Source of the DNA: Psychrobacter sp. P11G3
GTDB lineage: Bacteria; Pseudomonadota; Gammaproteobacteria; Pseudomonadales; Moraxellaceae
NCBI RefSeq assembly: GCF_001435845.1
Contig: NZ_CM003596.1
Coordinates: forward strand, 3,192,232-3,256,231
Direction: 5' to 3'
Length of the DNA: 64,000 bases
Below the pieces are notes generated by a model. The model was not told the origin of the DNA. It saw nothing but the letters and a program-made list of their open reading frames with translations, and did not search any database. Positions 1-64,000 of the stretch are shown in pieces. A program made the translations under genes and the position numbers. Each line of letters opens with the position of its first letter. Positions within the stretch are counted from its first letter, which is position 1.

Positions 1-28
1 TGCCTAAATCTTATTTAACGTCTAGTAC

Positions 29-1702
29 CTATTCTTGCGGGCTATTATTATTCAATAAGTCAGTCTCATCTGAGCTTTGAGCAATCTCTTGCTCTACCTT
101 TTCCATCAGCTTATCGTCAGGACGGGCGTCGAGAACCTCATTAGCACTGCGACCTTGCAAAATGGTTTTGGCTCGAGCCTTGGCTTGTTTTTTATCTTGG
201 TCATCCGTATGACTCCCGCTGACCTGATTTGTGTCAGCAGGTTTAGAGGCAGTTGGCGTAATCGTTATATCAGATTGAACATTATTAGCATTGTTGGCAC
301 TGCTTTGCATGTGTTCAAAGGCTTTTTCTAACTTGTTATTGAAGCGCAGACGATAAATAGGCTCAGGTAAGCTAAAGCCTTTATCTTCTAATGCATGCTT
401 GGTCTCACGAATGGCGATACTGCGTGCTTTGGCAAAGTCGGTCTCTGATTGATCTACCCAAACCTGAAATTCCAAAACAATATTAGAATCACCCACATTG
501 GTAATGACCGCAATCGCCTTAGGCTCATTCAACACAAACGCCAGCGTATGTATCGCATCCAATCCGACTTTGATTGCTGCTAATGGATCATCATTGGCAT
601 CAACGCCCAATTCAAAAGTAAATCGGCGCTCAGGGTTTTTGGTGTAATTTAGAATGGTACCTTTAAAGACTTCAGCATTAGGAATGCGCAGCTGATTACC
701 GTCCAGTGTCATCAGTATTGTCGCACGTGAAGTCAAACGAACCACGATGCCCTCTTGCCCATTAATCACGATATGGTCACGAGCACGAAAAGGTTGGCGA
801 ATGCTCAGCATTAATGAAGCGATATAATTCTCAATGGTGTCTTTGACTGCGAAACCAACCGCAATACCAATGACACCTGCCCCACCAAGCAGAGTACCTA
901 AAATAGTCTCTGCACCTATCAGACTTAGCCCTAGAATCAGACCAAAGATAATAAAGATGACTTTGACCGTTTGTGACAGCAGCTCAGCGACAAATGGATT
1001 GGGTGTTAGACGTTGCCACATTTTTTTGCGATTAGATAACCAACTGCCAAACCATGCTACCAAGGCAAATATAAAGATGCCAACCAATAGTAGCGGTAGC
1101 GCCTTCACTAGATTGGTCACCTGCGCTTTTAGACCTTGATAGACCGTTGAGACATTCTCTTGAACATCTAGTGTGCGGTTAATTCTATCTTCTACAGTGA
1201 CGACATCTGTTAGTCGGTTGGTTAAGTTGATCGCTTGTTGTGCTTTTTTTTCGTTGGCTGTTTCTCCCGTTAGGGTAACGACCCCTTGAGTGACACTAAC
1301 ATTGACGGCTTGTAAGCCTTCGATTTCAGAGAAAATACCGCTGATACGTTGACGAATATCGTTGTCTTTTTGCGGTGTGGGTGTGGTCTCGATTTGTGCG
1401 TTATTAGTGCTTTCGCCACTGATTATTGGTGGCGTAGCTGGCGTTGGCAATGAGCTGGCAGGTTCTGTGACTTCACTGTCTGATGTCTCATTTTCTGATA
1501 TAGCAGAATTATCGTTAGATACGCTTGCCTCTGTCGTATCTACACTTTCAGTTGTCTCTATACCTAGCGCTGCTGCGATACCAGAAATCTCTTCACTGGC
1601 AGCATGCGCTGAAAACGCAAAAAGGATGCTTAGTAACAACACTATTTGACCCCACGCTTTTATAAAACTGCGTACTATCGGACGGTCAATATAAGTGGCC
1701 AT
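29..1702 (-). CDS. BON-domain mechanosensitive channel (MscS family)
   Basis: Small-conductance mechanosensitive channel of the inner membrane, expected to open when turgor rises. From the chosen start the protein has 557 residues: a signal peptide ending near AHA-AS (about residue 35), a Ser/Thr/Glu-rich low-complexity linker (about 45-112), a BON domain (about 114-180), three membrane segments (about 200-222, 243-263 and 268-288), then the MscS beta domain. The pore-lining helix is Gly/Ala rich (GGAGVIGIAVGFAVKD), as is typical of the family. The ATG at 1702 is chosen because AAGGA sits five bases upstream; the ATG two codons earlier has no room for a ribosome site. It follows hisA by about 60 bases and may share its transcript. 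The C-terminal tail is hydrophilic. The BON domain presumably lies in the periplasm. Family call is firm; physiological role is inferred. Confidence 0.9.
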   Translation of the reverse strand: MATYIDRPIVRSFIKAWGQIVLLLSILFAFSAHAASEEISGIAAALGIETTESVDTTEASVSNDNSAISENETSDSEVTEPASSLPTPATPPIISGESTNNAQIETTPTPQKDNDIRQRISGIFSEIEGLQAVNVSVTQGVVTLTGETANEKKAQQAINLTNRLTDVVTVEDRINRTLDVQENVSTVYQGLKAQVTNLVKALPLLLVGIFIFALVAWFGSWLSNRKKMWQRLTPNPFVAELLSQTVKVIFIIFGLILGLSLIGAETILGTLLGGAGVIGIAVGFAVKDTIENYIASLMLSIRQPFRARDHIVINGQEGIVVRLTSRATILMTLDGNQLRIPNAEVFKGTILNYTKNPERRFTFELGVDANDDPLAAIKVGLDAIHTLAFVLNEPKAIAVITNVGDSNIVLEFQVWVDQSETDFAKARSIAIRETKHALEDKGFSLPEPIYRLRFNNKLEKAFEHMQSSANNANNVQSDITITPTASKPADTNQVSGSHTDDQDKKQAKARAKTILQGRSANEVLDARPDDKLMEKVEQEIAQSSDETDLLNNNSPQE

Positions 1703-1767
1703 AAGCATCCTTAATTTTTTACGGATTTTTCTCGCTTAGCTTGTTGTTGGTAACTGGCTATCTGGAT

Positions 1768-2505
1768 TTAGCTATCTAAATAAATCTGCGCTTCGCTCAA
1801 ATTCAACGTGCCTTCATAGATAGCACGACCAGTGATGATACCTTCGATACAATCACCATAAGGCTTTAACAGCTCGATATCTTTCATATCGGTAACGCCG
1901 CCTGATGCAATCACAGGTAGTCTGCCTTCACGCGCCAAATTAACAGTTTGTTCAACGTTGACGCCTTGCATCATGCCATCACGCGCGATATCAGTATAAA
2001 CGATTGATGATACGCCTACATCTGCAAAGCGCTTAGCAAGCTCGGTCGCTTTGGTATCTGTCACGTTTGCCCAGCCATGAGTGGCTACCATACCGTCTTT
2101 GGCATCGATACCGACGATGATATGCCCTGCAAATTCGCGGCAAGCTTCAGCGACAAAATCAGGATCTTCAACGGCTTTTGTACCGATAATGATATACGTC
2201 AAACCTGCGGTAATATACTGCTCGATAGTGTTCATGTTACGTACACCACCACCCAATTGAATAGGCAGGTTCGGATAGGCTTTGGTGATATCATTGACCA
2301 CTTGTCTATGTACTGGCACGCCATCAAAAGCACCATTCAAATCGACCAAATGTAAGCGACGAGCGCCTTCATCTACCCAACGCGCTGCCATGGCAACTGG
2401 GTCATCAGAGAACACCGTATCATCTTCCATACGGCCTTGTTTTAAACGTACACACTTACCATCTTTTAAATCAATAGCCGGGATAATGACAGGCACAGCA
2501 CACAT
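1768..2505 (-). CDS. hisA: HisA, ProFAR isomerase
   Basis: 1-(5-phosphoribosyl)-5-[(5-phosphoribosylamino)methylideneamino]imidazole-4-carboxamide isomerase, the fourth step of histidine synthesis; cytoplasmic TIM barrel. The catalytic Asp lies in [13 protein letters not shown] at the N-terminus and the second catalytic Asp in YTDIARDG; both phosphate-binding half-barrels are present (QLGGGVRN and ASGGV). The length of 245 residues fits the family. I use the ATG at 2505 because AAGGA precedes it by about seven bases and the HisA family starts there; a GTG eight codons upstream leaves the frame open but adds a non-family extension. hisB and hisH lie about 19 kb away, so the histidine genes are split; hisF is not in the window. 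Confidence 0.96.
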
Positions 2506-3600
2506 ATAGCATTCCTTATAAAGCACAAGATTGGCAATAAATTTAGTAAATTAAAATTTTGAGAATGAAACGTTATTGAAGCATCAAATAACGAGAGAAA
2601 ACGCTGCTTAAAAGTAGCATAAATTATGGACAGATCGAAAACCAAGACATCGCTAAGTTAGCAATCTGTTTGAATACAAATAAGAAAAACAGAAACTAGA
2701 CAATCATAACCATAAGTTTTAGTACGTAGAATCACTACCAACAATCGTTAAATTCTATTACTGACTGGCAATTTTAGGTCAATTTAGCGTATAATCCTAG
2801 GTAAATTTTTATTTGTTTCTATGTGATAGTAACCATGTGTTACGCTTTTTGTTGAGTTGTTACAACTCACTAATACAGCATGGTGATCAGGATGGATCGA
2901 GCAATCGCTCAATACGCCAATAAAATATTGGCCAAGAAATTGCTAAAAAGGACTATCTGAAAAATCTCAACTAATAGTCTCTAAACCATCGATTCTGCGG
3001 TATTTAACCTTAATTAGATGTCTTGCAAGTCCCTATCACTAGCTAACTATATTAAAACCGTTACGATTAAAACTATAGCAGCTTATAATAAGCGAGGTTT
3101 GCTTATCAGTTGCTTAGCTAGTTTGTCTTTTAACCAGTATATCATCTACCTTAATAGATCGTTATTTGGCCACACTCTTATTCTACCGAATATCTTTAGA
3201 CGATATTAGTGAACGAGAGATGGTCAAACATACTGGTGTTACAAGTTTTAAATTTCAATGAAACGTGTGATAAAGCCATTTGTATTTAAACCAGTCTCTT
3301 TTAGCCATGTGCTATAGCGATTGATTTCGATGAAGCGGTTTTAGCATACACCTTGGTAGCCAGTCGCCACTTTGGTAATTCGAATAAGACATTAACGTGT
3401 TGTTAAGGAGTCTAAGGTCAGCGTTAATACTCTTACTAGTAGTTATGATCATGTATTGTCTTCACAGAGCTTTCATCCCTATTTCACTATAAAGGAAATA
3501 GACGATTGAAGGCTTTGTTGAGTGATACAAACGTTCATGCTACCGATATACCAAACAGGACGTCTGGTATCGTTTTAGACTATGGACTAAGTTTTCGCTT
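2506..3600. other. 1.1-kb gene-free region between hisA and nqrA, with hairpins
   Basis: I see no convincing gene on either strand; the longest open frame (3018-3209) lacks a ribosome site and family resemblance. A TATAAT lies at 2790-2795 with only a weak -35. Downstream are three inverted repeats: 2853-2869 (TGAGTTGT-T-ACAACTCA), 2916-2932 (GCCAATA-AAA-TATTGGC) and 2951-2979 (GACTAT/ATAGTC ends). A further imperfect hairpin lies near 3543-3572 (ATACCA/TGGTAT), about 30 bases before nqrA. The stretch must hold the divergent promoters for hisA and nqr and could be a long structured leader or hide a small RNA. Confidence 0.5.
2853..2869. repeat. 17-bp inverted repeat upstream of nqr operon
   Basis: Perfect 8-bp arms (TGAGTTGT and ACAACTCA) around a single T. 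The arms are almost contiguous, which suits a protein-binding operator better than an RNA hairpin. It lies about 60 bases downstream of a TATAAT at 2790-2795. No regulator gene lies nearby, so the binding factor is unknown. Confidence 0.4.
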
Positions 3601-4953
3601 ATGATTACCATCAAAAAAGGTTTGGATTTGCCCATCACTGGTGAACCCTCCCGCGAGATATCTGAGCACCAACCGACACATGTAGCACTTGTTGGCTATG
3701 ATTATGTGGGTATGAAGCCCACTATGAATGTCAAAGAAGGTGACATTGTAGCCAAAGGTCAGCCCGTTTATGAAGACAAAAAACGTGTTGGCGTGGTCTA
3801 CACTGCTCCTGCTGCCGGTAAGGTCGTCGCTGTTAAACGTGGCGAACGTCGAGTGTTTGAGAGTCTTGTGATTGCGGTCGACCCAAATGGTGAAGAAGTA
3901 GACTTTGAGCGCTATGACTCACAGCAGCTTGCTGACCTAGACTCTGAAGTCGTTGAAACCCAACTGATTGCCTCTGGCGAATGGACCGCGTTCCGTACGC
4001 GTCCTTATAGCCGCGCACCCGAAATCGGCGCTCGTCCACATGCTATCTTTGTCACAGCAATGGATACCAATCCACTTGCCTTTGACCCAATGCTTGTGAT
4101 CAATGAGCAGCTACAAGCGTTCAATGATGGACTTGCTGTATTATCTACGCTTAGTCCAAAGACCTTTGTCTGTCATCACGGCGATACCCAACTGACACCA
4201 GTTGCAAAGACTGCAGCGAATAACGTCACTGAGTATCATGGTTTTGCTGGTAAGCATCCAGCTGGTCTTGCTGGTACGCATATTCATTTTTTGCATCCTA
4301 TCAGCCGCGGTGTGACCGTATGGACGATTGGTTATCAAGACGTGATTGCCATCGGTAAATTGTTTACGACAGGTCGTCTATATACGCGCCGCATGGTGAG
4401 CTTAGCAGGTCCTGCTGTCACCAACCCACATTTGGTTATGACTGAGCGCGGTGCTGATATCACTGCATTGACCAAAGGTAAGCTGGCTGCTGGCGAGAAC
4501 CGTATCATTTCAGGTTCAGTATTGTCTGGTCGCAAAGTGTTTGAAAACATCGCCTATCTGGGTCGTTTTCACAATCAGATCAGCGTATTGACTGAAGGTC
4601 GTGAGCGTCCTGCGTTCCACTTCTTTACTCCAGGTAAAAACCGCTTCTCAAAACTGCCTATCTATATTTCGCAGTTCTTTGGTGGCAAAAAGTACGACTT
4701 TACTACCACAAGTAACGGCTCACCACGAGCGATGGTACCAATCGGTGTCTATGAAGAAGTCATGCCACAAGATTACCTACCAACTCAATTACTACGTGCA
4801 TTGATCGTCGAAGACATCATTAGCGCAGTAGATTTGGGTGTGCTTGAACTGGACGAAGAAGATTTGGCACTATGCACCTTTGTATCTCCTGGCAAATATG
4901 AATTCGGTGATATTTTGCGTGATAACTTAACGCGCATTGAGCTGGAGGGCTAA
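3601..4953 (+). CDS. nqrA: Na+-NQR subunit A
   Basis: Peripheral cytoplasmic subunit of the sodium-pumping NADH:ubiquinone oxidoreductase, implicated in quinone binding. The 450-residue length fits, and the N-terminus ([16 protein letters not shown]) is typical. A biotinyl-lipoyl-like segment near residues 40-80 ([17 protein letters not shown]) recalls the RnfC/NqrA family. There is no membrane segment, as expected. First gene of the operon; nqrB follows after five bases with GGAGGG ahead of its start. The ribosome site before this ATG is weak, which may mean that the long upstream region contributes to translation control. Function is by family; assignment is very sure. Confidence 0.97.
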
Positions 4954-4958
4954 CCACG

Positions 4959-6194
4959 ATGAAATTTTTACACAATATGTTCGATCGTATGGAGCCATCT
5001 TTCACCAAAGGCGGCAAACACGAGAAGTACTACGCTATTTTTGAGATGTTTGATACGTTCTTACGTCAACCAAGCTCAACCACTTATGCGTCATCACATG
5101 TACGTGACGGGATTGACCTAAAGCGTATTATGATTACCGTATGGCTATGTACCTTCCCAGCGATGTTTTGGGGTATGTACAACATTGGTCATCAAGCACT
5201 AACCGCTATCGCTCAGCTTGGCTTACAGCCTGAAGGCTGGCGTACTGTGATCACTAGCATGGCAGGCTATAACCCAGACAGTATCTGGGCAAGTTTCGTC
5301 TATGGTGCGATGCAGTTTTTGCCTATTTATATCGTGACGTTTGCAGTGGGTATTCTCTGTGAGATTATCTTTGCTGTCGTCCGTGGACACGAAGTTAACG
5401 AAGGTTTCTTTGTGACTTCAGTTCTATTTGCATTATGTCTACCACCTGATATTCCTTTATGGCAAGTTGCCCTAGGTATTATCTTCGGTGTAGTCGTCGC
5501 AAAAGAAGTGTTCGGTGGTACTGGTAAAAACTTCCTTAACCCTGCCCTATCGGGTCGTGCATTCCTATACTTTGCTTATCCAGCCTATATGTCTGGTGAC
5601 TCAGTATGGACGGCAGTAGATGGTTTCTCAGGTGCAACCCCTCTTGGCCTTGCAGCCCTTGGTGTGGTTCCTCAGGACTTCGTCGACGTTTATGGTAATG
5701 CCATCACGTGGAGTGATGCATTCTTAGGTAATATGCAAGGTAGTATCGGTGAAGTATCGACGCTAGCCATTCTAATGGGTGCGGCAGTGTTGCTATGGAC
5801 GCGTATTGCTTCTTGGCGCATTATGGCAGGTTGTGTGGTCGGTCTGATTGCGACGTCTCTTGTGTTCAACATGATTGGCTCTGAAGACAACATGATGATG
5901 AGCTTGCCGTTCTACTGGCACTTAGTTATCGGTGGCTTTGCTTTCGGTGCTGTATTTATGGCAACCGATCCAGTATCAGCTGCACATACAAACAAAGGCC
6001 GCTGGGCTTACGGTATCTTGATTGGTTTTATGACCGTATTGATTCGCGTCATCAACCCTGCTTTCCCAGAAGGCATCATGCTGGCCATCTTATTTGCCAA
6101 CTTATTTGCTCCATTGTTTGATTACTTTGTGACTCAAGCAAATATCAAACGCCAAACCGCTCGGAGGGTTCGCTATGTCCAAGCCCAAAAGTAA
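4959..6194 (+). CDS. nqrB: Na+-NQR subunit B
   Basis: Large integral membrane subunit carrying a covalent FMN and, in characterised homologues, riboflavin; part of the sodium path. The 411-residue protein has an extended cytoplasmic N-terminus followed by many hydrophobic helices. The flavinylation motif SGAT is visible in [10 protein letters not shown], with the acceptor Thr at about residue 227, and the conserved [15 protein letters not shown] segment is present. It overlaps nqrC by 20 bases, so the two are probably translationally coupled. The ApbE enzyme that attaches the FMN is encoded downstream in the same cluster. Confidence 0.97.
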
Positions 6195-7077
6195 TAACGC
6201 GAAAACCATCAGTGTGGCTTTGACGCTATGCTTGGTGTGTTCAGTGTTGGTCTCAGCAGTGGCTGTTGGTCTAAAGCCTGCGCAAGTTGAAAACGCACGT
6301 TTAGACCGCAACAAAAACATCTTAGTTGCGGCTGATATGTATGACGCTGAGTCTGATACAGCAGATGATGTCGCCGAACGTTTTAAAGACTTTGAAGTAA
6401 AAATCATTGATCTAAACGAAGGTACTTATCTCGATGACGACGCGCTAAAAACTGCTGGCATCCCTGATCGTAATGCTTATGACGCCAGTCAAGCGACAAA
6501 AAACCAAGCTCTAAGTGAAGACTTGGGTGACAACGATCCTGCTGGTATTGGTCGTAAGCCAAAATACGCCAAAGTCTATGTCAAAAATGATGACGCAGGT
6601 CAGCCAGAAACAGTTGTACTGCCAATTCAGGGCTACGGTCTATGGGGCACTATCTATGGTTTCTTAACGCTCGAAAGTGATATGAATACCATCAAAGGTA
6701 TCAGTTTCTATGAGCATAAAGAAACCCCAGGTCTTGGCGCTCGTATCGAAGAGCCAGAGTGGCGTGCAAAGTGGAGCGGTATCGAGTCTTATGACGAGAA
6801 TGGTAACGTTGCCACTGGTGTAACCAAAGCTGGTAACCCAAAAGAGAACTGGGTTGATGGTATTAGCGGTGCAACATTGACTAGCCGCGGCGTCAGCAAC
6901 ATGATTCAGTTTTGGTTAGGTGAGCAAGGTTATAAGCCTTATCTAGATACGCTACGTGAAAAGAGCGGCCAAACGGTTGAAGGTGCAGACACGCAAGCAA
7001 ATCAATCAAAGCCGGCAGCTCAACCTAAAACCGAATTGGCAGCCAAGCTACCAGTAGCAAACGGCAAGGAGGCATAA
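6175..7077 (+). CDS. nqrC: Na+-NQR subunit C
   Basis: Subunit with one N-terminal membrane helix (about residues 10-32, beginning [17 protein letters not shown]) and a periplasmic FMN-binding domain. The flavinylation motif is GISGATLTS, with acceptor Thr near residue 234. The C-terminus has a Gln/Ala/Pro-rich tail (about 270-300) beyond the conserved domain. The start lies inside the end of nqrB with GGAGG eight bases upstream, and the gene ends one base before nqrD. Electrons are thought to pass between the NqrB and NqrC flavins. Family assignment is secure; the tail is lineage-specific and of unknown role. Confidence 0.97.
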
Positions 7078-7078
7078 C

Positions 7079-7750
7079 ATGGCTGACACTAAAAGCATTT
7101 TAACCACGCCTATCTTTGATAATAACCCAATTGCCCTACAGATCCTTGGTATCTGTTCGGCATTGGCTGTCACCACCAGTATGGCTAACGCTATGGTCAT
7201 GTGTGTGGCATTGACCTTGGTAACGGCATTTTCAAGCTTCTTTATCTCGATTATCCGTAAGCAGATTCCATCAAGCATTCGTATCATCGTACAGATGACG
7301 ATTATTGCTTCGTTGGTTATCTTGGTTGATCAGGTACTAAAAGCAGTGGCTTATGACGTCAGTAAAGGTCTGTCAGTTTTCGTTGGTCTGATTATCACGA
7401 ACTGTATCGTTATGGGCCGTGCCGAAGCATTTGCTATGAGCAACCCACCAATCCCAAGCTTTTTAGATGGTATTGGTAACGGTCTTGGTTACTCAGCAGT
7501 ATTGCTATTTGTCGCAACTATCCGTGAGCTATTGGGTGCTGGTACTTGGTTTGGTATTACGATTCTACAGCCAGTCACTGATGGCGGTTGGTACATACCA
7601 AACGGTCTATTACTGTTACCACCGTCAGCGTTCTTTATCATTGGTTTGTTCATCGCTGTTGTCCGTATCTGGAAACCAGAACAAGTTGAAGAAGCTGAGT
7701 TTGTAATGAAGCCGCAGTCTAAAGGCATGGCACATGGAGGCGGTCACTAA
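7079..7750 (+). CDS. nqrD: Na+-NQR subunit D
   Basis: Integral membrane subunit with about six helices, homologous to NqrE and RnfE. NqrD and NqrE pair with inverted topology and ligate an intramembrane iron centre through conserved cysteines. Here Cys residues occur in [11 protein letters not shown] and in [16 protein letters not shown], the two conserved half-channel motifs. Length 223 residues, slightly longer than usual because of a hydrophilic, His-rich C-terminus ending GMAHGGGH. A strong AAGGAGG precedes the ATG, and the stop overlaps the nqrE start (TAATG). Confidence 0.97.
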
Positions 7751-8358
7751 TGGGACATTATGTTAGTTTATTTATAACCTCAGTCTTTATCGAGAACATG
7801 GCGCTTGCCTACTTCTTAGGCATGTGTACTTTTTTGGCCGTATCCAAAAAAGTCTCTACAGCGATTGGTCTAGGTGTTGCGGTTATTGTCGTTATGGCAA
7901 TTACCGTTCCACTAAACAATTTACTATTCCAGTTTATCCTAAAAGATGGTGCGCTGGCATGGGCAGGTTTCCCTGATATCGACTTGAGCTTCTTAGGATT
8001 GCTAAGTTATATCGGTTTGATTGCAGCCACCGTACAGATCCTAGAGATGTTCTTGGACAAGTTTGTACCGAGTCTATATAACGCACTTGGGGTATTCTTA
8101 CCACTCATCACCGTAAACTGTGCCATCTTGGGTGGTGTACTATTTATGGTTGAGCGTGACTATAACTTTGGTGAATCTGTTGTCTATGGTGTGGGGGCAG
8201 GCTTCGGTTGGGCACTTGCTATTACAGCATTGGCGGGTATCCGTGAAAAGCTAAAATACTCAGACATTCCAGCACCGCTGCGTGGTCTTGGTATTACTTT
8301 TATCACGGTTGGTCTTATGTCGCTCGGCTTTATGTCGTTCGGTGGTATGTCCATCTAA
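7750..8358 (+). CDS. nqrE: Na+-NQR subunit E
   Basis: Integral membrane subunit, 202 residues, about six helices, partner and paralogue of NqrD. Conserved cysteine segments are visible: [18 protein letters not shown] at about residue 25 and [10 protein letters not shown] at about 120; these are the expected iron ligands at the NqrD/E interface. The start overlaps the nqrD stop by one base and is preceded by GGAGG, so the two proteins are likely made in equal amounts. A 122-base gap then separates it from nqrF, the largest gap within the operon. Confidence 0.97.
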
Positions 8359-8480
8359 ACCGCTAAGCTCAAAGCTTTCATTAGCTATTTGACTTATTTA
8401 ATTCATTTATTCGGTAGAGGTTTGGGTACAGCATAGATTATGCCCCCACACCCCTACCCCATAGATTAAGGATACCTACC

Positions 8481-9716
8481 ATGGATTACGCTACGGCGAT
8501 TGGTGGCGTTGCTATGTTTACCTTGATCATCATGGGCCTCGTCGCTATTATTTTGGCGGCGCGCTCAAGACTGGTCAGTTCAGGCGATGTCACTATCCAT
8601 ATTAATGATAATCCCGATAATGATGTGGTGACACCAGCTGGCGGCAAACTACTACAAACGCTAGCGGGCGAAGGTATATTTTTATCTTCAGCTTGTGGTG
8701 GTGGTGGTACTTGTGCGCAGTGTCGTTGCCGCGTTATTGAAGGTGGTGGTTCTATTTTGCCCACCGAAGAAGGCTATTTTACTCAAGGTGAAATCCGCAA
8801 TCACATGCGCTTAGCTTGTCAGGTAGCTGTTAAGCAAGACATGAAAATTGAGATTGACCCTGAGTTCTTTGATGTACAGAAATGGGAATGTGAAGTTATC
8901 TCTAACGATAACGTTGCCACTTTCATTAAAGAGCTGGTACTAAAAATTCCAGAAGGCGAAGAAGTAAACTTCCGCGCTGGTGGTTATGTGCAGCTTGAAG
9001 CGCCACCGCATGAAGTGCACTACAAAGACTTTGTGATTGATGAAGAGTATAGAGAAGACTGGGAAAAATTCGGTATCTTCAACTATGTCTCGAAAGTTGA
9101 TGAGCCAGTTATCCGTGCTTACTCAATGGCCAACTATCCTGAAGAAAAAGGCCTCATCAAGTTTAACATCCGTATCGCAAGTCCACCGCCACGTGGTCCT
9201 GACGGTATTCCACCAGGCAAAATGTCTTCATGGGTATTTAGCTTAGTACCTGGTGACAAAGTGACGGTTTCAGGTCCTTATGGTGAGTTCTTTGCCAAGA
9301 AAACCGAAGCTGAAATGATCTTTGTCGGTGGTGGTGCTGGTATGGCTCCAATGCGTTCGCATATCTTTGATCAGCTCAAACGCTTGAACACTGATCGTAA
9401 GATTAGCTTCTGGTATGGTGCTCGTTCTATTCGTGAGATGTTCTACGTTGAAGACTATGATCAGCTAGAAGAAGAGTTCGATAACTTTGAGTGGCATGTT
9501 GCACTGTCTGACCCATTACCAGAAGATAACTGGGAAGGTCCAACAGGCTTTATCCATAACGTATTGCTCGAAAACTATCTGAAAGATCATCCAAACCCAG
9601 AAGACTGTGAATACTACATGTGTGGGCCACCGATGATGAATGCTGCCGTAATTGACATGCTACACAGCATGGGCGTGGAAGACGAAAACATCATGCTTGA
9701 TGATTTCGGTGGTTAA
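8481..9716 (+). CDS. nqrF: Na+-NQR subunit F (NADH dehydrogenase module)
   Basis: Electron entry subunit: oxidises NADH through FAD and passes electrons to a 2Fe-2S centre. Domains in the 411 residues: one N-terminal membrane helix (about 5-27), a ferredoxin domain with [12 protein letters not shown] and a later LACQV supplying the four Cys ligands, an FAD domain with RAYSMANYP, and an NADH domain with [11 protein letters not shown] and the C-terminal CGPPMMNAA. It ends with the family's typical LDDFGG. AAGGA precedes the ATG. A strong terminator follows about 40 bases after the stop, closing the six-subunit operon. Confidence 0.98.
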
Positions 9717-9754
9717 GTTAGATAATTAATCTGACAGCACAAATCTAAGAATAT

Positions 9755-9785
9755 AAAAAAGAGTCTCAATTGAGACTCTTTTTTG
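9755..9785 (+). terminator. Intrinsic terminator of nqr operon
   Basis: A-tract, then the palindrome GAGTCTCAATTGAGACTC at 9761-9778, then six or more T. It lies 40 bases after nqrF and separates the subunit genes from the accessory biogenesis genes. Confidence 0.9.
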
Positions 9786-9909
9786 TTTCCAAAACCTTAC
9801 AATAATAGATGTTTATTGTTATTATTAAATAATTGTTGGTTCTTAGAACTGGTATCAGTTTTAATTGAACAATAGATTATTATTTTTGAATTCAATAAAA
9901 GGTTTTAGT

Positions 9910-10149
9910 ATGAAAATTAGTATACTTACAAGCATTCTTGCTTCTATTCTAATATTGTCGGGTTGTTCAAGTGCGCCTAAGTCGACTTGGAAAAAAGCAG
10001 GAATATCTCAACATGATACACATAATGCAATACAAAAATGTCGTTATCAAATTGGAATTGCAAAGGTAAAAAGTGAGAGAGAAAGCAGCTTGTTCAGTTC
10101 TTGCATGGAGTCAGAGGGTTATCGTTATACGAACAGACGAGTTTCTTAA
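9910..10149 (+). CDS. Small putative lipoprotein of unknown function
   Basis: A 79-residue protein with a lipoprotein signal: MKIS, a hydrophobic stretch and the lipobox LSGC at about residue 18, giving a mature peptide of about 60 residues after Cys. The mature part is basic and polar and contains two further Cys (KCRYQIG and FSSCMESEGY), which could form a disulfide in the periplasm. I chose the ATG at 9910 because AAAAGG lies about eight bases upstream and the signal peptide starts there; the open frame extends 15 codons further up without a ribosome site. It sits alone between two terminators, so it is its own transcription unit. I do not recognise a family. The Cys-pair-plus-ESEGY ending resembles small enterobacterial-type lipoproteins only loosely. 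Confidence 0.75.
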   Translation: MKISILTSILASILILSGCSSAPKSTWKKAGISQHDTHNAIQKCRYQIGIAKVKSERESSLFSSCMESEGYRYTNRRVS

Positions 10150-10189
10150 AAGAGATCTATTTTCTGAGGATTATATTTAATCTATTTTT

Positions 10190-10217
10190 CAAGGTACCTT
10201 ATAAGGTACCTTTTTTC
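10190..10217 (+). terminator. Intrinsic terminator after small lipoprotein gene
   Basis: Palindrome AAGGTACCTTATAAGGTACCTT at 10191-10212 followed by a T run; located about 40 bases after the stop of the lipoprotein gene. Confidence 0.9.
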
Positions 10218-10335
10218 TTTTAGATTGACTATACGATGCTATTTAGCTCATAGTCTTGAATAGAAAAAACACTTATCTGAAAAATATGATATCTCAAACA
10301 TGCACAGAATTTTAACAAATTAAGAAAGGACTCTT

Positions 10336-11136
10336 ATGAAAACGAAATACAAAGATTTGACCATTTGGATCACCGGTGCTTCTAGTGGTATTGGACAAGC
10401 ATTAGCCGTTGCCTTCGCCAAACGCGGAGCTAGAATTATTCTAAGTGGACGTGACAGTGATAAGTTAGAGGTGGTCAAAAATAGCTGCAAACGCGCTAAC
10501 AAACATATTGTCGTTCCCTTTGATATCAGTAATGCCAACCAAACCAAAGAAGCTTATGCTACTGCTAAAGCTCAGGCGGAAAAAATCGACTGGCTCATCA
10601 ATAATGCTGGTATCAGTCAGCGTTCGCTCATCATGGACACGGCTGAAGAAGTTGAACGCCAAATCATGGAAATAGATTATTTTGCCCAGACGCGCCTTAC
10701 TAGACTGGTATTGCCTGATATTATCGCACAAGGCGGCGGCAAAGTAGTAATGGTCTCGAGTGTAGCAGGTTTATTGGGTACACAATATCGCGGTGCTTAT
10801 GGAGCAGCCAAGGCCGCACTGCATATGTGGGCCAACAGTTTGCGTGCTGAGCTACATGATCAAGGTATCAAAGTAGCCACGATATTCCCCGGGTTTATTC
10901 AGACTAATATCTCTATCAATGCGTTGACTGGCGACGGTAGCGCACAAGGTACGATGGATGAAGCGACCAACAATGGTCTAACTGCGACTGAGTTTGCCAA
11001 ACAAGTCGTGAAGGCGCTCACCAAGGGAGAGGAATATATCATCGTCGCTGGTCGCAAAGAAAAACTGGCCACACGGGTCAACCGCGTCTCTCCACCAAAA
11101 CTCTATAAGCTCATACGTGAGTCACAAGTGAAGTAA
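10336..11136 (+). CDS. SDR-family oxidoreductase
   Basis: Classical short-chain dehydrogenase/reductase, 266 residues, soluble Rossmann fold. The cofactor motif TGASSGIG is at about residues 13-20, NNAGIS near 90, the catalytic Ser in SSVAG, and the YxxxK motif in YGAAK near 155. An Arg in LSGRDSDK after the second strand suggests NADP(H) preference, by family rule. The C-terminus is basic. The substrate cannot be told from sequence; the overall form resembles the DHRS7B/YqjQ group. AAAGGA precedes the ATG. It lies between the nqr operon and apbE in the same direction, but a terminator upstream and an intergenic hairpin downstream argue against a simple operon. Confidence 0.88.
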   Translation: MKTKYKDLTIWITGASSGIGQALAVAFAKRGARIILSGRDSDKLEVVKNSCKRANKHIVVPFDISNANQTKEAYATAKAQAEKIDWLINNAGISQRSLIMDTAEEVERQIMEIDYFAQTRLTRLVLPDIIAQGGGKVVMVSSVAGLLGTQYRGAYGAAKAALHMWANSLRAELHDQGIKVATIFPGFIQTNISINALTGDGSAQGTMDEATNNGLTATEFAKQVVKALTKGEEYIIVAGRKEKLATRVNRVSPPKLYKLIRESQVK

Positions 11137-11200
11137 GCCACTCAATCAACCGAACGAATTGTCGCTGAATGGTGCCTTCATTAGTATTTTTGGGTTCAAG

Positions 11201-11233
11201 GGGTGTAAAATAAGCGTGGCTTGTTTTACACCC
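11201..11233. repeat. 15-bp stem hairpin in the apbE leader
   Basis: Arms GGGTGTAAAATAAGC and GCTTGTTTTACACCC pair over 15 positions (one T-G wobble) around a three-base loop GTG. It ends 30 bases before the apbE start. No T run follows, so it is not a standard terminator; it could be an RNA regulatory hairpin, an RNase site or a dispersed palindromic element. Confidence 0.6.
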
Positions 11234-11263
11234 TACTCATTTCTACGCCATACCGAAAATATT

Positions 11264-12418
11264 ATGAAAAACACTATATCCAGCTTATCTTCCAAAAAAC
11301 CTCTGCACCTTACTTTAGTAGGCGTCATCAGCCTTGCTAGTACTTTAGGGCTCAGCGCTTGCCAGCAACCCCCAGACTATAACTATCTGATCGGTGAGAC
11401 GATGGGTACGAGCTACCATATTAGCTATCAGTTGCCTGATGATGCGGACGAAGCCGCCATACAAGCTGCGGTAGACGAGCGCCTAAAACAAATTAACGAT
11501 AGCATGTCTACTTATCAAAACGACTCGACCATATCTACATTCAATCGTTTGGGCAAAGACAAACCTATCACTATCGATGCTGATTTTAGTCGTGTGCTAG
11601 ATGTATCGCAAATTGTCTATCAGCAATCTGGCGGTGCTTTTGACCCTACCGTTATGCCACTCGTAAATACATGGGGCTTTGGGAGCACCATGACGGTCGA
11701 GCGTTTACAAAGTCCACCGACCGCAGTAGAGATTGCGCAAGCAAAAGCATTGGTCGATTTTGAGAGCATCATAAAGAAAGACGACACCATCTATAAGACC
11801 AAAGACGGCGTTGGTTTAGATTTTTCTGCTGTTGCCAAAGGTTATGGCGTCGATGTCATCGCTGATGTGCTGAGAGAGGATTACCAAATTCGTAACTATA
11901 TGGTTGAGATCGGCGGTGAAATAGCCACTTCTGGTGTGAATAACCAGCAGCAGCCATGGCAAATTGCGATTGACGCTCCTATTGAAGGCAGCACGGTCAG
12001 TGAACGTCAGACCATATCTGCTATTCGCCAGCCGAAAAACACGGCTAGCCAAATGCATCTAGCGACCTCTGGCAACTATCGCAATTCTGTCATATTCGAT
12101 GGCAAACGCTATAGCCATACTATCGACCCGACAACGGGCAACCCTATTGCAGGCGGCGCACCTTCAGTTACTGTCGCAGCTGATTCGGTTGCATTGGCGG
12201 ATGCGTGGGCAACTGCCCTTACCGCGATGCCTTATTACAAAGCACTAGACCTCGCTAAAACACAAAATCTAGCAGCCATGTTTGTGGTACTAGCTGACGA
12301 TGTAAAGGCAAAAGGTTCTGACGATATGTCCAACGAAGCTGCTGATGATGATATTGACGATTGGCAAGTGGTACAGACACCAGCGATGAAAGCATTACGT
12401 GCTGATAAAAAGCTCTAA
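11264..12418 (+). CDS. apbE: ApbE, FAD:protein FMN transferase (lipoprotein)
   Basis: Transfers FMN from FAD to a Thr of the SGAT motif in NqrB and NqrC; acts on the periplasmic side of the inner membrane. The protein has 384 residues with a lipoprotein signal whose lipobox is LSAC at about residue 31. ApbE landmarks are GETMGTSYHISY, a region rich in FDPTVMPLVNTWGFG, the FAD-binding GLDFSAVAKGYGVD, and SHTIDPTTGNPI near 285, followed by the Mg-binding segment DSVALADAWATAL. I chose the ATG at 11264; an upstream open frame of 35 codons runs through an intergenic hairpin and lacks a signal peptide. An insertion near 225-255 (after PIEGSTVSERQ) is polar. The position next to nqrABCDEF and nqrM fits its role exactly. 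Confidence 0.95.
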   Translation: MKNTISSLSSKKPLHLTLVGVISLASTLGLSACQQPPDYNYLIGETMGTSYHISYQLPDDADEAAIQAAVDERLKQINDSMSTYQNDSTISTFNRLGKDKPITIDADFSRVLDVSQIVYQQSGGAFDPTVMPLVNTWGFGSTMTVERLQSPPTAVEIAQAKALVDFESIIKKDDTIYKTKDGVGLDFSAVAKGYGVDVIADVLREDYQIRNYMVEIGGEIATSGVNNQQQPWQIAIDAPIEGSTVSERQTISAIRQPKNTASQMHLATSGNYRNSVIFDGKRYSHTIDPTTGNPIAGGAPSVTVAADSVALADAWATALTAMPYYKALDLAKTQNLAAMFVVLADDVKAKGSDDMSNEAADDDIDDWQVVQTPAMKALRADKKL

Positions 12419-12618
12419 TCGTTCTCCAAGCTCTAGACAGCACACTCTAGAAGCCACTGGTAAGTGATAGATGTGAAATAAGAGAATACGTTAACGCACA
12501 ACGAGCCGCACTAAAATTTGTTATACTATTATACAGTTGTTATTAATGGTGCTTAGCTGTCATGAACTTAGACAGCACTACTAATAACTGCCCTATTTTT
12601 TAAAATGAGGTTTCCTCT

Positions 12619-12864
12619 ATGCTTAGCCAACTGCTTCCTATGCTTGCCATTACTTTCACCGTATTTGTCCTATTCTTTATTTTTATGGGCGTCGGTTATA
12701 TGGTCAAAAAAAAGCCGCTTAGAGGATCTTGTGGCGGTGTTGCTAAATTGATGGGTGATGAAAATTGCTCGTTTTGCGGTAATGATCCCAATAAGTGCGA
12801 TTCACTAATCGCTGAACAGCAAGAGAATGCATTAAGAGCTGCTCAATTGGGTAAATCGGTTTAA
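12619..12864 (+). CDS. nqrM: NqrM, Na+-NQR maturation factor
   Basis: Small (81-residue) membrane protein of the DUF539/NqrM family, required for assembling Na+-NQR and thought to deliver iron to the NqrD/E centre. One N-terminal membrane helix (about residues 5-29, TFTVFVLFFIFMGVGYMV) is followed by a Cys-rich cytoplasmic part: SCGGVAKL, NCSFCGNDPNKC, giving four conserved Cys. GAGG lies 11 bases before the ATG. It follows apbE by 200 bases with a likely own promoter (TATACT at 12522-12527) and is closed by a strong terminator. Confidence 0.95.
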   Translation: MLSQLLPMLAITFTVFVLFFIFMGVGYMVKKKPLRGSCGGVAKLMGDENCSFCGNDPNKCDSLIAEQQENALRAAQLGKSV

Positions 12865-13260
12865 TAGCCTATTGGTTACCATACGCTGGTAGCATTTACC
12901 TGACATATGTTCTTATAATAGCGTCAAGTCATTCAAAAGTGACTTGACGCTATTTTTATTGTGCGATAAGACTGCTTATTTGAGATTCCTTATTATCGCC
13001 ATCTCTTATTATCACTGTTCTATAGCCGTAACTCGAAGTAACCACAAATGCATTTTGACTAACCTGCCTGCAAATTTAGCAAAATCAGTGCAGCAAATTG
13101 TATGTCTTACGTGCTACATATATTTTTCGGTCTCATTTAAGATATCGCTTACCGTTTAGGTACGTGTCTGGGTAAATGCTCTCTGGTGTTATTTTATAAG
13201 CGGCAATTTCTTGGCGCTGTTTAATAACGTGTTCTTTTTCGCTGTCATCGTTGTGCTGCT
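12865..13260. other. Intergenic region nqrM to MFS gene
   Basis: Contains the nqrM terminator at 12920-12957. The remaining 300 bases show no convincing gene; the 71-codon frame at 12944-13159 begins inside the terminator T run and has no ribosome site. The promoter for the downstream transporter must lie here but is not obvious. Confidence 0.6.
12920..12957 (+). terminator. Intrinsic terminator after nqrM
   Basis: Perfect 12-bp stem AGCGTCAAGTCA / TGACTTGACGCT with an eight-base loop, followed by ATTTTTATT. Confidence 0.92.
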
Positions 13261-14493
13261 ATGTCTACCTCGTCCAATCTATCTGTTTCATCTAGCCTGC
13301 CTTCCTCACGCTTTACCTTTTGGTTGGTTCTGTGTGCCATGATTCTGCTAGCAACCAATATGCGTGCACCTATCGTCGCGCTAGGTTCTATCGCCCCAGT
13401 GGTAAAAGACGCGCTTGATATCTCTGAGTTTCAGATAGGCTGGCTAGGAGCAGTGCCTATGCTGAGCTTTGCCGTTGGTGCGCTGATTTCTCCAACCATT
13501 GGTAAGCGATTCGGGCTAGAAAATACACTGATTGCCATGATTGGACTGTTAACGGTAGGGATGATTATTCGTACCGCTATCCCGACGTGGAGTGGGTTTT
13601 TAATTGGTACTTTGCTACTTACCCTCGCCATTGGTTTCGCTAATACTTTAGCAGCACCGGTCATTAAGCAGCGTACCCCACAACATATTCCGCTGATTAC
13701 AGGGTTGTTTAGTCTGACGATGACCACAGCAGCAGGTATCGTCGCAGGCGTCGTATTACCGCTATCGGAGCAGGTTGGTTGGCAGTGGGCATTAGGCGGT
13801 TGGACGATACTAGGTGTTTTTGCCTTTGTTATCTGGTTGTTCTTACGTTTGCGTTTGGGTTCATCTAACCATCAAGCGGTCATCCCTGCGGCCTTAAGCT
13901 CTTCTGATATTTCCATGTGGCGAACCACCTTTGCGTGGCAGATTGCTATTTTTATGGGATTACAGTCATTATTGTTTTACACCGTTGCCAGTTTTTTACC
14001 GTCGATTTGGGTCAGTAAGGGACTATCTGCCGTCAGTGCTGGACAAATGGGTTCTGTATTTCAGTTTATGGCACCGGTTTCTATCTTAAGTTTAACTTGG
14101 TTGGTCAATCGCGGCCGCCCTATTCAAGCGCTAGCGGTATTTGCTGCTGTGCTAAATGTCATTGGTATATTGGGCGTCAGTTATCTATCGACTGATTTGG
14201 CATGGCTATGGTCAGGCATGATGGGCATGGGCTGTTCGGCGATTTTTACCTTGAGCATGATGCTATTCTCTATGCGTACTTATACGACTAATCAGGCAAG
14301 TGAGCTGTCTGGTATGGCTCAAGCAGTTGGTTATGTCATTGCGTTTTTTGGACCATTGGGTACAGGTTGGCTGCATGAAATGACTGGTAGCTGGAGTATG
14401 CCACTTTTTATTATGCTGATACTGATGATTGTCAACGTCGTGATTGCTTGGCTTGTTAGTCGTCCAGTGATGGTCGATGGTAAATATATTTGA
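13261..14493 (+). CDS. MFS transporter, CynX/NimT type
   Basis: Major facilitator with about 12 membrane helices over 410 residues, inner membrane. The N-terminal part (ATNMRAPIVALGSIAPVV) and the loop ISPTIGKRFGLENTL match the CynX/NimT group, which includes the cyanate transporter and 2-nitroimidazole exporter; the actual substrate here is unknown. The C-terminal half has GMAQAVGYVIAFFGPLGTGWLHE, also typical. The ATG at 13261 has no clear ribosome site, but the next Met lies inside helix 1. No cyanase or other metabolic gene is adjacent to hint at the substrate. Confidence 0.88.
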   Translation: MSTSSNLSVSSSLPSSRFTFWLVLCAMILLATNMRAPIVALGSIAPVVKDALDISEFQIGWLGAVPMLSFAVGALISPTIGKRFGLENTLIAMIGLLTVGMIIRTAIPTWSGFLIGTLLLTLAIGFANTLAAPVIKQRTPQHIPLITGLFSLTMTTAAGIVAGVVLPLSEQVGWQWALGGWTILGVFAFVIWLFLRLRLGSSNHQAVIPAALSSSDISMWRTTFAWQIAIFMGLQSLLFYTVASFLPSIWVSKGLSAVSAGQMGSVFQFMAPVSILSLTWLVNRGRPIQALAVFAAVLNVIGILGVSYLSTDLAWLWSGMMGMGCSAIFTLSMMLFSMRTYTTNQASELSGMAQAVGYVIAFFGPLGTGWLHEMTGSWSMPLFIMLILMIVNVVIAWLVSRPVMVDGKYI

Positions 14494-14804
14494 TTGCTAT
14501 CAGCTTTCATGTCTATCAGTTTTTGTGGTCTACAAGGCTATGATTGCTAACGCGCAATAAAGCGGCCTTAAATTAACCTTAGGCCAATATAGGTCACTGT
14601 CTTATTTTGCTATAGTCAGTTTAATATAACTTAGATACTTAATATAATCTGGATACTCAATATAACCCGGATAAAAGGAAGGTGAGTGAAAGTACTACCA
14701 ATAGTAGACTGAGCGAGCCTGACGATTTATCCGACTGATACTGTATCTGGTTTAGATAGGATTTGACTAGACACTGGTTTGATTGCATATAGGACATAAC
14801 ACCC
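14494..14804. other. Intergenic region before tesA with 18-bp repeats
   Basis: Just after the MFS gene an imperfect GGCC-ended hairpin lies near 14562-14584 without a good T tract. Further on are three degenerate 18-bp direct repeats at 14621-14674, annotated separately. No gene is seen. The region probably carries the promoter of the tesA-ybbA-ybbP operon. Confidence 0.6.
14621..14674. repeat. Three tandem 18-bp degenerate repeats
   Basis: Units TTAATATAACTTAGATAC, TTAATATAATCTGGATAC and TCAATATAACCCGGATAA follow without spacing. The shared core is T-x-AATATAA-xxx-x-GATA. They end about 130 bases before tesA. Direct repeats of this kind can be operator sites or result from slippage. Confidence 0.7.
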
Positions 14805-15659
14805 ATGATGAAATTTCCCTCTCGTTTTGCTCAGCGCTTGCCTGCTATCGCCATGCTCGCGGCTGTAATGGCTATCAGTGGCTGTCAGAAAGATGCTGAA
14901 ACCACATCTGCTACTGACACGCAGAGTACCAGTACTGAAGCGACCAACAGTCAAGCCAGCACTGCTCCAGTAGCTACTGAAACCGCAGCCTCAACTGATC
15001 AACAGGTCAAATCCTCATCACTTACTATTTTGGCGCTTGGTGACTCACTGACAGAAGGTCTGGGAGTGGACAAAGACGACAATTACCCTGCTCAGTTAGA
15101 AGATCGTCTACAAGAGATGGGCTATGCTAACGCCAAAGTTATCAACTCAGGTCTAAGCGGTGAAACCAGTACTGGTCTGGTCAATCGATTGGACTGGGTA
15201 TCGCAAACCAAACCTGACATCACTATATTGACTATCGGTGCCAACGACGCCATACGTGGTATCGATGTAGCGACAATTGAAGCCAATATTCGTACTGCGG
15301 TTAAGCACCTGCAAGACAATGGCAGTGTCGTCATCTTGGGCGGTATGTCGATCTATGACAATCTAGGCAGTGAATACGTGGCGGCATTCTCAGACATTTA
15401 TCCTCGTATTGCGAAAGACATGAATCTAACGCTCATTCCGTTCTTTTTAGAGGGCGTCGGCGGTGACCGCGCACTCAACCAAGCCGACGCCATTCATCCG
15501 ACCAAAGAAGGCTACGAGATTATCGTCAATGACAATATCTTGCCTATTCTAGAGCCTAAATTAAATGAGTTAAAAGAGCTAAAAACAGCCGATACCGATA
15601 ACACATCTACAACTGCGCAAAAACAGACGACTAAAAATACGACTAACGAGACCATGTAA
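14805..15659 (+). CDS. tesA: TesA-like GDSL esterase/arylesterase, lipoprotein
   Basis: SGNH-hydrolase of the TesA/arylesterase group, which cleaves acyl-CoA or carboxylic esters. The N-terminus is a lipoprotein signal with lipobox ISGC near residue 28, followed by a Thr/Ser/Ala-rich linker to about residue 72. Block I is LALGDSLTEGLG with the nucleophilic Ser, block III is IGANDAIRG with Asn, and block V is DAIHP with the catalytic Asp and His. A Thr/Lys-rich tail follows after about residue 255. It has 284 residues against about 200 for E. coli TesA, because of linker and tail. It overlaps ybbA by one base (TAATG); the same three genes neighbour each other in many Proteobacteria. Confidence 0.92.
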   Translation: MMKFPSRFAQRLPAIAMLAAVMAISGCQKDAETTSATDTQSTSTEATNSQASTAPVATETAASTDQQVKSSSLTILALGDSLTEGLGVDKDDNYPAQLEDRLQEMGYANAKVINSGLSGETSTGLVNRLDWVSQTKPDITILTIGANDAIRGIDVATIEANIRTAVKHLQDNGSVVILGGMSIYDNLGSEYVAAFSDIYPRIAKDMNLTLIPFFLEGVGGDRALNQADAIHPTKEGYEIIVNDNILPILEPKLNELKELKTADTDNTSTTAQKQTTKNTTNETM

Positions 15660-16375
15660 TGACATCATCAAGCTCGATTGCAGAGACATCGCAAACAGAC
15701 TTTAAGACACAAACCCTACTAACTGCCTCACAGTTAAACAAAACCGTACAAGTCGGTGAGCAAAAGTTGTCCATCATCAAAGACGTTGATATCCATGTTA
15801 ATGCAGGCGAGTTTGTGGTCATCATGGGCAAATCAGGCTCAGGCAAATCGACCTTACTAGGACTACTTGCCGCGCTAGACTATCCCGATAGCGGTACGGT
15901 GTCACTGGCAAATCAAACGCTCAGCAGTCTTGACGAGGATGCGCTTGCCGTTATTCGACAGCAGGATATGGGCTTTGTCTTTCAGTCGTTTCATCTACTG
16001 CCCACACTAACCGTCGCTGAAAATATCGCCTTTCCACTTGATATTGCCAGACGTCCAAACCCATCACGCGTAGACGAGCTGATAGATGCAGTCGACTTAG
16101 GTCATAGACGTAACAGCTTACCCAATCAGTTGTCAGGTGGTGAGCAGCAGCGTACAGCGGTGGCGCGAGCACTGGTATCGCATCCAAAGATTGTCTTTGC
16201 GGATGAGCCAACAGGCAACCTAGACGAGCAAAATGCCGATCAAGTTATGCAGCTGCTATTGGACTTACGCCAACAGGTTGGCTCGGCACTGGTGGTCGTG
16301 ACTCATGATCCTGCACTTGCCGAGATGGCAGATCGCGTCATCACCATGCATGACGGCCGCATTGTACCTACATGA
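15659..16375 (+). CDS. ybbA: ABC transporter ATP-binding protein YbbA
   Basis: ATPase subunit of the LolD/MacB-type family, 238 residues, cytoplasmic face of the inner membrane. Walker A GKSGSGKST near residue 58, Q-loop VFQSFHLLP, signature LSGGEQQRTAVAR, Walker B IVFADEPTGNLD and switch His in VVVTHDPALAE are all intact. The start overlaps the tesA stop and ybbP follows 19 bases downstream, so the three genes are one operon. YbbA-YbbP transporters of this kind have no assigned substrate; pairing with a lipid-active esterase suggests envelope lipid or lipoprotein handling, which is inference. Confidence 0.95.
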   Translation: MTSSSSIAETSQTDFKTQTLLTASQLNKTVQVGEQKLSIIKDVDIHVNAGEFVVIMGKSGSGKSTLLGLLAALDYPDSGTVSLANQTLSSLDEDALAVIRQQDMGFVFQSFHLLPTLTVAENIAFPLDIARRPNPSRVDELIDAVDLGHRRNSLPNQLSGGEQQRTAVARALVSHPKIVFADEPTGNLDEQNADQVMQLLLDLRQQVGSALVVVTHDPALAEMADRVITMHDGRIVPT

Positions 16376-16394
16376 ATAACTGGATTGTATCTTA

Positions 16395-19037
16395 ATGAAT
16401 AGTAAGCCCACAGACAACAAATCGCCTGATACAAAAAAGACTGCTACCAGTATGCATCAAGAGTCCAGTTATCCTAGCGGCATCCTTAGTCAACTATTTA
16501 CCCGTACTCTAGGTTTTCAAAATCTAGGCTCGCAAGCACTCAGCCGTAGCTGGTGGCAGCGCTGGGTATATCCTGTGTTGTTTCTACTGACCTTGACCTT
16601 GTCGCTTGCAACCTACCTGACCCTCGACTCGGTGCAGCAGTCTGTCGATAGCTACATCAATGACAATCAGCGCGCGCTCGTTGGTGGGGATCTAATCCTA
16701 AACAGTAAGCAAGACTGGCCAAGCGAAGTATTGTCACAGGTAGAAACTATCCCTAATACACAGACGGTATATGACTATCAGTTTAGCGCCATGCTGGTCA
16801 ATGATGAGCAAACCTTGCTTGCCAGCGTCAAAGCCGTCTCGCCGTCGTACCCCTTATACGGCACAGCAGAGCTTGCCTCGGGACAGCCGCTGTGGGATCA
16901 GCTAACATCTGACAGTGTGATCGTCGCGCCAGAAGTGCTCAGTAGTCTACAGGCCGATGTCGGCGACCGTATCACCATTGGTGATGCGCAGTTTACCATC
17001 AGTGATGTGCTGACCAAAGAACCTGACCGACCTTTGACCGCGTTTGGTTTTGGTGGGCGGGTGTTGATGAAACAAGATGCCTTGGCAGCCACCAACCTAC
17101 TCGGTCAACGTAGCCGCGTCAATTACCGTATTGAGATAGCAGGTGATCCCGAGCTGATCACGACGCAGCGTGATGCGTTCACAGATATTCTGACCAATTA
17201 TCCTGATATCGAGCTGTCTGAAGCCCAGTCCGAAGATACCTCTGTGTCCCGTATCTCTGACAATGTATTGATGTTCTTAAAATTACTGGTCATTGCGGTA
17301 TTGCTACTCTCTGCCGTCGCCATGTACGGCGTCATTAGCGCCTTTGTCAGCAAGCAGCAATCCAATAATGCCATTCGATTGGCGCTCGGCGAGCCACTTG
17401 GTTCACTCAAGCGCAGCTATTATCAACTGCTTATCGTTACCACCGCCATTGCTTGTGTTGCCGCGATTGTCCTGAGTTTGGGCTTGCTTAAAATCGGGCA
17501 ACCTTATCTCGTAGCTATTTTGCCTGCCGACGTGGGTCTCGCCATCAATCCAATCAGTGCGATCAAGACCATATTCATTGCTTTAGCCCTGACGTTACTG
17601 ATTGCACAGCGTGGTCTAAGCGCGCTTAATACAACCAAACCCGCTACCCTACTCAATCAAGGGGCGAATACGCAAACACAAAATTTGCCTTGGTATCGAC
17701 GTGTGCCGCTACTATGGTATGGCTTGGTGCTGGCAGGGCTGTATGCTTTCTTTACCTATGAAGTAGGTTCGCTGTCATTAGGGGCGCAGTTATTGGGCGG
17801 CTTGATTGGCTTTGTGGCGATATTTTGGCTATTGGCGCGTGGGTGGATCTGGCTGCTTAACAAGTTAGCGAGTAATACCAAGGTCAGTTGGATGCAGCGT
17901 ATTGCCATCCATAACCTTGCGCGTAAAGGCAACCAATCGGCGTTGTTCTTTGTCACCTTATCACTATCGGTAGCGGTGCTGACGCTTATCACGACACTCA
18001 ATCACAGTATCAATGCGCAGTTTATCAACGCCTATCCTGAAGATGCGCCTAATCTGTTTTTGCTCGATGTGCAGAGCGATCAACATGACGATATTGATGC
18101 AATCATTGAAGCGCCTGTCACTTATTATCCCGTCATTCGTGCGCGTGTAGAGACGGCAAATGATGTGGCGGCAAAAGATATCGAGCCTGCTGATGGGTTT
18201 GATGATCCTACGCGAGTGTTTAACTTAAGCTATGCAGATACGGTCATGGATACTGAATACATCACTGAATCGCTCACAGATGATGCGCTATATACGCCTA
18301 TCGATGCGACAAACGAACAAATCAAACCCTTGTCTATCTTGGACACTGCCGCAGGTATGCTCAATGTCGGTATGGGCGATCAGGTGCGTTTTAACATTCA
18401 AGGTATCGAAATCATCGGGCAAATTACCAGTATTCGCACGCGCTATGAACGTGGCCCAAGTCCGTATTTCTATTTCTTATTTGAGCCGTCCGTGCTGTCC
18501 GCTGCCCCGCAGATTCAGTTTGCTACTGCCCACGTATCAGAAGATGCCATTCCAGAACTACAAGGCAAACTGGTACGCGAGTTCCCTGCTGTCACTACGA
18601 TCGATGGCACTGCTATTGCGAAACAAATTCAAGAGCTGGTGGTACAAATGAGCCGCTTGGTCTATGTATTCACCTTGCTTGCCCTACTCACTGGCGTCAT
18701 GGTGCTAATCAGCTCGCTGCTGTCTACCTCGCAAGATCGTATGAAAGACAGCGCTTCATTTAGACTGCTCGGTATGCAAAAGCGTGACCTGTATATGCTC
18801 AATATTTTAGAATTGGGCGTGCTTGGTATTAGCGCAGCGACCTTTGCCGTTGTTATCGCTAGCGTTGGTGCATGGGCTGCTATCACGCAGTGGTTTAATT
18901 TACAATTTAGTGTGCCGTGGACGAGCTTGGCGATTGGCGGTGCGGCGTTAGTCGTATTGCTGTTTGCCATTGCCATTATTTATGTGAGATTGGTGATTGG
19001 ACGCGGGATTATGGCAAGGGTCAGGGCGATGATTTAG
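16395..19037 (+). CDS. ybbP: ABC transporter permease YbbP (FtsX/MacB type)
   Basis: Large inner-membrane permease, 880 residues, with two FtsX-like modules. One helix near residues 57-78 is followed by a periplasmic MacB-like domain (about 80-285), then helices near 288-315, 345-365, 395-410 and a central block near 430-485, a second periplasmic part (about 540-745), and three C-terminal helices. The central segment IHNLARKGNQSALFFVTLSLS is typical of the YbbP group. E. coli YbbP is somewhat shorter; the N-terminal extension here (first 50 residues) is polar. Partner of the ATPase just upstream. Mechanotransmission rather than classical import is likely by analogy with MacB/LolCE. Confidence 0.93.
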   Translation: MNSKPTDNKSPDTKKTATSMHQESSYPSGILSQLFTRTLGFQNLGSQALSRSWWQRWVYPVLFLLTLTLSLATYLTLDSVQQSVDSYINDNQRALVGGDLILNSKQDWPSEVLSQVETIPNTQTVYDYQFSAMLVNDEQTLLASVKAVSPSYPLYGTAELASGQPLWDQLTSDSVIVAPEVLSSLQADVGDRITIGDAQFTISDVLTKEPDRPLTAFGFGGRVLMKQDALAATNLLGQRSRVNYRIEIAGDPELITTQRDAFTDILTNYPDIELSEAQSEDTSVSRISDNVLMFLKLLVIAVLLLSAVAMYGVISAFVSKQQSNNAIRLALGEPLGSLKRSYYQLLIVTTAIACVAAIVLSLGLLKIGQPYLVAILPADVGLAINPISAIKTIFIALALTLLIAQRGLSALNTTKPATLLNQGANTQTQNLPWYRRVPLLWYGLVLAGLYAFFTYEVGSLSLGAQLLGGLIGFVAIFWLLARGWIWLLNKLASNTKVSWMQRIAIHNLARKGNQSALFFVTLSLSVAVLTLITTLNHSINAQFINAYPEDAPNLFLLDVQSDQHDDIDAIIEAPVTYYPVIRARVETANDVAAKDIEPADGFDDPTRVFNLSYADTVMDTEYITESLTDDALYTPIDATNEQIKPLSILDTAAGMLNVGMGDQVRFNIQGIEIIGQITSIRTRYERGPSPYFYFLFEPSVLSAAPQIQFATAHVSEDAIPELQGKLVREFPAVTTIDGTAIAKQIQELVVQMSRLVYVFTLLALLTGVMVLISSLLSTSQDRMKDSASFRLLGMQKRDLYMLNILELGVLGISAATFAVVIASVGAWAAITQWFNLQFSVPWTSLAIGGAALVVLLFAIAIIYVRLVIGRGIMARVRAMI

Positions 19038-19163
19038 CAATAGTTTATTTTACGATTCCAACTCGTTTAAAACTGACTATTTGCTATACTAACGCCCATA
19101 TTATCATTAGGGGTATGCGTGCCTATACCTCATTAACACCTTCCCAAATAGCATGGTAGCCTT

Positions 19164-20501
19164 ATGAAATTCTCAAAGTTCGGTCAAAAATTTACTCAGC
19201 CCACTGGCATCTCACAATTGATGGACGATCTAGGCGATGCGCTAAAAAGCGATCAGCCAGTCAACATGCTGGGCGGTGGTAATCCTGCCAAAATTGATGC
19301 CGTTAATGAGTTATTTTTGGAGACATATAAGGCGCTAGGTGTTGATAATGATACAGGCGTACCCAATAGTAGCGCGATTATCAGTATGGCGAACTACTCT
19401 AATCCGCAAGGGGATGCCGCCTTTATCGATGCGTTGGTTGGCTTCTTTAACCGTCATTATGATTGGAACCTCACCTCAGAAAACATCGCTCTGACCAATG
19501 GCTCACAGAATGCGTTTTTCTATCTATTTAATCTGTTTGGTGGTGCTTTCGTTGATGAAAACAGTCAAGATGAAAAGAACCAATCTATCGACAAGTCCAT
19601 TCTACTGCCATTGACCCCTGAGTATATTGGCTATAGCGATGTGCATGTGGAAGGTCAACATTTCACCGCGGTATTACCGCATATCGATGAAGTGACGCAT
19701 GATGGCGAGGAAGGTTTCTTTAAATATCGTGTCGATTTTGATGCATTAGAGAACTTGCCAGCATTAAAAGAAGGTCGTATCGGTGCGATTTGCTGCTCAC
19801 GCCCGACCAATCCAACGGGCAATGTGCTGACCGATGAAGAAATGGCGCATTTGGCCGAGATTGCCAAACGCTATGACATTCCGCTGATTATCGATAACGC
19901 CTACGGTATGCCCTTCCCCAACATCATCTACTCTGACGCGCACCTGAATTGGGATAATAATACGATTCTGTGCTTTAGCCTGTCGAAGATTGGTTTGCCT
20001 GGTATGCGTACGGGTATTATCGTGGCCGATGCCAAAGTAATTGAAGCGGTCAGCGCAATGAATGCCGTGGTCAATCTAGCGCCGACACGCTTTGGTGCAG
20101 CGATTGCAACGCCACTGGTAGAAAATGACCGTATCAAGCAATTGTCAGATAACGACATCAAGCCGTTTTATCAAAAGCAGGCCACCCTTGCGGTCAAGCT
20201 ATTAAAAGAAGCCTTGGGTGATTATCCTTTGGTCATTCATAAGCCTGAAGGTGCGATATTCTTATGGTTGTGGTTTAAAGACTTACCGATTAGCACCCTT
20301 GAGCTATACGAACGCCTCAAAGAAAAAGGCACGCTTATTGTGCCAAGCGAATACTTCTTCCCTGGTGTCGATGTTAGCGATTATCAGCACGCACACGAGT
20401 GTATTCGTATGAGTATCGCTGCTGACGAGCAGACACTCTCTGATGGTATCAAAGCGATTGGTGAAGTGGTACGTGAGTTGTATGATGAAGCTAATAGCTA
20501 A
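19164..20501 (+). CDS. avtA: Valine-pyruvate aminotransferase AvtA
   Basis: PLP-dependent fold-type I aminotransferase that interconverts alanine and 2-oxoisovalerate with valine and pyruvate. The 445-residue length is close to that of E. coli AvtA. Diagnostic segments are FGQKFTQPTGISQLMDDLG at the N-terminus, LGGGNPAKI, the PLP-contact CSRPTNPTGNVLTDEE, and the Schiff-base Lys in CFSLSKIGLPGMRTG. A likely promoter (TTGCTATACT) lies in the 126-base gap after ybbP. Stands alone or with the small membrane-protein gene 32 bases downstream. Confidence 0.95.
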   Translation: MKFSKFGQKFTQPTGISQLMDDLGDALKSDQPVNMLGGGNPAKIDAVNELFLETYKALGVDNDTGVPNSSAIISMANYSNPQGDAAFIDALVGFFNRHYDWNLTSENIALTNGSQNAFFYLFNLFGGAFVDENSQDEKNQSIDKSILLPLTPEYIGYSDVHVEGQHFTAVLPHIDEVTHDGEEGFFKYRVDFDALENLPALKEGRIGAICCSRPTNPTGNVLTDEEMAHLAEIAKRYDIPLIIDNAYGMPFPNIIYSDAHLNWDNNTILCFSLSKIGLPGMRTGIIVADAKVIEAVSAMNAVVNLAPTRFGAAIATPLVENDRIKQLSDNDIKPFYQKQATLAVKLLKEALGDYPLVIHKPEGAIFLWLWFKDLPISTLELYERLKEKGTLIVPSEYFFPGVDVSDYQHAHECIRMSIAADEQTLSDGIKAIGEVVRELYDEANS

Positions 20502-20533
20502 TAAATATAGCTAACATATAAACCTAGAGTCTG

Positions 20534-21001
20534 ATGGCTATGTACCCAATATTTTTACTCTATGGCATATTTATATTTTCAGCTATTTTTTTGGTATGGA
20601 TCTTAATAGCGATCATAACTGACTTTATATTTTTATGTTTTCCAAAAGTAGATTCAAAGGTTTTAAGCAAAAGAGTAGTGATTACTTCTGCCAAATTCTC
20701 TTATCTGGATGATGTGCATGAGCTTTTTATTAAGTATCAATATGAGTTCGAAGGTGTCATTTATACCAGCACATTACTGAATGCTTTTGGAGGGGTGCGT
20801 AGTTTTGGTGAAAACGGAGTTAGAAAGGCAGTAGCGAATTCGATAACTTCAGAAGACAGAATAGCTGTCTATGTCTGCCCTTTTTACCCGAAACTGGCTT
20901 ATGCTTTGCCGTTTGGATGGAGTAAATTTCTGGTGTTGCCGATAATTGCTGTGGTATTAGCTTTGTTCCTCTCCTCAAGCAATAAACTAAATATTTTTTG
21001 A
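20534..21001 (+). CDS. DUF3592-like membrane protein
   Basis: Unknown protein of 155 residues with a hydrophobic N-terminal segment (about 5-38, one long or two short helices) and a C-terminal helix (about 132-147). The middle contains YQYEFEGVIYTST and then DRIAVYVCPFYPKLAYALPFG, which follows the usual DUF3592 pattern of a beta-rich domain between two helices (x-Y-x-Y-x-x-x-G and V-x-V-Y-x-x-P). No catalytic residues are evident. It follows avtA by 32 bases and is closed by a terminator shared with the convergent gene. Base composition is more AT-rich than avtA, perhaps recent acquisition. Confidence 0.7.
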   Translation: MAMYPIFLLYGIFIFSAIFLVWILIAIITDFIFLCFPKVDSKVLSKRVVITSAKFSYLDDVHELFIKYQYEFEGVIYTSTLLNAFGGVRSFGENGVRKAVANSITSEDRIAVYVCPFYPKLAYALPFGWSKFLVLPIIAVVLALFLSSSNKLNIF

Positions 21002-21009
21002 GGTACAAC

Positions 21010-21041
21010 AAAAAACGGACTTACTAATAGTCCGTTTTTTT
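21010..21041. terminator. Bidirectional terminator between convergent genes
   Basis: Stem AAAAAACGGACT / AGTCCGTTTTTT with a seven-base loop. The loop contains the TAG stop (complement CTA at 21024-21026) of the minus-strand membrane-protein gene, so the hairpin covers that gene's last codons. Confidence 0.88.
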
Positions 21042-21413
21042 ATGGCCTTTGGTCAATGAAGTCGATTTATTGGTTGGTCGAAATATAGTCGTCCACTTAT
21101 TCAGCGCAAAGAGCACGTACGGCAGCATACAGGTATTAATCAAATCGCGGATACTCGCGAGTATCTGATCACGGCTCAAGCCTGCCAAGCCAAGCGATTC
21201 AATCATATCTCGATTGTCTAAATACTCACCCAACAGCGCAATGCAAGTTACGACAATCAATGCGATAAATGACCGAATACCTTGGCTTTTGATGATAGGA
21301 CGCAGCGCAACCAGACACAGCAGATAAATACCGACACCGACATAGATATGTAAAGCATCTTTGGCAAGGCCCGTTGTTTCCACAACATTCATTTTAAAGG
21401 CAGTAAAATCCAC
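21024..21413 (-). CDS. Small multi-helix membrane protein, unknown function
   Basis: 129 residues with about three hydrophobic segments (about 25-44, 50-66 and 95-108), so an inner-membrane protein. An acidic loop DNRDMIESLGLAGLSRDQ lies between helices and a Lys/Thr-rich tail ends the protein. I recognise no named family. The last codons lie within the bidirectional terminator hairpin shared with the convergent DUF3592-like gene. The start ATG has the polar lead MDFTAFKMNVVETTGLAKD, a plausible cytoplasmic start; a Met at residue 8 is an alternative. Confidence 0.7.
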   Translation of the reverse strand: MDFTAFKMNVVETTGLAKDALHIYVGVGIYLLCLVALRPIIKSQGIRSFIALIVVTCIALLGEYLDNRDMIESLGLAGLSRDQILASIRDLINTCMLPYVLFALNKWTTIFRPTNKSTSLTKGHKKTDY

Positions 21414-21596
21414 TGAGATATTCCAAATATAAGCGAGTAGAAAATAACTGAGCGTATCACTAAACCATGATGGCTAAACTATAATAGCTAAAGAATAGCA
21501 GCTACAAAGTGATCACTGAGTATAAAAAAGGCAGATTATACAATTGATAATCTACCTTCTACTAAATTAAATATTCACTTCACATTTATCAACTAT

Positions 21597-22232
21597 TTAC
21601 ACATTCCACTCTACAAAGTTCTTTAACAGTTGCAAGCCAGCGGTGTGGCTCTTTTCTGGATGGAACTGGGTGGCAAATAGATTGTCTTGGATCACGCTGG
21701 CGCAGAACGGTTGGCCATAATCACATACCGCCGCCACTTGTGAGCTATCAGCAGGCTCACAGTAATAACTATGTACAAAGTAAAAATGCGCGTTGTCTTC
21801 GATACCATGCCATAGCGGATGGTCAAAATCCATGCCGCTAATAGTATTCCAGCCCATATGCGGTACTTTTATCGTTGCGCCCTGCTTGTCTTTCCACGTA
21901 GGGTCAAATGCTTCTACAGTGCCGTTTAAGATGCCCAAACAGTCCGTGCCACCATTTTCAGCTGACTGCTCAAACAACGCCTGCATGCCCACACAGATGG
22001 CCATAACGGGCTTGTTAAAAACTGCATGGCGTATGACCTCATCAATTCCTGCTTCATGCATACCAGCGATACAGTCACGCATCGCACCCACACCAGGGAA
22101 GACGATCTTATCAGCCGCCGCGACGACTTTTGGATCATTGGTGATAGAGACTTCTGCCCCGACTACCGATAGGGCTTTGCTAGCAGAATGCAGGTTGCCC
22201 ATACCATAATCTAATAGTGCTACTTTAGTCAT
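21597..22232 (-). CDS. hisH: HisH, imidazole glycerol phosphate synthase glutaminase subunit
   Basis: Class I glutamine amidotransferase that supplies ammonia to HisF for making IGP and AICAR. The 211-residue protein starts [16 protein letters not shown], as the family does; the frame extends 19 codons further but without family match, and GAGAA lies near the chosen start. The triad is visible: nucleophile Cys in [11 protein letters not shown], and His and Glu in TQFHPEKS close to the C-terminus. hisB lies about 190 bases upstream on the same strand, so the two likely share a transcript. hisF is elsewhere. Confidence 0.96.
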
Positions 22233-22420
22233 CGATTGGTTCTCATTTTTAAATATTTTGACTACTGTACTATTTATATTATTGACCATTTATATTGTTG
22301 GCTATGGCCTTTTCTATTATCGCGGGTGTAGATAAGGTTTTGCTACAAGGAAGTCAAGCGCAGGCTGTACAACTAGTACGCCAAGCTTGACTGACACCGT
22401 AGAAGAGCCTTAAATGCGCC

Positions 22421-23086
22421 TTAGAAAGCTTCTTTGGTCGATGGCAAGGTGTTCAACGCACGCTCATCATACTCACAAGCCATACGTAACGCACGAGCAA
22501 AGGCTTTAAAGGTTGATTCGATCTGATGATGGCTGTTCTTGCCTTTGAGATTATCCAAATGCACCGTCATCCATGAATGATTGACGAACCCGTAAAAAAA
22601 CTCACTAAACAAATCAACATCGAAACGGCCGACGTGCGAGCGCGTAAATGGGATATCCATATGCAAACCAGGACGCCCTGACAGATCGACGACAGCACGG
22701 GTCAATGACTCATCTAGCGGCGCATAAAAGTGCCCATAACGACGAATGCCTTTTTTGTCACCCAATGCTTTATTGAACGCTTGGCCAAGGGTAATGCCAG
22801 TGTCTTCGACGCTATGATGGTCATCAATAAAGGTATCACCGGTACATTTGATGTCTAAGTCAAATAAACCGTGACGCTTGATTTGATCAATCATATGATC
22901 CAAAAATGGCACACCAGTGTCTACCACACCTTTACCTGTACCATCTAAATTAACGGTACAGGTGATTTGCGTTTCGGCAGTGATACGTTCAACGGTCGCG
23001 ATACGTTCAGGGCGACCATATAGATTTACGTTTTTTGACTCAGTTTGCTCAGGTGTGGCAGCAGTCGTCGTTGCATTGGCTGTCAT
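22421..23086 (-). CDS. hisB: HisB, imidazoleglycerol-phosphate dehydratase
   Basis: Mn-dependent dehydratase making imidazole acetol phosphate in histidine synthesis; monofunctional, without the HisB phosphatase domain found in E. coli. The metal-binding motifs [23 protein letters not shown] and [12 protein letters not shown] are all present. The 221 residues exceed the usual 195-200 because of a Thr/Ala-rich N-terminal extension of about 22 residues ([14 protein letters not shown]), which may be non-essential; the conserved start [12 protein letters not shown] comes near residue 28. It is divergent from a GNAT-like gene on the other side. Confidence 0.96.
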
Positions 23087-23461
23087 GGCTACTCTCTATC
23101 AGTTTTTTATCAGTGAAAAGCGGTCAATAAATAAGGCGAAAACCTGCCCAAAATATTTTACTAGTGTCTGGGACAGACCTTAGCAGAAAATGATATATAC
23201 AAAAGATATCAACATATTAGGGCTGATACATACTAAATATTATATAGCCTCATCATAGCAAACCCTAACATTTACTGCCATGACCAAGCGGTAAACCACG
23301 CACAAAATCACCTCATTCTGCTAAAATAGTGTGTTCAGTTTTATCAATCATGACTCGCGCTGACTTTGAAGACCCTTACTTACGGCACTACACGCTATGA
23401 CATCGTGCTGCCTCATACTGCTAATTTATACTATAGAAACCCTCTATTTATAGGAACTGCT
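23087..23461. other. Divergent intergenic region hisB / GNAT-like gene
   Basis: About 375 bases holding promoters for both directions. A possible plus-strand -10 (TATACT) lies near 23427, about 30 bases before the chosen start of the next gene. A short hairpin GTCTG-GGA-CAGAC lies near 23164-23176. No gene is seen. Confidence 0.5.
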
Positions 23462-23884
23462 ATGCCTTTAGAAGCGATCGCCATTAATAGTTTGGATGCG
23501 CCACTTATCAAAAAACCTGCTCGCGACAATGAGCTAGAAGAGCGCTTGCAAGCGTTGTACGATAGTGATGATGCACAGCCTGATGGTCTCGAGGTATTAA
23601 ATATCGTTGAGCAAGGGTTTAAACGTGGACAGTATCTGTATGTTGGGATGTTCAATGATAAGCCTATCGCTGCGGTCGCTTGCTTTGATGATGGTCAGAC
23701 CAATGCTAAGCGCCTACAATATCTCACGGTGCATCCGGAGAATCGTAAACGTGCTATCGATGCCAAGTTTATTAAACTGGTCTATGATTGCGAAGTTAGA
23801 AAAGGCGTACGTGAATTTGTCCCTGCTGACGCTGATATTCACCGTATCATGAGTGAGTACGAACTATTACGTGTAAAAGACTAA
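23462..23884 (+). CDS. PanZ/GNAT-like protein
   Basis: A 140-residue protein resembling the acetyl-CoA sensor PanZ, a degenerate GNAT domain that helps mature aspartate decarboxylase PanD. The middle strand pair LYVGMFNDKPIAAVACFDD, the LQYLTVHPENRKR stretch where GNATs bind CoA pyrophosphate, and the C-terminal VPADADIHRIMSEYELL follow the PanZ layout. The usual GNAT CoA loop (Q/RxxGxG/A) is replaced by NRKRAID, so catalysis is doubtful. I chose the ATG at 23462 because AGGAA lies six bases upstream; a TTG at 23366 would add 32 residues. No panD is nearby. The family call is tentative. Confidence 0.65.
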   Translation: MPLEAIAINSLDAPLIKKPARDNELEERLQALYDSDDAQPDGLEVLNIVEQGFKRGQYLYVGMFNDKPIAAVACFDDGQTNAKRLQYLTVHPENRKRAIDAKFIKLVYDCEVRKGVREFVPADADIHRIMSEYELLRVKD

Positions 23885-24006
23885 ACTGAACGCTAAAATG
23901 GTTAATTTTGCCAATATCTAATTATTTATCGTCTTTTATCAGATATAATGCAAAAATTGCTTGACAGCTGAGCCTATATTTAGTTTAATAGCGCCTCAAC
24001 GAAGAC

Positions 24007-24082
24007 GGCTCGATAGCTCAGTAGGTAGAGCAACGGATTGAAAATCCGTGTGTCGGCAGTTCGATCCTGCCTCGAGCCACCA
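24007..24082 (+). tRNA. tRNA-Phe (GAA)
   Basis: Full cloverleaf: acceptor GGCTCGA pairing with TCGAGCC, D arm GCTCAGTAGGTAGAGC, anticodon loop TTGAAAA on stem CGGA/TCCG with anticodon GAA, T loop GTTCGATCC, discriminator A and an encoded CCA. A terminator follows after about 20 bases, so it is a single-gene unit. Confidence 0.97.
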
Positions 24083-24100
24083 TTCGTTAATAGAATTCTA

Positions 24101-24137
24101 AAAAGCCCTGAACAGCGATGTTCGGGGCTTTTTTTAT
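24101..24137 (+). terminator. Terminator after tRNA-Phe
   Basis: Stem AAAAGCCCTGAAC / GTTCGGGGCTTTT (one G-T pair) with loop AGCGAT, then a run of T. Lies 19 bases after the tRNA. Confidence 0.92.
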
Positions 24138-24206
24138 GTTTAAATTTTCCCGTATTCTTTAGCGTTTATTCTATTCATACTTTGCTCTTATTCGTATAGC
24201 CGACCA

Positions 24207-24563
24207 CTATTCGTACAACCGACCACGTAATAGTAAATTACAGCGCTCACGCGAATCCAAGTCGTATATAGTTGCGCGGTAATCAATACCGTGACGCCCC
24301 TCAAAGAATATCACTCGGTCGCCTACTGCCAAAAAACAAGACGTACGCGCATCATAGATAAAGCCATCTATCACGAATGCCAAATCGCGATCTATCTCGC
24401 GTACCGTATAAGTCTCCCCTTGCGGAATTAAGCGTTCAAACCACGCGCTGTGGGCAGTCGTATTGGCTAGTATGCTTGTCGTTAGCAATAGCCATGCCAC
24501 CAGTATGTTTTTAGGCAATAGCAAGCGGCTCGGCTTCTTGACACTTATCTTATTTCTCAACAT
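24207..24563 (-). CDS. Putative secreted protein, unknown function
   Basis: 118 residues. From the chosen ATG there is a basic N-terminus (MLRNKISVKKPSRLLLPK), a hydrophobic stretch and a likely signal cleavage near TAHSA-WF at about 41, so the mature part (about 77 residues) is exported. It holds three Cys-poor beta-rich repeats such as IDRDLAFVIDGFIYDART and GDRVIFFEGRHGIDYRAT, plus two Cys (TSCF, ERCN) that could form a disulfide. GAGAG lies six bases ahead of this ATG; the frame extends 42 codons upstream into a Tyr/Glu-rich repetitive stretch that looks non-coding. No family recognised. Confidence 0.65.
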   Translation of the reverse strand: MLRNKISVKKPSRLLLPKNILVAWLLLTTSILANTTAHSAWFERLIPQGETYTVREIDRDLAFVIDGFIYDARTSCFLAVGDRVIFFEGRHGIDYRATIYDLDSRERCNLLLRGRLYE

Positions 24564-24769
24564 AACATCTCTCGTAGCATTGTATTCATCATACTCATAG
24601 CCTTCATATGTCTCATAGCTGACTTTACCATAACCATTTTCACTCATCGCTTCTGATGCTAAATACCTACTGTCACGGTTGCATAACATTTTTGTGCTTT
24701 TTTCTAAACAGCTTGGCTAAGTATACTCAATAACCATATACGAATAGATAAAAATAATAGGTCATAGAT

Positions 24770-25267
24770 ATGAGAGAGTTTGATTACGACTTGGATTATA
24801 AGAGTTTGGATTTGCGCGCTCAGCCTGAGTTGTACCGTGTCGGTCGCGGTGAGCAAGGCGTATTACTGGTAGAGCCTTATAAGTCTGAGATTTTACCCCA
24901 TTGGCGTTTTGCGACTCCCGACATCGCCCGCGAAAGCAGTGAAGCTATCTATCAGATGTTTTTAGATTACTTGGCTGATGATGACTTCGTCGGCGCAGAT
25001 ATGGCGCGCAAGTTTATCCAAATGGGCTATACCCGTGCTCGTCGCTATGCCAATCATAAAGGCGGTAAAAAATATAAAGGCGCGGTACCTGATGATAAAA
25101 AAGGTCAAAGCGGCGCCCATGGCCGCGAAGAATTGCCACGACAAGAGGAAGACCCAGTCAAAGCAGAATCTGCACGGATCTTTAAAGTTAAATGGGACGA
25201 ATGTCGTGAGAACGAAGATTATTTGAGAATGAAGAAAGAACATCGTGAACGCTATAAAGATGTCTAA
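24770..25267 (+). CDS. DUF4385 family protein
   Basis: A 165-residue soluble, highly charged protein of unknown function, matching the DUF4385 pattern: start FDYDLDYKSLDLRAQPELYRVGRGEQGVLLVEPYKSEILPHWRF, a middle YQMFLDYLADDDFVGADMARKFIQMGYTRARRYANHKGGKKY, and a charged C-terminus ending in an EHRERYK motif. No signal peptide or membrane segment. The conserved Arg/Lys-rich centre suggests nucleic-acid contact, which is only inference. It is divergent from the secreted-protein gene and is followed by gph. Confidence 0.8.
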   Translation: MREFDYDLDYKSLDLRAQPELYRVGRGEQGVLLVEPYKSEILPHWRFATPDIARESSEAIYQMFLDYLADDDFVGADMARKFIQMGYTRARRYANHKGGKKYKGAVPDDKKGQSGAHGREELPRQEEDPVKAESARIFKVKWDECRENEDYLRMKKEHRERYKDV

Positions 25268-25388
25268 TAGATGCTAATGCTCAAGACATTAAGCACAACA
25301 GATAAACTAAATTGACTGGTCTCAAAACGCTACTGTGCTAAGGTATGGCCAATATAATAAATATAACGATTTTTAATAGTGAGGAATA

Positions 25389-26072
25389 ATGAATAAGCAG
25401 CTTTTAATTTTTGATTTTGATGGAACGCTCATTGATAGCGTACCCGATTTGGCCGACGCCACCAACGCCATGCTAACCACATTGGGCAAAGACACTTACC
25501 CTATCGAGATGATACGGAACTGGATAGGAAATGGTTCACGACTGCTCGTAGAGCGCGCTTTGGTTGGTAAAGTAGAAGTAGCAGAGGGTGAGCTAACGGT
25601 CGAAGAAGCTGATCACGCAGAGCAAATATTTTTTGAGGCTTATCAAAACCTCAGTGGTAGCAAAACCGTTGCCTATCCAGATGTCGATAACGGACTCAAA
25701 AAGTTGCACGCAGCTGGCTATACGCTTGCTTTAGTCACCAACAAGCCCATTCGATTTGTGCCGAAGATATTGCAGTCGTTTGGCTGGCAGGATTTGTTTA
25801 GCGAAGTGATGGGCGGCGACAGCTTGCCTGTCAAAAAACCAGACCCAACGCCCCTACTACACGTCTGTGAGACTCTCAATGTCAGTGTCGAGCAGTCAGT
25901 GATGATTGGGGACTCTAGAAACGATATGTTGGCTGGACAGAACGCCAATATGGACACGCTCGGTCTGTCTTATGGCTATAACTATGGGCAAGATATTCGA
26001 GAGCTAAACCCGACCGAAGCATTTGACCACTTTGCTGACTTGGTTGCTTGGATTATGAAAGATAGAGTTTAG
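25389..26072 (+). CDS. gph: Gph, phosphoglycolate phosphatase
   Basis: HAD-superfamily phosphatase removing 2-phosphoglycolate, formed mainly during repair of oxidised DNA ends. In 227 residues: motif I FDFDGTLIDS at the N-terminus with both Asp, a helical cap (about 17-95), motif II Thr in LALVTNKP, motif III Lys in PVKKPDPTP, and motif IV GDSRNDMLAGQNA. Length and cap type fit Gph rather than the sugar phosphatases, though substrate range in this class is broad. GAGGAA lies just before the ATG. Converges on comM without an obvious terminator. Confidence 0.9.
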   Translation: MNKQLLIFDFDGTLIDSVPDLADATNAMLTTLGKDTYPIEMIRNWIGNGSRLLVERALVGKVEVAEGELTVEEADHAEQIFFEAYQNLSGSKTVAYPDVDNGLKKLHAAGYTLALVTNKPIRFVPKILQSFGWQDLFSEVMGGDSLPVKKPDPTPLLHVCETLNVSVEQSVMIGDSRNDMLAGQNANMDTLGLSYGYNYGQDIRELNPTEAFDHFADLVAWIMKDRV

Positions 26073-26122
26073 TCTATAAAGAATTTATCAAATCATCATA
26101 GTGTAACTTGCTCAAACAGAGA

Positions 26123-27703
26123 TTACGCTTTACTGCGATAGCTCAGCGCCTCAGATAAGTGGGCGCTGTTGATATTGGTACTGTTAGCCAAATCCGCGAT
26201 TGTACGTGCTACTCGTAATACTCGGTGGTAGCCACGTGCTGATAAATTCAGACGCTGCTGAGCAAGTTGCAATAACTGCTTTTCATTGTCGCCTAGCTGG
26301 ATATATTCATCGATTTCGCTAGGGCTAAGCTCATTATTAACCTTTTGCTGGCGCTGCATTTGATGCTGATGCGCGACCACTACGCGAGCCCGTACTTGCT
26401 TAGAGGTTTCACCTACCTGACTATTTTGCAGATCGGCAATCGGTAACGCAGGCACGGTAATATGTAAGTCAATACGATCTAAGAGAGGCCCAGATAACTT
26501 ATCTTGATAGCGTTTGATTTGCTCAGGTCGACAGCGACAACGTCCTGATGTATCGCCATCATAACCACATGGGCAAGGATTCATCGCAGCGACCAGTTGA
26601 AAATTCGCTGGAAAGGTCATTTGAGAGTTAGCGCGACTAATCGTGATTTGTTTGGCTTCTAGCGGCTGACGCAATACTTCCAGTACGCTTCGATCAAACT
26701 CAGGTAATTCATCTAAAAACAATACGCCTTTATTAGCTAGCGTAATCTCGCCCGGTTTTGGCCGTGAACCACCACCGACTAATGCTACAGCTGATATCGT
26801 ATGATGTACTTGTCTAAATGGCCGCGTCCCATAGTCATAATCACTGTCTGCGACAGAATAGGTACTGGCAACTTCTAGCGCATCCTCATCACTCAAATCT
26901 GGCAATATCGTTGGCAATCGTGACGCCATAAGCGTCTTGCCAGAACCTGGTGGCCCTGTAAATAACAATGAATGACCGCCCGCAGCGGCAATCTCTAACG
27001 CGCGCCGAGCATGGTGCTGTCCTTTGACATCAGCTAAATCCACTTGATAGCCGACATGCTTCTGAGCAAGACTTGGCTGCACCACTGCTAAACTCTCATA
27101 GTTTGCACTTGGGTCAACGAGCGACTGTAGATGGTCGCAAACTGCTTTTAGACTCTGAGCAGCTAGTATCGTTACGCCATCAACGCGGCTGGCCTCACGA
27201 CCATTATCAATCGGTACAATCAGTTGCGGAGTTGTCTGCAGCGAGGTATCTGAATTATTTTGTCCTTGGTCACTCGCTGCTAACTGCGACAATGCTAACG
27301 CCAACTTCTCAGCTTTGATTGCACGTGCGACTGCCAAACTACCAGTTACTTGTCGCAATTGACCATTGAGCGCTAACTCGCCAATAAATTCAAATCCTGA
27401 TAGCACCTCTGGCTCAAGCTGTCCGCTTGCTGCCAGTATACCGATAGCAATTGGTAAGTCTAAACGCGCGCCATCTTTAGGTAGATCAGCAGGGGCTAAA
27501 TTAATCGTGAGGCGGCGATTAGGAAACTGGAAACCTGAATTGAGAATGGCGGAGCGTACCCTGTCTTTACTCTCACGCACGGCGGCCTCAGGTAGGCCAA
27601 CGATGGTCAATGCAGGTAGTCCTTGCGATAGATGCACCTCAATGATGACCTTGGGAGCATGCAGACCAACCACCGAACGGGTATAGACTTGGGCAAACGA
27701 CAT
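26123..27703 (-). CDS. comM: ComM/YifB, Mg-chelatase-like AAA+ helicase
   Basis: AAA+ ATPase of the YifB family; in naturally transforming relatives ComM is a hexameric helicase that promotes branch migration of incoming DNA. 526 residues. N-terminal ChlI-type domain (about 1-170, MSFAQVYTRSVVGL...), AAA+ core with Walker A GPPGSGKTLMA and Walker B LFLDELPEF, an Arg-finger region, a four-Cys segment (MNPCPCGYDGDTSGRCRC) and a C-terminal lid with SARGYHRVLRVARTIADL. The ATG at 27703 has AGGAAG six bases upstream. With dprA also present in the window, the organism may be naturally competent. Confidence 0.95.
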   Translation of the reverse strand: MSFAQVYTRSVVGLHAPKVIIEVHLSQGLPALTIVGLPEAAVRESKDRVRSAILNSGFQFPNRRLTINLAPADLPKDGARLDLPIAIGILAASGQLEPEVLSGFEFIGELALNGQLRQVTGSLAVARAIKAEKLALALSQLAASDQGQNNSDTSLQTTPQLIVPIDNGREASRVDGVTILAAQSLKAVCDHLQSLVDPSANYESLAVVQPSLAQKHVGYQVDLADVKGQHHARRALEIAAAGGHSLLFTGPPGSGKTLMASRLPTILPDLSDEDALEVASTYSVADSDYDYGTRPFRQVHHTISAVALVGGGSRPKPGEITLANKGVLFLDELPEFDRSVLEVLRQPLEAKQITISRANSQMTFPANFQLVAAMNPCPCGYDGDTSGRCRCRPEQIKRYQDKLSGPLLDRIDLHITVPALPIADLQNSQVGETSKQVRARVVVAHQHQMQRQQKVNNELSPSEIDEYIQLGDNEKQLLQLAQQRLNLSARGYHRVLRVARTIADLANSTNINSAHLSEALSYRSKA

Positions 27704-28037
27704 CAGCATCTTCCTAATACAGAGTGTCATTGATAATAAAGTATTATTTATCAACGCGCAAATGTCGTATTTTATTGCTGGTGTAGATACTATTTACTGT
27801 TATATGATGAGCAAATGCTCTTATGCTTTGTCTTATTTGACTTGAGTTTACAGTTTATCTAAAGCTTTTTGGAAGTTTCAATTACAGCTAGATATTCCAA
27901 TAAATTCAAATCCATATCAGACATTTAAGGTCAGAAAGAGCATTGGCAATAAAAGGATTTTATTGATCATATAAAGCTCGGTGATTGCTGTTTTCTACGG
28001 CTTTATACACACCAACTAACCATGGATGGATAAGCTT
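27704..28037. other. Divergent intergenic region comM / acylase
   Basis: About 330 AT-rich bases with no gene. It must contain promoters for both directions; no strong -10/-35 pair or palindrome stands out. Confidence 0.5.
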
Positions 28038-30488
28038 ATGAGCATTGATATGCTTAATCAGCGTGTGCCTAGGCTCGCGCTACTCACAGTGGCAGTCTCT
28101 CTAGGACTATCTGGTTGTTTCGGAGACAACGATAACAATTCAACGTTCGACCCACCAACTTACTCAGCAGATATTCAGCGTACTGAGTTCGGTATACCAC
28201 ATATTACAGCCAATGATTATAAAGGTTTAGGTTACGGCGTAGGTTATGCTTTTGCCGAAGACAACATCTGCTCACTGGCGCGTGAAATCGTCGTGGCCAG
28301 TGGTCAAAGTATGCTGTACCTAGGCGATGAAGGCGATGTGGCAAGCGACATATTTTATACTTGGTATAACTCCCCAGAGAGACGTGCTAGTTTCTTAGCC
28401 GCTCAGGACCCCGAGACTATTGATGCTGTCACAGGCTACGCTGCTGGCTATAGCCGGTATCTACGTGATACAGGTGTTGATAATATCAATCCTGACTGTG
28501 CTGGTGCCGAATGGGTACGTGAGATTACGATTGATGACTTGTTAACTGTCTACGGCAAAGCAAACTTGCGCGGCGGCTTGTCTAATTTTGTTAAACCGAT
28601 CGTGGCAGCAGCACCTCCTGCTCAGAATACGATTATGAACAGCAGTAGAATGCGTACTGTCAGCCCAGAGCCAGCAGTGGAGTTTGATGACTCTACAATC
28701 AATGCGATGAAAGGCGGTAGTAATGCTTATGCATTTGGCAGCGAGGTAACAGGTACGGAAAGTGGTATCTTGTATGGTAATCCGCACGAACCATGGGAAG
28801 GGGTGCAACGCTTTTATGAGTTTCATTTAACCTTACCAGGTGAGATTGACGTAATGGGTTCTGCTCAACAAGGCCAACCATTCATCAATATCGGTTTCAA
28901 CAAGGATGTGGCTTGGAGTCATACAGTCTCTACAGCCAAACGATTTACCCTTTATCAGCTTAGCTTGGTGAATGGTAATCCTATGAAATACAATTATCAA
29001 AATAGTGAAGGTGTATTTGAGCAGCGTGATATTGAACAAGTCGATGTGACCATTCAATTACCAAATAATCAAACGTTGGTTCGTCCTATCTATTTATCAC
29101 AGTATGGGCCTATGCTGAATGTAAAGGCACTGAACGGTCAACTACCTAACTGGGGTGATAATAACCTAGCTTATACCATTCGCGATGCTGCATCTGAGAA
29201 TCCACGTGCCTTGAATCAATGGCGCAGCATGAATAAAGCAACCAGTGTTGAAGATTTGGTCGATAGAATGCAGGATACGCTTGGTCTGGGCTTCGTCAAT
29301 ACTATTGCCACTGATCGCTACGGCAAAGCTCTATATGCCGATATCTCAACCGTACCGCATGTCACTAAACAACAGCTAGAATCTTGTAGTGCCAATGCTG
29401 GCCCGTTCCTTGGCGCATTGATTGCATCAGACTTGCCAGCACTCAATGGTGCTACCGCTGCCTGTGAATGGGGCAATGATGAGGACTCACCACAAGCAGG
29501 TATTTTTGGACGCTCAAACCTACCTTTCTTAATCCGTGATGACTACGTCGCCAACTCAAATGACAGCTATTGGTTGAGCAATCCAAAACAACCACTGACT
29601 GGATTCTCACCGCTCCTACGTCGTCGCTTATCACCATTTTTGGGCGCTAATGCAGTAGATGGTGTGCCACTACTCATGCGTTCACGTATGGGTCTGACGC
29701 AGATTTCAGATCGATTGAGCAATAAAGACCAACTTGGAGGAAATACCTTTAATTTAGATAATATGCAAGACGTCGTTTATGGCAACCGCAGCTATGTTGC
29801 TGAGCTTGTATTAGATGATGTATTAGCAGATTGCCGAGCCAATTCTACCTTGCCTTTGACAAGTGGTGGCACCATCGATGCTGCTCAAGCCTGTGATGTT
29901 CTAAGTAATTGGGACCGCCGTAATAACCTTGATAGTAAAGGCGCTCATGTATTTAGAGAGTTTTGGCGTAAGGTCAACTTTACGGAAACGACGGATGATG
30001 CATTTAGCATAAAATTCGATATCAATGACCCTGTCAACACACCTCGTGGTCTTATCATTAATGATGGCACACGCAAAGCTTTAGGAGATGCTATTACTTA
30101 CTTTAATGAAAAGAATATAGCGCTTGATGCGTCTTTAGCAGACTTACAATATGTCATCGATGCGGGTAATAACGATGAGAAGATTCCTATGCATGGTGGA
30201 TTAGGACGTGAAGGTATCTTTAACGTTGCTCAAAGTCCTGGATTAAATGAAGATGGTACTTATCAGCCAATCACCAATGGCCCTACATACATGCAGACGG
30301 TTACTTTTGACAGTAAAGGCCCAATCGTAGAGGCGTTATTGGCTTATTCTCAAGCGTCAGACAGCACTCGACCTTATCATCGTGATCAGACACGTCGTTA
30401 CTCAGCTAAAGACTGGATACGCTTACCTTTTAGCAAAACTGAAGTCAGCGATCAGGCTGTTGGTAATACTATTCAGCTAAGAGAATAG
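28038..30488 (+). CDS. Penicillin acylase family lipoprotein (Ntn hydrolase)
   Basis: Family S45 N-terminal-nucleophile amidase, related to acyl-homoserine-lactone and penicillin acylases; made as one precursor that cuts itself into alpha and beta chains. The 816-residue protein has a lipoprotein signal with lipobox LSGC near residue 28 followed by an Asp/Asn-rich linker, so it should be anchored in the envelope. The cleavage site is MKGG-SNAYAFG, making Ser at about residue 228 the nucleophile at the start of the beta chain. GGDDDEP-type metal residues and the later PHEPWEG, FKKDVAWSHT-like (NKDVAWSHTVSTAKRFTLY) segments fit the family. The ATG at 28038 has GGA seven bases upstream; another lies at 28026. 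Substrate unknown. Confidence 0.88.
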   Translation: MSIDMLNQRVPRLALLTVAVSLGLSGCFGDNDNNSTFDPPTYSADIQRTEFGIPHITANDYKGLGYGVGYAFAEDNICSLAREIVVASGQSMLYLGDEGDVASDIFYTWYNSPERRASFLAAQDPETIDAVTGYAAGYSRYLRDTGVDNINPDCAGAEWVREITIDDLLTVYGKANLRGGLSNFVKPIVAAAPPAQNTIMNSSRMRTVSPEPAVEFDDSTINAMKGGSNAYAFGSEVTGTESGILYGNPHEPWEGVQRFYEFHLTLPGEIDVMGSAQQGQPFINIGFNKDVAWSHTVSTAKRFTLYQLSLVNGNPMKYNYQNSEGVFEQRDIEQVDVTIQLPNNQTLVRPIYLSQYGPMLNVKALNGQLPNWGDNNLAYTIRDAASENPRALNQWRSMNKATSVEDLVDRMQDTLGLGFVNTIATDRYGKALYADISTVPHVTKQQLESCSANAGPFLGALIASDLPALNGATAACEWGNDEDSPQAGIFGRSNLPFLIRDDYVANSNDSYWLSNPKQPLTGFSPLLRRRLSPFLGANAVDGVPLLMRSRMGLTQISDRLSNKDQLGGNTFNLDNMQDVVYGNRSYVAELVLDDVLADCRANSTLPLTSGGTIDAAQACDVLSNWDRRNNLDSKGAHVFREFWRKVNFTETTDDAFSIKFDINDPVNTPRGLIINDGTRKALGDAITYFNEKNIALDASLADLQYVIDAGNNDEKIPMHGGLGREGIFNVAQSPGLNEDGTYQPITNGPTYMQTVTFDSKGPIVEALLAYSQASDSTRPYHRDQTRRYSAKDWIRLPFSKTEVSDQAVGNTIQLRE

Positions 30489-30521
30489 CTTTAACAGAAA
30501 GATAGATATAAAAGTATAAGT

Positions 30522-30554
30522 AAAAAAACCTCAGCGTCGTTCTGAGGTTTTTTT
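30522..30554 (+). terminator. Terminator after acylase gene
   Basis: Stem AAAAAAACCTCAG / CTGAGGTTTTTTT with loop CGTCGTT, about 35 bases after the stop codon. Confidence 0.92.
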
Positions 30555-30783
30555 ATGTGTAAATAACGCTCTATTTTAATATTTAAGAATACCCACCGAC
30601 CACCCCACTGCTAATAGGGATTTGTTATACTATCTACTATACATTTAGCGATACATACTGCTGCCGATGACGTATTCAAATCTTATTATCGATCAGTCAT
30701 AAAATTGAAAAATAAATACCAAATCTGAAGTCATTGATAATATAAAAACCAGCAGTATCTAGAGTAAAAACGAGGAATATCGC

Positions 30784-32340
30784 ATGACAGACTATTCAGA
30801 ACAGAACACTCAGCAGCCCTACAACCGTGCGGACGAGCCGCCCACGACTGTGCGCCCTGTTACGCAACCTGACAACCCTTATGCCAGTACACGCGGCAGC
30901 ATTACTAGCAAGCAGCTACCAGCATTTGATGAGGCAATCATCAATAAGTACAATCGCTCAGGGCCACGTTATACCTCTTATCCGACTGCTTTAGAATTTA
31001 CTCCAATACCGGATAGCTTTGAGGCTATCGGTCTTGAGACAAAAATCCTGCAGAGTCGCGAAGCGCGTGCTCCCTTATCATTATATTTTCACATACCGTT
31101 TTGCCGCCACCTTTGCTACTACTGTGCTTGCAACAAGATCATTACCAAAAAAAATAGTGATTCTGGCGATTACTTGCAGTATTTAATCGCTGAAATTACG
31201 CATAAGCGCCGCTTGTTATCTACGCCAGAAGGCAGCGACAAACCATTGGTCAAACAGCTACATTTAGGCGGTGGTACACCAACGTTTTTGCGTGATGAAG
31301 AGATGGTGCAATTATGGGAGTTTTTACAGACTCAATTTGAGTTCTTACCAGAAGATGAAGGCGATTATTCTATCGAAATTGATCCTCGCGAGCTGAGTGA
31401 AAACACCTTACAGATATTACGTAATCTCGGTTTCAACCGTATCAGCTTAGGTGTACAAGATTTAGATGAAACCGTGCAAATTGCCGTTAATCGTGTGCAT
31501 TCCGCAGAGCTTATTGAAAGCGTGCTAACAGAAGCACGTGAGCTTGGTTTTCGCTCTATCAATATTGATTTGATTTATGGTTTACCGCATCAAACGCCTG
31601 ATACTTTGGACAAAACCGTAAATCGTATCATCGAGATGTCGCCAGATCGCCTGTCAGTCTTTAACTATGCGCATTTGCCTGAACGATTTAAAGCCCAGCG
31701 TCAGATAAAAGATGAAGACTTGCCTAGCCCAGCTGCCAAACTGACGATGCTCGGCAATACTGTCAACACATTGACCGAAGCTGGCTATCAATATATCGGG
31801 ATCGATCACTTTGCCAAACCTAATGACGAGTTGGCTATTGCCCAGCGCGAAGGTAAACTACATCGTAATTTTCAGGGTTACACCATCATGGGAGATTGTG
31901 ACTTATTAGGTTTTGGTGTCTCATCAATCAGTCAGATTTCTAATGCCAATACGCGCTATATTTTGCAAAACGATACTGATCTACAGAGCTATCAAGCCAA
32001 GATTGATATGGCGAAAATCAATCCAACTGTCATGCCTGCGGTAAAGTACATAAAAACCTCTATCAAAGACCGCTTGCGTGAATATGCCATCATGAACCTA
32101 CTGTGTCATGATTACCTCGATTTTAAAGATGTGAATCAAAAGTTTGGTATCGATGCCATCACCTACTTTATTAATGAGATACAGCAGTTAGGCGCTATGC
32201 AAGACGATAGATTGATTGATATGGATGCAGCAGGTATTCGTGTCTTACCCAGAGGTCGCTTGCTTGGCCGTAACGTCGCCATGGTATTTGATGAATACTT
32301 GGACAAGAAACACCAAAACCGCTTTTCAAAAGTTATCTAA
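30784..32340 (+). CDS. hemN: HemN, oxygen-independent coproporphyrinogen III oxidase
   Basis: Radical-SAM enzyme converting coproporphyrinogen III to protoporphyrinogen IX without oxygen in haem synthesis. The 4Fe-4S motif is CRHLCYYCACNK, with the additional Cys that marks true HemN; GGGTPTFL binds SAM. 518 residues, about 60 longer than E. coli HemN because of a Pro/Thr/Gln-rich disordered N-terminus (about 1-45) before YNRSGPRYTSYPTALEF, the canonical start. C-terminal HemN domain ends LPRGRLLGRNVAMVFDEYL. GAGGAA lies near the ATG. I saw no clear FNR site upstream. Confidence 0.96.
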   Translation: MTDYSEQNTQQPYNRADEPPTTVRPVTQPDNPYASTRGSITSKQLPAFDEAIINKYNRSGPRYTSYPTALEFTPIPDSFEAIGLETKILQSREARAPLSLYFHIPFCRHLCYYCACNKIITKKNSDSGDYLQYLIAEITHKRRLLSTPEGSDKPLVKQLHLGGGTPTFLRDEEMVQLWEFLQTQFEFLPEDEGDYSIEIDPRELSENTLQILRNLGFNRISLGVQDLDETVQIAVNRVHSAELIESVLTEARELGFRSINIDLIYGLPHQTPDTLDKTVNRIIEMSPDRLSVFNYAHLPERFKAQRQIKDEDLPSPAAKLTMLGNTVNTLTEAGYQYIGIDHFAKPNDELAIAQREGKLHRNFQGYTIMGDCDLLGFGVSSISQISNANTRYILQNDTDLQSYQAKIDMAKINPTVMPAVKYIKTSIKDRLREYAIMNLLCHDYLDFKDVNQKFGIDAITYFINEIQQLGAMQDDRLIDMDAAGIRVLPRGRLLGRNVAMVFDEYLDKKHQNRFSKVI

Positions 32341-32372
32341 GTTAGCGAGTCATTCGTCCAATTAATAGACAT

Positions 32373-32402
32373 AAAAAAGACCTCAAACGAGGTCTTTTTT
32401 TA
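32373..32402. terminator. Bidirectional terminator hemN / SPFH gene
   Basis: Stem AAAAAAGACCTC / GAGGTCTTTTTT around AAAC, between convergent genes; T runs on both strands. Confidence 0.92.
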
Positions 32403-32418
32403 ACAGTGCTATGATTTC

Positions 32419-33279
32419 TTACACTTTTAATTTATCACCGACCATACCTTTTACGGTACTTAAAATATCAGCAGGTAACACCACCATTTTGGAGTTGTCA
32501 GATTCAGCCAGCTCTCGTATCGCTTTGATATATTGCTCACCAAGCAAGTATACAATCGGCATCTCTTCCTCGCCCATCGCACTGGTAATCAAACGAATCG
32601 ACTCTTCAGAACCTCTGGCTAGTACGACCTGCGCTTCAGCATCACGGCGTGACGCTTCCAAGCGACCATCCGCTTCTAAGATAGCAGCTTGCTTTTGACC
32701 ATCAGCACGGGTCACGGTCGCACGGCGTAAACGCTCTGCCGCTGCTTGCTCTTCCATAGATGCTTGCATGGTTTGCGAAGGATTAATATCTTGAATCTCT
32801 ACTGTCTTAAGGGTAATACCCCAATCTGCGATATCTTCTGAAATCGCATGTTTGAGCTTGGTTTTGATCTCGTCGCGACTAGACAATGCACTATCAAGAT
32901 CCATTTCACCAATAATCGAACGTAGCGATGTTTGCACCAGATTACGGATACCGTATTCATAATCTTCAATACCATAGACCGCTTTGTCAGGACGCACGAT
33001 ATTAATATACGCGACAGCGTTTGCAATGATAACGACGTTGTCACGAGTAATGACTTCTTGTGACGGAATATCGAGTACGATGTCCTTGGTCGTTACTTTA
33101 TAAGCCACATCATCTACATAAGGGATGATGAGGTTAAGCCCAGGCTCTAGCGTTTGGCTATACTTACCCAGTCGCTGCACTACCCATTTATAACCTTGCG
33201 GTACTATACGTACGCCTTTAAACACGGTGAATACCACCAGTGCAATCAATACCACCATGACAATACTAAAGCTTTCCAT
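32419..33279 (-). CDS. SPFH/Band 7 protein (QmcA/stomatin type)
   Basis: 286-residue membrane-anchored protein of the stomatin/QmcA group. One N-terminal hydrophobic segment (about 4-24), then the band-7 domain (about 28-190: VPQGYKWVVQRLGKYSQTLEPGLNLIIPYVDDVAYKV) and a helical, charged region (about 170-240, MEEQAAAERLRRATVTRADGQKQAAIL) that oligomerises into large rings. The family organises membrane microdomains and interacts with FtsH-type proteases; exact role here is unknown. The NfeD-like gene directly upstream is the usual partner of this family. Confidence 0.9.
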   Translation of the reverse strand: MESFSIVMVVLIALVVFTVFKGVRIVPQGYKWVVQRLGKYSQTLEPGLNLIIPYVDDVAYKVTTKDIVLDIPSQEVITRDNVVIIANAVAYINIVRPDKAVYGIEDYEYGIRNLVQTSLRSIIGEMDLDSALSSRDEIKTKLKHAISEDIADWGITLKTVEIQDINPSQTMQASMEEQAAAERLRRATVTRADGQKQAAILEADGRLEASRRDAEAQVVLARGSEESIRLITSAMGEEEMPIVYLLGEQYIKAIRELAESDNSKMVVLPADILSTVKGMVGDKLKV

Positions 33280-33295
33280 AACTCATCCCTTATTA

Positions 33296-33790
33296 TTATA
33301 CCTGCATACTTTTATGCATTGCTGCCTGCGCTTTTGTACTGCTCACAATCAGCTCATTACCAACAATATCAGTCACTACTACCCTATCGCCGATTGCCAC
33401 TTGCTCCCCTCTCGTACGGCACATCCATTCAGCCGCACCAACGATAGGAACACTAAACCTAACTGTGCCAGCTTTATCTAGCTGCGGTGACACGATAATC
33501 ATCCCTACCTCACCAACTATGACACTACCGCCTAGCCCAGCTTTGGTACGATCTACTGACAACGGTTTGATAAATTTAAACCAAGCTAGCAAAAACACAG
33601 CAGAGAGCACTAACCAGACGATAATCTGAACAGAGACAGAAATAGGCAATAGCCATGATAGCGCTGCAACGATGATGGCAGCGGCGCCAAACCACAAACT
33701 GGCAAACGTCGGTACAAACATCTCAACGATTAGTAATAAGAAGCCCAATACTAACCAATGCCAAGGTTCAATCATCCAAAGTATCTCCAT
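33296..33790 (-). CDS. NfeD family membrane protein
   Basis: About 164 residues. Two or three membrane helices near the N-terminus (WHWLVLGFLLLIVEMFVPTFASLWFGAAAIIVAALSW and a following VSVQIIVWLVLSAVFLLAWF), then a soluble OB-fold domain (about 95-160) with GLGGSVIVGEVGMI and VAIGDRVVVTDIVGNELIV. This is the short NfeD class that pairs with an SPFH protein; the SPFH gene lies 16 bases downstream. The ATG at 33790 gives MEILWMIEPWHW; the next Met at 33775 has GGAG nine bases upstream and is an equally good start. A membrane-microdomain partner by context. Confidence 0.85.
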   Translation of the reverse strand: MEILWMIEPWHWLVLGFLLLIVEMFVPTFASLWFGAAAIIVAALSWLLPISVSVQIIVWLVLSAVFLLAWFKFIKPLSVDRTKAGLGGSVIVGEVGMIIVSPQLDKAGTVRFSVPIVGAAEWMCRTRGEQVAIGDRVVVTDIVGNELIVSSTKAQAAMHKSMQV

Positions 33791-33932
33791 CCTTGCCACC
33801 ATTCCTATCTTTATCATTCCAGTTTTTAATGTAGCACATTTTTAAGGATAACAACGCTTTAACGATAATGATATATTATCGGTGAGCTACTTATAAATTA
33901 TTACCTTAAAAACTTCATCATAAATTTTAAGC

Positions 33933-33966
33933 AAAAAAAAACGACCACTTAAAGTGATCGTTTTTT
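33933..33966 (-). terminator. Terminator of beta-barrel gene 1
   Basis: On the minus strand the hairpin ACGATCACTT / AAGTGGTCGT (one G-T pair) is followed by a run of T. Nearly identical to the terminator at 34702-34733. Confidence 0.85.
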
Positions 33967-33982
33967 AGCTAAGATTCAAGGC

Positions 33983-34558
33983 TTAGAATTTGTAATGTGC
34001 ACCTAATGTAATACCATTAGAGTCTAAATCATCGCCTTCATCTTCGATGGTAGGATAAAAGTTGTACATAGCTTCGATGCTTGCTACAGGAGTAATATTG
34101 TATCCAATGCCTAAACCACCGGCCAACCCTGTATCAGAATAGCTATAGCTTTCGTTTTCGCTAGCGTCAAATTTATTTGTGTAGTCTCCATCGATTTTAC
34201 TCTTTGCGATACCTAAACGACCTTTAGCATACAAGGCTGTGTTTGGAAAAGCATAATCATAAGTACCATACAAGCCATATACCTCAGCGTTGTATTCAGA
34301 TTTCTCAAAGCTATCATTGAACGCGTCAGCATCACCAGTGGTTAGATATTCAGCTTCAACACCAAGGTTTGGAGTAAACTTGTAGCCACCGTAAACACCG
34401 TATGATACTGCATCATCATCTACGTCATCTGGGCTATATTGACCAATTTTAGCACCAGCGTACGATTGGCCAGCACCAAAGGAGATTGCTGCTTGTGCAC
34501 TCATTGTCACTACTGAACCGAAGATTGCTGCGATTAAAGCCTTTTGTAGATTTTTCAT
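33983..34558 (-). CDS. Outer-membrane beta-barrel protein (paralogue 1)
   Basis: 191-residue protein with a signal peptide ending at SAQA-AISF near residue 23. The mature part is a small barrel with alternating aromatic strands: YAGAKIGQY, YGVYGGYKF, LGVEAEYLTTGD, YGLYGTYDYAFPNTALYAKGRLGIA, GLGIGYNITPVASIEAMYNF, ending in a C-terminal Phe (LGAHYKF), the usual outer-membrane assembly signal. Likely eight strands, similar to the OmpX/OmpA-transmembrane type. It is a paralogue of the next upstream gene; function unknown, perhaps a porin-like or adhesin-type barrel. Confidence 0.85.
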   Translation of the reverse strand: MKNLQKALIAAIFGSVVTMSAQAAISFGAGQSYAGAKIGQYSPDDVDDDAVSYGVYGGYKFTPNLGVEAEYLTTGDADAFNDSFEKSEYNAEVYGLYGTYDYAFPNTALYAKGRLGIAKSKIDGDYTNKFDASENESYSYSDTGLAGGLGIGYNITPVASIEAMYNFYPTIEDEGDDLDSNGITLGAHYKF

Positions 34559-34701
34559 AGATTGTTCTCAATTTTAGGTTTAGTAGAAAAACAACTTTCT
34601 AGTTATCAGATTTTACTGAACTATTTTTCACTAAATAGCAGTGTTAGTATCATACCAAACTGTTTGATAAAGTAAACATATGTTTTATATAATTTTAAGC
34701 G

Positions 34702-34733
34702 AAAAAAAACGACCACTTAAAGTGATCGTTTCT
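34702..34733 (-). terminator. Terminator of beta-barrel gene 2
   Basis: The same hairpin core as at 33933-33966 (ACGACCACTT AAAGTGATCGT on the plus strand), with the same A-rich lead. It lies in the gap between the two paralogous barrel genes. Confidence 0.8.
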
Positions 34734-34773
34734 TTATTATAGCTGTTTAGCTAAAAACTTGTTTTCTAAGTAA

Positions 34774-35310
34774 TTAGAATTTTAGCTGTGCGCCAACAGT
34801 CATAAGATCTGTATCATCGCCTAGCATATCGTATTCAGCTTCAACACTGAAGTCAGAGTTTACTGCATAACCAAGACCTACGCCGCCAGCAAGGTTAGTA
34901 TCGTCTTTTGAACCGTCGTATAAACCTAAAGTAGTATTAGATGCTTCTACTTCAGTTTTCGCAACACCTAGTTTACCTTTTGCATATAGACCACTGTTTG
35001 GGAATGCATAACGGTAAGTACCATAGGCGCCATATGTTTTAGCATCGATGTCACCGCCTCTATAATCGGCATCATCTGAACCTACATATTCTGCTTCTAC
35101 ACCGAAGTTAGGATCAAAGTTATAACCAGCAGTTACACCATATGCAGTTGGATCATCAGCGCCATCGATATCTAGATCGAATTGACCAACTTTAGCAGCG
35201 ACATATGGCTGACCTGTGTAGCCGTTGCCATAGTTAACAGCGGCTTGTGCACCTACAGAAAGTAAAGAACCAGTTGCTAGTGCAAGTATTGTTTTTTGTA
35301 GAGTTTTCAT
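34774..35310 (-). CDS. Outer-membrane beta-barrel protein (paralogue 2)
   Basis: 178 residues from the chosen ATG, which has AAGGAG six bases upstream; the frame runs 32 codons further without a signal. Signal peptide ends at GAQA-AVNY. Strand pattern resembles paralogue 1: YVAAKVGQFDLDID, YGVTAGYNFDPNFGVEAEYVGSDD, YGAYGTYRYAFPNSGLYAKGKLGVAKTE, GVGLGYAVNSDFSVEAEYDM, ending VGAQLKF with a C-terminal Phe. Tandem duplication is evident from protein and terminator similarity; this copy is upstream and probably transcribed first. Function unknown. Confidence 0.85.
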   Translation of the reverse strand: MKTLQKTILALATGSLLSVGAQAAVNYGNGYTGQPYVAAKVGQFDLDIDGADDPTAYGVTAGYNFDPNFGVEAEYVGSDDADYRGGDIDAKTYGAYGTYRYAFPNSGLYAKGKLGVAKTEVEASNTTLGLYDGSKDDTNLAGGVGLGYAVNSDFSVEAEYDMLGDDTDLMTVGAQLKF

Positions 35311-35618
35311 TATTAGCTCCTTGAAAGAAATTTGGACAAACAAGTTATTTATTTGTTTATATTGGCCTTGTGGCCCTATCGCCTTGTCTGCTAACGATGA
35401 ATACATAGTAACAAACTATTTCAGACACTCTGTCAGTGTTTAATGGTACGAAAGTTAAGATTTGAAAGTATTCATCAGTGTATGGGTTACAAAGGCTTAG
35501 ATATGAAACCTTTTGTTACATCCACCCAGTTTATGCAATAATCCGTACTCATTTCACAGTTTTCTTGCTATAAAAATCAGCTAAATATGACTGATATAAC
35601 AATAATTAGAGAGAAAAA
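35311..35618. other. Divergent intergenic region barrel gene / bioF
   Basis: About 300 bases of promoter region. A TTGCTATAAAAA stretch near 35567 may be the bioF -10. Two GTTAC-containing words (near 35487 and 35514) flank a loose inverted repeat ACAAAGG/CCTTTTGT, but it does not fit the usual BirA operator. No gene is seen. Confidence 0.45.
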
Positions 35619-36851
35619 ATGCAAAATTCTATCACTGAGCGTTTGCAAAGCGCACTTGCAGACTTAAAAGCAAAGCAGCAGTATCGTCAATTACCAAATC
35701 TAAAGCATGATGGACGATATGTGATTAGCAATGGTAAGGCTTTACTCAATATTGCGAGTAATGATTATCTTGGTTTAGGTGGCGATACCGAGATGCAAGC
35801 TGAATTTCTAGCTCAAGTGGGACAGCTATCTACTACACACACTCCTAAAATGAGTGCCACTTCCTCACGCCTACTGACAGGCAACGATATACAGTTAGAA
35901 GCTCTAGAAGAAGAACTGCAAAACTGGTATCAAAGCGCCATAAAGAAACAGAGTTCAACCAACTCCAAATCTGTATTGGTATTGAACAGTGGCTATCACG
36001 CCAACCTAGGTATCTTGCCAGCATTGACAGCTTTGCCAGTCAAAACACTCATTTTGGCTGACAAGCTAGTACATGCTAGCATTATCGATGGGATGCGCCT
36101 GAGCCAAAGCAAACTTGTTACCTATCGTCGTTACCGTCATAACGATTACGAGCATTTAGCCAAGTTTATTGAACAAGTAGACGAGACGGTCGAACGCATC
36201 ATTATTGTCACCGAGAGTATATTTAGTATGGATGGTGACCGTGCTGATTTGCCTCAACTAGTACAATTAAAATCCAAAGATGCTCGTATTGAGCTGTATG
36301 TCGATGAAGCACATGCTGTTGGAGTGCTTGGCGATACAGGTTTAGGGTTGGCGGAAGAAACAAATACCTTGGCGGATATTGACTACTTGGTGGGTACCTT
36401 TGGTAAAGCATTTGCTTCAATTGGTGCTTATATCATGTGTGATGAGGTCGTCAAACAATGGCTAATTAATGCCATGCGTCCACTGATTTTCAGCACTGCA
36501 CTTCCTCCTATCAATCACGCATGGACACGATTTATCTTAGCCAAAATGCCAACCTTAACCGACCAACGTATGCATTTAGCGCAATTGTCTATCACACTGA
36601 GCCAAGCTATCGACCCACAACACCGTGTATCACCTACTGCTCAACATATCAGTTACGACTCTCCTATCATTCCTTATATATTGGGCGATAATGCGCGTGC
36701 GCTTGCCAAAGCCCAGCAGTTACAGGCAGCAGGATTTTACGCGCTGCCTATCAGGCCGCCTACTGTACCTGCAAACACTGCCCGTATTCGCTTAGTTATG
36801 AATGCCAAACTGACTAACGAAGACTGCGAGCGATTGATACAGCAGTTGTAA
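35619..36851 (+). CDS. bioF: BioF, 8-amino-7-oxononanoate synthase
   Basis: PLP enzyme of the alpha-oxoamine synthase family; condenses pimeloyl-ACP (or CoA) with alanine in biotin synthesis. 410 residues, slightly longer than usual. Visible: N-terminal RYVISNGKALLNIASNDYLGL, SRLLTGN, NSGYHANLGILPAL, ESIFSMDGDRADL, DEAHAVGVLGDTGLG and the PLP Lys in GTFGKAFASIGAY. AGAG near the start. bioC follows after about 70 bases in the same direction; other bio genes are not in the window. Confidence 0.96.
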   Translation: MQNSITERLQSALADLKAKQQYRQLPNLKHDGRYVISNGKALLNIASNDYLGLGGDTEMQAEFLAQVGQLSTTHTPKMSATSSRLLTGNDIQLEALEEELQNWYQSAIKKQSSTNSKSVLVLNSGYHANLGILPALTALPVKTLILADKLVHASIIDGMRLSQSKLVTYRRYRHNDYEHLAKFIEQVDETVERIIIVTESIFSMDGDRADLPQLVQLKSKDARIELYVDEAHAVGVLGDTGLGLAEETNTLADIDYLVGTFGKAFASIGAYIMCDEVVKQWLINAMRPLIFSTALPPINHAWTRFILAKMPTLTDQRMHLAQLSITLSQAIDPQHRVSPTAQHISYDSPIIPYILGDNARALAKAQQLQAAGFYALPIRPPTVPANTARIRLVMNAKLTNEDCERLIQQL

Positions 36852-36922
36852 CTTTATCGTTTGACACAAACTTTATTTCTACTATTGATAGATAACTGGC
36901 GCACTTGGACATAATAAAGCCT

Positions 36923-37732
36923 ATGACAACATTCGACACAGCTGATGACCTCAGTGTTAGAAAACAAACCATCGCTCGCCACTTTGCCAATGCAAGTGAC
37001 TATGATCAACATGCCAATGTTCAACAGATCGTTTGTCATTATTTATTAGACAGTATTGCTCATATCAAGCAAAGCAGTGTGCTAGAAGTGGGTGCAGGCA
37101 CAGGTCAAATGACGCGCCTACTCGCTGAGCATATTCAAAGCCAGCACTGGCTTATCAATGAGTTATGTAGTGAGCAGACGGCTACATTGCAATCAATACT
37201 GCCAACTGCTGACGTAATGATTGGTGATGCTGAAACGATAGATTTAGCAGAAAATCATAGCTTGATAGTTAGTGCCAATGCCGTGCAATGGTTTGATAGT
37301 CCGTTGAGTTTCGTCACGCAATCCGCGCAGCGTCTACAACCTGGAGGACAACTGGTCTTTAGTACTTTTACGCCAAATAACTTTTTGCAAATTAAAACTC
37401 TTACTGGCCAAGGGCTTTACTATCCAGATATTGATAAATGGCAATTGGCATTAGATAGTGCTGGCTTTAAGAATATCGAACTCTCAATTCAGCGCTTCGA
37501 TTTACCATTTCCTACTCCCTACGCTATTTTAAAGCATATGAAACTCACTGGCGTATCGACCAATCAAACTCAGGTTACGTCAGATGATACTCAAACCTTT
37601 ATATGGACAAAATCGCGTCTACAGCAATTTGAGTCAGACTATTGGCAGCAATTCTCAGGAAAGGATGAAACAGGACAGCTCGTGGTTAATTTAACCTATG
37701 AAGTGCTCATAGTGAGCGCGTTTAAACTATAA
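36923..37732 (+). CDS. bioC: BioC, malonyl-ACP O-methyltransferase
   Basis: SAM-dependent methyltransferase that methylates malonyl-ACP to start pimelate synthesis for biotin. 269 residues from the ATG at 36923; a TTG six codons earlier could also serve. N-terminus has the BioC signature region RKQTIARHFANASDYDQHANVQQIVC, motif I is VLEVGAGTGQMTRLL, followed by ADVMIGDAETIDL and SANAVQWFDS, both characteristic of BioC. C-terminus has LKHMKLTGVS, also typical. Forms an operon with bioF. Confidence 0.93.
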   Translation: MTTFDTADDLSVRKQTIARHFANASDYDQHANVQQIVCHYLLDSIAHIKQSSVLEVGAGTGQMTRLLAEHIQSQHWLINELCSEQTATLQSILPTADVMIGDAETIDLAENHSLIVSANAVQWFDSPLSFVTQSAQRLQPGGQLVFSTFTPNNFLQIKTLTGQGLYYPDIDKWQLALDSAGFKNIELSIQRFDLPFPTPYAILKHMKLTGVSTNQTQVTSDDTQTFIWTKSRLQQFESDYWQQFSGKDETGQLVVNLTYEVLIVSAFKL

Positions 37733-37796
37733 GCACGTACCTTATTAATAAAAACAATAGCTAGCAGAAACAGTAGCCGTTAGAAAAAACAGCCAT

Positions 37797-37829
37797 AAAA
37801 AAACGCACCCCGAAGGATGCGTTTTTTTA
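37797..37829. terminator. Bidirectional terminator bioC / dnaK
   Basis: On the minus strand CGCATCC-TTCG-GGGTGCG (UUCG tetraloop, one U-G pair) is followed by seven T: a strong terminator, 130 bases after dnaK. On the plus strand the same element has a T run after bioC but one C-A mismatch. Confidence 0.88.
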
Positions 37830-37961
37830 ATTTAACTAGTTATCGATTTGTATCGACTATACCATTTTCAAAAACTTGAGTAGCAAGGAAAACGAGCGTA
37901 AGTACTACATTGGGTAGACTAAGCAAGTTTGACGCAGCTGATCGCGTTTTTGAATTTGGTA

Positions 37962-39902
37962 TTATTTTTTGTCTTCGTCTACTTCAGTGAACTCAGCATC
38001 AACGACGTCGTCATCAGCTTTGTTGCTACCAGCATCGTCAGCACCTTGTTGGAACTGGCTTGGATCCATACCTTCTGCACCAGCGCCGCTATCAGCGTAA
38101 ATTTTCTGGCTGATTGGCAAGAATGCATTGTCTAATGCTTCAAGCTTAGCTTTGATTTCGTCATGGTCATCTTCTTTCGCTGCTGCTTCAAGCTCAGTGA
38201 TAGCAGATTCTACTGTTGATTTTTCTTCATCAGTGACTTTATCTTCTGCTTCTTTTAGCGCTTTTTGTACGGCATGAATACGACCATCTGCTTCGTTACG
38301 AACTTGCGCTAGGTTAGCGAACTTCTCATCTTCAGCAGCATTGGCTTCTGCATCGCGAACCATTTGTTCGACTTCTTCGTCCGACAAACCAGAATCCGCT
38401 TTGATTTGGATACTTTGTGCTTTACCAGTACCTTTATCGGTTGCAGAGATGTTCATGATGCCATCAGCATTGATGTCAAAAGACACTTCGATTTGCGGTA
38501 GGCCACGTGGTGCTGGTGGGATATCCGTTAAGTCAAAACGACCAAGCATTTTGTTTTGGTTAGCGATTTTACGCTCACCTTGATATACCTGAATCGTTAC
38601 TGCTGGCTGGTTGTCTTCAGCAGTTGAGAATACCTGTGATTTCTTAGTAGGAATCATGGTGTTTTTCTCGATAACTGGCGTCATGACACCACCCATCGTT
38701 TCGATACCTAGGGTCAATGGCGTTACATCAAGTAGCAATACGTCAGTTTTGTCACCAGACAATACGGCACCTTGAATCGCTGCACCAGCTGCAACTGCTT
38801 CATCAGGGTTCACGTCTTTACGTGGCTCTTGACCGAAGAAGTCTTGTACTTTTTGCTGTACTAGTGGCATACGAGTCTGACCACCAACCAAGATTACATC
38901 GTTGATGTCGCCAATTTTTAGGCCAGCATCTTCAAGTGCAGTCTTACAAGGACCCATTGTACGTTGTACTAATTCTTCAGTTAGGCTCTCTAGTTTCGAG
39001 CGGCTGATAGTAACAACCAAATGCTTAGGACCACTGCTATCAGCAGTGATATATGGCAAGTTTACTTCAGTGCTTTGTGCACTTGATAGCTCAATCTTCG
39101 CTTTTTCTGCCGCTTCTTTTAGACGCTGCATCGCAAGAGAGTCACCTTTTAGGTTCACGTCTTGTTCTTTTTTGAATTCAGCAACTAAGAAATCAATCAA
39201 TGCTGAGTCAAAGTCTTCACCACCTAGGAAAGTATCACCGTTGGTCGCTAGTACTTCGAATTGTTGCTCACCATCTACGTCTGCGATTTCGATGATTGAG
39301 ATATCGAAAGTACCACCACCTAAGTCATATACAGCAACAGTGCTATCGCCTTGCTTCTTGTCCATACCATAAGCAAGTGCAGCAGCAGTTGGCTCATTGA
39401 TGATACGTTTTACATCAAGACCAGCGATTTTACCCGCATCTTTAGTTGCTTGACGCTGTGAGTCATTGAAGTAAGCAGGTACAGTTACAACTGCTTCAGT
39501 CACGCTCTCACCAAGATAATCTTCTGCTGTTTTTTTCATTTTTTTCAAGATTTCAGCAGAAACCTGTGGTGGCGCAAGTTTTTTACCGTTGATTTCTACC
39601 CATGCATCGCCGTTGTCTGCTTTAGCGATTTTGTAAGGAACCATGCCGATATCTTTTTGCACGACTTTGTCATCGAAACGACGACCGATCAAACGCTTAA
39701 TCGCAAACAAAGTGTTGCTTGGATTAGTTACTGCTTGACGCTTAGCTGACTGACCAACAAGCGTTTCGTCATCTTTATAAGCGACGATTGATGGTGTTGT
39801 ACGAGTACCTTCAGCATTTTCGATGACTTTAACTTTGTCACCTTCCATTACTGCTACACACGAGTTAGTAGTACCTAGATCAATACCAATTACTTTACCC
39901 AT
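37962..39902 (-). CDS. dnaK: DnaK, Hsp70 chaperone
   Basis: ATP-dependent chaperone for nascent and heat-damaged proteins. 646 residues from the ATG at 39902 (a TTG two codons upstream is ignored; AGGAG lies about nine bases ahead). ATPase domain (about 1-380): [13 protein letters not shown], the phosphorylation-loop [10 protein letters not shown], and [11 protein letters not shown]; linker [13 protein letters not shown]; substrate domain to about 505; helical lid and a [16 protein letters not shown] tail with the conserved DAEFxEV motif. grpE lies upstream in the same direction with its own 180-base gap and a sigma-32-like promoter. Confidence 0.98.
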
Positions 39903-39975
39903 AATCAATTGCTCCTAATTTGTTTTTAACTATAAATACTTATTTATCCAGACCGTAGTCGGTCACTTGTTGCTA

Positions 39976-40005
39976 TATATCGGTTTACCCGTCGTATTTT
40001 TCAAG
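39976..40005 (-). promoter_or_regulatory. Sigma-32-like heat-shock promoter of dnaK
   Basis: On the minus strand: -35 CTTGAA (complement at 40000-40005), spacer of 15, then ACCGATATA (complement at 39976-39984), which matches CCCCATnTA at most positions. It lies about 75 bases upstream of the dnaK start, in the grpE-dnaK gap. Fits the known heat-shock control of dnaK; not tested. Confidence 0.6.
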
Positions 40006-40045
40006 GCGATAATCACGCAAAAACTGTGTTTCATGTCATTTTTTG

Positions 40046-40073
40046 TGAAAAACCTTCATATTAGTAAGGTTTA
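40046..40073 (-). terminator. Possible terminator after grpE
   Basis: Minus-strand hairpin AAACCTT / AAGGTTT (nine-base loop) followed by TTTTTC. Short stem, moderate strength; may give partial read-through into dnaK. Confidence 0.5.
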
Positions 40074-40085
40074 GCCCTAAAAATA

Positions 40086-40685
40086 TTACTGACCAACACG
40101 AACCATGGCCGGACGTAATAGACGACCGTTTAGGCTATAGCCTTTTTGTAAGACCGTACCCACTGTATCTGCCGCTGCTTCTGGGTCAATACCCACTGCT
40201 TCATGGAAGTCAGCGTTGAATTTTTCGCCTTGTGGATCGACCACTTCTACGCCGTTTTTGGTCAATACTGCAACCAATGCTTTGTGCGTTAATTGCACAC
40301 CCTCAGCGACTGGATCATTGGCATCGGCATTTTCGATAGCACGCTCTAAGTTGTCAACGATGTCTAACAATTCTTTAGCAAATTTCTGTAGTGCGAATTT
40401 TTTGCTCTTATCCGCTTCTTGCTCCATGCGTTTTTGCGCATTGTAAGCTTCAGCATTAGCGCGTGCAGTACCTTCTTTGGCTTGTTTTACTTCGCCTTCT
40501 AGCTCAGCAATACGCGCTTTGAAAGTATCAAGGTTGATTTCGTTTTCGATAGTCGTTTCTTCACCTGAATTATTCTGTGGATCAAACTCTTTCATGGTTT
40601 CTTCTAAGATACTGTCATTGTGATCAATATTCTCATGTGCCACATTTTGGTCAAGATTTTCGTGGTTCGGGTTTTGCTCGCTCAT
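40086..40685 (-). CDS. grpE: GrpE, nucleotide exchange factor for DnaK
   Basis: Dimeric factor that releases ADP from DnaK. 199 residues from the ATG at 40685, which has AAGGAG about six bases upstream. The N-terminus is acidic and disordered (about 1-45, with an Asn/His-rich repeat HENLDQNVAHENIDHND), a long coiled coil (about 50-110, FKARIAELEGEVKQAKEGTARANAEAYNAQKR) and the C-terminal beta domain ending LQKGYSLNGRLLRPAMVRVGQ, the family signature. Upstream of dnaK; dnaJ is not in the window. Confidence 0.96.
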   Translation of the reverse strand: MSEQNPNHENLDQNVAHENIDHNDSILEETMKEFDPQNNSGEETTIENEINLDTFKARIAELEGEVKQAKEGTARANAEAYNAQKRMEQEADKSKKFALQKFAKELLDIVDNLERAIENADANDPVAEGVQLTHKALVAVLTKNGVEVVDPQGEKFNADFHEAVGIDPEAAADTVGTVLQKGYSLNGRLLRPAMVRVGQ

Positions 40686-41118
40686 GATAGCTCCTTGGAA
40701 TTTCAATAATGAAGATTAAGAGACGGCACAGTAGACCGAATAATTACTGGTCCTACTATGCCATTATTAAATGCTCGATGTTTCTGACTCATTGTTTTTT
40801 TAATACGCTTCAATAGCTGCTTGATAAAGGTGATGAAGACAAATTTCAAGCCTAGAGCAAAGGAATTTTTACCATTTATGACAAATATTCGTGAAGTGTC
40901 ATTAATACGATGCGTCAAACATTTTTGTTCCATGTCAATAAATCTCAATATTCACTCACAAAAAGAACAAAAAACCGCTATTTACTCCAATTGCTTTACG
41001 CTTATTAATCAAGCTATTACCAAACGATACGCTATTATTCTGCTAGCTATTTTATCATTGCTATAAATATTATCGCCCACACTCAAATGCACGCTAAAAA
41101 TCATTTATGAGAGCTGTT
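40686..41118. other. Divergent intergenic region grpE / esterase
   Basis: About 430 AT-rich bases. A perfect CTTGAA on the minus strand (complement 40845-40850) could be the -35 of a heat-shock promoter for grpE, but the matching -10 is poor. The open frames here on both strands lack family features and ribosome sites. Otherwise nothing seen. Confidence 0.5.
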
Positions 41119-42513
41119 ATGTCTAATTCAAAAAATTTATCTATCAATACTTTGCTTAATAAAGCATTGATGACATTGCACTTAGCGTCAAAAGAGCCAT
41201 CAAATCAAGATGCGCAAGCGTATGACTCATTAGAAAAACGTCTGAGCGTTAAAGAGAAAATACTCGCTTATAACCCTGTAGCAAACTACCAGCCGCATAC
41301 ATTGCATTATGCAATGAAAAGTCTGGGCTACTTACCAGACCCTATTTTGGAAGGTGTAATTGGTTACCTTAAAGGCCCTAATTCAAAACAGTATCTGCAT
41401 GCAAATGCTCATCTACGTCTCATCCTTGCAGTAAATAGTTACCTCAAAACGCCGTTAGAACTAACCCCAATGCTGGAATTGCGTGAGAGATTTACTGCTG
41501 ATGCGGTAGCCATGCAATCACCTAGAGTATGGCAACAAGCCAATACGACTATGCTAAGCAATATAAAGCCCTTCACTAAAAAAAGTGACTCACCTGTTAG
41601 TTGGAAAGATGAAACGATTGCCAATGCGGATGATGGCGACATGACTGTTCGTTGCTATAAAGCAGGCGGCAAAAAGTCTGGTTTTAGAAGAAAACGTATT
41701 CATAATCCTGATGAAACAGTCATGCTGTTCTTTCATGGTGGCGGGTTCTGCATTGGTGATGTCGATACACATCATGAGTTCTGTCATGCGGTCTGTGAGC
41801 AAACTGGCTGGTCTGTGGTTAGTGTCGATTATCGCTTAGCACCTGAATGTCCTGCTCCCGCAGCATTAAAAGACTGTATCACTGCGTATGCCTGGTTGGT
41901 TGAGCACTGTCACAAATTAGGTGCGTTACCTTCTCGTATCGTATTGGCTGGTGATAGCGCAGGTGGTGGTTTATCAACTTTAATTGCGCAGCAGCTGACC
42001 GCACCGAGCAAAAGCGCATGGGCAGACCTAGGGTTAGATGGTCAGAAAATGTTTAATCTATTAGAAAAACTACCCGAACCTCTAGCGCAGATGCCTTTAT
42101 ATCCAGTCACTGATATTGAGACAGACTATCCAAGTTGGGAGCTATATGGCGAAGGCCTACTATTAGATCATGCTGATGTAGCAGTATTTGATGCTGCTTG
42201 CTTGGAAAACAGTCCGCTGCCTCGCTTACACATACTGAACTCACCTATGCTGGGTGATAATAGTAAAGTTTGCCCAACTTACATTGTAGCTTCCGAGCTC
42301 GATGTATTACGTGATGAGGCATTTGCGTATGCAAAGCAGCTGAAAGGTTACGGCGTTGCTGTAGAGACCTATACTGTGCTTGGTGCACCGCATGGCTTTA
42401 TTCACTTTATGAGTGTCCATCAAGGTCTTGGACAAGAGACAAACAATATTATTCATGGTTTTAGCAGCTTTGTACGTGAAATCATCAGTACACAATCCCA
42501 GTTAGCTGCATAG
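41119..42513 (+). CDS. Alpha/beta-hydrolase, hormone-sensitive-lipase type esterase
   Basis: Family IV (HSL) carboxylesterase/lipase of 464 residues. Oxyanion motif HGGGFCIGD near residue 206, nucleophile GDSAGGGL near 279, acid Asp in SELDVLRDEA and His in APHGFIHF. The first 170 residues are an N-terminal extension without clear catalytic role (helical, TLLNKALMTLHLASKE...), longer than in the typical 310-residue HSL esterase. No signal peptide. The ATG at 41119 has GAGAG five bases upstream; another ATG four codons earlier is possible. Substrate likely short- or medium-chain esters; cold-active enzymes of this type are known from Psychrobacter. Confidence 0.9.
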   Translation: MSNSKNLSINTLLNKALMTLHLASKEPSNQDAQAYDSLEKRLSVKEKILAYNPVANYQPHTLHYAMKSLGYLPDPILEGVIGYLKGPNSKQYLHANAHLRLILAVNSYLKTPLELTPMLELRERFTADAVAMQSPRVWQQANTTMLSNIKPFTKKSDSPVSWKDETIANADDGDMTVRCYKAGGKKSGFRRKRIHNPDETVMLFFHGGGFCIGDVDTHHEFCHAVCEQTGWSVVSVDYRLAPECPAPAALKDCITAYAWLVEHCHKLGALPSRIVLAGDSAGGGLSTLIAQQLTAPSKSAWADLGLDGQKMFNLLEKLPEPLAQMPLYPVTDIETDYPSWELYGEGLLLDHADVAVFDAACLENSPLPRLHILNSPMLGDNSKVCPTYIVASELDVLRDEAFAYAKQLKGYGVAVETYTVLGAPHGFIHFMSVHQGLGQETNNIIHGFSSFVREIISTQSQLAA

Positions 42514-42549
42514 ACCATTTTCTAACTAACTATTGATTTGTATAACTAA

Positions 42550-43683
42550 CTAATTTGTATTGCCAGATAGTGTAATCAACCAAATCTCTGAGCGCGATCC
42601 CAATCGAAACGGAATACCCCAAAAACCATAGCCAGAGGACACGACGAAGTGTCCTTTACCAATCTGCTCATAGCCATAACCCAAACGATTAATAGCATTT
42701 ACGATGAAATTAGCGGGGAATACTTGACCGTTGTGAGTATGTCCCGAGATTTGTAAATCTATAGGTAATTGACTGTGATTATCTATATCACTCGGTCTAT
42801 GGTCTAACAATATCACTGGCTGCGACGTATCTACTTGCGCAAGCAGATCGGTAGTTGCTATACGTTGACGTTTATGATTATCAAAACGTCCAACTAGCCA
42901 TACTGGTTGACCCTCATGCTCGATACAGAGCACCTCATCGTTCAACAGTTGTATACCTGCATTTTGCAGCGCTTCGCTAATAGGTCGCTCATGACCATAT
43001 AAGTCATGATTACCCAATGTCGCATAGACACCACGTGGCAGACTATTGCACAATTCTGCTAGGTTTTGCTCCATATGACATTCATTAAAGGCATCTGTAT
43101 TATCATCCATAATATCCCCTGGCATCAGCAGCATATCTGCACCAGAGCGAATCATAAGTTGTTGCAATCTATCTATGGCTCTCACACCAAACAATCGACC
43201 TATATGCAAATCACTAGCGACTGCAATGCGTAGTGGCTTGGTTAAAGGTTTATCTATCTTAATAGACAACTTGCGTATGACAGGCGCATAGGCACTATAT
43301 AACGAATAAATAAATAGTCCTATAAATAGGAGTAGCGCTAGTGCTCTTAGCGCTATAAACATCTCATTCGATTGGTGCAACGTACTGTCTGATAAAGAAA
43401 TTACTAGTAGATACCCTCCGTAAAGTAGACTCACTGCCAACGCCGTCAGTATCATAAAATGCATGACTAGCATCCACCCACTAATCCAACGATAACTGTT
43501 AGCAAATGCTCTTTTTACGCTCAATACTAATAGGCCATTAGTAATAATAAATACACTGGCCCATATCGTTGTCTGTAATGTTGGCGTTATCCAAGGCTGG
43601 AGCCACCACTGTATACTTAATACTGTACCCAGACTGAACAGCTGTAATAGCAAAAATATAGTGAAGAAAAATGCGTAACGCAT
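42550..43683 (-). CDS. Membrane metallophosphoesterase
   Basis: Calcineurin-like phosphoesterase, 377 residues, of the YkuE/YpbG-like membrane type. About four helices in the first 140 residues (FFTIFLLLQLFSLGTVLSI; TIWASVFIITNGLLVLSV; MLVMHFMILTALAVSLLYGGYLLV; ALALLLFIGLFIYSLYSAY), then the metal-binding motifs ASDLHIGRLFG, PGDIMDDN, TLGNHDLYGHER, LLDHRPSD and SGHTHNGQVFP. Catalytic domain is probably cytoplasmic-side or periplasmic depending on the helix count. Substrate unknown; some relatives cleave UDP-diacylglucosamine or lipid head groups. Converges on the esterase gene. Confidence 0.9.
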   Translation of the reverse strand: MRYAFFFTIFLLLQLFSLGTVLSIQWWLQPWITPTLQTTIWASVFIITNGLLVLSVKRAFANSYRWISGWMLVMHFMILTALAVSLLYGGYLLVISLSDSTLHQSNEMFIALRALALLLFIGLFIYSLYSAYAPVIRKLSIKIDKPLTKPLRIAVASDLHIGRLFGVRAIDRLQQLMIRSGADMLLMPGDIMDDNTDAFNECHMEQNLAELCNSLPRGVYATLGNHDLYGHERPISEALQNAGIQLLNDEVLCIEHEGQPVWLVGRFDNHKRQRIATTDLLAQVDTSQPVILLDHRPSDIDNHSQLPIDLQISGHTHNGQVFPANFIVNAINRLGYGYEQIGKGHFVVSSGYGFWGIPFRLGSRSEIWLITLSGNTN

Positions 43684-43741
43684 GGACTGCCCTTAGACAT
43701 AAATACGGTTCAGTAATTAATTATCAGAAGATGGTTCGTAA

Positions 43742-43757
43742 TGTTTCACATGAAACA
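43742..43757. other. parS-like ParB site 1
   Basis: TGTTTCACATGAAACA: 15 of 16 match to the bacterial parS palindrome TGTTTCACGTGAAACA. Intergenic, between the metallophosphoesterase and TIGR01777 genes. ParB-family proteins bind such sites to load the chromosome-segregation complex near the origin. Confidence 0.85.
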
Positions 43758-43769
43758 ACTGCTATATAA

Positions 43770-44780
43770 CTATTTCTGATTTTCTAATGCGTGCTGGAGT
43801 GTCAAGTGTTTGAACGAATAACCTGCATCCAATAGCGCTTGTGGCAGCACCTTTTGACCATCAATAAGTAAGGTCGACATTTCACCAAACATCAGCTTGA
43901 GCAAAAACTCTGGCAAAGTAAAAAAAGTTGGGCGATGTAGCCACGAGCCAAGTGCTTTGGTAAAAGTATGATTGGTCACAGGATTCGGAGCAGTAAGGTT
44001 ATATACGACTGCATTTATATTATTTGCCGTACCGCTTGCAGTCTTGATAGTGCTGTCACTAATAGGTGCATTATCTTGCGCTAAGCTTTCGATGTGATTA
44101 ACGTCTGATTCTTTAGTAAGTTTAAGCTGCTGCTCGATAATAAAGATAACCGCACTAACCCAATCTTCACGGCTGATCCAGCTCATGATTTGCTGTCCAT
44201 TACCCAACTGACCACCGACACCAAATTTAAAGGGTAGTAATAATTTAGCCACCATACCACCTTCAGGATGGATGACTACACCTGTTCTGACGATAGCTAC
44301 AGGAACATCGTGATCGGTTGCTTTAAGTGCTAATTGCTCCCATTCATCACATAATGTATGAGCAAAATCCGTCTCATAATCGCTGTTTTCAGTCAGTGGC
44401 TTGTCGCCCTGCGTACCATACCAACCGATTGCTGATCCGCTCACCAGTAACTTGGGTTTGGTGCTAGCACGTGCGATAAAATCCAATATCGACTGAGTAG
44501 GTTTGATACGGCTCGCCATCAACTGTTCTTTACGCTCATCGCTCCAACGAGAGTCAGCAATCCCTGCGCCTGCTAAATTTAATATGACATCAAAGCTCAT
44601 ATCAGACGTTACCAGCTCGTCATAAGTCATCATATTGATATCATCGGGATGTGGTTGACCGCTATCACGAGTTAGCCAAGTAATCGACACGTCGTTATTT
44701 TGCGCGCGAGACCGTGCCATTAGCTCTCGACTAAACGCACTTCCCAAGAACCCTGAACCGCCACTAATCAAAACCTTCAT
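43770..44780 (-). CDS. TIGR01777 family SDR-type epimerase (YfcH-like)
   Basis: NAD(P)-binding extended-SDR protein of 336 residues. N-terminal Rossmann motif ISGGSGFLGSAFSRELM, NLAGAGIADSRWSDERK, VSGSAIGWYGTQGDKPLTE (Ser/Tyr region), TGVVIHPEGGMVAKLLLPFKFGVGGQLGNGQQIMSWI and a C-terminal DUF1731-type tail (GSWLHRPTFFTLPEFLLKLMFGEM). An insertion near 225-265 (LAQDNAPISDSTIKTAS) is polar and lineage-specific. Substrate unknown; conserved through Proteobacteria. Confidence 0.9.
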   Translation of the reverse strand: MKVLISGGSGFLGSAFSRELMARSRAQNNDVSITWLTRDSGQPHPDDINMMTYDELVTSDMSFDVILNLAGAGIADSRWSDERKEQLMASRIKPTQSILDFIARASTKPKLLVSGSAIGWYGTQGDKPLTENSDYETDFAHTLCDEWEQLALKATDHDVPVAIVRTGVVIHPEGGMVAKLLLPFKFGVGGQLGNGQQIMSWISREDWVSAVIFIIEQQLKLTKESDVNHIESLAQDNAPISDSTIKTASGTANNINAVVYNLTAPNPVTNHTFTKALGSWLHRPTFFTLPEFLLKLMFGEMSTLLIDGQKVLPQALLDAGYSFKHLTLQHALENQK

Positions 44781-45070
44781 ATCCTACTCCCTATATGCCT
44801 CAAATATCATCACTATGACTTATCTTTGAGTTACTTATTGCTGAAGTACTTATCGTTCAATAAAAACTAGACCGTTATAACCATCGTCTGCTTTTTTGTG
44901 GTTTTTATCAAAACGACTTTTACATGCTTTTGGTAAAGGAAGGTGAGCAAATAGGCAAGCTAGCAAATGGTTAATCTATGAATGCTGAAGTAAATAAGGT
45001 ACAGCGACACCCATCACTTTGCATTGCAAGCAATCGCATCTGAGAAATTTAAGAGTTTTTATAGAGAGAG

Positions 45071-45700
45071 CTATCGAACGACAAAACCTGTCGTTGCGTC
45101 ACGAATTTGGCTAGGTAATGTATAACCTAACGTATCGCCCTGCAAATAACCAATTTGCTCATTAAAATAAGCATAGGCGGTATCAAAAGTGCTAGCAGGC
45201 GTTTGCCCTGATGGGTTACAGCTTGTAGAAACCAATAGACCAAATGGATTCTCTTCACTGACCAGCTGTTGGCAAAGCTGACGAACTGTAGGATGCGAGA
45301 TAACTCGAACAGCAATAGTCTGATGCTGACCGATAATCCAAGTAGGTACAGTGCTCGCAAGCGGCTGAGGAATCGGTAATAACCAAGTATGTGCTTGACG
45401 ACTGTCCTTTTCATCTCCGCTATCGTCTGTCTGCCAACTATCAACAACCTGCTGGCGCTGAACATCATCTAAAGAGGCTAGCAAAGGTGCTAAGCGAGAC
45501 ACACTATCAGTGACGACTATCATGCCTTTGGCTTGTGGACGTTGTTTGATATCCAAAATACGCTGAACAGCTGCTTGGTCATAAGGATCGCAACCAATAC
45601 CCCAAACGCTTTCTGTGGGGTACGCGAGCAGTTGCCCTTCTTTTAGCCACTTAGCGGCTTGGATAGCAGAATCAGTAATAAGGGGTGTAGGTTGGCTCAT
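45071..45700 (-). CDS. tsaC: TsaC/Sua5 threonylcarbamoyl-AMP synthase
   Basis: Makes L-threonylcarbamoyladenylate for the t6A37 modification of ANN-decoding tRNAs. 209 residues, short TsaC type without the Sua5 C-terminal domain. Signature LLAYPTESVWGIGCDPYDQAAVQRILDIKQRP, then a nucleotide/carbamoyl-binding VRVISHPTVRQLC and the STSCNPSGQTPA segment with the conserved Ser/Asn. Encoded just downstream of dprA in the same direction, an arrangement common in Gammaproteobacteria. Confidence 0.95.
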   Translation of the reverse strand: MSQPTPLITDSAIQAAKWLKEGQLLAYPTESVWGIGCDPYDQAAVQRILDIKQRPQAKGMIVVTDSVSRLAPLLASLDDVQRQQVVDSWQTDDSGDEKDSRQAHTWLLPIPQPLASTVPTWIIGQHQTIAVRVISHPTVRQLCQQLVSEENPFGLLVSTSCNPSGQTPASTFDTAYAYFNEQIGYLQGDTLGYTLPSQIRDATTGFVVR

Positions 45701-45817
45701 GACTTAAATGGTTCGTAGAAGTAAATTCTAATAATACCACAAGAGAGATATTATCTAGGAGAGTCTACAACTAAGGGCTATCTATGCCAGTGTCCAATAA
45801 GGAATATTTACGATACT

Positions 45818-47074
45818 TTAAACGCGTAAATATCGTCCACCTTGTTCGCTGATGAGACCCATTAACTCAAGCTCCATTAGCTGACCAATCAACTGCGGCG
45901 GTGCAAGCTTGGTTGCACTAATAAGCGCATCTAAATCTTGCCCATGCCAGTCAAGCTGCTCATAGATTGCAGCTAAATGCTCAGGCACAATGACTGTGCT
46001 GCGCGCAGGCTTTATCTCAGAGGATGGTTGCTGGCTAGTAGATTTGATTGATTTTTTCTCTATCTCAAACGCATCGGAAGTCTGAGTGATATTCGAGTGA
46101 TTGCTATTGAAATTAGTAACATTCGCTGTTCTATAAGCGCCTTTATCATAGTCAAGCTGACCATTGACGTCTTCTAGTACTTGCTGAGGATGATAAACCA
46201 AGGTCGCGCCTTCACGTATCAAATGATGGCAACCCTCTGCATTACTATTGTCAATATGACTGGGAATGGCAAAGACCTGTTTACCTTGCTCAGACGTGAG
46301 ACGTGCTGTGATAAGCGAGCCGCTCTTGATTGTCGCTTCCGTCACAATGGTCGCAAGACTCAGCCCAGCCACCAAACGATTGCGACGCGGAAAAGTATGT
46401 TTATGCGGCTGAGTGTGTGGTAATAGCTCACTGATGATGCAGCCACCTTGCTCAACAATTTGAGTAAATAATTGATCCCGATGATTAGGATAGTTCACAT
46501 CGATCCCCGTACCCATTACACCAACTGTCCGTCCCTGATAGTCAGGGTCTGCCTGCGCTAATGCACCTAAATGTGCGCGTTTATCTACACCCATAGCCAG
46601 ACCGCTAGTAACGATATAACCTGCTTGCGCTAAGTACTGCGCCATATCAAACGTGATTTTTTGCGCATGCGCGGTGGGTTTGCGGCTACCTACTATAGCG
46701 ATTTGTGCTTGATGCAGGCGTGCGCTATTCCCACGATAAAATAATAATGGCGGCGGGTCGTAGATTTGTGAGAGTTGGGCAGGATAATCGGTGTCATCAG
46801 CGAATAGTAAACCATAACGCCCATCTATCAATGCTTGCTGAATCTTATCGATATTGGCGAGTGTTTGCTCTGGCTGTTCATGACGTTTGAGATGGGTATG
46901 ATGAATACCTAGCTGCTTCCATGCCTCTACTTTGGCTTGCCAAGCAAGCTGCGGATAACCAAAAGAAGTGATCAGTTTGTGATAAGCAGATAAAGACGCA
47001 TTCACCTCGTACCACAGCGCTAAGATAGCGCGCTGATCGTCGGATAAAGAAGAGGTGACTGCCGTCATTGTCAT
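45818..47074 (-). CDS. dprA: DprA/Smf, DNA processing protein
   Basis: Single-strand-DNA-binding protein that loads RecA on incoming DNA during natural transformation. 418 residues: SAM-like N-terminal domain (about 1-80), a Rossmann core (about 100-310) starting at IAIVGSRKPTAHAQ with SGLAMGVDKRAHLGAL, GTGIDVNYPNHRDQLF and FPRRNRLVAGLS, then an unconserved Ser/Lys linker (about 310-355) and a winged-helix DprA_WH domain (about 360-415, AIYEQLDWHGQDLDALI). The ATG at 47068 is an alternative start. Together with comM this supports competence. Confidence 0.95.
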   Translation of the reverse strand: MTMTAVTSSLSDDQRAILALWYEVNASLSAYHKLITSFGYPQLAWQAKVEAWKQLGIHHTHLKRHEQPEQTLANIDKIQQALIDGRYGLLFADDTDYPAQLSQIYDPPPLLFYRGNSARLHQAQIAIVGSRKPTAHAQKITFDMAQYLAQAGYIVTSGLAMGVDKRAHLGALAQADPDYQGRTVGVMGTGIDVNYPNHRDQLFTQIVEQGGCIISELLPHTQPHKHTFPRRNRLVAGLSLATIVTEATIKSGSLITARLTSEQGKQVFAIPSHIDNSNAEGCHHLIREGATLVYHPQQVLEDVNGQLDYDKGAYRTANVTNFNSNHSNITQTSDAFEIEKKSIKSTSQQPSSEIKPARSTVIVPEHLAAIYEQLDWHGQDLDALISATKLAPPQLIGQLMELELMGLISEQGGRYLRV

Positions 47075-47143
47075 CTGTCTCGTATAGGCAAGCTTAGATT
47101 AGTATTTAGTTTAATATATTGCTTAATAAAACCTTATAGCTAT

Positions 47144-48241
47144 TTATAAATAAGGAGGTGGTAATAACTGATCGCCAATATTAAGTGGCAGCTCAGAATC
47201 AAGTACATAAGCATAGCTGATGTGGTCAAAGGTATTAAAAACCATCACCATACCGCTAGGCTCGTTTGGTAGACGGACTGGTGTGTCATTGTCCTTAGTA
47301 TCACGTACCAAAGGCCCTTTTTGATAAACCGTTAGCACATCACCTGGCTTAGCACCTTGTAAGCTACCCAAATTGATGGCGACCACACTACCCTTCGCAG
47401 CCGAGCTGATAGAGTCCATGACACGCACGATCATACCGCCGCGACTGACACTTGCAGGCGTTGGATAAAAGACAGGAGGAATAGCGTTGTCTAACTCTAC
47501 AAACACTCGATCCCCTTCACGCACTTCTTTGCCATAGCTATCGATAAGCTGCAAGCTAGTCACACCATTACTTTCTGTAGAAGTAACAAGACCAGTCGCT
47601 ACTTGTGTAACTTCTAAGCCTATCACTTCTTGCGTTTTAGGATCCACATATAGCTCACCCTCACGGTAAACGCCGTAACGCTGGCCTACGATAAGCGGTA
47701 CGCCTTTAGCATAGACCTTATCACCACGCGCAGTAATTAAGTTACGGTTTTTAGAAGCTAAAATATAAGGTGTGGTATTAAAGTCTTGAGGATTAACGAT
47801 AAGCGTTTTATCAAGCCAATGCTGAATAGCTGACCACGGAATAGGAGGAATGCTATTGGCCGTCGAGGTAATCGCGACCGTACTCGTACTGACACTTCCA
47901 GTAAGCTGTTTTTCAACGCCAGCACAGCCTTCACCAGTATCAACGCCAATCAGCGTTTTTCCTTGAATCACACAAAGGATAAGAACGTCATTGGGGTAGA
48001 TAAGGTTTGGATTTTTGATTTGCTTATTGGTTGCCCAAATTTCTTTCCAGCGCCAAGGACTGTCTAGATAGCGACCTGAAATATCCCATAAGGTATCGCC
48101 TTTTTTAACGATATAACGATTGGGCGCATCAGCTTTGATAGTTGGCGGCGGATTGTTAGCTTGAGCCGTGCTCATCAACATGGCACTACTAAACGTCGTC
48201 ATTAACAGTGCTTTTGCTATCTTTTTTAAGCTCATCTTCAT
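47144..48241 (-). CDS. LysM-domain secreted protein
   Basis: 365-residue exported protein with an N-terminal signal (MKMSLKKIAKALLMTTFSSAMLMSTAQA-NNPP) and one LysM domain near residues 38-90 (YIVKKGDTLWDISGRYLDSPWRWKEIWATNKQIKNPNLIYPNDVLIL) for binding peptidoglycan; the rest is a beta-rich unassigned region with a late PGDVLTVYQKGPLVRDT motif. Proteins of this layout regularly lie next to dprA in Moraxellaceae and Pseudomonas. The ATG at 48241 has GGA eight bases upstream; 48235 is an alternative. Confidence 0.9.
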   Translation of the reverse strand: MKMSLKKIAKALLMTTFSSAMLMSTAQANNPPPTIKADAPNRYIVKKGDTLWDISGRYLDSPWRWKEIWATNKQIKNPNLIYPNDVLILCVIQGKTLIGVDTGEGCAGVEKQLTGSVSTSTVAITSTANSIPPIPWSAIQHWLDKTLIVNPQDFNTTPYILASKNRNLITARGDKVYAKGVPLIVGQRYGVYREGELYVDPKTQEVIGLEVTQVATGLVTSTESNGVTSLQLIDSYGKEVREGDRVFVELDNAIPPVFYPTPASVSRGGMIVRVMDSISSAAKGSVVAINLGSLQGAKPGDVLTVYQKGPLVRDTKDNDTPVRLPNEPSGMVMVFNTFDHISYAYVLDSELPLNIGDQLLPPPYL

Positions 48242-48564
48242 CGTTATATCCACAATATGTACCACTGTGTTCGACGCAAAGAACTATCCTTAATTTATTA
48301 CTGTAAAATCTTTTGGATTAATAAAAGATCAAATTTATCAGTAACTTGTTAATAAAATTCTCATGGCGATTATAGGGTAACTGTTCAGTGTAATTGGCTA
48401 GAATAATTCCTAAAAAGCGCCTAGCACGATGATGACTTGCTGACGCTGTTTCTAATATTACAATTATATCTACCATAACACAATCATAAACACTTTATTA
48501 CAATGGTGTAACTTTCACGCGGATACTTTTCTTTGTTAATGATAAGCATAAAGACCATAATTAC
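48242..48564. other. Intergenic region thrC / LysM gene
   Basis: About 320 bases. A hairpin ATCTTTT-ggattaat-AAAAGAT at 48308-48329, followed on the minus strand by TTTTAC, could be a weak terminator for thrC, although it lies 235 bases after its stop. A degenerate DnaA-type word (ATATCCACA) lies near 48247. No gene seen. Confidence 0.45.
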
Positions 48565-49986
48565 TTAAGTAAGATTCGGCGTAACATGTTGGCGGATTTG
48601 TTCAGCGACCAATTCTGCCTTGTTATCCAGTACCACTACATGCTGCGGTAAACTCTCTAACCCTTCAGTATGCGCTGGACGAGCGATATCTATCTGACCG
48701 ATAGCCTCAACTATAGTATCTGCAAATTTAACGGGTAATGCCGTCTCTGCACAAACGATGATTTCGCCATCTAACTGTAGCTCTTTGGCGACTTTAATGC
48801 CGTCTGCAGTATGTGGATCAACCAATTCACCATGCTGTTCATAAAGCGCTTTGATAGTCTGCAAGCGGTCGCTATGAGTAGATTTACCAGCAGCAAAACC
48901 GTAACGGCTATTAACCGCTTCCATCAACTCAGATAAGTCAAAGCCTCGACCTGATTTTACGCCATCGAATAACTCATGAACGCGTGCGCTGTCTTTTTCT
49001 AATAGTAAATAAACGAAACGCTCAAAGTTAGACGCTTTTGAAATATCCATAGACGGACTAGAGGTTACGTAGGTTTTTTCAGTCGGACGCGGCTGATAAG
49101 CACCTTGATTAAAGAAGTCATTCAACACGTCATTTTCATTGGTTGCGACAATTAAGCGGTCAATTGGCAGTCCCATTTCACGCGCGATATGACCAGCACA
49201 GATATTACCGAAGTTACCTGATGGTACGCTAAAGCTGACTTTTTCATCGTTGCTCGCCGTAACCGCAAAGTAAGCTTTAAAGTAATAAACAATCTGCGCT
49301 AGGATACGACCCCAGTTGATAGAGTTTACCGTGCCTAAATTATAAGCCGCCTTAAACTCAGCATCTTGCTGTAGCGCTTTAACGATATCCTGGCAATCAT
49401 CAAACATACCATCGATAGCGATATTGTGAATATTAGCATCCGTCAAGCTATACATCTGCGCACGCTGGAACTCACTCATCTTGCCATGTGGTGACAACAT
49501 AAAGACTTCGACATTTTCTTTGCCACGTAGTGCATATTCCGCCGCACTACCTGTGTCACCACTGGTGGCACCAATGATAGTAATACGCGCGTCTTTTTTC
49601 TTAAGCACATACTCAAAGGCATTGCCCAAAAACTGCATGGCGACATCTTTAAATGCCAATGTAGGACCGTTTGATAGTCCTAGGATATATAAATTGTCTT
49701 CAAGTTTGCGGACAGGAACAATCTCGTCAGAGCCAAACACCTCAGTGGTATAAGTGCGTTCAATGATATCTTGCAAATCAGCCACAGGAATATCAGTGGC
49801 AAAACGCTGCATAATCGCCATTGCAAGCTTTGGATAGCTGAGCGTACGCCATTCATCAAGGGTTGCACTATCGATATTTGGATAATGCTCAGGCAACATC
49901 AAACCACCGTCTGGGGCAAGACCCATCAAAAGCACATCACTAAAATCCATCGGCGCTGTCTGACCACGGGTACTGATATATTTCAT
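48565..49986 (-). CDS. thrC: Threonine synthase
   Basis: PLP enzyme converting O-phosphohomoserine to threonine, last step of threonine synthesis. 473 residues, the long fungal/proteobacterial class that starts MKYISTRGQTAPMDFSDVLLMGLAPDGGLMLPE. The PLP Lys is in NGPTLAFKDVAMQFLG, followed by ATSGDTGSAAEYAL (the phosphate-binding SGDTG) and SVPSGNFGNICAGH. AGGA lies six bases before the ATG. Single-gene unit on the minus strand with rsmB about 45 bases upstream. Confidence 0.97.
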   Translation of the reverse strand: MKYISTRGQTAPMDFSDVLLMGLAPDGGLMLPEHYPNIDSATLDEWRTLSYPKLAMAIMQRFATDIPVADLQDIIERTYTTEVFGSDEIVPVRKLEDNLYILGLSNGPTLAFKDVAMQFLGNAFEYVLKKKDARITIIGATSGDTGSAAEYALRGKENVEVFMLSPHGKMSEFQRAQMYSLTDANIHNIAIDGMFDDCQDIVKALQQDAEFKAAYNLGTVNSINWGRILAQIVYYFKAYFAVTASNDEKVSFSVPSGNFGNICAGHIAREMGLPIDRLIVATNENDVLNDFFNQGAYQPRPTEKTYVTSSPSMDISKASNFERFVYLLLEKDSARVHELFDGVKSGRGFDLSELMEAVNSRYGFAAGKSTHSDRLQTIKALYEQHGELVDPHTADGIKVAKELQLDGEIIVCAETALPVKFADTIVEAIGQIDIARPAHTEGLESLPQHVVVLDNKAELVAEQIRQHVTPNLT

Positions 49987-50031
49987 TAGATTGTCCTGTC
50001 TACAATAATGTTATTCAATAATTAAAACGGT

Positions 50032-51618
50032 TTATTCAGCAGTTTTTTGTAGCAATGCATAATAAAAACCATCACCACTCGCGCTATCAATGGGTAAGCA
50101 CTGACGACCGATTGCTTGTTCGATACCCCAGTTGCAATCTTCAGTAAACTCGATCACTACTGCGTCATTATGATGAGTGATAAAGTCCTGCATTTGCTCG
50201 ACGTTCTCTTGCTTTAAGATAGAACAGGTCACGTACAGCAGATAACCACCAGCTTTAAGTTGTGGCCATAAGTTATGCAAGATGTCTGCTTGCAACAGTG
50301 CCGTTTGCTCGATATCTTCTTCGGTACGTAGGATACTGATATCAGGATGACGGCGAATCACGCCAGTCGCAGTACAAGGAGAGTCCAATAATATCGCATC
50401 AAACACGGGTTCATTGGTAGCCGCTTTTTTATTTTTGCCATGCTGCCATCTGGTTGCATCTGCACAGACGATATTAAGCGCGACACTTTTCTCTGCTTTC
50501 TGTAGATCATGCTGACTTAAATTTAGGCGCTGTAAATTCTCACGAATACGCTCGATACGTGGTGCTTCGTTATCGATAGCCGTTACCTTGATATCAGTAG
50601 TCACAGGCGACGTTTCAGGTGATATTTGATTATTGTCTTGTTTCACGTGAAACAATGATGATTCGTCATTAGCGCTTATAAGCTCCAACCAATGAGCAAG
50701 CTTGCCACCAGGTGCCGCACAAGCATCTAGAATATGTAGCTCATTATTCGTATTTTCCGTATCAGATTTTTCAGCACTAAGCTTAGCCATTAATGCTTTA
50801 TTGATAATCGGTGCAGCTAACTGAGCATGCATATCTTGTACGCTAGCCGTTCCTAAAGCGAAATCAGGCAAAGCATTAACGGCAGTGCTTTGATGTAGTC
50901 TAAGACCTTTGGTTGATAGCGTGGTAGAAGTGGCAGACTCTGATGAGCTTGCTACCTTAAAGCCAGTCGTTAGCTCAACGATATCTGCATCAATTTCTGT
51001 GCCATCCAATGCATGCTGATAATCTTCTACCGAAGTAACCGCAGAATTCACTCGTAAAAACATCGGTGCCGCTTGGCGTAAGCCTTGTGTCAGCTCATCA
51101 TACTGCTCGCTCCAATCTTGCTTAAGCTGATAAGCGAGCCAATTCGGCAGACTATGCTTTTTATCGCACTTCTTACGGAATTTGCTTGGATTCTTAGCGA
51201 CTTTACGCAAAATAGCATTTACTAAACCAGTCGAATGAGCGAACTCAATTTCTTTTGCTGCTTCAACGGTTTCATGAATTGCAGCATGGTCAGCCACTTC
51301 TAAATATAGCAACTGTACTAAGCCGACTTGAATAGTGGTACGCACTTCAACTTCGTCGATAGGGTTGTCTGCTAAGCTATCGAGCAAACGTGCCAGCGCG
51401 TGCCATTGGCGCAATGTCGTGAGCAGTAACGCATGAGCAAAGCCTTTGTCACCATCATGTAGACTATTCAATAATGGATCAAGGACGCTTGAGAGCGACT
51501 GACCATTTTGAATAGCCAGTAAGGTACGAATCACACGCACGCGTACGCTGCCATTCATAATAAGATTGCTTGATGGTTTGAGCTTATTGTTTCTAGGCGC
51601 AGTACTGTTTTGTCTCAT
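50032..51618 (-). CDS. rsmB: RsmB, 16S rRNA m5C967 methyltransferase
   Basis: SAM-dependent methyltransferase for cytosine 967 of 16S rRNA. 528 residues, about 100 more than E. coli RsmB (429). N-terminal NusB-like domain (about 25-165, with SVRVRVIRTLLAIQNGQSLSS), then the methyltransferase: LDACAAPGGKLAHWLEL (motif I), DAILLDSPCTATGVIRRHPDI (motif IV) and the catalytic Cys in YVTCSILKQENVEQ. The extra length is in Ser/Thr-rich insertions near 220-240 and 320-350; the second encodes SLFHVKQDN exactly over a perfect parS palindrome. Forms a likely operon with fmt. Confidence 0.95.
   Translation of the reverse strand: MRQNSTAPRNNKLKPSSNLIMNGSVRVRVIRTLLAIQNGQSLSSVLDPLLNSLHDGDKGFAHALLLTTLRQWHALARLLDSLADNPIDEVEVRTTIQVGLVQLLYLEVADHAAIHETVEAAKEIEFAHSTGLVNAILRKVAKNPSKFRKKCDKKHSLPNWLAYQLKQDWSEQYDELTQGLRQAAPMFLRVNSAVTSVEDYQHALDGTEIDADIVELTTGFKVASSSESATSTTLSTKGLRLHQSTAVNALPDFALGTASVQDMHAQLAAPIINKALMAKLSAEKSDTENTNNELHILDACAAPGGKLAHWLELISANDESSLFHVKQDNNQISPETSPVTTDIKVTAIDNEAPRIERIRENLQRLNLSQHDLQKAEKSVALNIVCADATRWQHGKNKKAATNEPVFDAILLDSPCTATGVIRRHPDISILRTEEDIEQTALLQADILHNLWPQLKAGGYLLYVTCSILKQENVEQMQDFITHHNDAVVIEFTEDCNWGIEQAIGRQCLPIDSASGDGFYYALLQKTAE
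50639..50654. other. parS ParB site 2, perfect palindrome inside rsmB
   Basis: TGTTTCACGTGAAACA, a full 16-of-16 match to the bacterial parS consensus, located in a lineage-specific insertion of rsmB where it encodes FHVKQ. Confidence 0.92.
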
Positions 51619-51683
51619 TAAATTTCATTTCCTTGACGTATAATCGATAGCGTCTTGTGCAAGTAGGTTAAATATAAGTAACG

Positions 51684-52760
51684 TTATTTTGTTTCTGACG
51701 TAAATTGATCGCCGTCATTTAATTGGTTGCCATGGCAAACTTGTTCGGCAGTCATTGGCTTACCACCCGCAAACTGTAAATGGGTAATAGCTAAAGTGGT
51801 GGCTGATGATTCAGTGTCACTCTCTTTACCACAAGCGACTAAGATCGCTTTTCGTCCGACACTGATGACCGTCCCAGCAGGTTTATTCGTTTGCTGCGAT
51901 GTATTTACAGATAAGCTAGCCAGTACTTTAACGCGCTGCCCTGCTAGGAAAGTATAAGCACCTGGCCATGGTGTTAGCCCACGAATTTGGCGTTCAATAG
52001 CGGCAGCAGGCTGCGACCAATCAACTTCGCCTTCGGTTTTGACCAGCTTTTCAGCATAGTTGGCTTGACTATCATCTTGAGCGATAGCTTGCGCTTGATA
52101 AGTGGGCAAATCCTTTAGCACCGTACTAATGGCTGTCGCACCAAGTGCAGCCATCTTATCATGTAGGCTAGCAGCGGTATCATCAGAGGCAATACTTTCG
52201 CTAACTTTATAAAGCATGTCACCTGTATCAAGACCTTTGTCCATCTGCATAATAGTAATTCCTGTCTCATCATCTCCGGCCAAGAGTGCTCGATGGATAG
52301 GTGCAGCACCGCGCCAGCGTGGTAATAGTGAAGCGTGAATGTTCAAGCAACCATGAGTAGGCGTCTCTAGTACACCGATAGGTAGGATCAATCCATAAGC
52401 GGCGACAATCATCACATCTGGTTGGTAGGTGCGCAGAGTTTGCCTAGCAGCTAGCCCTTCTGCACTAGACTTTTTAAAAGTGACTGGCTGCTCTACAGCG
52501 ATATCATGTGTCAATGCAACTTCTTTTACCGCAGAGGCTGACAACTTTTGACCACGACCTGCTTTACGATCAGGCTGCGTGTAAACAGCGACTATCTCTA
52601 TATTCAGCACTTCTTGCTGCTTAATTAATGACTCAAGGCTAATAGCAGCAAATTCAGGCGTACCCGCAAATACTACCCTTAATCGGTTAGTAGTTGGGTT
52701 ATCATGGTCAGTAAGCGAGTTAGATGTATCAAAGGTAGGAGCAGTTGTAGTCATAATCAT
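51684..52760 (-). CDS. fmt: Fmt, methionyl-tRNA formyltransferase
   Basis: Adds formyl to Met-tRNAi for initiation. 358 residues, longer than the usual 315 owing to a Thr/Asp-rich lead and a Ser/Asp-rich part near the C-terminus. VVFAGTPEFAAISLE at the start, the catalytic Asn/His in GCLNIHASLLPRWRGAAPIHRALLAGDDETGITIMQMDKGLDTGDML, and a C-terminal OB-like domain (about 245-350: QIRGLTPWPGAYTFLAGQRVKV). ATGs at 52760 and 52754 both lie in frame; neither has a clear ribosome site. Followed by rsmB, an order common in bacteria. Confidence 0.95.
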   Translation of the reverse strand: MIMTTTAPTFDTSNSLTDHDNPTTNRLRVVFAGTPEFAAISLESLIKQQEVLNIEIVAVYTQPDRKAGRGQKLSASAVKEVALTHDIAVEQPVTFKKSSAEGLAARQTLRTYQPDVMIVAAYGLILPIGVLETPTHGCLNIHASLLPRWRGAAPIHRALLAGDDETGITIMQMDKGLDTGDMLYKVSESIASDDTAASLHDKMAALGATAISTVLKDLPTYQAQAIAQDDSQANYAEKLVKTEGEVDWSQPAAAIERQIRGLTPWPGAYTFLAGQRVKVLASLSVNTSQQTNKPAGTVISVGRKAILVACGKESDTESSATTLAITHLQFAGGKPMTAEQVCHGNQLNDGDQFTSETK

Positions 52761-53081
52761 GCATTATATAAGGTTTATTTGTTCATTATAGGTGAGTTTA
52801 CGGCGCAGTGCCATGATTGTAATGACATCACTTCATGATAATCAATGACATTATTTGCCTTTATAATATCAAGGACATCGAACGTTCTATTTATATCTTT
52901 TACAAAACAATTTGGTGTTAATAACCACTCTCTGTAAACAGTAAGCCGTTATTCTGCTATAAATAGAAGGTAACACTAAAAATTTTAGGCAATTCAACTG
53001 CTGTATAATTCACCTACTATATGTAGAAACCTAATTTTAATTTCACTATATTTTTTCGTGTCGAGATAGGGCCACGCTTTC
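52761..53081. other. Divergent intergenic region fmt / hybrid kinase
   Basis: About 320 bases of promoter region. A TATAAT at 53004-53009 lies about 70 bases before the kinase start but without a good -35. No gene or clear operator seen. Confidence 0.5.
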
Positions 53082-55835
53082 ATGCAACAGTTTCAGTCCT
53101 TACAGCGCTTATTGATTTTTTATACCTTGTCTCTCACGGTTATGTTACTGCTGTACTATGTCACAATGTTTGATGGGATGAAAAAACATAGTGAGCAACA
53201 TAGCATAGATACTTTTTATTCCCTACAGCACAGTATTATTGAGCATGCAGCACCTGTAGATAGTGAAATAAAAAAAATCTTAGAACAACCTACTTTTGAC
53301 CAACTGAGTTATCAGCTGATTTTGATGATGCCTTCTGGGCAGACCTATATTCATCATAATACTCGTCCTAATGAATCTGCTTTTTCTACCGTTGCTTTCC
53401 CTACCATCGGTACATCAGCTTCTAGCAGCAGCGACCATAGCTCTTATACTGTCAATAGTAATGAACTAACAGGGATTATTAATCTAAAAAGCGGACACCA
53501 GATTTATATCGTATTACGTCATGAGCCTTTTGTTGTTGACTGGATATCTTACCGTTATTGGCTCCCTTTGATGGTCGCCATCGTACTATTTTTCATGGCA
53601 TTGCTCTATATGCTTAATCGTCGAACCAACTGGGAGCAATTACTGGTTTATACCGATAATTTGAGTAGTCGCGCAAAAGAATCTTATACGCCGCCGCCGT
53701 TTTTACAAAAGAAATCTACTACCGAGTTCATGCTGTTAGGTCATGCCCTAAGTCGCGTCAGCTACCAACTACATAATGACTATCGGCGTATCAAAACACT
53801 GTCTCATCGTTTAGAACGCTTGGTTGATCAAGCACCTTTACCGATGTTGATGAGTATACGACATGGTCAAATTAGTTTCTATAATCAGCGCTTTGAGCAA
53901 GTATTTACTCCTCCTACACAAAGAGAGCAAAGCTATGAGCTAACTGATTTCGTTGAAGGGAAAGATGAGGCCACTCAAATACTGTTAAAAACTATTTCAA
54001 GTTTGCGCGTTACTCGCACACTGATAGTTTATGGCTTGGAAAATAAACAAGCCTACCAACTACACGTAACACCATGGTTCGGTGAACATGGGCAAGTTCA
54101 TGGTTTTACTGTGATTTTCAATAATGTCGATGAGATTTTCCATCAATCTGAGCAATTACAGCTGCACAACAAACAACTGCAATTACAAATTGATGAATCA
54201 AACGAAGCCCAGGCATTTATAGGTCGTAAGTTAAGGATACCACTAGAGAAGATAATTGATTCGTTGGAACCCATCGACCCTTCAACATTGACAGCTCAAG
54301 GCAAAAAAACTCTAAATACATTGATTACAACCAGTCAAAGCATGTTGACTGTGCTCAATGAGACGCTAGCAACAGAGGAAGTTGAAGTCAGAAAAACACG
54401 TCTAAGTATAGAAACGGTTGATATTTATAAGGTAAGCAAAGAGGTTAGCAATTTAGTCACACAAGAAATAAGACAACAAGGGTTAGAATTGATCTATTTC
54501 TTTGCGCCGGACTGTCCTCGTTACATCGAAACTGATTACATTCGACTGCACCATATCCTATTAAACTTGTTGAAAAATGCTATTAGTTTTACAACATCAG
54601 GTTATGTCGCGCTCACTGTTGATCGTGTATCTGAAGATAAAGTAACGCGAATAAGTAATCAGCATTCAACTCCTAACAATGACACGACAATGCCTGCGCA
54701 GACATCTTATTGGATTCGCTGTAGCGTAAAAGACACTGGAGCAACTATTACTCCTGAGAGAAAAAATCAATTAGTCAATATCTTGAATCAAAGCAATCAT
54801 AACTTAGTTGAAGACAGTAATATTGGCTTGAGTGATGCCAATAGCTTTGCTCAGTTACTCGGCGGTTTCATCGAACTAAGTAATACGGTGGATAAAGAGA
54901 CGATATTTAGCCTCTACCTTCCTTATCCTCATGCCACTTATCAATCGGTATATCATCGTTGTTCGCAGCTGCCCCATATTCACCTTATCGCTATCATCAA
55001 TCAACCTCTAGTTGCTGAACATTTACAACGTTTGTGCGAGTACTTAACGATATCCGTGACTATCTACAGCACTTTAGATAGAGCGACTGTACAGCAGCTA
55101 AAAAAACAATTAAAACAAGATGAGCAAACCATCATTCCTGTCTTGTTATTAGATTATGAGTATAGCCAATCCATCACCTCACCAGTTCATGCGAGCAACA
55201 AGCATAGCGAGCAACAAGAAGCGTTAAACGACCTAGTCGCTACGCCTTCACTACCAAAGATATTACTTAGCATGAAACTTGAAAGGCATATCCCTTCTAC
55301 TTTACTAGGCCAATATGATGGATTTTTGACCAAACCCTTGGACGCAAGTTTATTACTGTCTGAGCTACTACGCTTAACCTTGTTTGCAAGGAAAACGCTA
55401 AACATACTGGTCAAACATCAATACGACAGCAGTCTATCTTTTGTAGAAGATATACCTAAGAAAGAAATCTTGTCGCCACTGATTTTGGTCGTAGAAGACA
55501 GTCCTACTAACCAAAAGATAGCCTGTAAGATGTTAAGTAAACTTGGTTATCGTAGCATCGTCGCAGAAGATGGACAGCAAGCACTTGAGAAGCTCAAAAG
55601 CCGACGTGAAGAGATCTCTCTGATTTTGATGGACTGCAGAATGCCCGTTATGGATGGCCTACAAGCCACACAAGTGATTCGCTCGCAAGGTGATAAAATA
55701 CCGATTGTGGCGCTAACTGCGAATAATACAGAAGAGGATCGCGAGGCTTGTATGCAAGTTGGTATGGACGAGTTTTTATCCAAACCCATTAGCAAAAAAG
55801 ACTTAGAATCCGTTTTGCAGAGTTTTATACAATAA
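53082..55835 (+). CDS. Hybrid sensor kinase-like protein lacking the phospho-His
   Basis: 917-residue inner-membrane protein with the layout of a BarA/GacS-type hybrid kinase. Membrane helices near residues 8-29 and 156-176 enclose a periplasmic domain; a HAMP-like/linker region and a PAS-like domain (about 245-355) follow. The dimerisation helix aligns without gaps to the usual SHEIRTPL motif as GRKLRIPL, so the phospho-acceptor His is Arg382 and the next Glu is Lys383. The ATPase domain keeps the N box (HHILLNLLKNAISF) and a G1-like CSVKDTGATI, but G2 is reduced to NIGLSDANSFAQLLGG. Two receiver domains follow: a degenerate one (about 630-770, LLLDYEYS...FLTKPL) and an intact C-terminal one with Asp851 in LILMDCRMPVMDG and KPI. 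No HPt domain. Probably a phosphatase-type or pseudokinase sensor. Confidence 0.85.
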   Translation: MQQFQSLQRLLIFYTLSLTVMLLLYYVTMFDGMKKHSEQHSIDTFYSLQHSIIEHAAPVDSEIKKILEQPTFDQLSYQLILMMPSGQTYIHHNTRPNESAFSTVAFPTIGTSASSSSDHSSYTVNSNELTGIINLKSGHQIYIVLRHEPFVVDWISYRYWLPLMVAIVLFFMALLYMLNRRTNWEQLLVYTDNLSSRAKESYTPPPFLQKKSTTEFMLLGHALSRVSYQLHNDYRRIKTLSHRLERLVDQAPLPMLMSIRHGQISFYNQRFEQVFTPPTQREQSYELTDFVEGKDEATQILLKTISSLRVTRTLIVYGLENKQAYQLHVTPWFGEHGQVHGFTVIFNNVDEIFHQSEQLQLHNKQLQLQIDESNEAQAFIGRKLRIPLEKIIDSLEPIDPSTLTAQGKKTLNTLITTSQSMLTVLNETLATEEVEVRKTRLSIETVDIYKVSKEVSNLVTQEIRQQGLELIYFFAPDCPRYIETDYIRLHHILLNLLKNAISFTTSGYVALTVDRVSEDKVTRISNQHSTPNNDTTMPAQTSYWIRCSVKDTGATITPERKNQLVNILNQSNHNLVEDSNIGLSDANSFAQLLGGFIELSNTVDKETIFSLYLPYPHATYQSVYHRCSQLPHIHLIAIINQPLVAEHLQRLCEYLTISVTIYSTLDRATVQQLKKQLKQDEQTIIPVLLLDYEYSQSITSPVHASNKHSEQQEALNDLVATPSLPKILLSMKLERHIPSTLLGQYDGFLTKPLDASLLLSELLRLTLFARKTLNILVKHQYDSSLSFVEDIPKKEILSPLILVVEDSPTNQKIACKMLSKLGYRSIVAEDGQQALEKLKSRREEISLILMDCRMPVMDGLQATQVIRSQGDKIPIVALTANNTEEDREACMQVGMDEFLSKPISKKDLESVLQSFIQ

Positions 55836-55852
55836 ATCTCTAGTGCAAATAA

Positions 55853-55898
55853 AAAATACCCTATCGATATCACTTAGTCAAAGTAATATCGATAGGGT
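55853..55898 (-). terminator. Terminator of ribE
   Basis: Perfect 12-bp stem CCCTATCGATAT / ATATCGATAGGG with a 15-base loop; on the minus strand TATTTTTTATTT follows. The plus side lacks a T tract, so it mainly serves ribE. Confidence 0.8.
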
Positions 55899-55940
55899 CA
55901 AAAACTTGGTACGAGGATAATATTTCGGTAAGCTTAATTG

Positions 55941-56615
55941 TTATTTCATAAACCCATTATCGGCCAAAAATGCTTCTGTGATTTGACTTTGCGGGTTTGA
56001 CGCATTCATACCGCCAGATTGAGATTTATTTAATAGACGCTCTAGATAACGGGCAACGATATCTACTTCAATATTCACTTTGTTACCTACTAACCAATGC
56101 TTAGCGATATTTGTCACTTGAGCAGTATGCGGAATGATATTTAGAGAAACAATATTGTCACGCACTAAATTGGTCGTCAGACTAATACCATCTACTGTAA
56201 TAGAGCCTTTGGTCGCTGTATAGTGCGCCAGATCCTGGGGTATCTCAATCTCAATATAGATAGAACGAGCATCTTGTTGTAATTTACTAACTACCCCTAC
56301 TCCATCTACATGACCAGCGACAATATGACCACCAAAACGAGTCGTTGGTAGCATGGCCTTTTCTAGATTGACCGTATGTCCGGCTTTTAACCCTTCTAAT
56401 GCTGTTCTAGCAATCGTTTCACGTGAGACATCGACAGAGTAGTAGTTACTTCCGAGCTCTACCACGGTTAAACAGATACCATTCGATGCAATAGAATCGC
56501 CTAGCTTCACGTCACTGAAATCCAAGTCATCAGACTCTACTGTCAAACGTATGTCACCGCCTGTAGCCTGCATAGATTTAACTTTTCCAACGCTTTCTAT
56601 AATTCCAGTAAACAT
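55941..56615 (-). CDS. ribE: Riboflavin synthase alpha subunit
   Basis: Disproportionates two 6,7-dimethyl-8-ribityllumazine molecules into riboflavin; homotrimer. 224 residues of two lumazine-binding barrel domains (MFTGIIESVGKVKSMQ at the start; NLEKAMLPTTRFGGHIVAGHVDGVGVVSKLQQD opening the second half). The motif SNGICLTV appears in the first half and VDGISLTTN in the second. No FMN riboswitch is recognisable upstream. Riboflavin supply also feeds the FMN-rich NQR pump. Symbol is ribE in most bacteria, ribC in some. Confidence 0.96.
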   Translation of the reverse strand: MFTGIIESVGKVKSMQATGGDIRLTVESDDLDFSDVKLGDSIASNGICLTVVELGSNYYSVDVSRETIARTALEGLKAGHTVNLEKAMLPTTRFGGHIVAGHVDGVGVVSKLQQDARSIYIEIEIPQDLAHYTATKGSITVDGISLTTNLVRDNIVSLNIIPHTAQVTNIAKHWLVGNKVNIEVDIVARYLERLLNKSQSGGMNASNPQSQITEAFLADNGFMK

Positions 56616-56925
56616 ATTATCCTCATCTCATTATAGTATTGCCGTTATAGGCGAATATTTTAGTTTATCAAATCAACTATCAATTCTTCATCACAATTTG
56701 TTCAAATAGCTGACAGTGAAACATCAATAGATTTGACCTTTAATAGGATAGGTTGTGGATAAGTAGGGATAAATCAATAGAGGTATAGTTAGAAACCACT
56801 ATAAATACATAGTTATCCACAACAAATGTAAATTTCTCATGGTACGTATCCATCTAGAAAATAAATTCTAAGTTATTGATTTAAAATAATATTTATAAAT
56901 ACATCCTAGAGACACATATCTTTCT

Positions 56926-56941
56926 TGTTTCATGTGAAACA
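56926..56941. other. parS-like ParB site 3
   Basis: TGTTTCATGTGAAACA, one mismatch from the parS consensus. Intergenic between ribE and ribD. Confidence 0.85.
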
Positions 56942-56952
56942 AAGTTATACAC

Positions 56953-56968
56953 AGTTCCATGTGAAACA
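56953..56968. other. Degenerate parS-like site
   Basis: AGTTCCATGTGAAACA, three mismatches from consensus, 27 bases from parS site 3. Could be a weak second ParB contact or a relic. Confidence 0.45.
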
Positions 56969-57046
56969 CGTAAATCAATTACTGTTTCATCCACATTCCA
57001 AGCTTATTCTTATGATTTGTGGACAACCTACTTATACGAAGAATAT

Positions 57047-58102
57047 TTATAAAGGTAATAAGGTTAATTTAAGATCTGGACCAAGCTGTTGATGACTTTC
57101 TATATCAAACCGTAACTGCTGAGCAAGGGACATAGGATTGAAATCAACCATTGGACGAGCTTGCTCACCAAGTAAACAAGGTGCTTGATATACGATTAGC
57201 TCATCTACCAACTGTTGACTCAAAAAACTACCTGCAACGCTAGCACCTGCCTCCACTAACACGTCATAGCATTGATGCTCACTGACTAACTTAGCCAACA
57301 ACGCCGGCAAATCATCTTCATGCCAATAAATAGTATCTGGATGCTGACACAGCTGATAATCAGACTGTAGGCTGTGCTTTAAACGCTGACGCCTATCAAG
57401 TATGACTATTTTAGGGTTAGGTATTTTTTCAGGTGGTACGTCCAATTGTTCTGAGCGCACATTGAGCTGCGGGTTATCAGTTATTACGGTTTCACTACCT
57501 GTGATAATCGCACCACTTTGTGCTCGTAGTTTTTGTACATCTTCGCGGGCAGCTGTCGAGGTAATCCACTTTGATTCACCAGATGCCATCGCTGTACGGC
57601 CATCTAAACTGGTCGCTATTTTCAATCGTACATAAGGCATTTGAGTACGCATGGCTTTTAGAAAACCACGGTTTAGTACTTCTGCCTGCTCTGTCAGGAC
57701 ACCGACCGTTACCTCAATACCAGCTTGCTCTAATAGTTTCACACCGCGACCTGCAACCTGCGGATTTGGATCTAGACCTGCAACTACAACGCGCTTTACC
57801 TTAGCAACAACCAGTGCCAGCGCACATGGTGGTGTACGTCCCGTATGACTACATGGCTCTAATGTAACGTAAGCAGTTGCCCCTGCTGCCTGTGTACCGG
57901 CCTCTTTAAGTGCAAACACTTCTGCATGTGGTTCGCCAGCTTTAGGGTGAAACCCTTGACCAACAATCCGCTCTGCCTGAACAATAACGCAGCCTACTGC
58001 AGGATTCGGTCTAGTAGTATACAAACCGCGCTTCGCTTGTTCGATAGCAAGCATCATAAAGTAGCGGTCTTGTGCATCTTGAGCATGGCTTTGATTAGAC
58101 AT
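57047..58102 (-). CDS. ribD: RibD, bifunctional deaminase/reductase
   Basis: Two early steps of riboflavin synthesis in one protein: diaminohydroxyphosphoribosylaminopyrimidine deaminase and the uracil reductase. 351 residues. Deaminase domain (about 10-150) with zinc ligands in GEPHAEVFAL and VTLEPCSHTGRTPPCALA; reductase domain (about 155-350) with VRLKIATSLDGRTAM, a GSETVITDNPQLNVR segment, and DVLVEAGASVAGSFL. nrdR lies upstream and ribE downstream past the DnaA-box region; ribBA and ribH are not in the window. Confidence 0.96.
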   Translation of the reverse strand: MSNQSHAQDAQDRYFMMLAIEQAKRGLYTTRPNPAVGCVIVQAERIVGQGFHPKAGEPHAEVFALKEAGTQAAGATAYVTLEPCSHTGRTPPCALALVVAKVKRVVVAGLDPNPQVAGRGVKLLEQAGIEVTVGVLTEQAEVLNRGFLKAMRTQMPYVRLKIATSLDGRTAMASGESKWITSTAAREDVQKLRAQSGAIITGSETVITDNPQLNVRSEQLDVPPEKIPNPKIVILDRRQRLKHSLQSDYQLCQHPDTIYWHEDDLPALLAKLVSEHQCYDVLVEAGASVAGSFLSQQLVDELIVYQAPCLLGEQARPMVDFNPMSLAQQLRFDIESHQQLGPDLKLTLLPL

Positions 58103-58228
58103 AAGGCTAGGCTTAATAAATAGTTGAAGACTCTATATAAGAAAATAAGCGTTGAAAGCTGATTGATAATTCTGATTAGTAATTGGGAAACACTTATCAA
58201 CTAGGGATTACTCAAAAGCTTGCTTCGC

Positions 58229-58687
58229 TTACTTCTCATTTGGACGAATATTGGCAATTTCTTGATGAAATGCATCGATATCTTGAAAGTCGCGATACAC
58301 ACTAGCAAAGCGTACATAGGCGACATCATCCAAAGTTTTGAGTTCACTCATGATGATTTCACCCAAGACTTTACTACTGATTTCTCGCTCACCCATCTGC
58401 CTAACACGTTTTTCAATACGACTAATCATCGCCTCTTGTTCATCGATAGTGATAGGACGCTTTTGTAAAGGTAGTAAAATAGAACGGCGCAGCTTTTCAT
58501 TGTCGTAAGGTTCGATCTTGTTGCTTGATTTGATGATTCTTGGCATGACCACTTCTACCATCTCAAAAGTCGTAAAACGTTCTTGGCAGCTGTTACACGA
58601 ACGGCGTCGACGCACTTGTGCCCCTTCCGCAGCAAGACGTGAGTCAATAACCTTGGTCTCTGACGCATTACAGTACGGACAGTGCAT
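58229..58687 (-). CDS. nrdR: NrdR, ribonucleotide reductase repressor
   Basis: Transcriptional repressor of ribonucleotide reductase genes that senses ATP/dATP. 152 residues: zinc ribbon MHCPYCNASETKVIDSRLAAEGAQVRRRRSC-NSC with four Cys, then an ATP-cone (about 47-137, PRIIKSSNKIEPYDNEKLRRSI) and a short C-terminal tail. The length is standard. Commonly found beside ribD, as here (ribD 126 bases downstream). No NrdR boxes were noticed upstream of any gene in this window. Confidence 0.97.
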   Translation of the reverse strand: MHCPYCNASETKVIDSRLAAEGAQVRRRRSCNSCQERFTTFEMVEVVMPRIIKSSNKIEPYDNEKLRRSILLPLQKRPITIDEQEAMISRIEKRVRQMGEREISSKVLGEIIMSELKTLDDVAYVRFASVYRDFQDIDAFHQEIANIRPNEK

Positions 58688-58774
58688 AGCATTTCCTTAT
58701 TTTACGATTGAGAATAAAAGCAGTGTTTTTATAATGGTTCATGTTATTGGATAATAACAAAAACCACTTAACAG

Positions 58775-60226
58775 TTATTTACCAATACAAAAGCTGCCGA
58801 ATATCTTACCCAATAAGTCATCAGCGCTGAACTCACCCGTAATTTCACCCAAGCTCTGCTGTGCTTGACGTAAGCTATCAGCAACCAACTCACCCGCTTC
58901 GAATACCGTTAATTGCTCATGGGCTTCTGCCAAGAAATTAGCAGTTCGTCTAAGTGCATCGAGATGTCTGGTACGAGCGATTAAGCTATTCTCTGGTGGA
59001 TGAAAGCCTACTTTCTCACATAATGCTTCAACCAAGTTATCGATACCAATGCCTGTTTCACATGAAACATTAACCTGCTGATAACCTCTGTTTTTGATTT
59101 CAGTTTGGGTCTTAGCAGCACTTTCTTCTCTATTATTATCGCTCAATAAGTCGCTTTTATTAGCAATGATAAGTAAGCGTTTAGCTTCTGGCAGTTCACC
59201 AAACAACTGTTCAGCAAGCTGCAACGGTGTGCTTTCTTCTTCAACATCGCGAGTCACATCATAGACCATCAGTAGCATATCAGCTTGCGTGATGGCTGTA
59301 CGGGCACGTTCGATTCCGATACGTTCCACAGTGTCTTCTGTCTCACGTAGGCCTGCTGTGTCAGTCAGATGTAGCGTCAAACCATTGAGCACGACTGTCT
59401 CTTGCAGCGTATCACGCGTAGTACCGGCGACATCAGTCACGATAGCACGCTCTTGCCCTGCAAGGCGGTTGAGCAAGCTAGATTTACCTGCGTTTGGCCT
59501 ACCTGCTAGCACGACATGGATACCGTCGCGCAAAAGCTGACCTTGCTTTGCCGTTGATAAAACTTGTTGTATCTTATCTTGCGTCTGCTCAAGCTTACTT
59601 TGTATGACGCCATCAGACAAAAAATCAACGTCTTCTTCGTCGGGGAAATCAATAGCAGCTTCGACATGTAAACGAAGGTGAATGAGTTGTTCTAATAACT
59701 GGTTAATTTTTTGTGAAAACTCACCACTTAAAGAACGAATCGCACTACTGGCGGCGGCAGCACTGGTGGCATCAATCGCATCAGCGATCGCTTCTGCCTG
59801 CACCAAGTCCAATTTATCATTATCAAAGGCACGATAAGAGAACTCTCCTGCACTTGCTTGCTTGGCACCTAGCTCAAATACGCGCGCGAGCAACTGGTTT
59901 TGTAAAATAACACCACCATGCCCTTGCAGCTCAATAACGTCCTCACCTGTGAATGAATGCGGACCTTTGAAAAACAAGACCAATCCCTCATCAATGACAG
60001 TGCCATCAGCTTGATAAAAACGACAAAAGCTAGCCATTCGCGGCGTAAAAGCAGACTTACCTGTTAGGGCACATGCCATATCGTAAGCACGGCTGCCTGA
60101 TAGACGTATGACACCCACACCTCCTCGCCCAAGCGGCGTTGCAATCGCAGCAATTGTGGCCAATCCAGATGTATTAGACTTTTCAGAAGAATTAGGTACG
60201 GCTAATGCTGTCTCTAAGGAATCCAC
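58775..60226 (-). CDS. mnmE: MnmE/TrmE tRNA-modifying GTPase
   Basis: Potassium-dependent GTPase that with MnmG makes 5-carboxymethylaminomethyluridine at wobble position 34. 483 residues from a GTG at 60226, which has GAGAG five bases upstream; a TTG at 60238 would add four codons. N-terminal THF-binding domain ([20 protein letters not shown]), helical domain and G domain with [21 protein letters not shown] and ANKSDL, ending in the catalytic Cys motif CIGK. Its sequence carries a parS-like palindrome at 59054-59069 (encoding NVSCETG). mnmG is not in the window. Confidence 0.96.
59054..59069. other. parS-like ParB site 4, inside mnmE
   Basis: TGTTTCACATGAAACA, one mismatch from the parS consensus and identical to site 1. 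Lies in the coding sequence for NVSCETGIG. Confidence 0.85.
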
Positions 60227-60337
60227 AATGACTCTCAATGTTTAAAAGCTCCATTATAGACGTCTGGACTCATACTGACAAAGCAAACTTTGAAAGGTAG
60301 CCGCATCAGACATATATTCGTTTTGATATTTATAAGC

Positions 60338-60385
60338 TGTGGATAATGTTGATAAGCTGTGGATAACATTTACCACTTATCCACC
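60338..60385. promoter_or_regulatory. DnaA-box cluster between mnmE and yidC
   Basis: Two perfect boxes TGTGGATAA at 60338-60346 and 60358-60366, within a 20-base tandem repeat containing ATAAGCTGTGGATAA, plus TTATCCACC at 60377-60385 in the opposite orientation (one mismatch). About 3 kb from oriC. Confidence 0.7.
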
Positions 60386-60391
60386 ACCTAT

Positions 60392-60421
60392 AAAAAAACC
60401 ACCGCTTGCGCGATGGTTTTT
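60392..60421 (-). terminator. Terminator after yidC
   Basis: Minus strand: ACCATCGC-GCAA-GCGGTGGT (GNRA-type loop, one U-G pair) followed by seven T. Confidence 0.92.
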
Positions 60422-60443
60422 GGTGTTTCTGACAAAGAACTGA

Positions 60444-62126
60444 TTAATCGACCACTTTTACCGTACGACGCTTTTGCTCTTCATCGACTTTTTTATTGAC
60501 GATATATTGCTGAGTCATACTAAACAAGTTGTTGACTGTCCAATATAAAACCAAACCTGCTGGGAAGAACAGCATGAATGCAGTAAAGATAATCGGCAAG
60601 AACTTCATGACTTTTGCTTGCATCGGATCTGCTGGCTGCGGGTTCAACTGCTGCTGTACAAACATCGACGCACCCATTAACAACGGCAAGATAAACCACG
60701 GATCCATCGCTGACAGATCTTGAATCCACAAAATCCATGGTGCGTGACGCAACTCAACACTCTCTACTAATACCCAGTACAAAGCTAAGAAAATCGGCAT
60801 CTGCATCAAGATTGGCAAGCAACCTGCCATCGGATTGACTTTTTCTTCTTTGTATATCGCCATCATCTCTTGCGACATTTTCATCCGATCATCGCCATGC
60901 TCTTCTTTAAGCACTTTGAGTCTTGGCGCAATGGCACGCATTTTAGCCATCGAGTAGTAGCTCTTATTAGAGAACCACATCAAGGCAATTTTTACTAAGA
61001 TAGTCAGTAAAATAATTGACCAACCCCAGTTACCAACAACCTTATGCACACCTTCCAAGATAGCAAATAAGACCTTTGATATTGGCCACAGCAGACCATA
61101 ATCAACTGTTTTGTTAAGGCCTACCGCAACGTCTTTTAGCTCAGACTGAACTTTTGGACCTGCATACAGTATTGCATTTAAAGTAACTTGTTTGTTTGGT
61201 GCTACATTCACTGGTTGGCTATTAAAGCCGATAAAATAATCACTACCTGTTTCACGAGTAAAGAATTTACCAGTGAAATTTTCAGGCGTCCAAGCAGATA
61301 CAAAGTAATGCTGTACGATACCAACCCAGCCTTTATCGCTAGTGGTCGTCAACTCACCATCACTAAAGTCACCAAATTTCAGCTTATTATAAGGATCATC
61401 TGGGGTACCCCAAGCACCGCCTAGATAAGTCGCCATGCTCAGCGCGCCTTTATCAGACATACCAGGATCTTTACTATCATCACGCTTTAACTGTGCAAAC
61501 ATCTGACCTTGCCAAGCATTGGTAGACGCGTTTTGAATCTGATAGCTAATATCGATTGGATATTTATTTTCAGTGAAAGTGAAAGTCTTGGTAATCGTCA
61601 CACCGTCTTTCTTATAAGTAAGCGGCACTGACAACGTTTGCTGTCCATCTTCCATCACATAATTGTTAGCAGTATGGTTATAAGTCGCTCTACCTTCTGC
61701 TGTATCAATACCGTTCTGACCAATAAGTCCAGATTGAGCCACATACACACGGTTACTGTTGTTTTCTAACAATACGAAAGGCTTATCGCTATCGAGCGTT
61801 GCGTCATACTGCTTGAGTGCAGCATAAACAATATCACCACCTTCTGGATTGATTTTTATATCATAGCGATCAGTTGTTACCGTGATTAGACCAGCGTTTT
61901 TCGCAGGAGTCGCTGTCACAGCACTATTATCCACAGGTAATGTCTGTACCGGGATATCACCTGCTGCACCAGTAGTAGAAGGAATGTCAGCACCTACCGA
62001 ACTTGTAGTTTCTGGCACCGCATCTACAGCTGGAGCATCGGCATAATCATCTCGCCATGCCAAAATCAGCAGATAAGCGGTAATTAGCATCGCAATGATG
62101 ATCATCACCCGAAATATCTTTTGCAT
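60444..62126 (-). CDS. yidC: YidC membrane protein insertase
   Basis: Inserts proteins into the inner membrane alone or with Sec. 560 residues: TM1 (about 5-24), a long periplasmic beta-sandwich domain (about 60-340), then five helices from about 355 to 530 (VVGNWGWSIILLTILVKIALMWFSN with the conserved Arg region, CLPILMQMPIFLALYWVLVESVELRHAPWILWI) and a basic tail (KVDEEQKRRTVKVVD). A Thr/Ala/Pro-rich linker (about 30-75) is longer than in E. coli. AGGAAAGG precedes the ATG. Gene order rpmH-rnpA-yidD-yidC-mnmE is the standard origin block. Confidence 0.97.
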   Translation of the reverse strand: MQKIFRVMIIIAMLITAYLLILAWRDDYADAPAVDAVPETTSSVGADIPSTTGAAGDIPVQTLPVDNSAVTATPAKNAGLITVTTDRYDIKINPEGGDIVYAALKQYDATLDSDKPFVLLENNSNRVYVAQSGLIGQNGIDTAEGRATYNHTANNYVMEDGQQTLSVPLTYKKDGVTITKTFTFTENKYPIDISYQIQNASTNAWQGQMFAQLKRDDSKDPGMSDKGALSMATYLGGAWGTPDDPYNKLKFGDFSDGELTTTSDKGWVGIVQHYFVSAWTPENFTGKFFTRETGSDYFIGFNSQPVNVAPNKQVTLNAILYAGPKVQSELKDVAVGLNKTVDYGLLWPISKVLFAILEGVHKVVGNWGWSIILLTILVKIALMWFSNKSYYSMAKMRAIAPRLKVLKEEHGDDRMKMSQEMMAIYKEEKVNPMAGCLPILMQMPIFLALYWVLVESVELRHAPWILWIQDLSAMDPWFILPLLMGASMFVQQQLNPQPADPMQAKVMKFLPIIFTAFMLFFPAGLVLYWTVNNLFSMTQQYIVNKKVDEEQKRRTVKVVD

Positions 62127-62283
62127 AAACCTTTCCTAGATTAAAAAATTAGGGAATGAAAAATTAGGGCATGTGTCATGACTGTCCTACACAGCTGTCC
62201 TGTCACATTGCAACTGCATCAGTAGTCATTTACATAAAATGTGCATCATTTTACTAAAAATCTGTCTCAAATGATACCAAGAG

Positions 62284-62292
62284 TGTGGATAA
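62284..62292. promoter_or_regulatory. Isolated DnaA box before yidC
   Basis: Perfect TGTGGATAA in the yidD-yidC gap (62127-62341); a second related word, TTGTGGGTAA, lies a few bases further on. Confidence 0.55.
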
Positions 62293-62341
62293 CTTGTGGG
62301 TAACTTAACAGAGTATCTATCTGAGACTAAAGAGGACGACT

Positions 62342-62722
62342 TCATGTTGATTTTATCAAATGATTAAGCTGTGAAACATAGCTAGTATTGTCTCGATAAA
62401 CACCCAAACTCTGGGGGTTATTATTTGATACATCAGTAAAAGATATGTATTGATAGCTATAGGAAGCTAAGGGTAAGGGTACAAAGTCTATACCGTGTCC
62501 ACCTAAAGGGTGACACCTGCTAAGACGTTTTAATAATAACCAACCACCTTTACGAGTACCATGCCATGTTAAAGCTTGTTTGCCATAATTTGAGCATGTC
62601 GGATAATAGCGACAACGAGCAGGTATTATAGGACTAATTATTTTTTGATAAAAAATAATTAAATTAAAAAATAATTTATAAATAAATTTACTTATAAGTA
62701 TTTCTTTAAATAAAAAATTCAT
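62342..62722 (-). CDS. yidD: YidD, membrane protein insertion efficiency factor
   Basis: Small membrane-associated protein helping YidC insertion. 126 residues. Hydrophobic, Phe/Ile/Lys-rich N-terminus with [51 protein letters not shown], then [21 protein letters not shown], the family signature with conserved Cys. About 40 residues ([19 protein letters not shown]...) extend past the usual end. Starts one base after the rnpA stop, so translation is probably coupled. The first part is strikingly AT-rich. Confidence 0.93.
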
Positions 62723-62723
62723 T

Positions 62724-63095
62724 TTATTTTCTTTCTATTTTTTTAAAAATATTAATTATTTGATTTTTTAATTCTTTATTATCTATATCTTTAATAGGTT
62801 TTTTGACAATAAAAACAATGTCATTATTTTCCATTTTGAAAGCTTTGGTACGGAACTCTTCACGCACATATCTTTTGATTAGATTACGAGCGACAGCAGT
62901 AGGTACTTTACGCTTGGTAATAGCCATACCGACTCGTGGCTGTGCATGCTCGTTAGTACGTACAAAAGCCATTAAATGACTCTGATGAATCTTGCGCTCA
63001 GGTGCGTCAAATACCTCACGGAAGGCTGCAGGGGTAAGCAAGCGTTGCTGTTTAGTGAAACTAGCTGCAGGTGTATCTGATAGAGTATTGGACAT
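62724..63095 (-). CDS. rnpA: RnpA, ribonuclease P protein component
   Basis: Protein subunit of RNase P, which trims tRNA 5' ends. 123 residues with the conserved basic motif [26 protein letters not shown] near residue 60 (RNR-type helix). The N-terminus (about 1-25, [29 protein letters not shown]) has the usual Phe contact. The C-terminal 40 residues ([34 protein letters not shown]) are encoded by very AT-rich DNA. Lies between rpmH, from which a terminator-like hairpin separates it, and yidD. Confidence 0.96.
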
Positions 63096-63147
63096 AGTAC
63101 AACCTAGTAGAATAACGATAGAAGAAATAATAACAAATTATAGAGAC

Positions 63148-63177
63148 AAAAAAAGCGCCTATGTGGGCGCTTTTAAT
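63148..63177 (-). terminator. Terminator/attenuator between rpmH and rnpA
   Basis: Minus strand: AAAAGCGCC / GGCGCTTTT with loop CACATA, followed by seven T. It lies between rpmH and rnpA, so it may reduce rnpA relative to the abundant L34 mRNA. Confidence 0.8.
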
Positions 63178-63274
63178 ATATGGCTAAGTGTCAGTTGTGA
63201 TGATTGACTATCGCAATCTATAAGCAATAAGAACACAACAAGCACTGTTAGCCATGCTTATCGCAATCTACTGA

Positions 63275-63409
63275 TTATACAGTAAGGCGATGACGTCCTT
63301 TAGCGCGGCGACGAGCTAAGACCTGACGGCCTTTTTTAGTTGCCATACGAGCACGGAAACCGTGAGTACGTTTACGCTTGATCACGCTTGGTTGGAATGT
63401 ACGTTTCAT
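63275..63409 (-). CDS. rpmH: Ribosomal protein L34
   Basis: 44-residue ribosomal protein L34, read directly from the minus strand: starts [20 protein letters not shown], continues [15 protein letters not shown] and ends [15 protein letters not shown] lies three bases before the ATG. L34 is the universal marker next to dnaA/oriC in bacteria, and here it is the first gene leftward of the DnaA-box region. Confidence 0.98.
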
Positions 63410-64000
63410 AACTCACCTATCAAAATAATGGACTAAATTCGTAATAACGGAGGATTATACCATTCAGTATAGTTTTGGTCAATAAACTAATTTGCTTTGT
63501 CCCTAAATAGGAAATACCTCATACAAATCTAGTAAAGATATTTCCTTAAAACCTATTTCTAGTTAACCAAATTTTATAGTTATATATTCTATATATTTAC
63601 AAAGTTATCCACAGGTTGGTTCAAACACTATAATAATAATTAATTAATATAGATATAGTATTGTTATTATTGGGACCATAATTATCTGTGGTTAAGTCTA
63701 TTTTCCTTTTTATTATCAATTTACTAGGCTATGGGTAAACTTGTGGATAAACTGTGGGTTAAATATGGATAACTAGCTTGTGAAAGTTATGCATAAAACT
63801 GTCCACAGTCTTATCCACAAAAAACAAGGTTTTATCCACAGGGTATCTGTGTTAAATTAGGCGCTACTTGATATACACCTTCGTATAGGATATCAGTACG
63901 AACTTTTTGGTTAGTTGTTACGTGTAATATCGAGGCTTAGGTAGCAATTTATATTGCTAAAAAATAACTATTATTTCAGATTACAAGGTCAGTATTTTTC
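63410..64000. other. Putative oriC / dnaA upstream region
   Basis: 590 AT-rich bases without a gene. Perfect DnaA boxes: TTATCCACA at 63605-63613, TGTGGATAA at 63742-63750, TTATCCACA at 63811-63819 and 63832-63840. Degenerate boxes: TGTGGTTAA at 63687-63695 and TATGGATAA at 63764-63772. An AT-rich stretch (about 63540-63660) could be the unwinding element. The order rpmH-(boxes)-dnaA is standard; dnaA itself is not reached before the window ends. Confidence 0.85.

What the first reader, a model, noticed from the sequence alone, without database searches (positions are those of the whole stretch)
43742..59069. Four parS-type ParB sites spread over about 15 kb left of the putative origin
Palindromes matching TGTTTCACGTGAAACA occur at 43742-43757 (1 mismatch), 50639-50654 (perfect), 56926-56941 (1 mismatch) and 59054-59069 (1 mismatch), plus a degenerate site at 56953-56968. 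Two of the four lie inside genes (rsmB, mnmE). ParB spreads from clustered parS sites, so this looks like an origin-proximal centromere. No parA or parB gene is in the window.
Basis: partly seen in the sequence, partly recalled or inferred. Interest (0 to 1): 0.7.

Follow-up and report, generated by a model that had tools for sequence, protein, structure and literature searches.

The report
Origin centromere with far-off parAB genes
These short palindromes look like genuine docking sites for the chromosome-segregation protein ParB around the replication origin of a Psychrobacter bacterium; the sites are ordinary, but the genes for the segregation proteins, usually close to the origin, sit 1.27 million bases away here and are likewise far off in several related genera.

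Summary
Confirmed and extended. All five listed palindromes exist as stated, plus a sixth at 56415-56430 (2 mismatches, inside ribE). Genome-wide, 11 of 11 matches with at most 1 mismatch and 13 of 13 with at most 2 lie between -20 and +103 kb of dnaA; 3-mismatch matches elsewhere are at chance level. The window holds the left part of a centromere that straddles oriC. Five sites inside genes (rsmB, ribE, mnmE, two in recF) are conserved at synonymous positions across 10 Psychrobacter genomes well above the rest of their genes, so the DNA itself seems selected. The idea that parAB lies beyond the right edge is wrong: the only ParB_N gene, with ParA and rsmG, is at 1.27 Mb, 39% of the circle from dnaA. 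In five genera of the family, 29 of 29 same-contig genomes have parB at least 0.68 Mb from dnaA; in other families of the order 90 of 92 have them within about 100 kb. Shared new neighbours (tolQ/tolR-like genes, msbA) point to one old relocation, with further reshuffling in some genomes. Ordinary parS sites; unusual system layout. ParB binding itself is untested.

The parts
43742..43757 (.). parS-like site, 1 mismatch (TGTTTCACATGAAACA), intergenic, about -20.3 kb from dnaA; conservation not tested (the stretches fetched from relatives reach only 20 kb)
50639..50654 (.). perfect parS (TGTTTCACGTGAAACA) inside rsmB, about -13.4 kb from dnaA; a site within 1.2 kb of this offset in 9 of 10 genus mates (8 of 10 with at most 1 mismatch)
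   Evidence: synonymous conservation rank 3 of 285 six-codon windows of rsmB
   Evidence: synonymous conservation rank 6 of 166 windows; several relatives carry 1-mismatch versions near this offset
56926..56941 (.). parS-like site, 1 mismatch (TGTTTCATGTGAAACA), in the ribE-ribD gap
56953..56968 (.). degenerate parS-like site, 3 mismatches (AGTTCCATGTGAAACA), 27 bp from the previous one; pairs with 27-28 bp spacing near this place in 2 of 10 genus mates (G147, G158)
59054..59069 (.). parS-like site, 1 mismatch, inside mnmE (codons VSCET), about -4.95 kb from dnaA; a site within 1.2 kb of this offset in 9 of 10 genus mates at up to 2 mismatches (6 of 10 with at most 1)
   Evidence: synonymous conservation rank 1 of 404 windows of mnmE
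50032..51618 (-). rsmB, gene that carries a parS site
   Evidence: PF01189, PF01029
55941..56615 (-). ribE (riboflavin synthase alpha, PF00677), gene that carries a parS-like site
58775..60238 (-). mnmE, gene that carries a parS-like site
   Evidence: PF12631, PF10396

Best explanation
The palindromes are parS sites of the chromosomal ParABS system of a Psychrobacter. ParB, made from the only parB gene at 1.27 Mb, reaches the origin region, loads at about a dozen parS sites between -20 and +103 kb of dnaA, closes as a CTP clamp, spreads or slides over the flanking DNA and forms a partition complex that ParA moves after replication. SHOWN here: the sites, their confinement to the origin, their recurring positions, synonymous conservation of those inside genes, an intact ParB with the GERRWRA box, an intact ParA, and no good parS match beside parAB. 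INFERRED from known ParABS biology: binding, CTP loading, spreading, ParA-driven movement. The system works in trans: the block rsmG-parA-parB most likely left the origin once, in an ancestor of Psychrobacter and several sister genera, while the centromere stayed behind.
For: Clustering. All 60 of 60 genus genomes searched have parS at up to 1 mismatch (1-15 sites each; reversed control 0 in 59 of 60 and 1 in G023) and a ParB. Sites recur within 1.2 kb of the own offsets in 9-10 of 10 genus mates at -13.4, -7.6/-7.1, -4.95, +3.3, +4.1 and +7.3 kb, at up to 2 mismatches (neighbouring offsets can share one site). Synonymous codon identity at embedded sites 0.75-0.97 against 0.54-0.58 in the rest of the same genes. 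ParB: ParB_N 107.9 bits, TIGR00180 161.6 bits over its cut-off, Spo0J/ParB structures (best 6sdk, E 1e-37), GERRWRA at residue 186. ParA 200.6 bits to AAA_31. parB-dnaA distances. Neighbourhoods. In print (passages read) parS lies near the origin in most bacteria (PMC7333895, PMC5815017).
Against: No ParB occupancy, binding or segregation data. Four of the six window sites depart from the perfect palindrome by one or two bases and one by three; in P. aeruginosa one near-match (parS9) is not efficiently bound in vivo (PMC5098823, passages), so the weaker sites may be silent. The position and codon tests used 10 of the 60 genus genomes, chosen because dnaA lies inside a contig. The neighbourhood of parB is not identical everywhere: parA and rsmG are not beside parB in G068, tolQ was not seen in G126, and tolQ/tolR were not seen in six Psychrobacter stretches. 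SMC and MukBEF were not looked for.
Confidence: 0.94

Rival explanations
1. The palindromes are chance matches to a 16-mer.
For: Three-mismatch matches elsewhere in the genome are as frequent as chance (14 against about 14), so the 3-mismatch site at 56953 alone would mean little.
Against: 0 of 100 shuffles of the window reach six matches; 13 of 13 matches at up to 2 mismatches sit in 124 kb of 3.26 Mb; recurring positions and conserved codons.
Confidence: 0.01
2. The palindromes are operators of a CACGTG-binding repressor or of a Noc-like nucleoid-occlusion protein rather than ParB sites.
For: The ParB here also matches the Noc model, below its cut-off (184.8 of 315 bits).
Against: The genome has one ParB_N match; at least five sites lie inside coding sequences; the sequence is that of parS, and related genera carry TGTTCCACGTGGAACA or hybrids of the two half-sites at the origin, close to the in vivo consensus of P. 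aeruginosa (TGTTCCACGTGGAACM, PMC5098823 passages).
Confidence: 0.03
3. The distance between parAB and the origin is an assembly error of this genome.
For: None found. The first 16 kb of the window have slightly positive GC skew against the trend of that arm, a small local departure.
Against: 29 of 29 genomes of five genera with dnaA and parB on one contig show at least 0.68 Mb; parB has shared neighbours away from the origin in six genera; in 20 sampled stretches GC skew is positive to 1.72 Mb and negative from 1.80 Mb.
Confidence: 0.01
4. The sites act mainly as loading sites for SMC or as local regulators of nearby genes, and ParA-driven segregation is secondary.
For: In other bacteria ParB-parS loads SMC, and in P. 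aeruginosa it represses genes next to parS3 and parS4 (PMC7333895 and PMC7022226, passages). In G068 parA is not beside parB.
Against: parA lies beside parB in 19 of 20 stretches inspected; there are no expression data either way.
Confidence: 0.1

Closest known systems
Chromosomal ParABS of Pseudomonas aeruginosa (parS1-4)
   Same: Several 16-bp parS palindromes around oriC; same protein families.
   Different: There the in vivo consensus is TGTTCCACGTGGAACM (PMC5098823, passages), here TGTTTCACGTGAAACA; here parAB is 1.27 Mb from dnaA, whereas parB within about 100 kb of dnaA is the rule in the other families of the order. That P. aeruginosa itself follows this rule is recalled.
Soj/Spo0J and parS of Bacillus subtilis
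   Same: Consensus TGTTTCACGTGAAACA with several origin-proximal sites (consensus recalled); ParB here matches Spo0J structures.
   Different: B. subtilis soj-spo0J lies close to the origin (recalled).
Acinetobacter ParABS
   Same: Published locus tags put parB of A. baumannii AB5075 at ABUW_2262 (A1S_1552) among tags that run past ABUW_3800 (PMC12604733, passages), in line with a parB far from dnaA if tags run from dnaA (recalled). The unnamed genus g15, probably Acinetobacter, has parB 1.0-2.1 Mb from dnaA with tolQ/tolR-like neighbours.
   Different: parS in g15 is mixed: hybrids such as TGTTTCACGTGGAACA, the TTCC/GGAA type and single perfect 16-mers. In the papers seen, none comments on the location.

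Membership tests
chromosomal parS / ParABS | 16-bp palindromes matching the parS consensus | tested here: met
chromosomal parS / ParABS | sites confined to the origin region | tested here: met
   13 of 13 at up to 2 mismatches within -20.3 to +103.5 kb of dnaA; GC skew changes sign at dnaA
chromosomal parS / ParABS | ParB with ParB_N domain, HTH region and GERRxRA box | tested here: met
chromosomal parS / ParABS | ParA ATPase gene beside parB | tested here: met
   (KGGVGKTT in the translation)
chromosomal parS / ParABS | parAB close to oriC and parS (usual, not obligatory) | tested here: not met
   1.27 Mb apart
chromosomal parS / ParABS | sites conserved as DNA | tested here: met
   (10 of 60 genus genomes)
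chromosomal parS / ParABS | ParB binds the sites in vivo and segregates origins | not testable with these tools
   needs ChIP-seq and microscopy
Noc / NBS system | separate Noc paralogue over the model cut-off | tested here: not met
   one ParB_N match in the genome; TIGR04285 184.8 bits, cut-off 315

The most novel reading that the evidence does not exclude
In the clade that holds Psychrobacter and probably Moraxella and Acinetobacter, a single ancient move carried rsmG-parA-parB from beside oriC to the terminus half of the chromosome, and selection has since kept parS at the origin and the surroundings of parAB free of parS. ParA and ParB are therefore made from a late-replicating, low-dosage locus, which would free their level from origin firing and make this clade a natural test of whether linkage of parAB to its centromere matters at all.
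Probability: 0.3. Interest if true: 0.55.

Novelty: new variant of a known kind. Interest (0 to 1): 0.4.

Why it matters
The parS sites are routine, but parAB close to the origin is the rule in the sampled rest of the order, and a clade that probably includes Acinetobacter breaks it without losing the centromere. The arrangement separates three things that are usually confounded (gene dosage at the origin, local production of ParB, and the centromere) and can be tested in laboratory strains. The synonymous-site conservation also suggests a way to tell working parS sites inside genes from look-alikes.

Tried and rejected
(1) A parS relic beside parAB: the 3-mismatch match TGTTTTTTGTGAAACA about 200 bp upstream of parA (L019:10615) is found in 12 of 80 named Psychrobacter loci, all with at least 96% identical ParB. 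By eye it overlaps a hairpin with a T-run after rsmG. No match at up to 2 mismatches to TGTTYCACGTGRAACA lies in any of 20 parAB stretches of relatives. Rejected as chance or terminator.

(2) ParB loss in G109 (0 matches): the same genome gave 0 candidates for DnaA too, so I do not read it as a loss.

(3) Papers: ten searches of an open-licence library. I saw the listings (titles and starts of abstracts, capped lists in several) and passages of six papers (PMC7174722, PMC7022226, PMC7333895, PMC5815017, PMC5098823, PMC12604733), and met no description of where parAB lies in Psychrobacter, Moraxella or Acinetobacter. Moraxella was a term only. Subscription papers, among them the Livny 2007 survey, were not read, so this is no proof of novelty. 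H. pylori may be another case of parAB far from dnaA (recalled, not tested).

(5) g10 = Moraxella and g15 = Acinetobacter are inferences from genome size and number of genomes; no call names them.

Full report
Observation. A search of the window with TGTTTCACGTGAAACA at up to 3 mismatches gives six places: 43742 (1), 50639 (0), 56415 (2), 56926 (1), 56953 (3) and 59054 (1), against 0.27 expected; 0 of 100 dinucleotide shuffles reached six. Gene calls put 50639 in rsmB, 56415 in ribE, 59054 in mnmE, 56926 and 56953 in the ribE-ribD gap, and 43742 between two genes.

Whole genome. The window is the last 64 kb of a 3,256,231-bp contig that begins with dnaA. Of 29 places at up to 3 mismatches, all 11 with at most 1 and both with 2 lie between C1:3235973 and C1:103452 across the contig junction, that is -20.3 to +103.5 kb of dnaA; 14 of the 16 three-mismatch places lie elsewhere, about the chance number (scaled). 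So the window shows the left part of a longer centromere region. On the right, sites lie in recF (3318, 4086), just after gyrB and just after the next gene (7315, 8073), in a YigZ-like gene (35506), at 39077, in an ABC-F-like gene (53202) and in an AlkB-like gene (103452) (names of the genes at 35506, 53202 and 103452 are by eye from the translations).

Conservation. In 10 genus mates whose origin region I fetched (10 of 60, chosen because dnaA lies inside a contig), a site at up to 2 mismatches lies within 1.2 kb of the own offset in 9 of 10 at -13.4 kb, 10 of 10 around -7.6/-7.1 kb, 9 of 10 at -4.95 kb, and 10 of 10 at +3.3, +4.1 and +7.3 kb; the separate site near +8.1 kb is less constant (neighbouring offsets can share one site; reversed entries corrected by the length of dnaA). 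The -20 kb site lies outside these stretches. For sites inside genes I compared codon identity, at residues conserved in at least 80% of the 10 orthologues, between the site and the rest of the gene: mnmE 0.97 against 0.54 (rank 1 of 404 six-codon windows), recF 0.94 against 0.56 (ranks 1 and 3 of 266), rsmB 0.89 against 0.58 (3 of 285), ribE 0.75 against 0.56 (6 of 166); gyrB and ribD, which hold no site, average 0.59 and 0.49. Protein constraint alone does not explain this. It also argues that the CACATG variants in mnmE and recF are real sites.

The partner genes. The genome has one ParB_N match; the protein lies at C1:1273756-1274922, with the best ParA match just upstream (C1:1272819) and rsmG before that. 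ParB matches TIGR00180 (161.6 bits, cut-off 58.45) and solved Spo0J/ParB structures and holds GERRWRA at residue 186. It lies 1.27 Mb from dnaA, 39% of the circle; in 20 sampled stretches GC skew is positive to 1.72 Mb and negative from 1.80 Mb, so parAB sits about 70% of the way down the right arm. parAB is thus not just beyond the right edge of the window.

How general. 60 of 60 genus genomes have the ParB and parS. A named scan keeps the best 80 of 101 loci, all 80 titled Psychrobacter, best P. nivimaris at 99%. Pairing ParB and DnaA positions over 129 genomes of the family gave 44 same-contig pairs, read off by hand: 29 of 29 in g1, g7, g10, g11 and g15 are at least 0.68 Mb apart; 14 of 14 in g2, g6 and g13 are 10.7-19.4 kb apart; one of g5 is 163 kb. 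Genera g8, g9, g12, g14 and g16 have the two on different contigs, and g3 and g4 gave no DnaA match. In the rest of the order (111 genomes; both proteins found in 108; same contig in 92), 86 are within 50 kb, 4 at 50-100 kb and 2 at 236 and 257 kb; seven of these distances run across a contig end and use rounded genome sizes. The state near the origin is thus probably ancestral.

One move or several. In 20 stretches around the displaced parB, parA lies beside it in 19. On the parB side follow tolQ/tolR-like (ExbB/ExbD-type) genes and, where the stretch reaches, msbA, in g7, g9, g11, g15, in G068 of g10 and in part of g1; in six g1 stretches msbA follows parB without the pair being seen. In G126 of g10 tolQ was not seen, and in G068 parA and rsmG are not beside parB. 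A lonB-like gene lies on the rsmG side in g1 and G126. The shared neighbours away from the origin favour one relocation with later reshuffling. In the near-origin genera g2 and g13, rsmG-parA-parB lies on the mnmE side of dnaA.

parS in relatives. The perfect 16-mer occurs in 12 of 21 chosen genomes; in the 9 of these 12 for which dnaA was located it lies within about 210 kb of dnaA (G128 at 208 kb; some contig lengths are rounded). In g9, g11 and g13 TGTTCCACGTGGAACA prevails; g15, g2, g7 and g10 show mixtures and hybrids of the two half-sites. TGTTYCACGTGRAACA occurs in 11 of 14 genomes; in G151 one of nine sites lies about 0.2 Mb from dnaA. No site at up to 2 mismatches lies in any of the 20 parAB stretches.

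Mechanism. The sites, their confinement, their conservation and an intact ParA-ParB pair are shown. Loading of ParB with CTP, sliding, and ParA-driven movement are inferred from the known system (PMC7333895, abstract and passages). In P. aeruginosa parS works only within a zone of about 650 kb around oriC (PMC5098823, abstract and passages); this fits parS staying put while the genes moved. I know of nothing that requires parAB to be near parS, so the relocation may be neutral; its persistence over several genera, with surroundings free of parS, may equally reflect selection. I could not separate the two.

Novelty. parS clusters are known. I met no description of this displacement in ten searches of an open-licence library (listings, and passages of six papers), but published locus tags already show parB mid-list in A. 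baumannii (ABUW_2262 / A1S_1552, PMC12604733, passages). I score it a variant in layout of a known system.

Noticed in passing
G000:C1:1272614 (L019:10615-10630): 3-mismatch parS-like sequence about 200 bp upstream of parA; shared by 12 of 80 named Psychrobacter loci, all very close relatives; overlaps what looks like the rsmG terminator.
   Followed up: yes
ParB, L019:11757-12926, residues 229, 248, 249: 13 ParBs of g1, g7 and g10 differ at nearly fixed positions in and before the HTH from 8 ParBs of g2, g9, g11, g13 and g15, e.g. Q to A (once S) at 248; perhaps linked to the TTTC/TTCC difference of parS, which is itself mixed in g7, g10 and g15.
   Followed up: partly
ParB N-terminus, about residues 25-120: ParB of g1, g7 and g10 is longer (344-396 aa, 13 sequences) than the 8 compared ParBs of other genera (295-300 aa), through a low-complexity N-terminal stretch.
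   Followed up: no
L084 (G068, genus g10): parB is followed by tolQ/tolR-like genes but parA and rsmG are not beside it; pta- and ackA-like genes (by eye) lie there instead.
   Followed up: partly
L020:11199-12017 and 13746-15872 (C1, right of dnaA): Two genes with many repeats of the kind AVGGQANAAGLGSTSIGWQS, resembling trimeric autotransporter head repeats (by eye).
   Followed up: no
G109 (genus g10, one contig, 2.0 Mb): No candidates at all for ParB or DnaA; probably an odd record or a search failure.
   Followed up: no
G078 (genus g5): parB 163 kb from dnaA: an intermediate distance within the family.
   Followed up: no
window 56926-56968: Two parS-like sites 27 bp apart in the ribE-ribD gap; two of 10 genus mates (G147, G158) have pairs with 27-28 bp spacing near this place.
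   Followed up: partly
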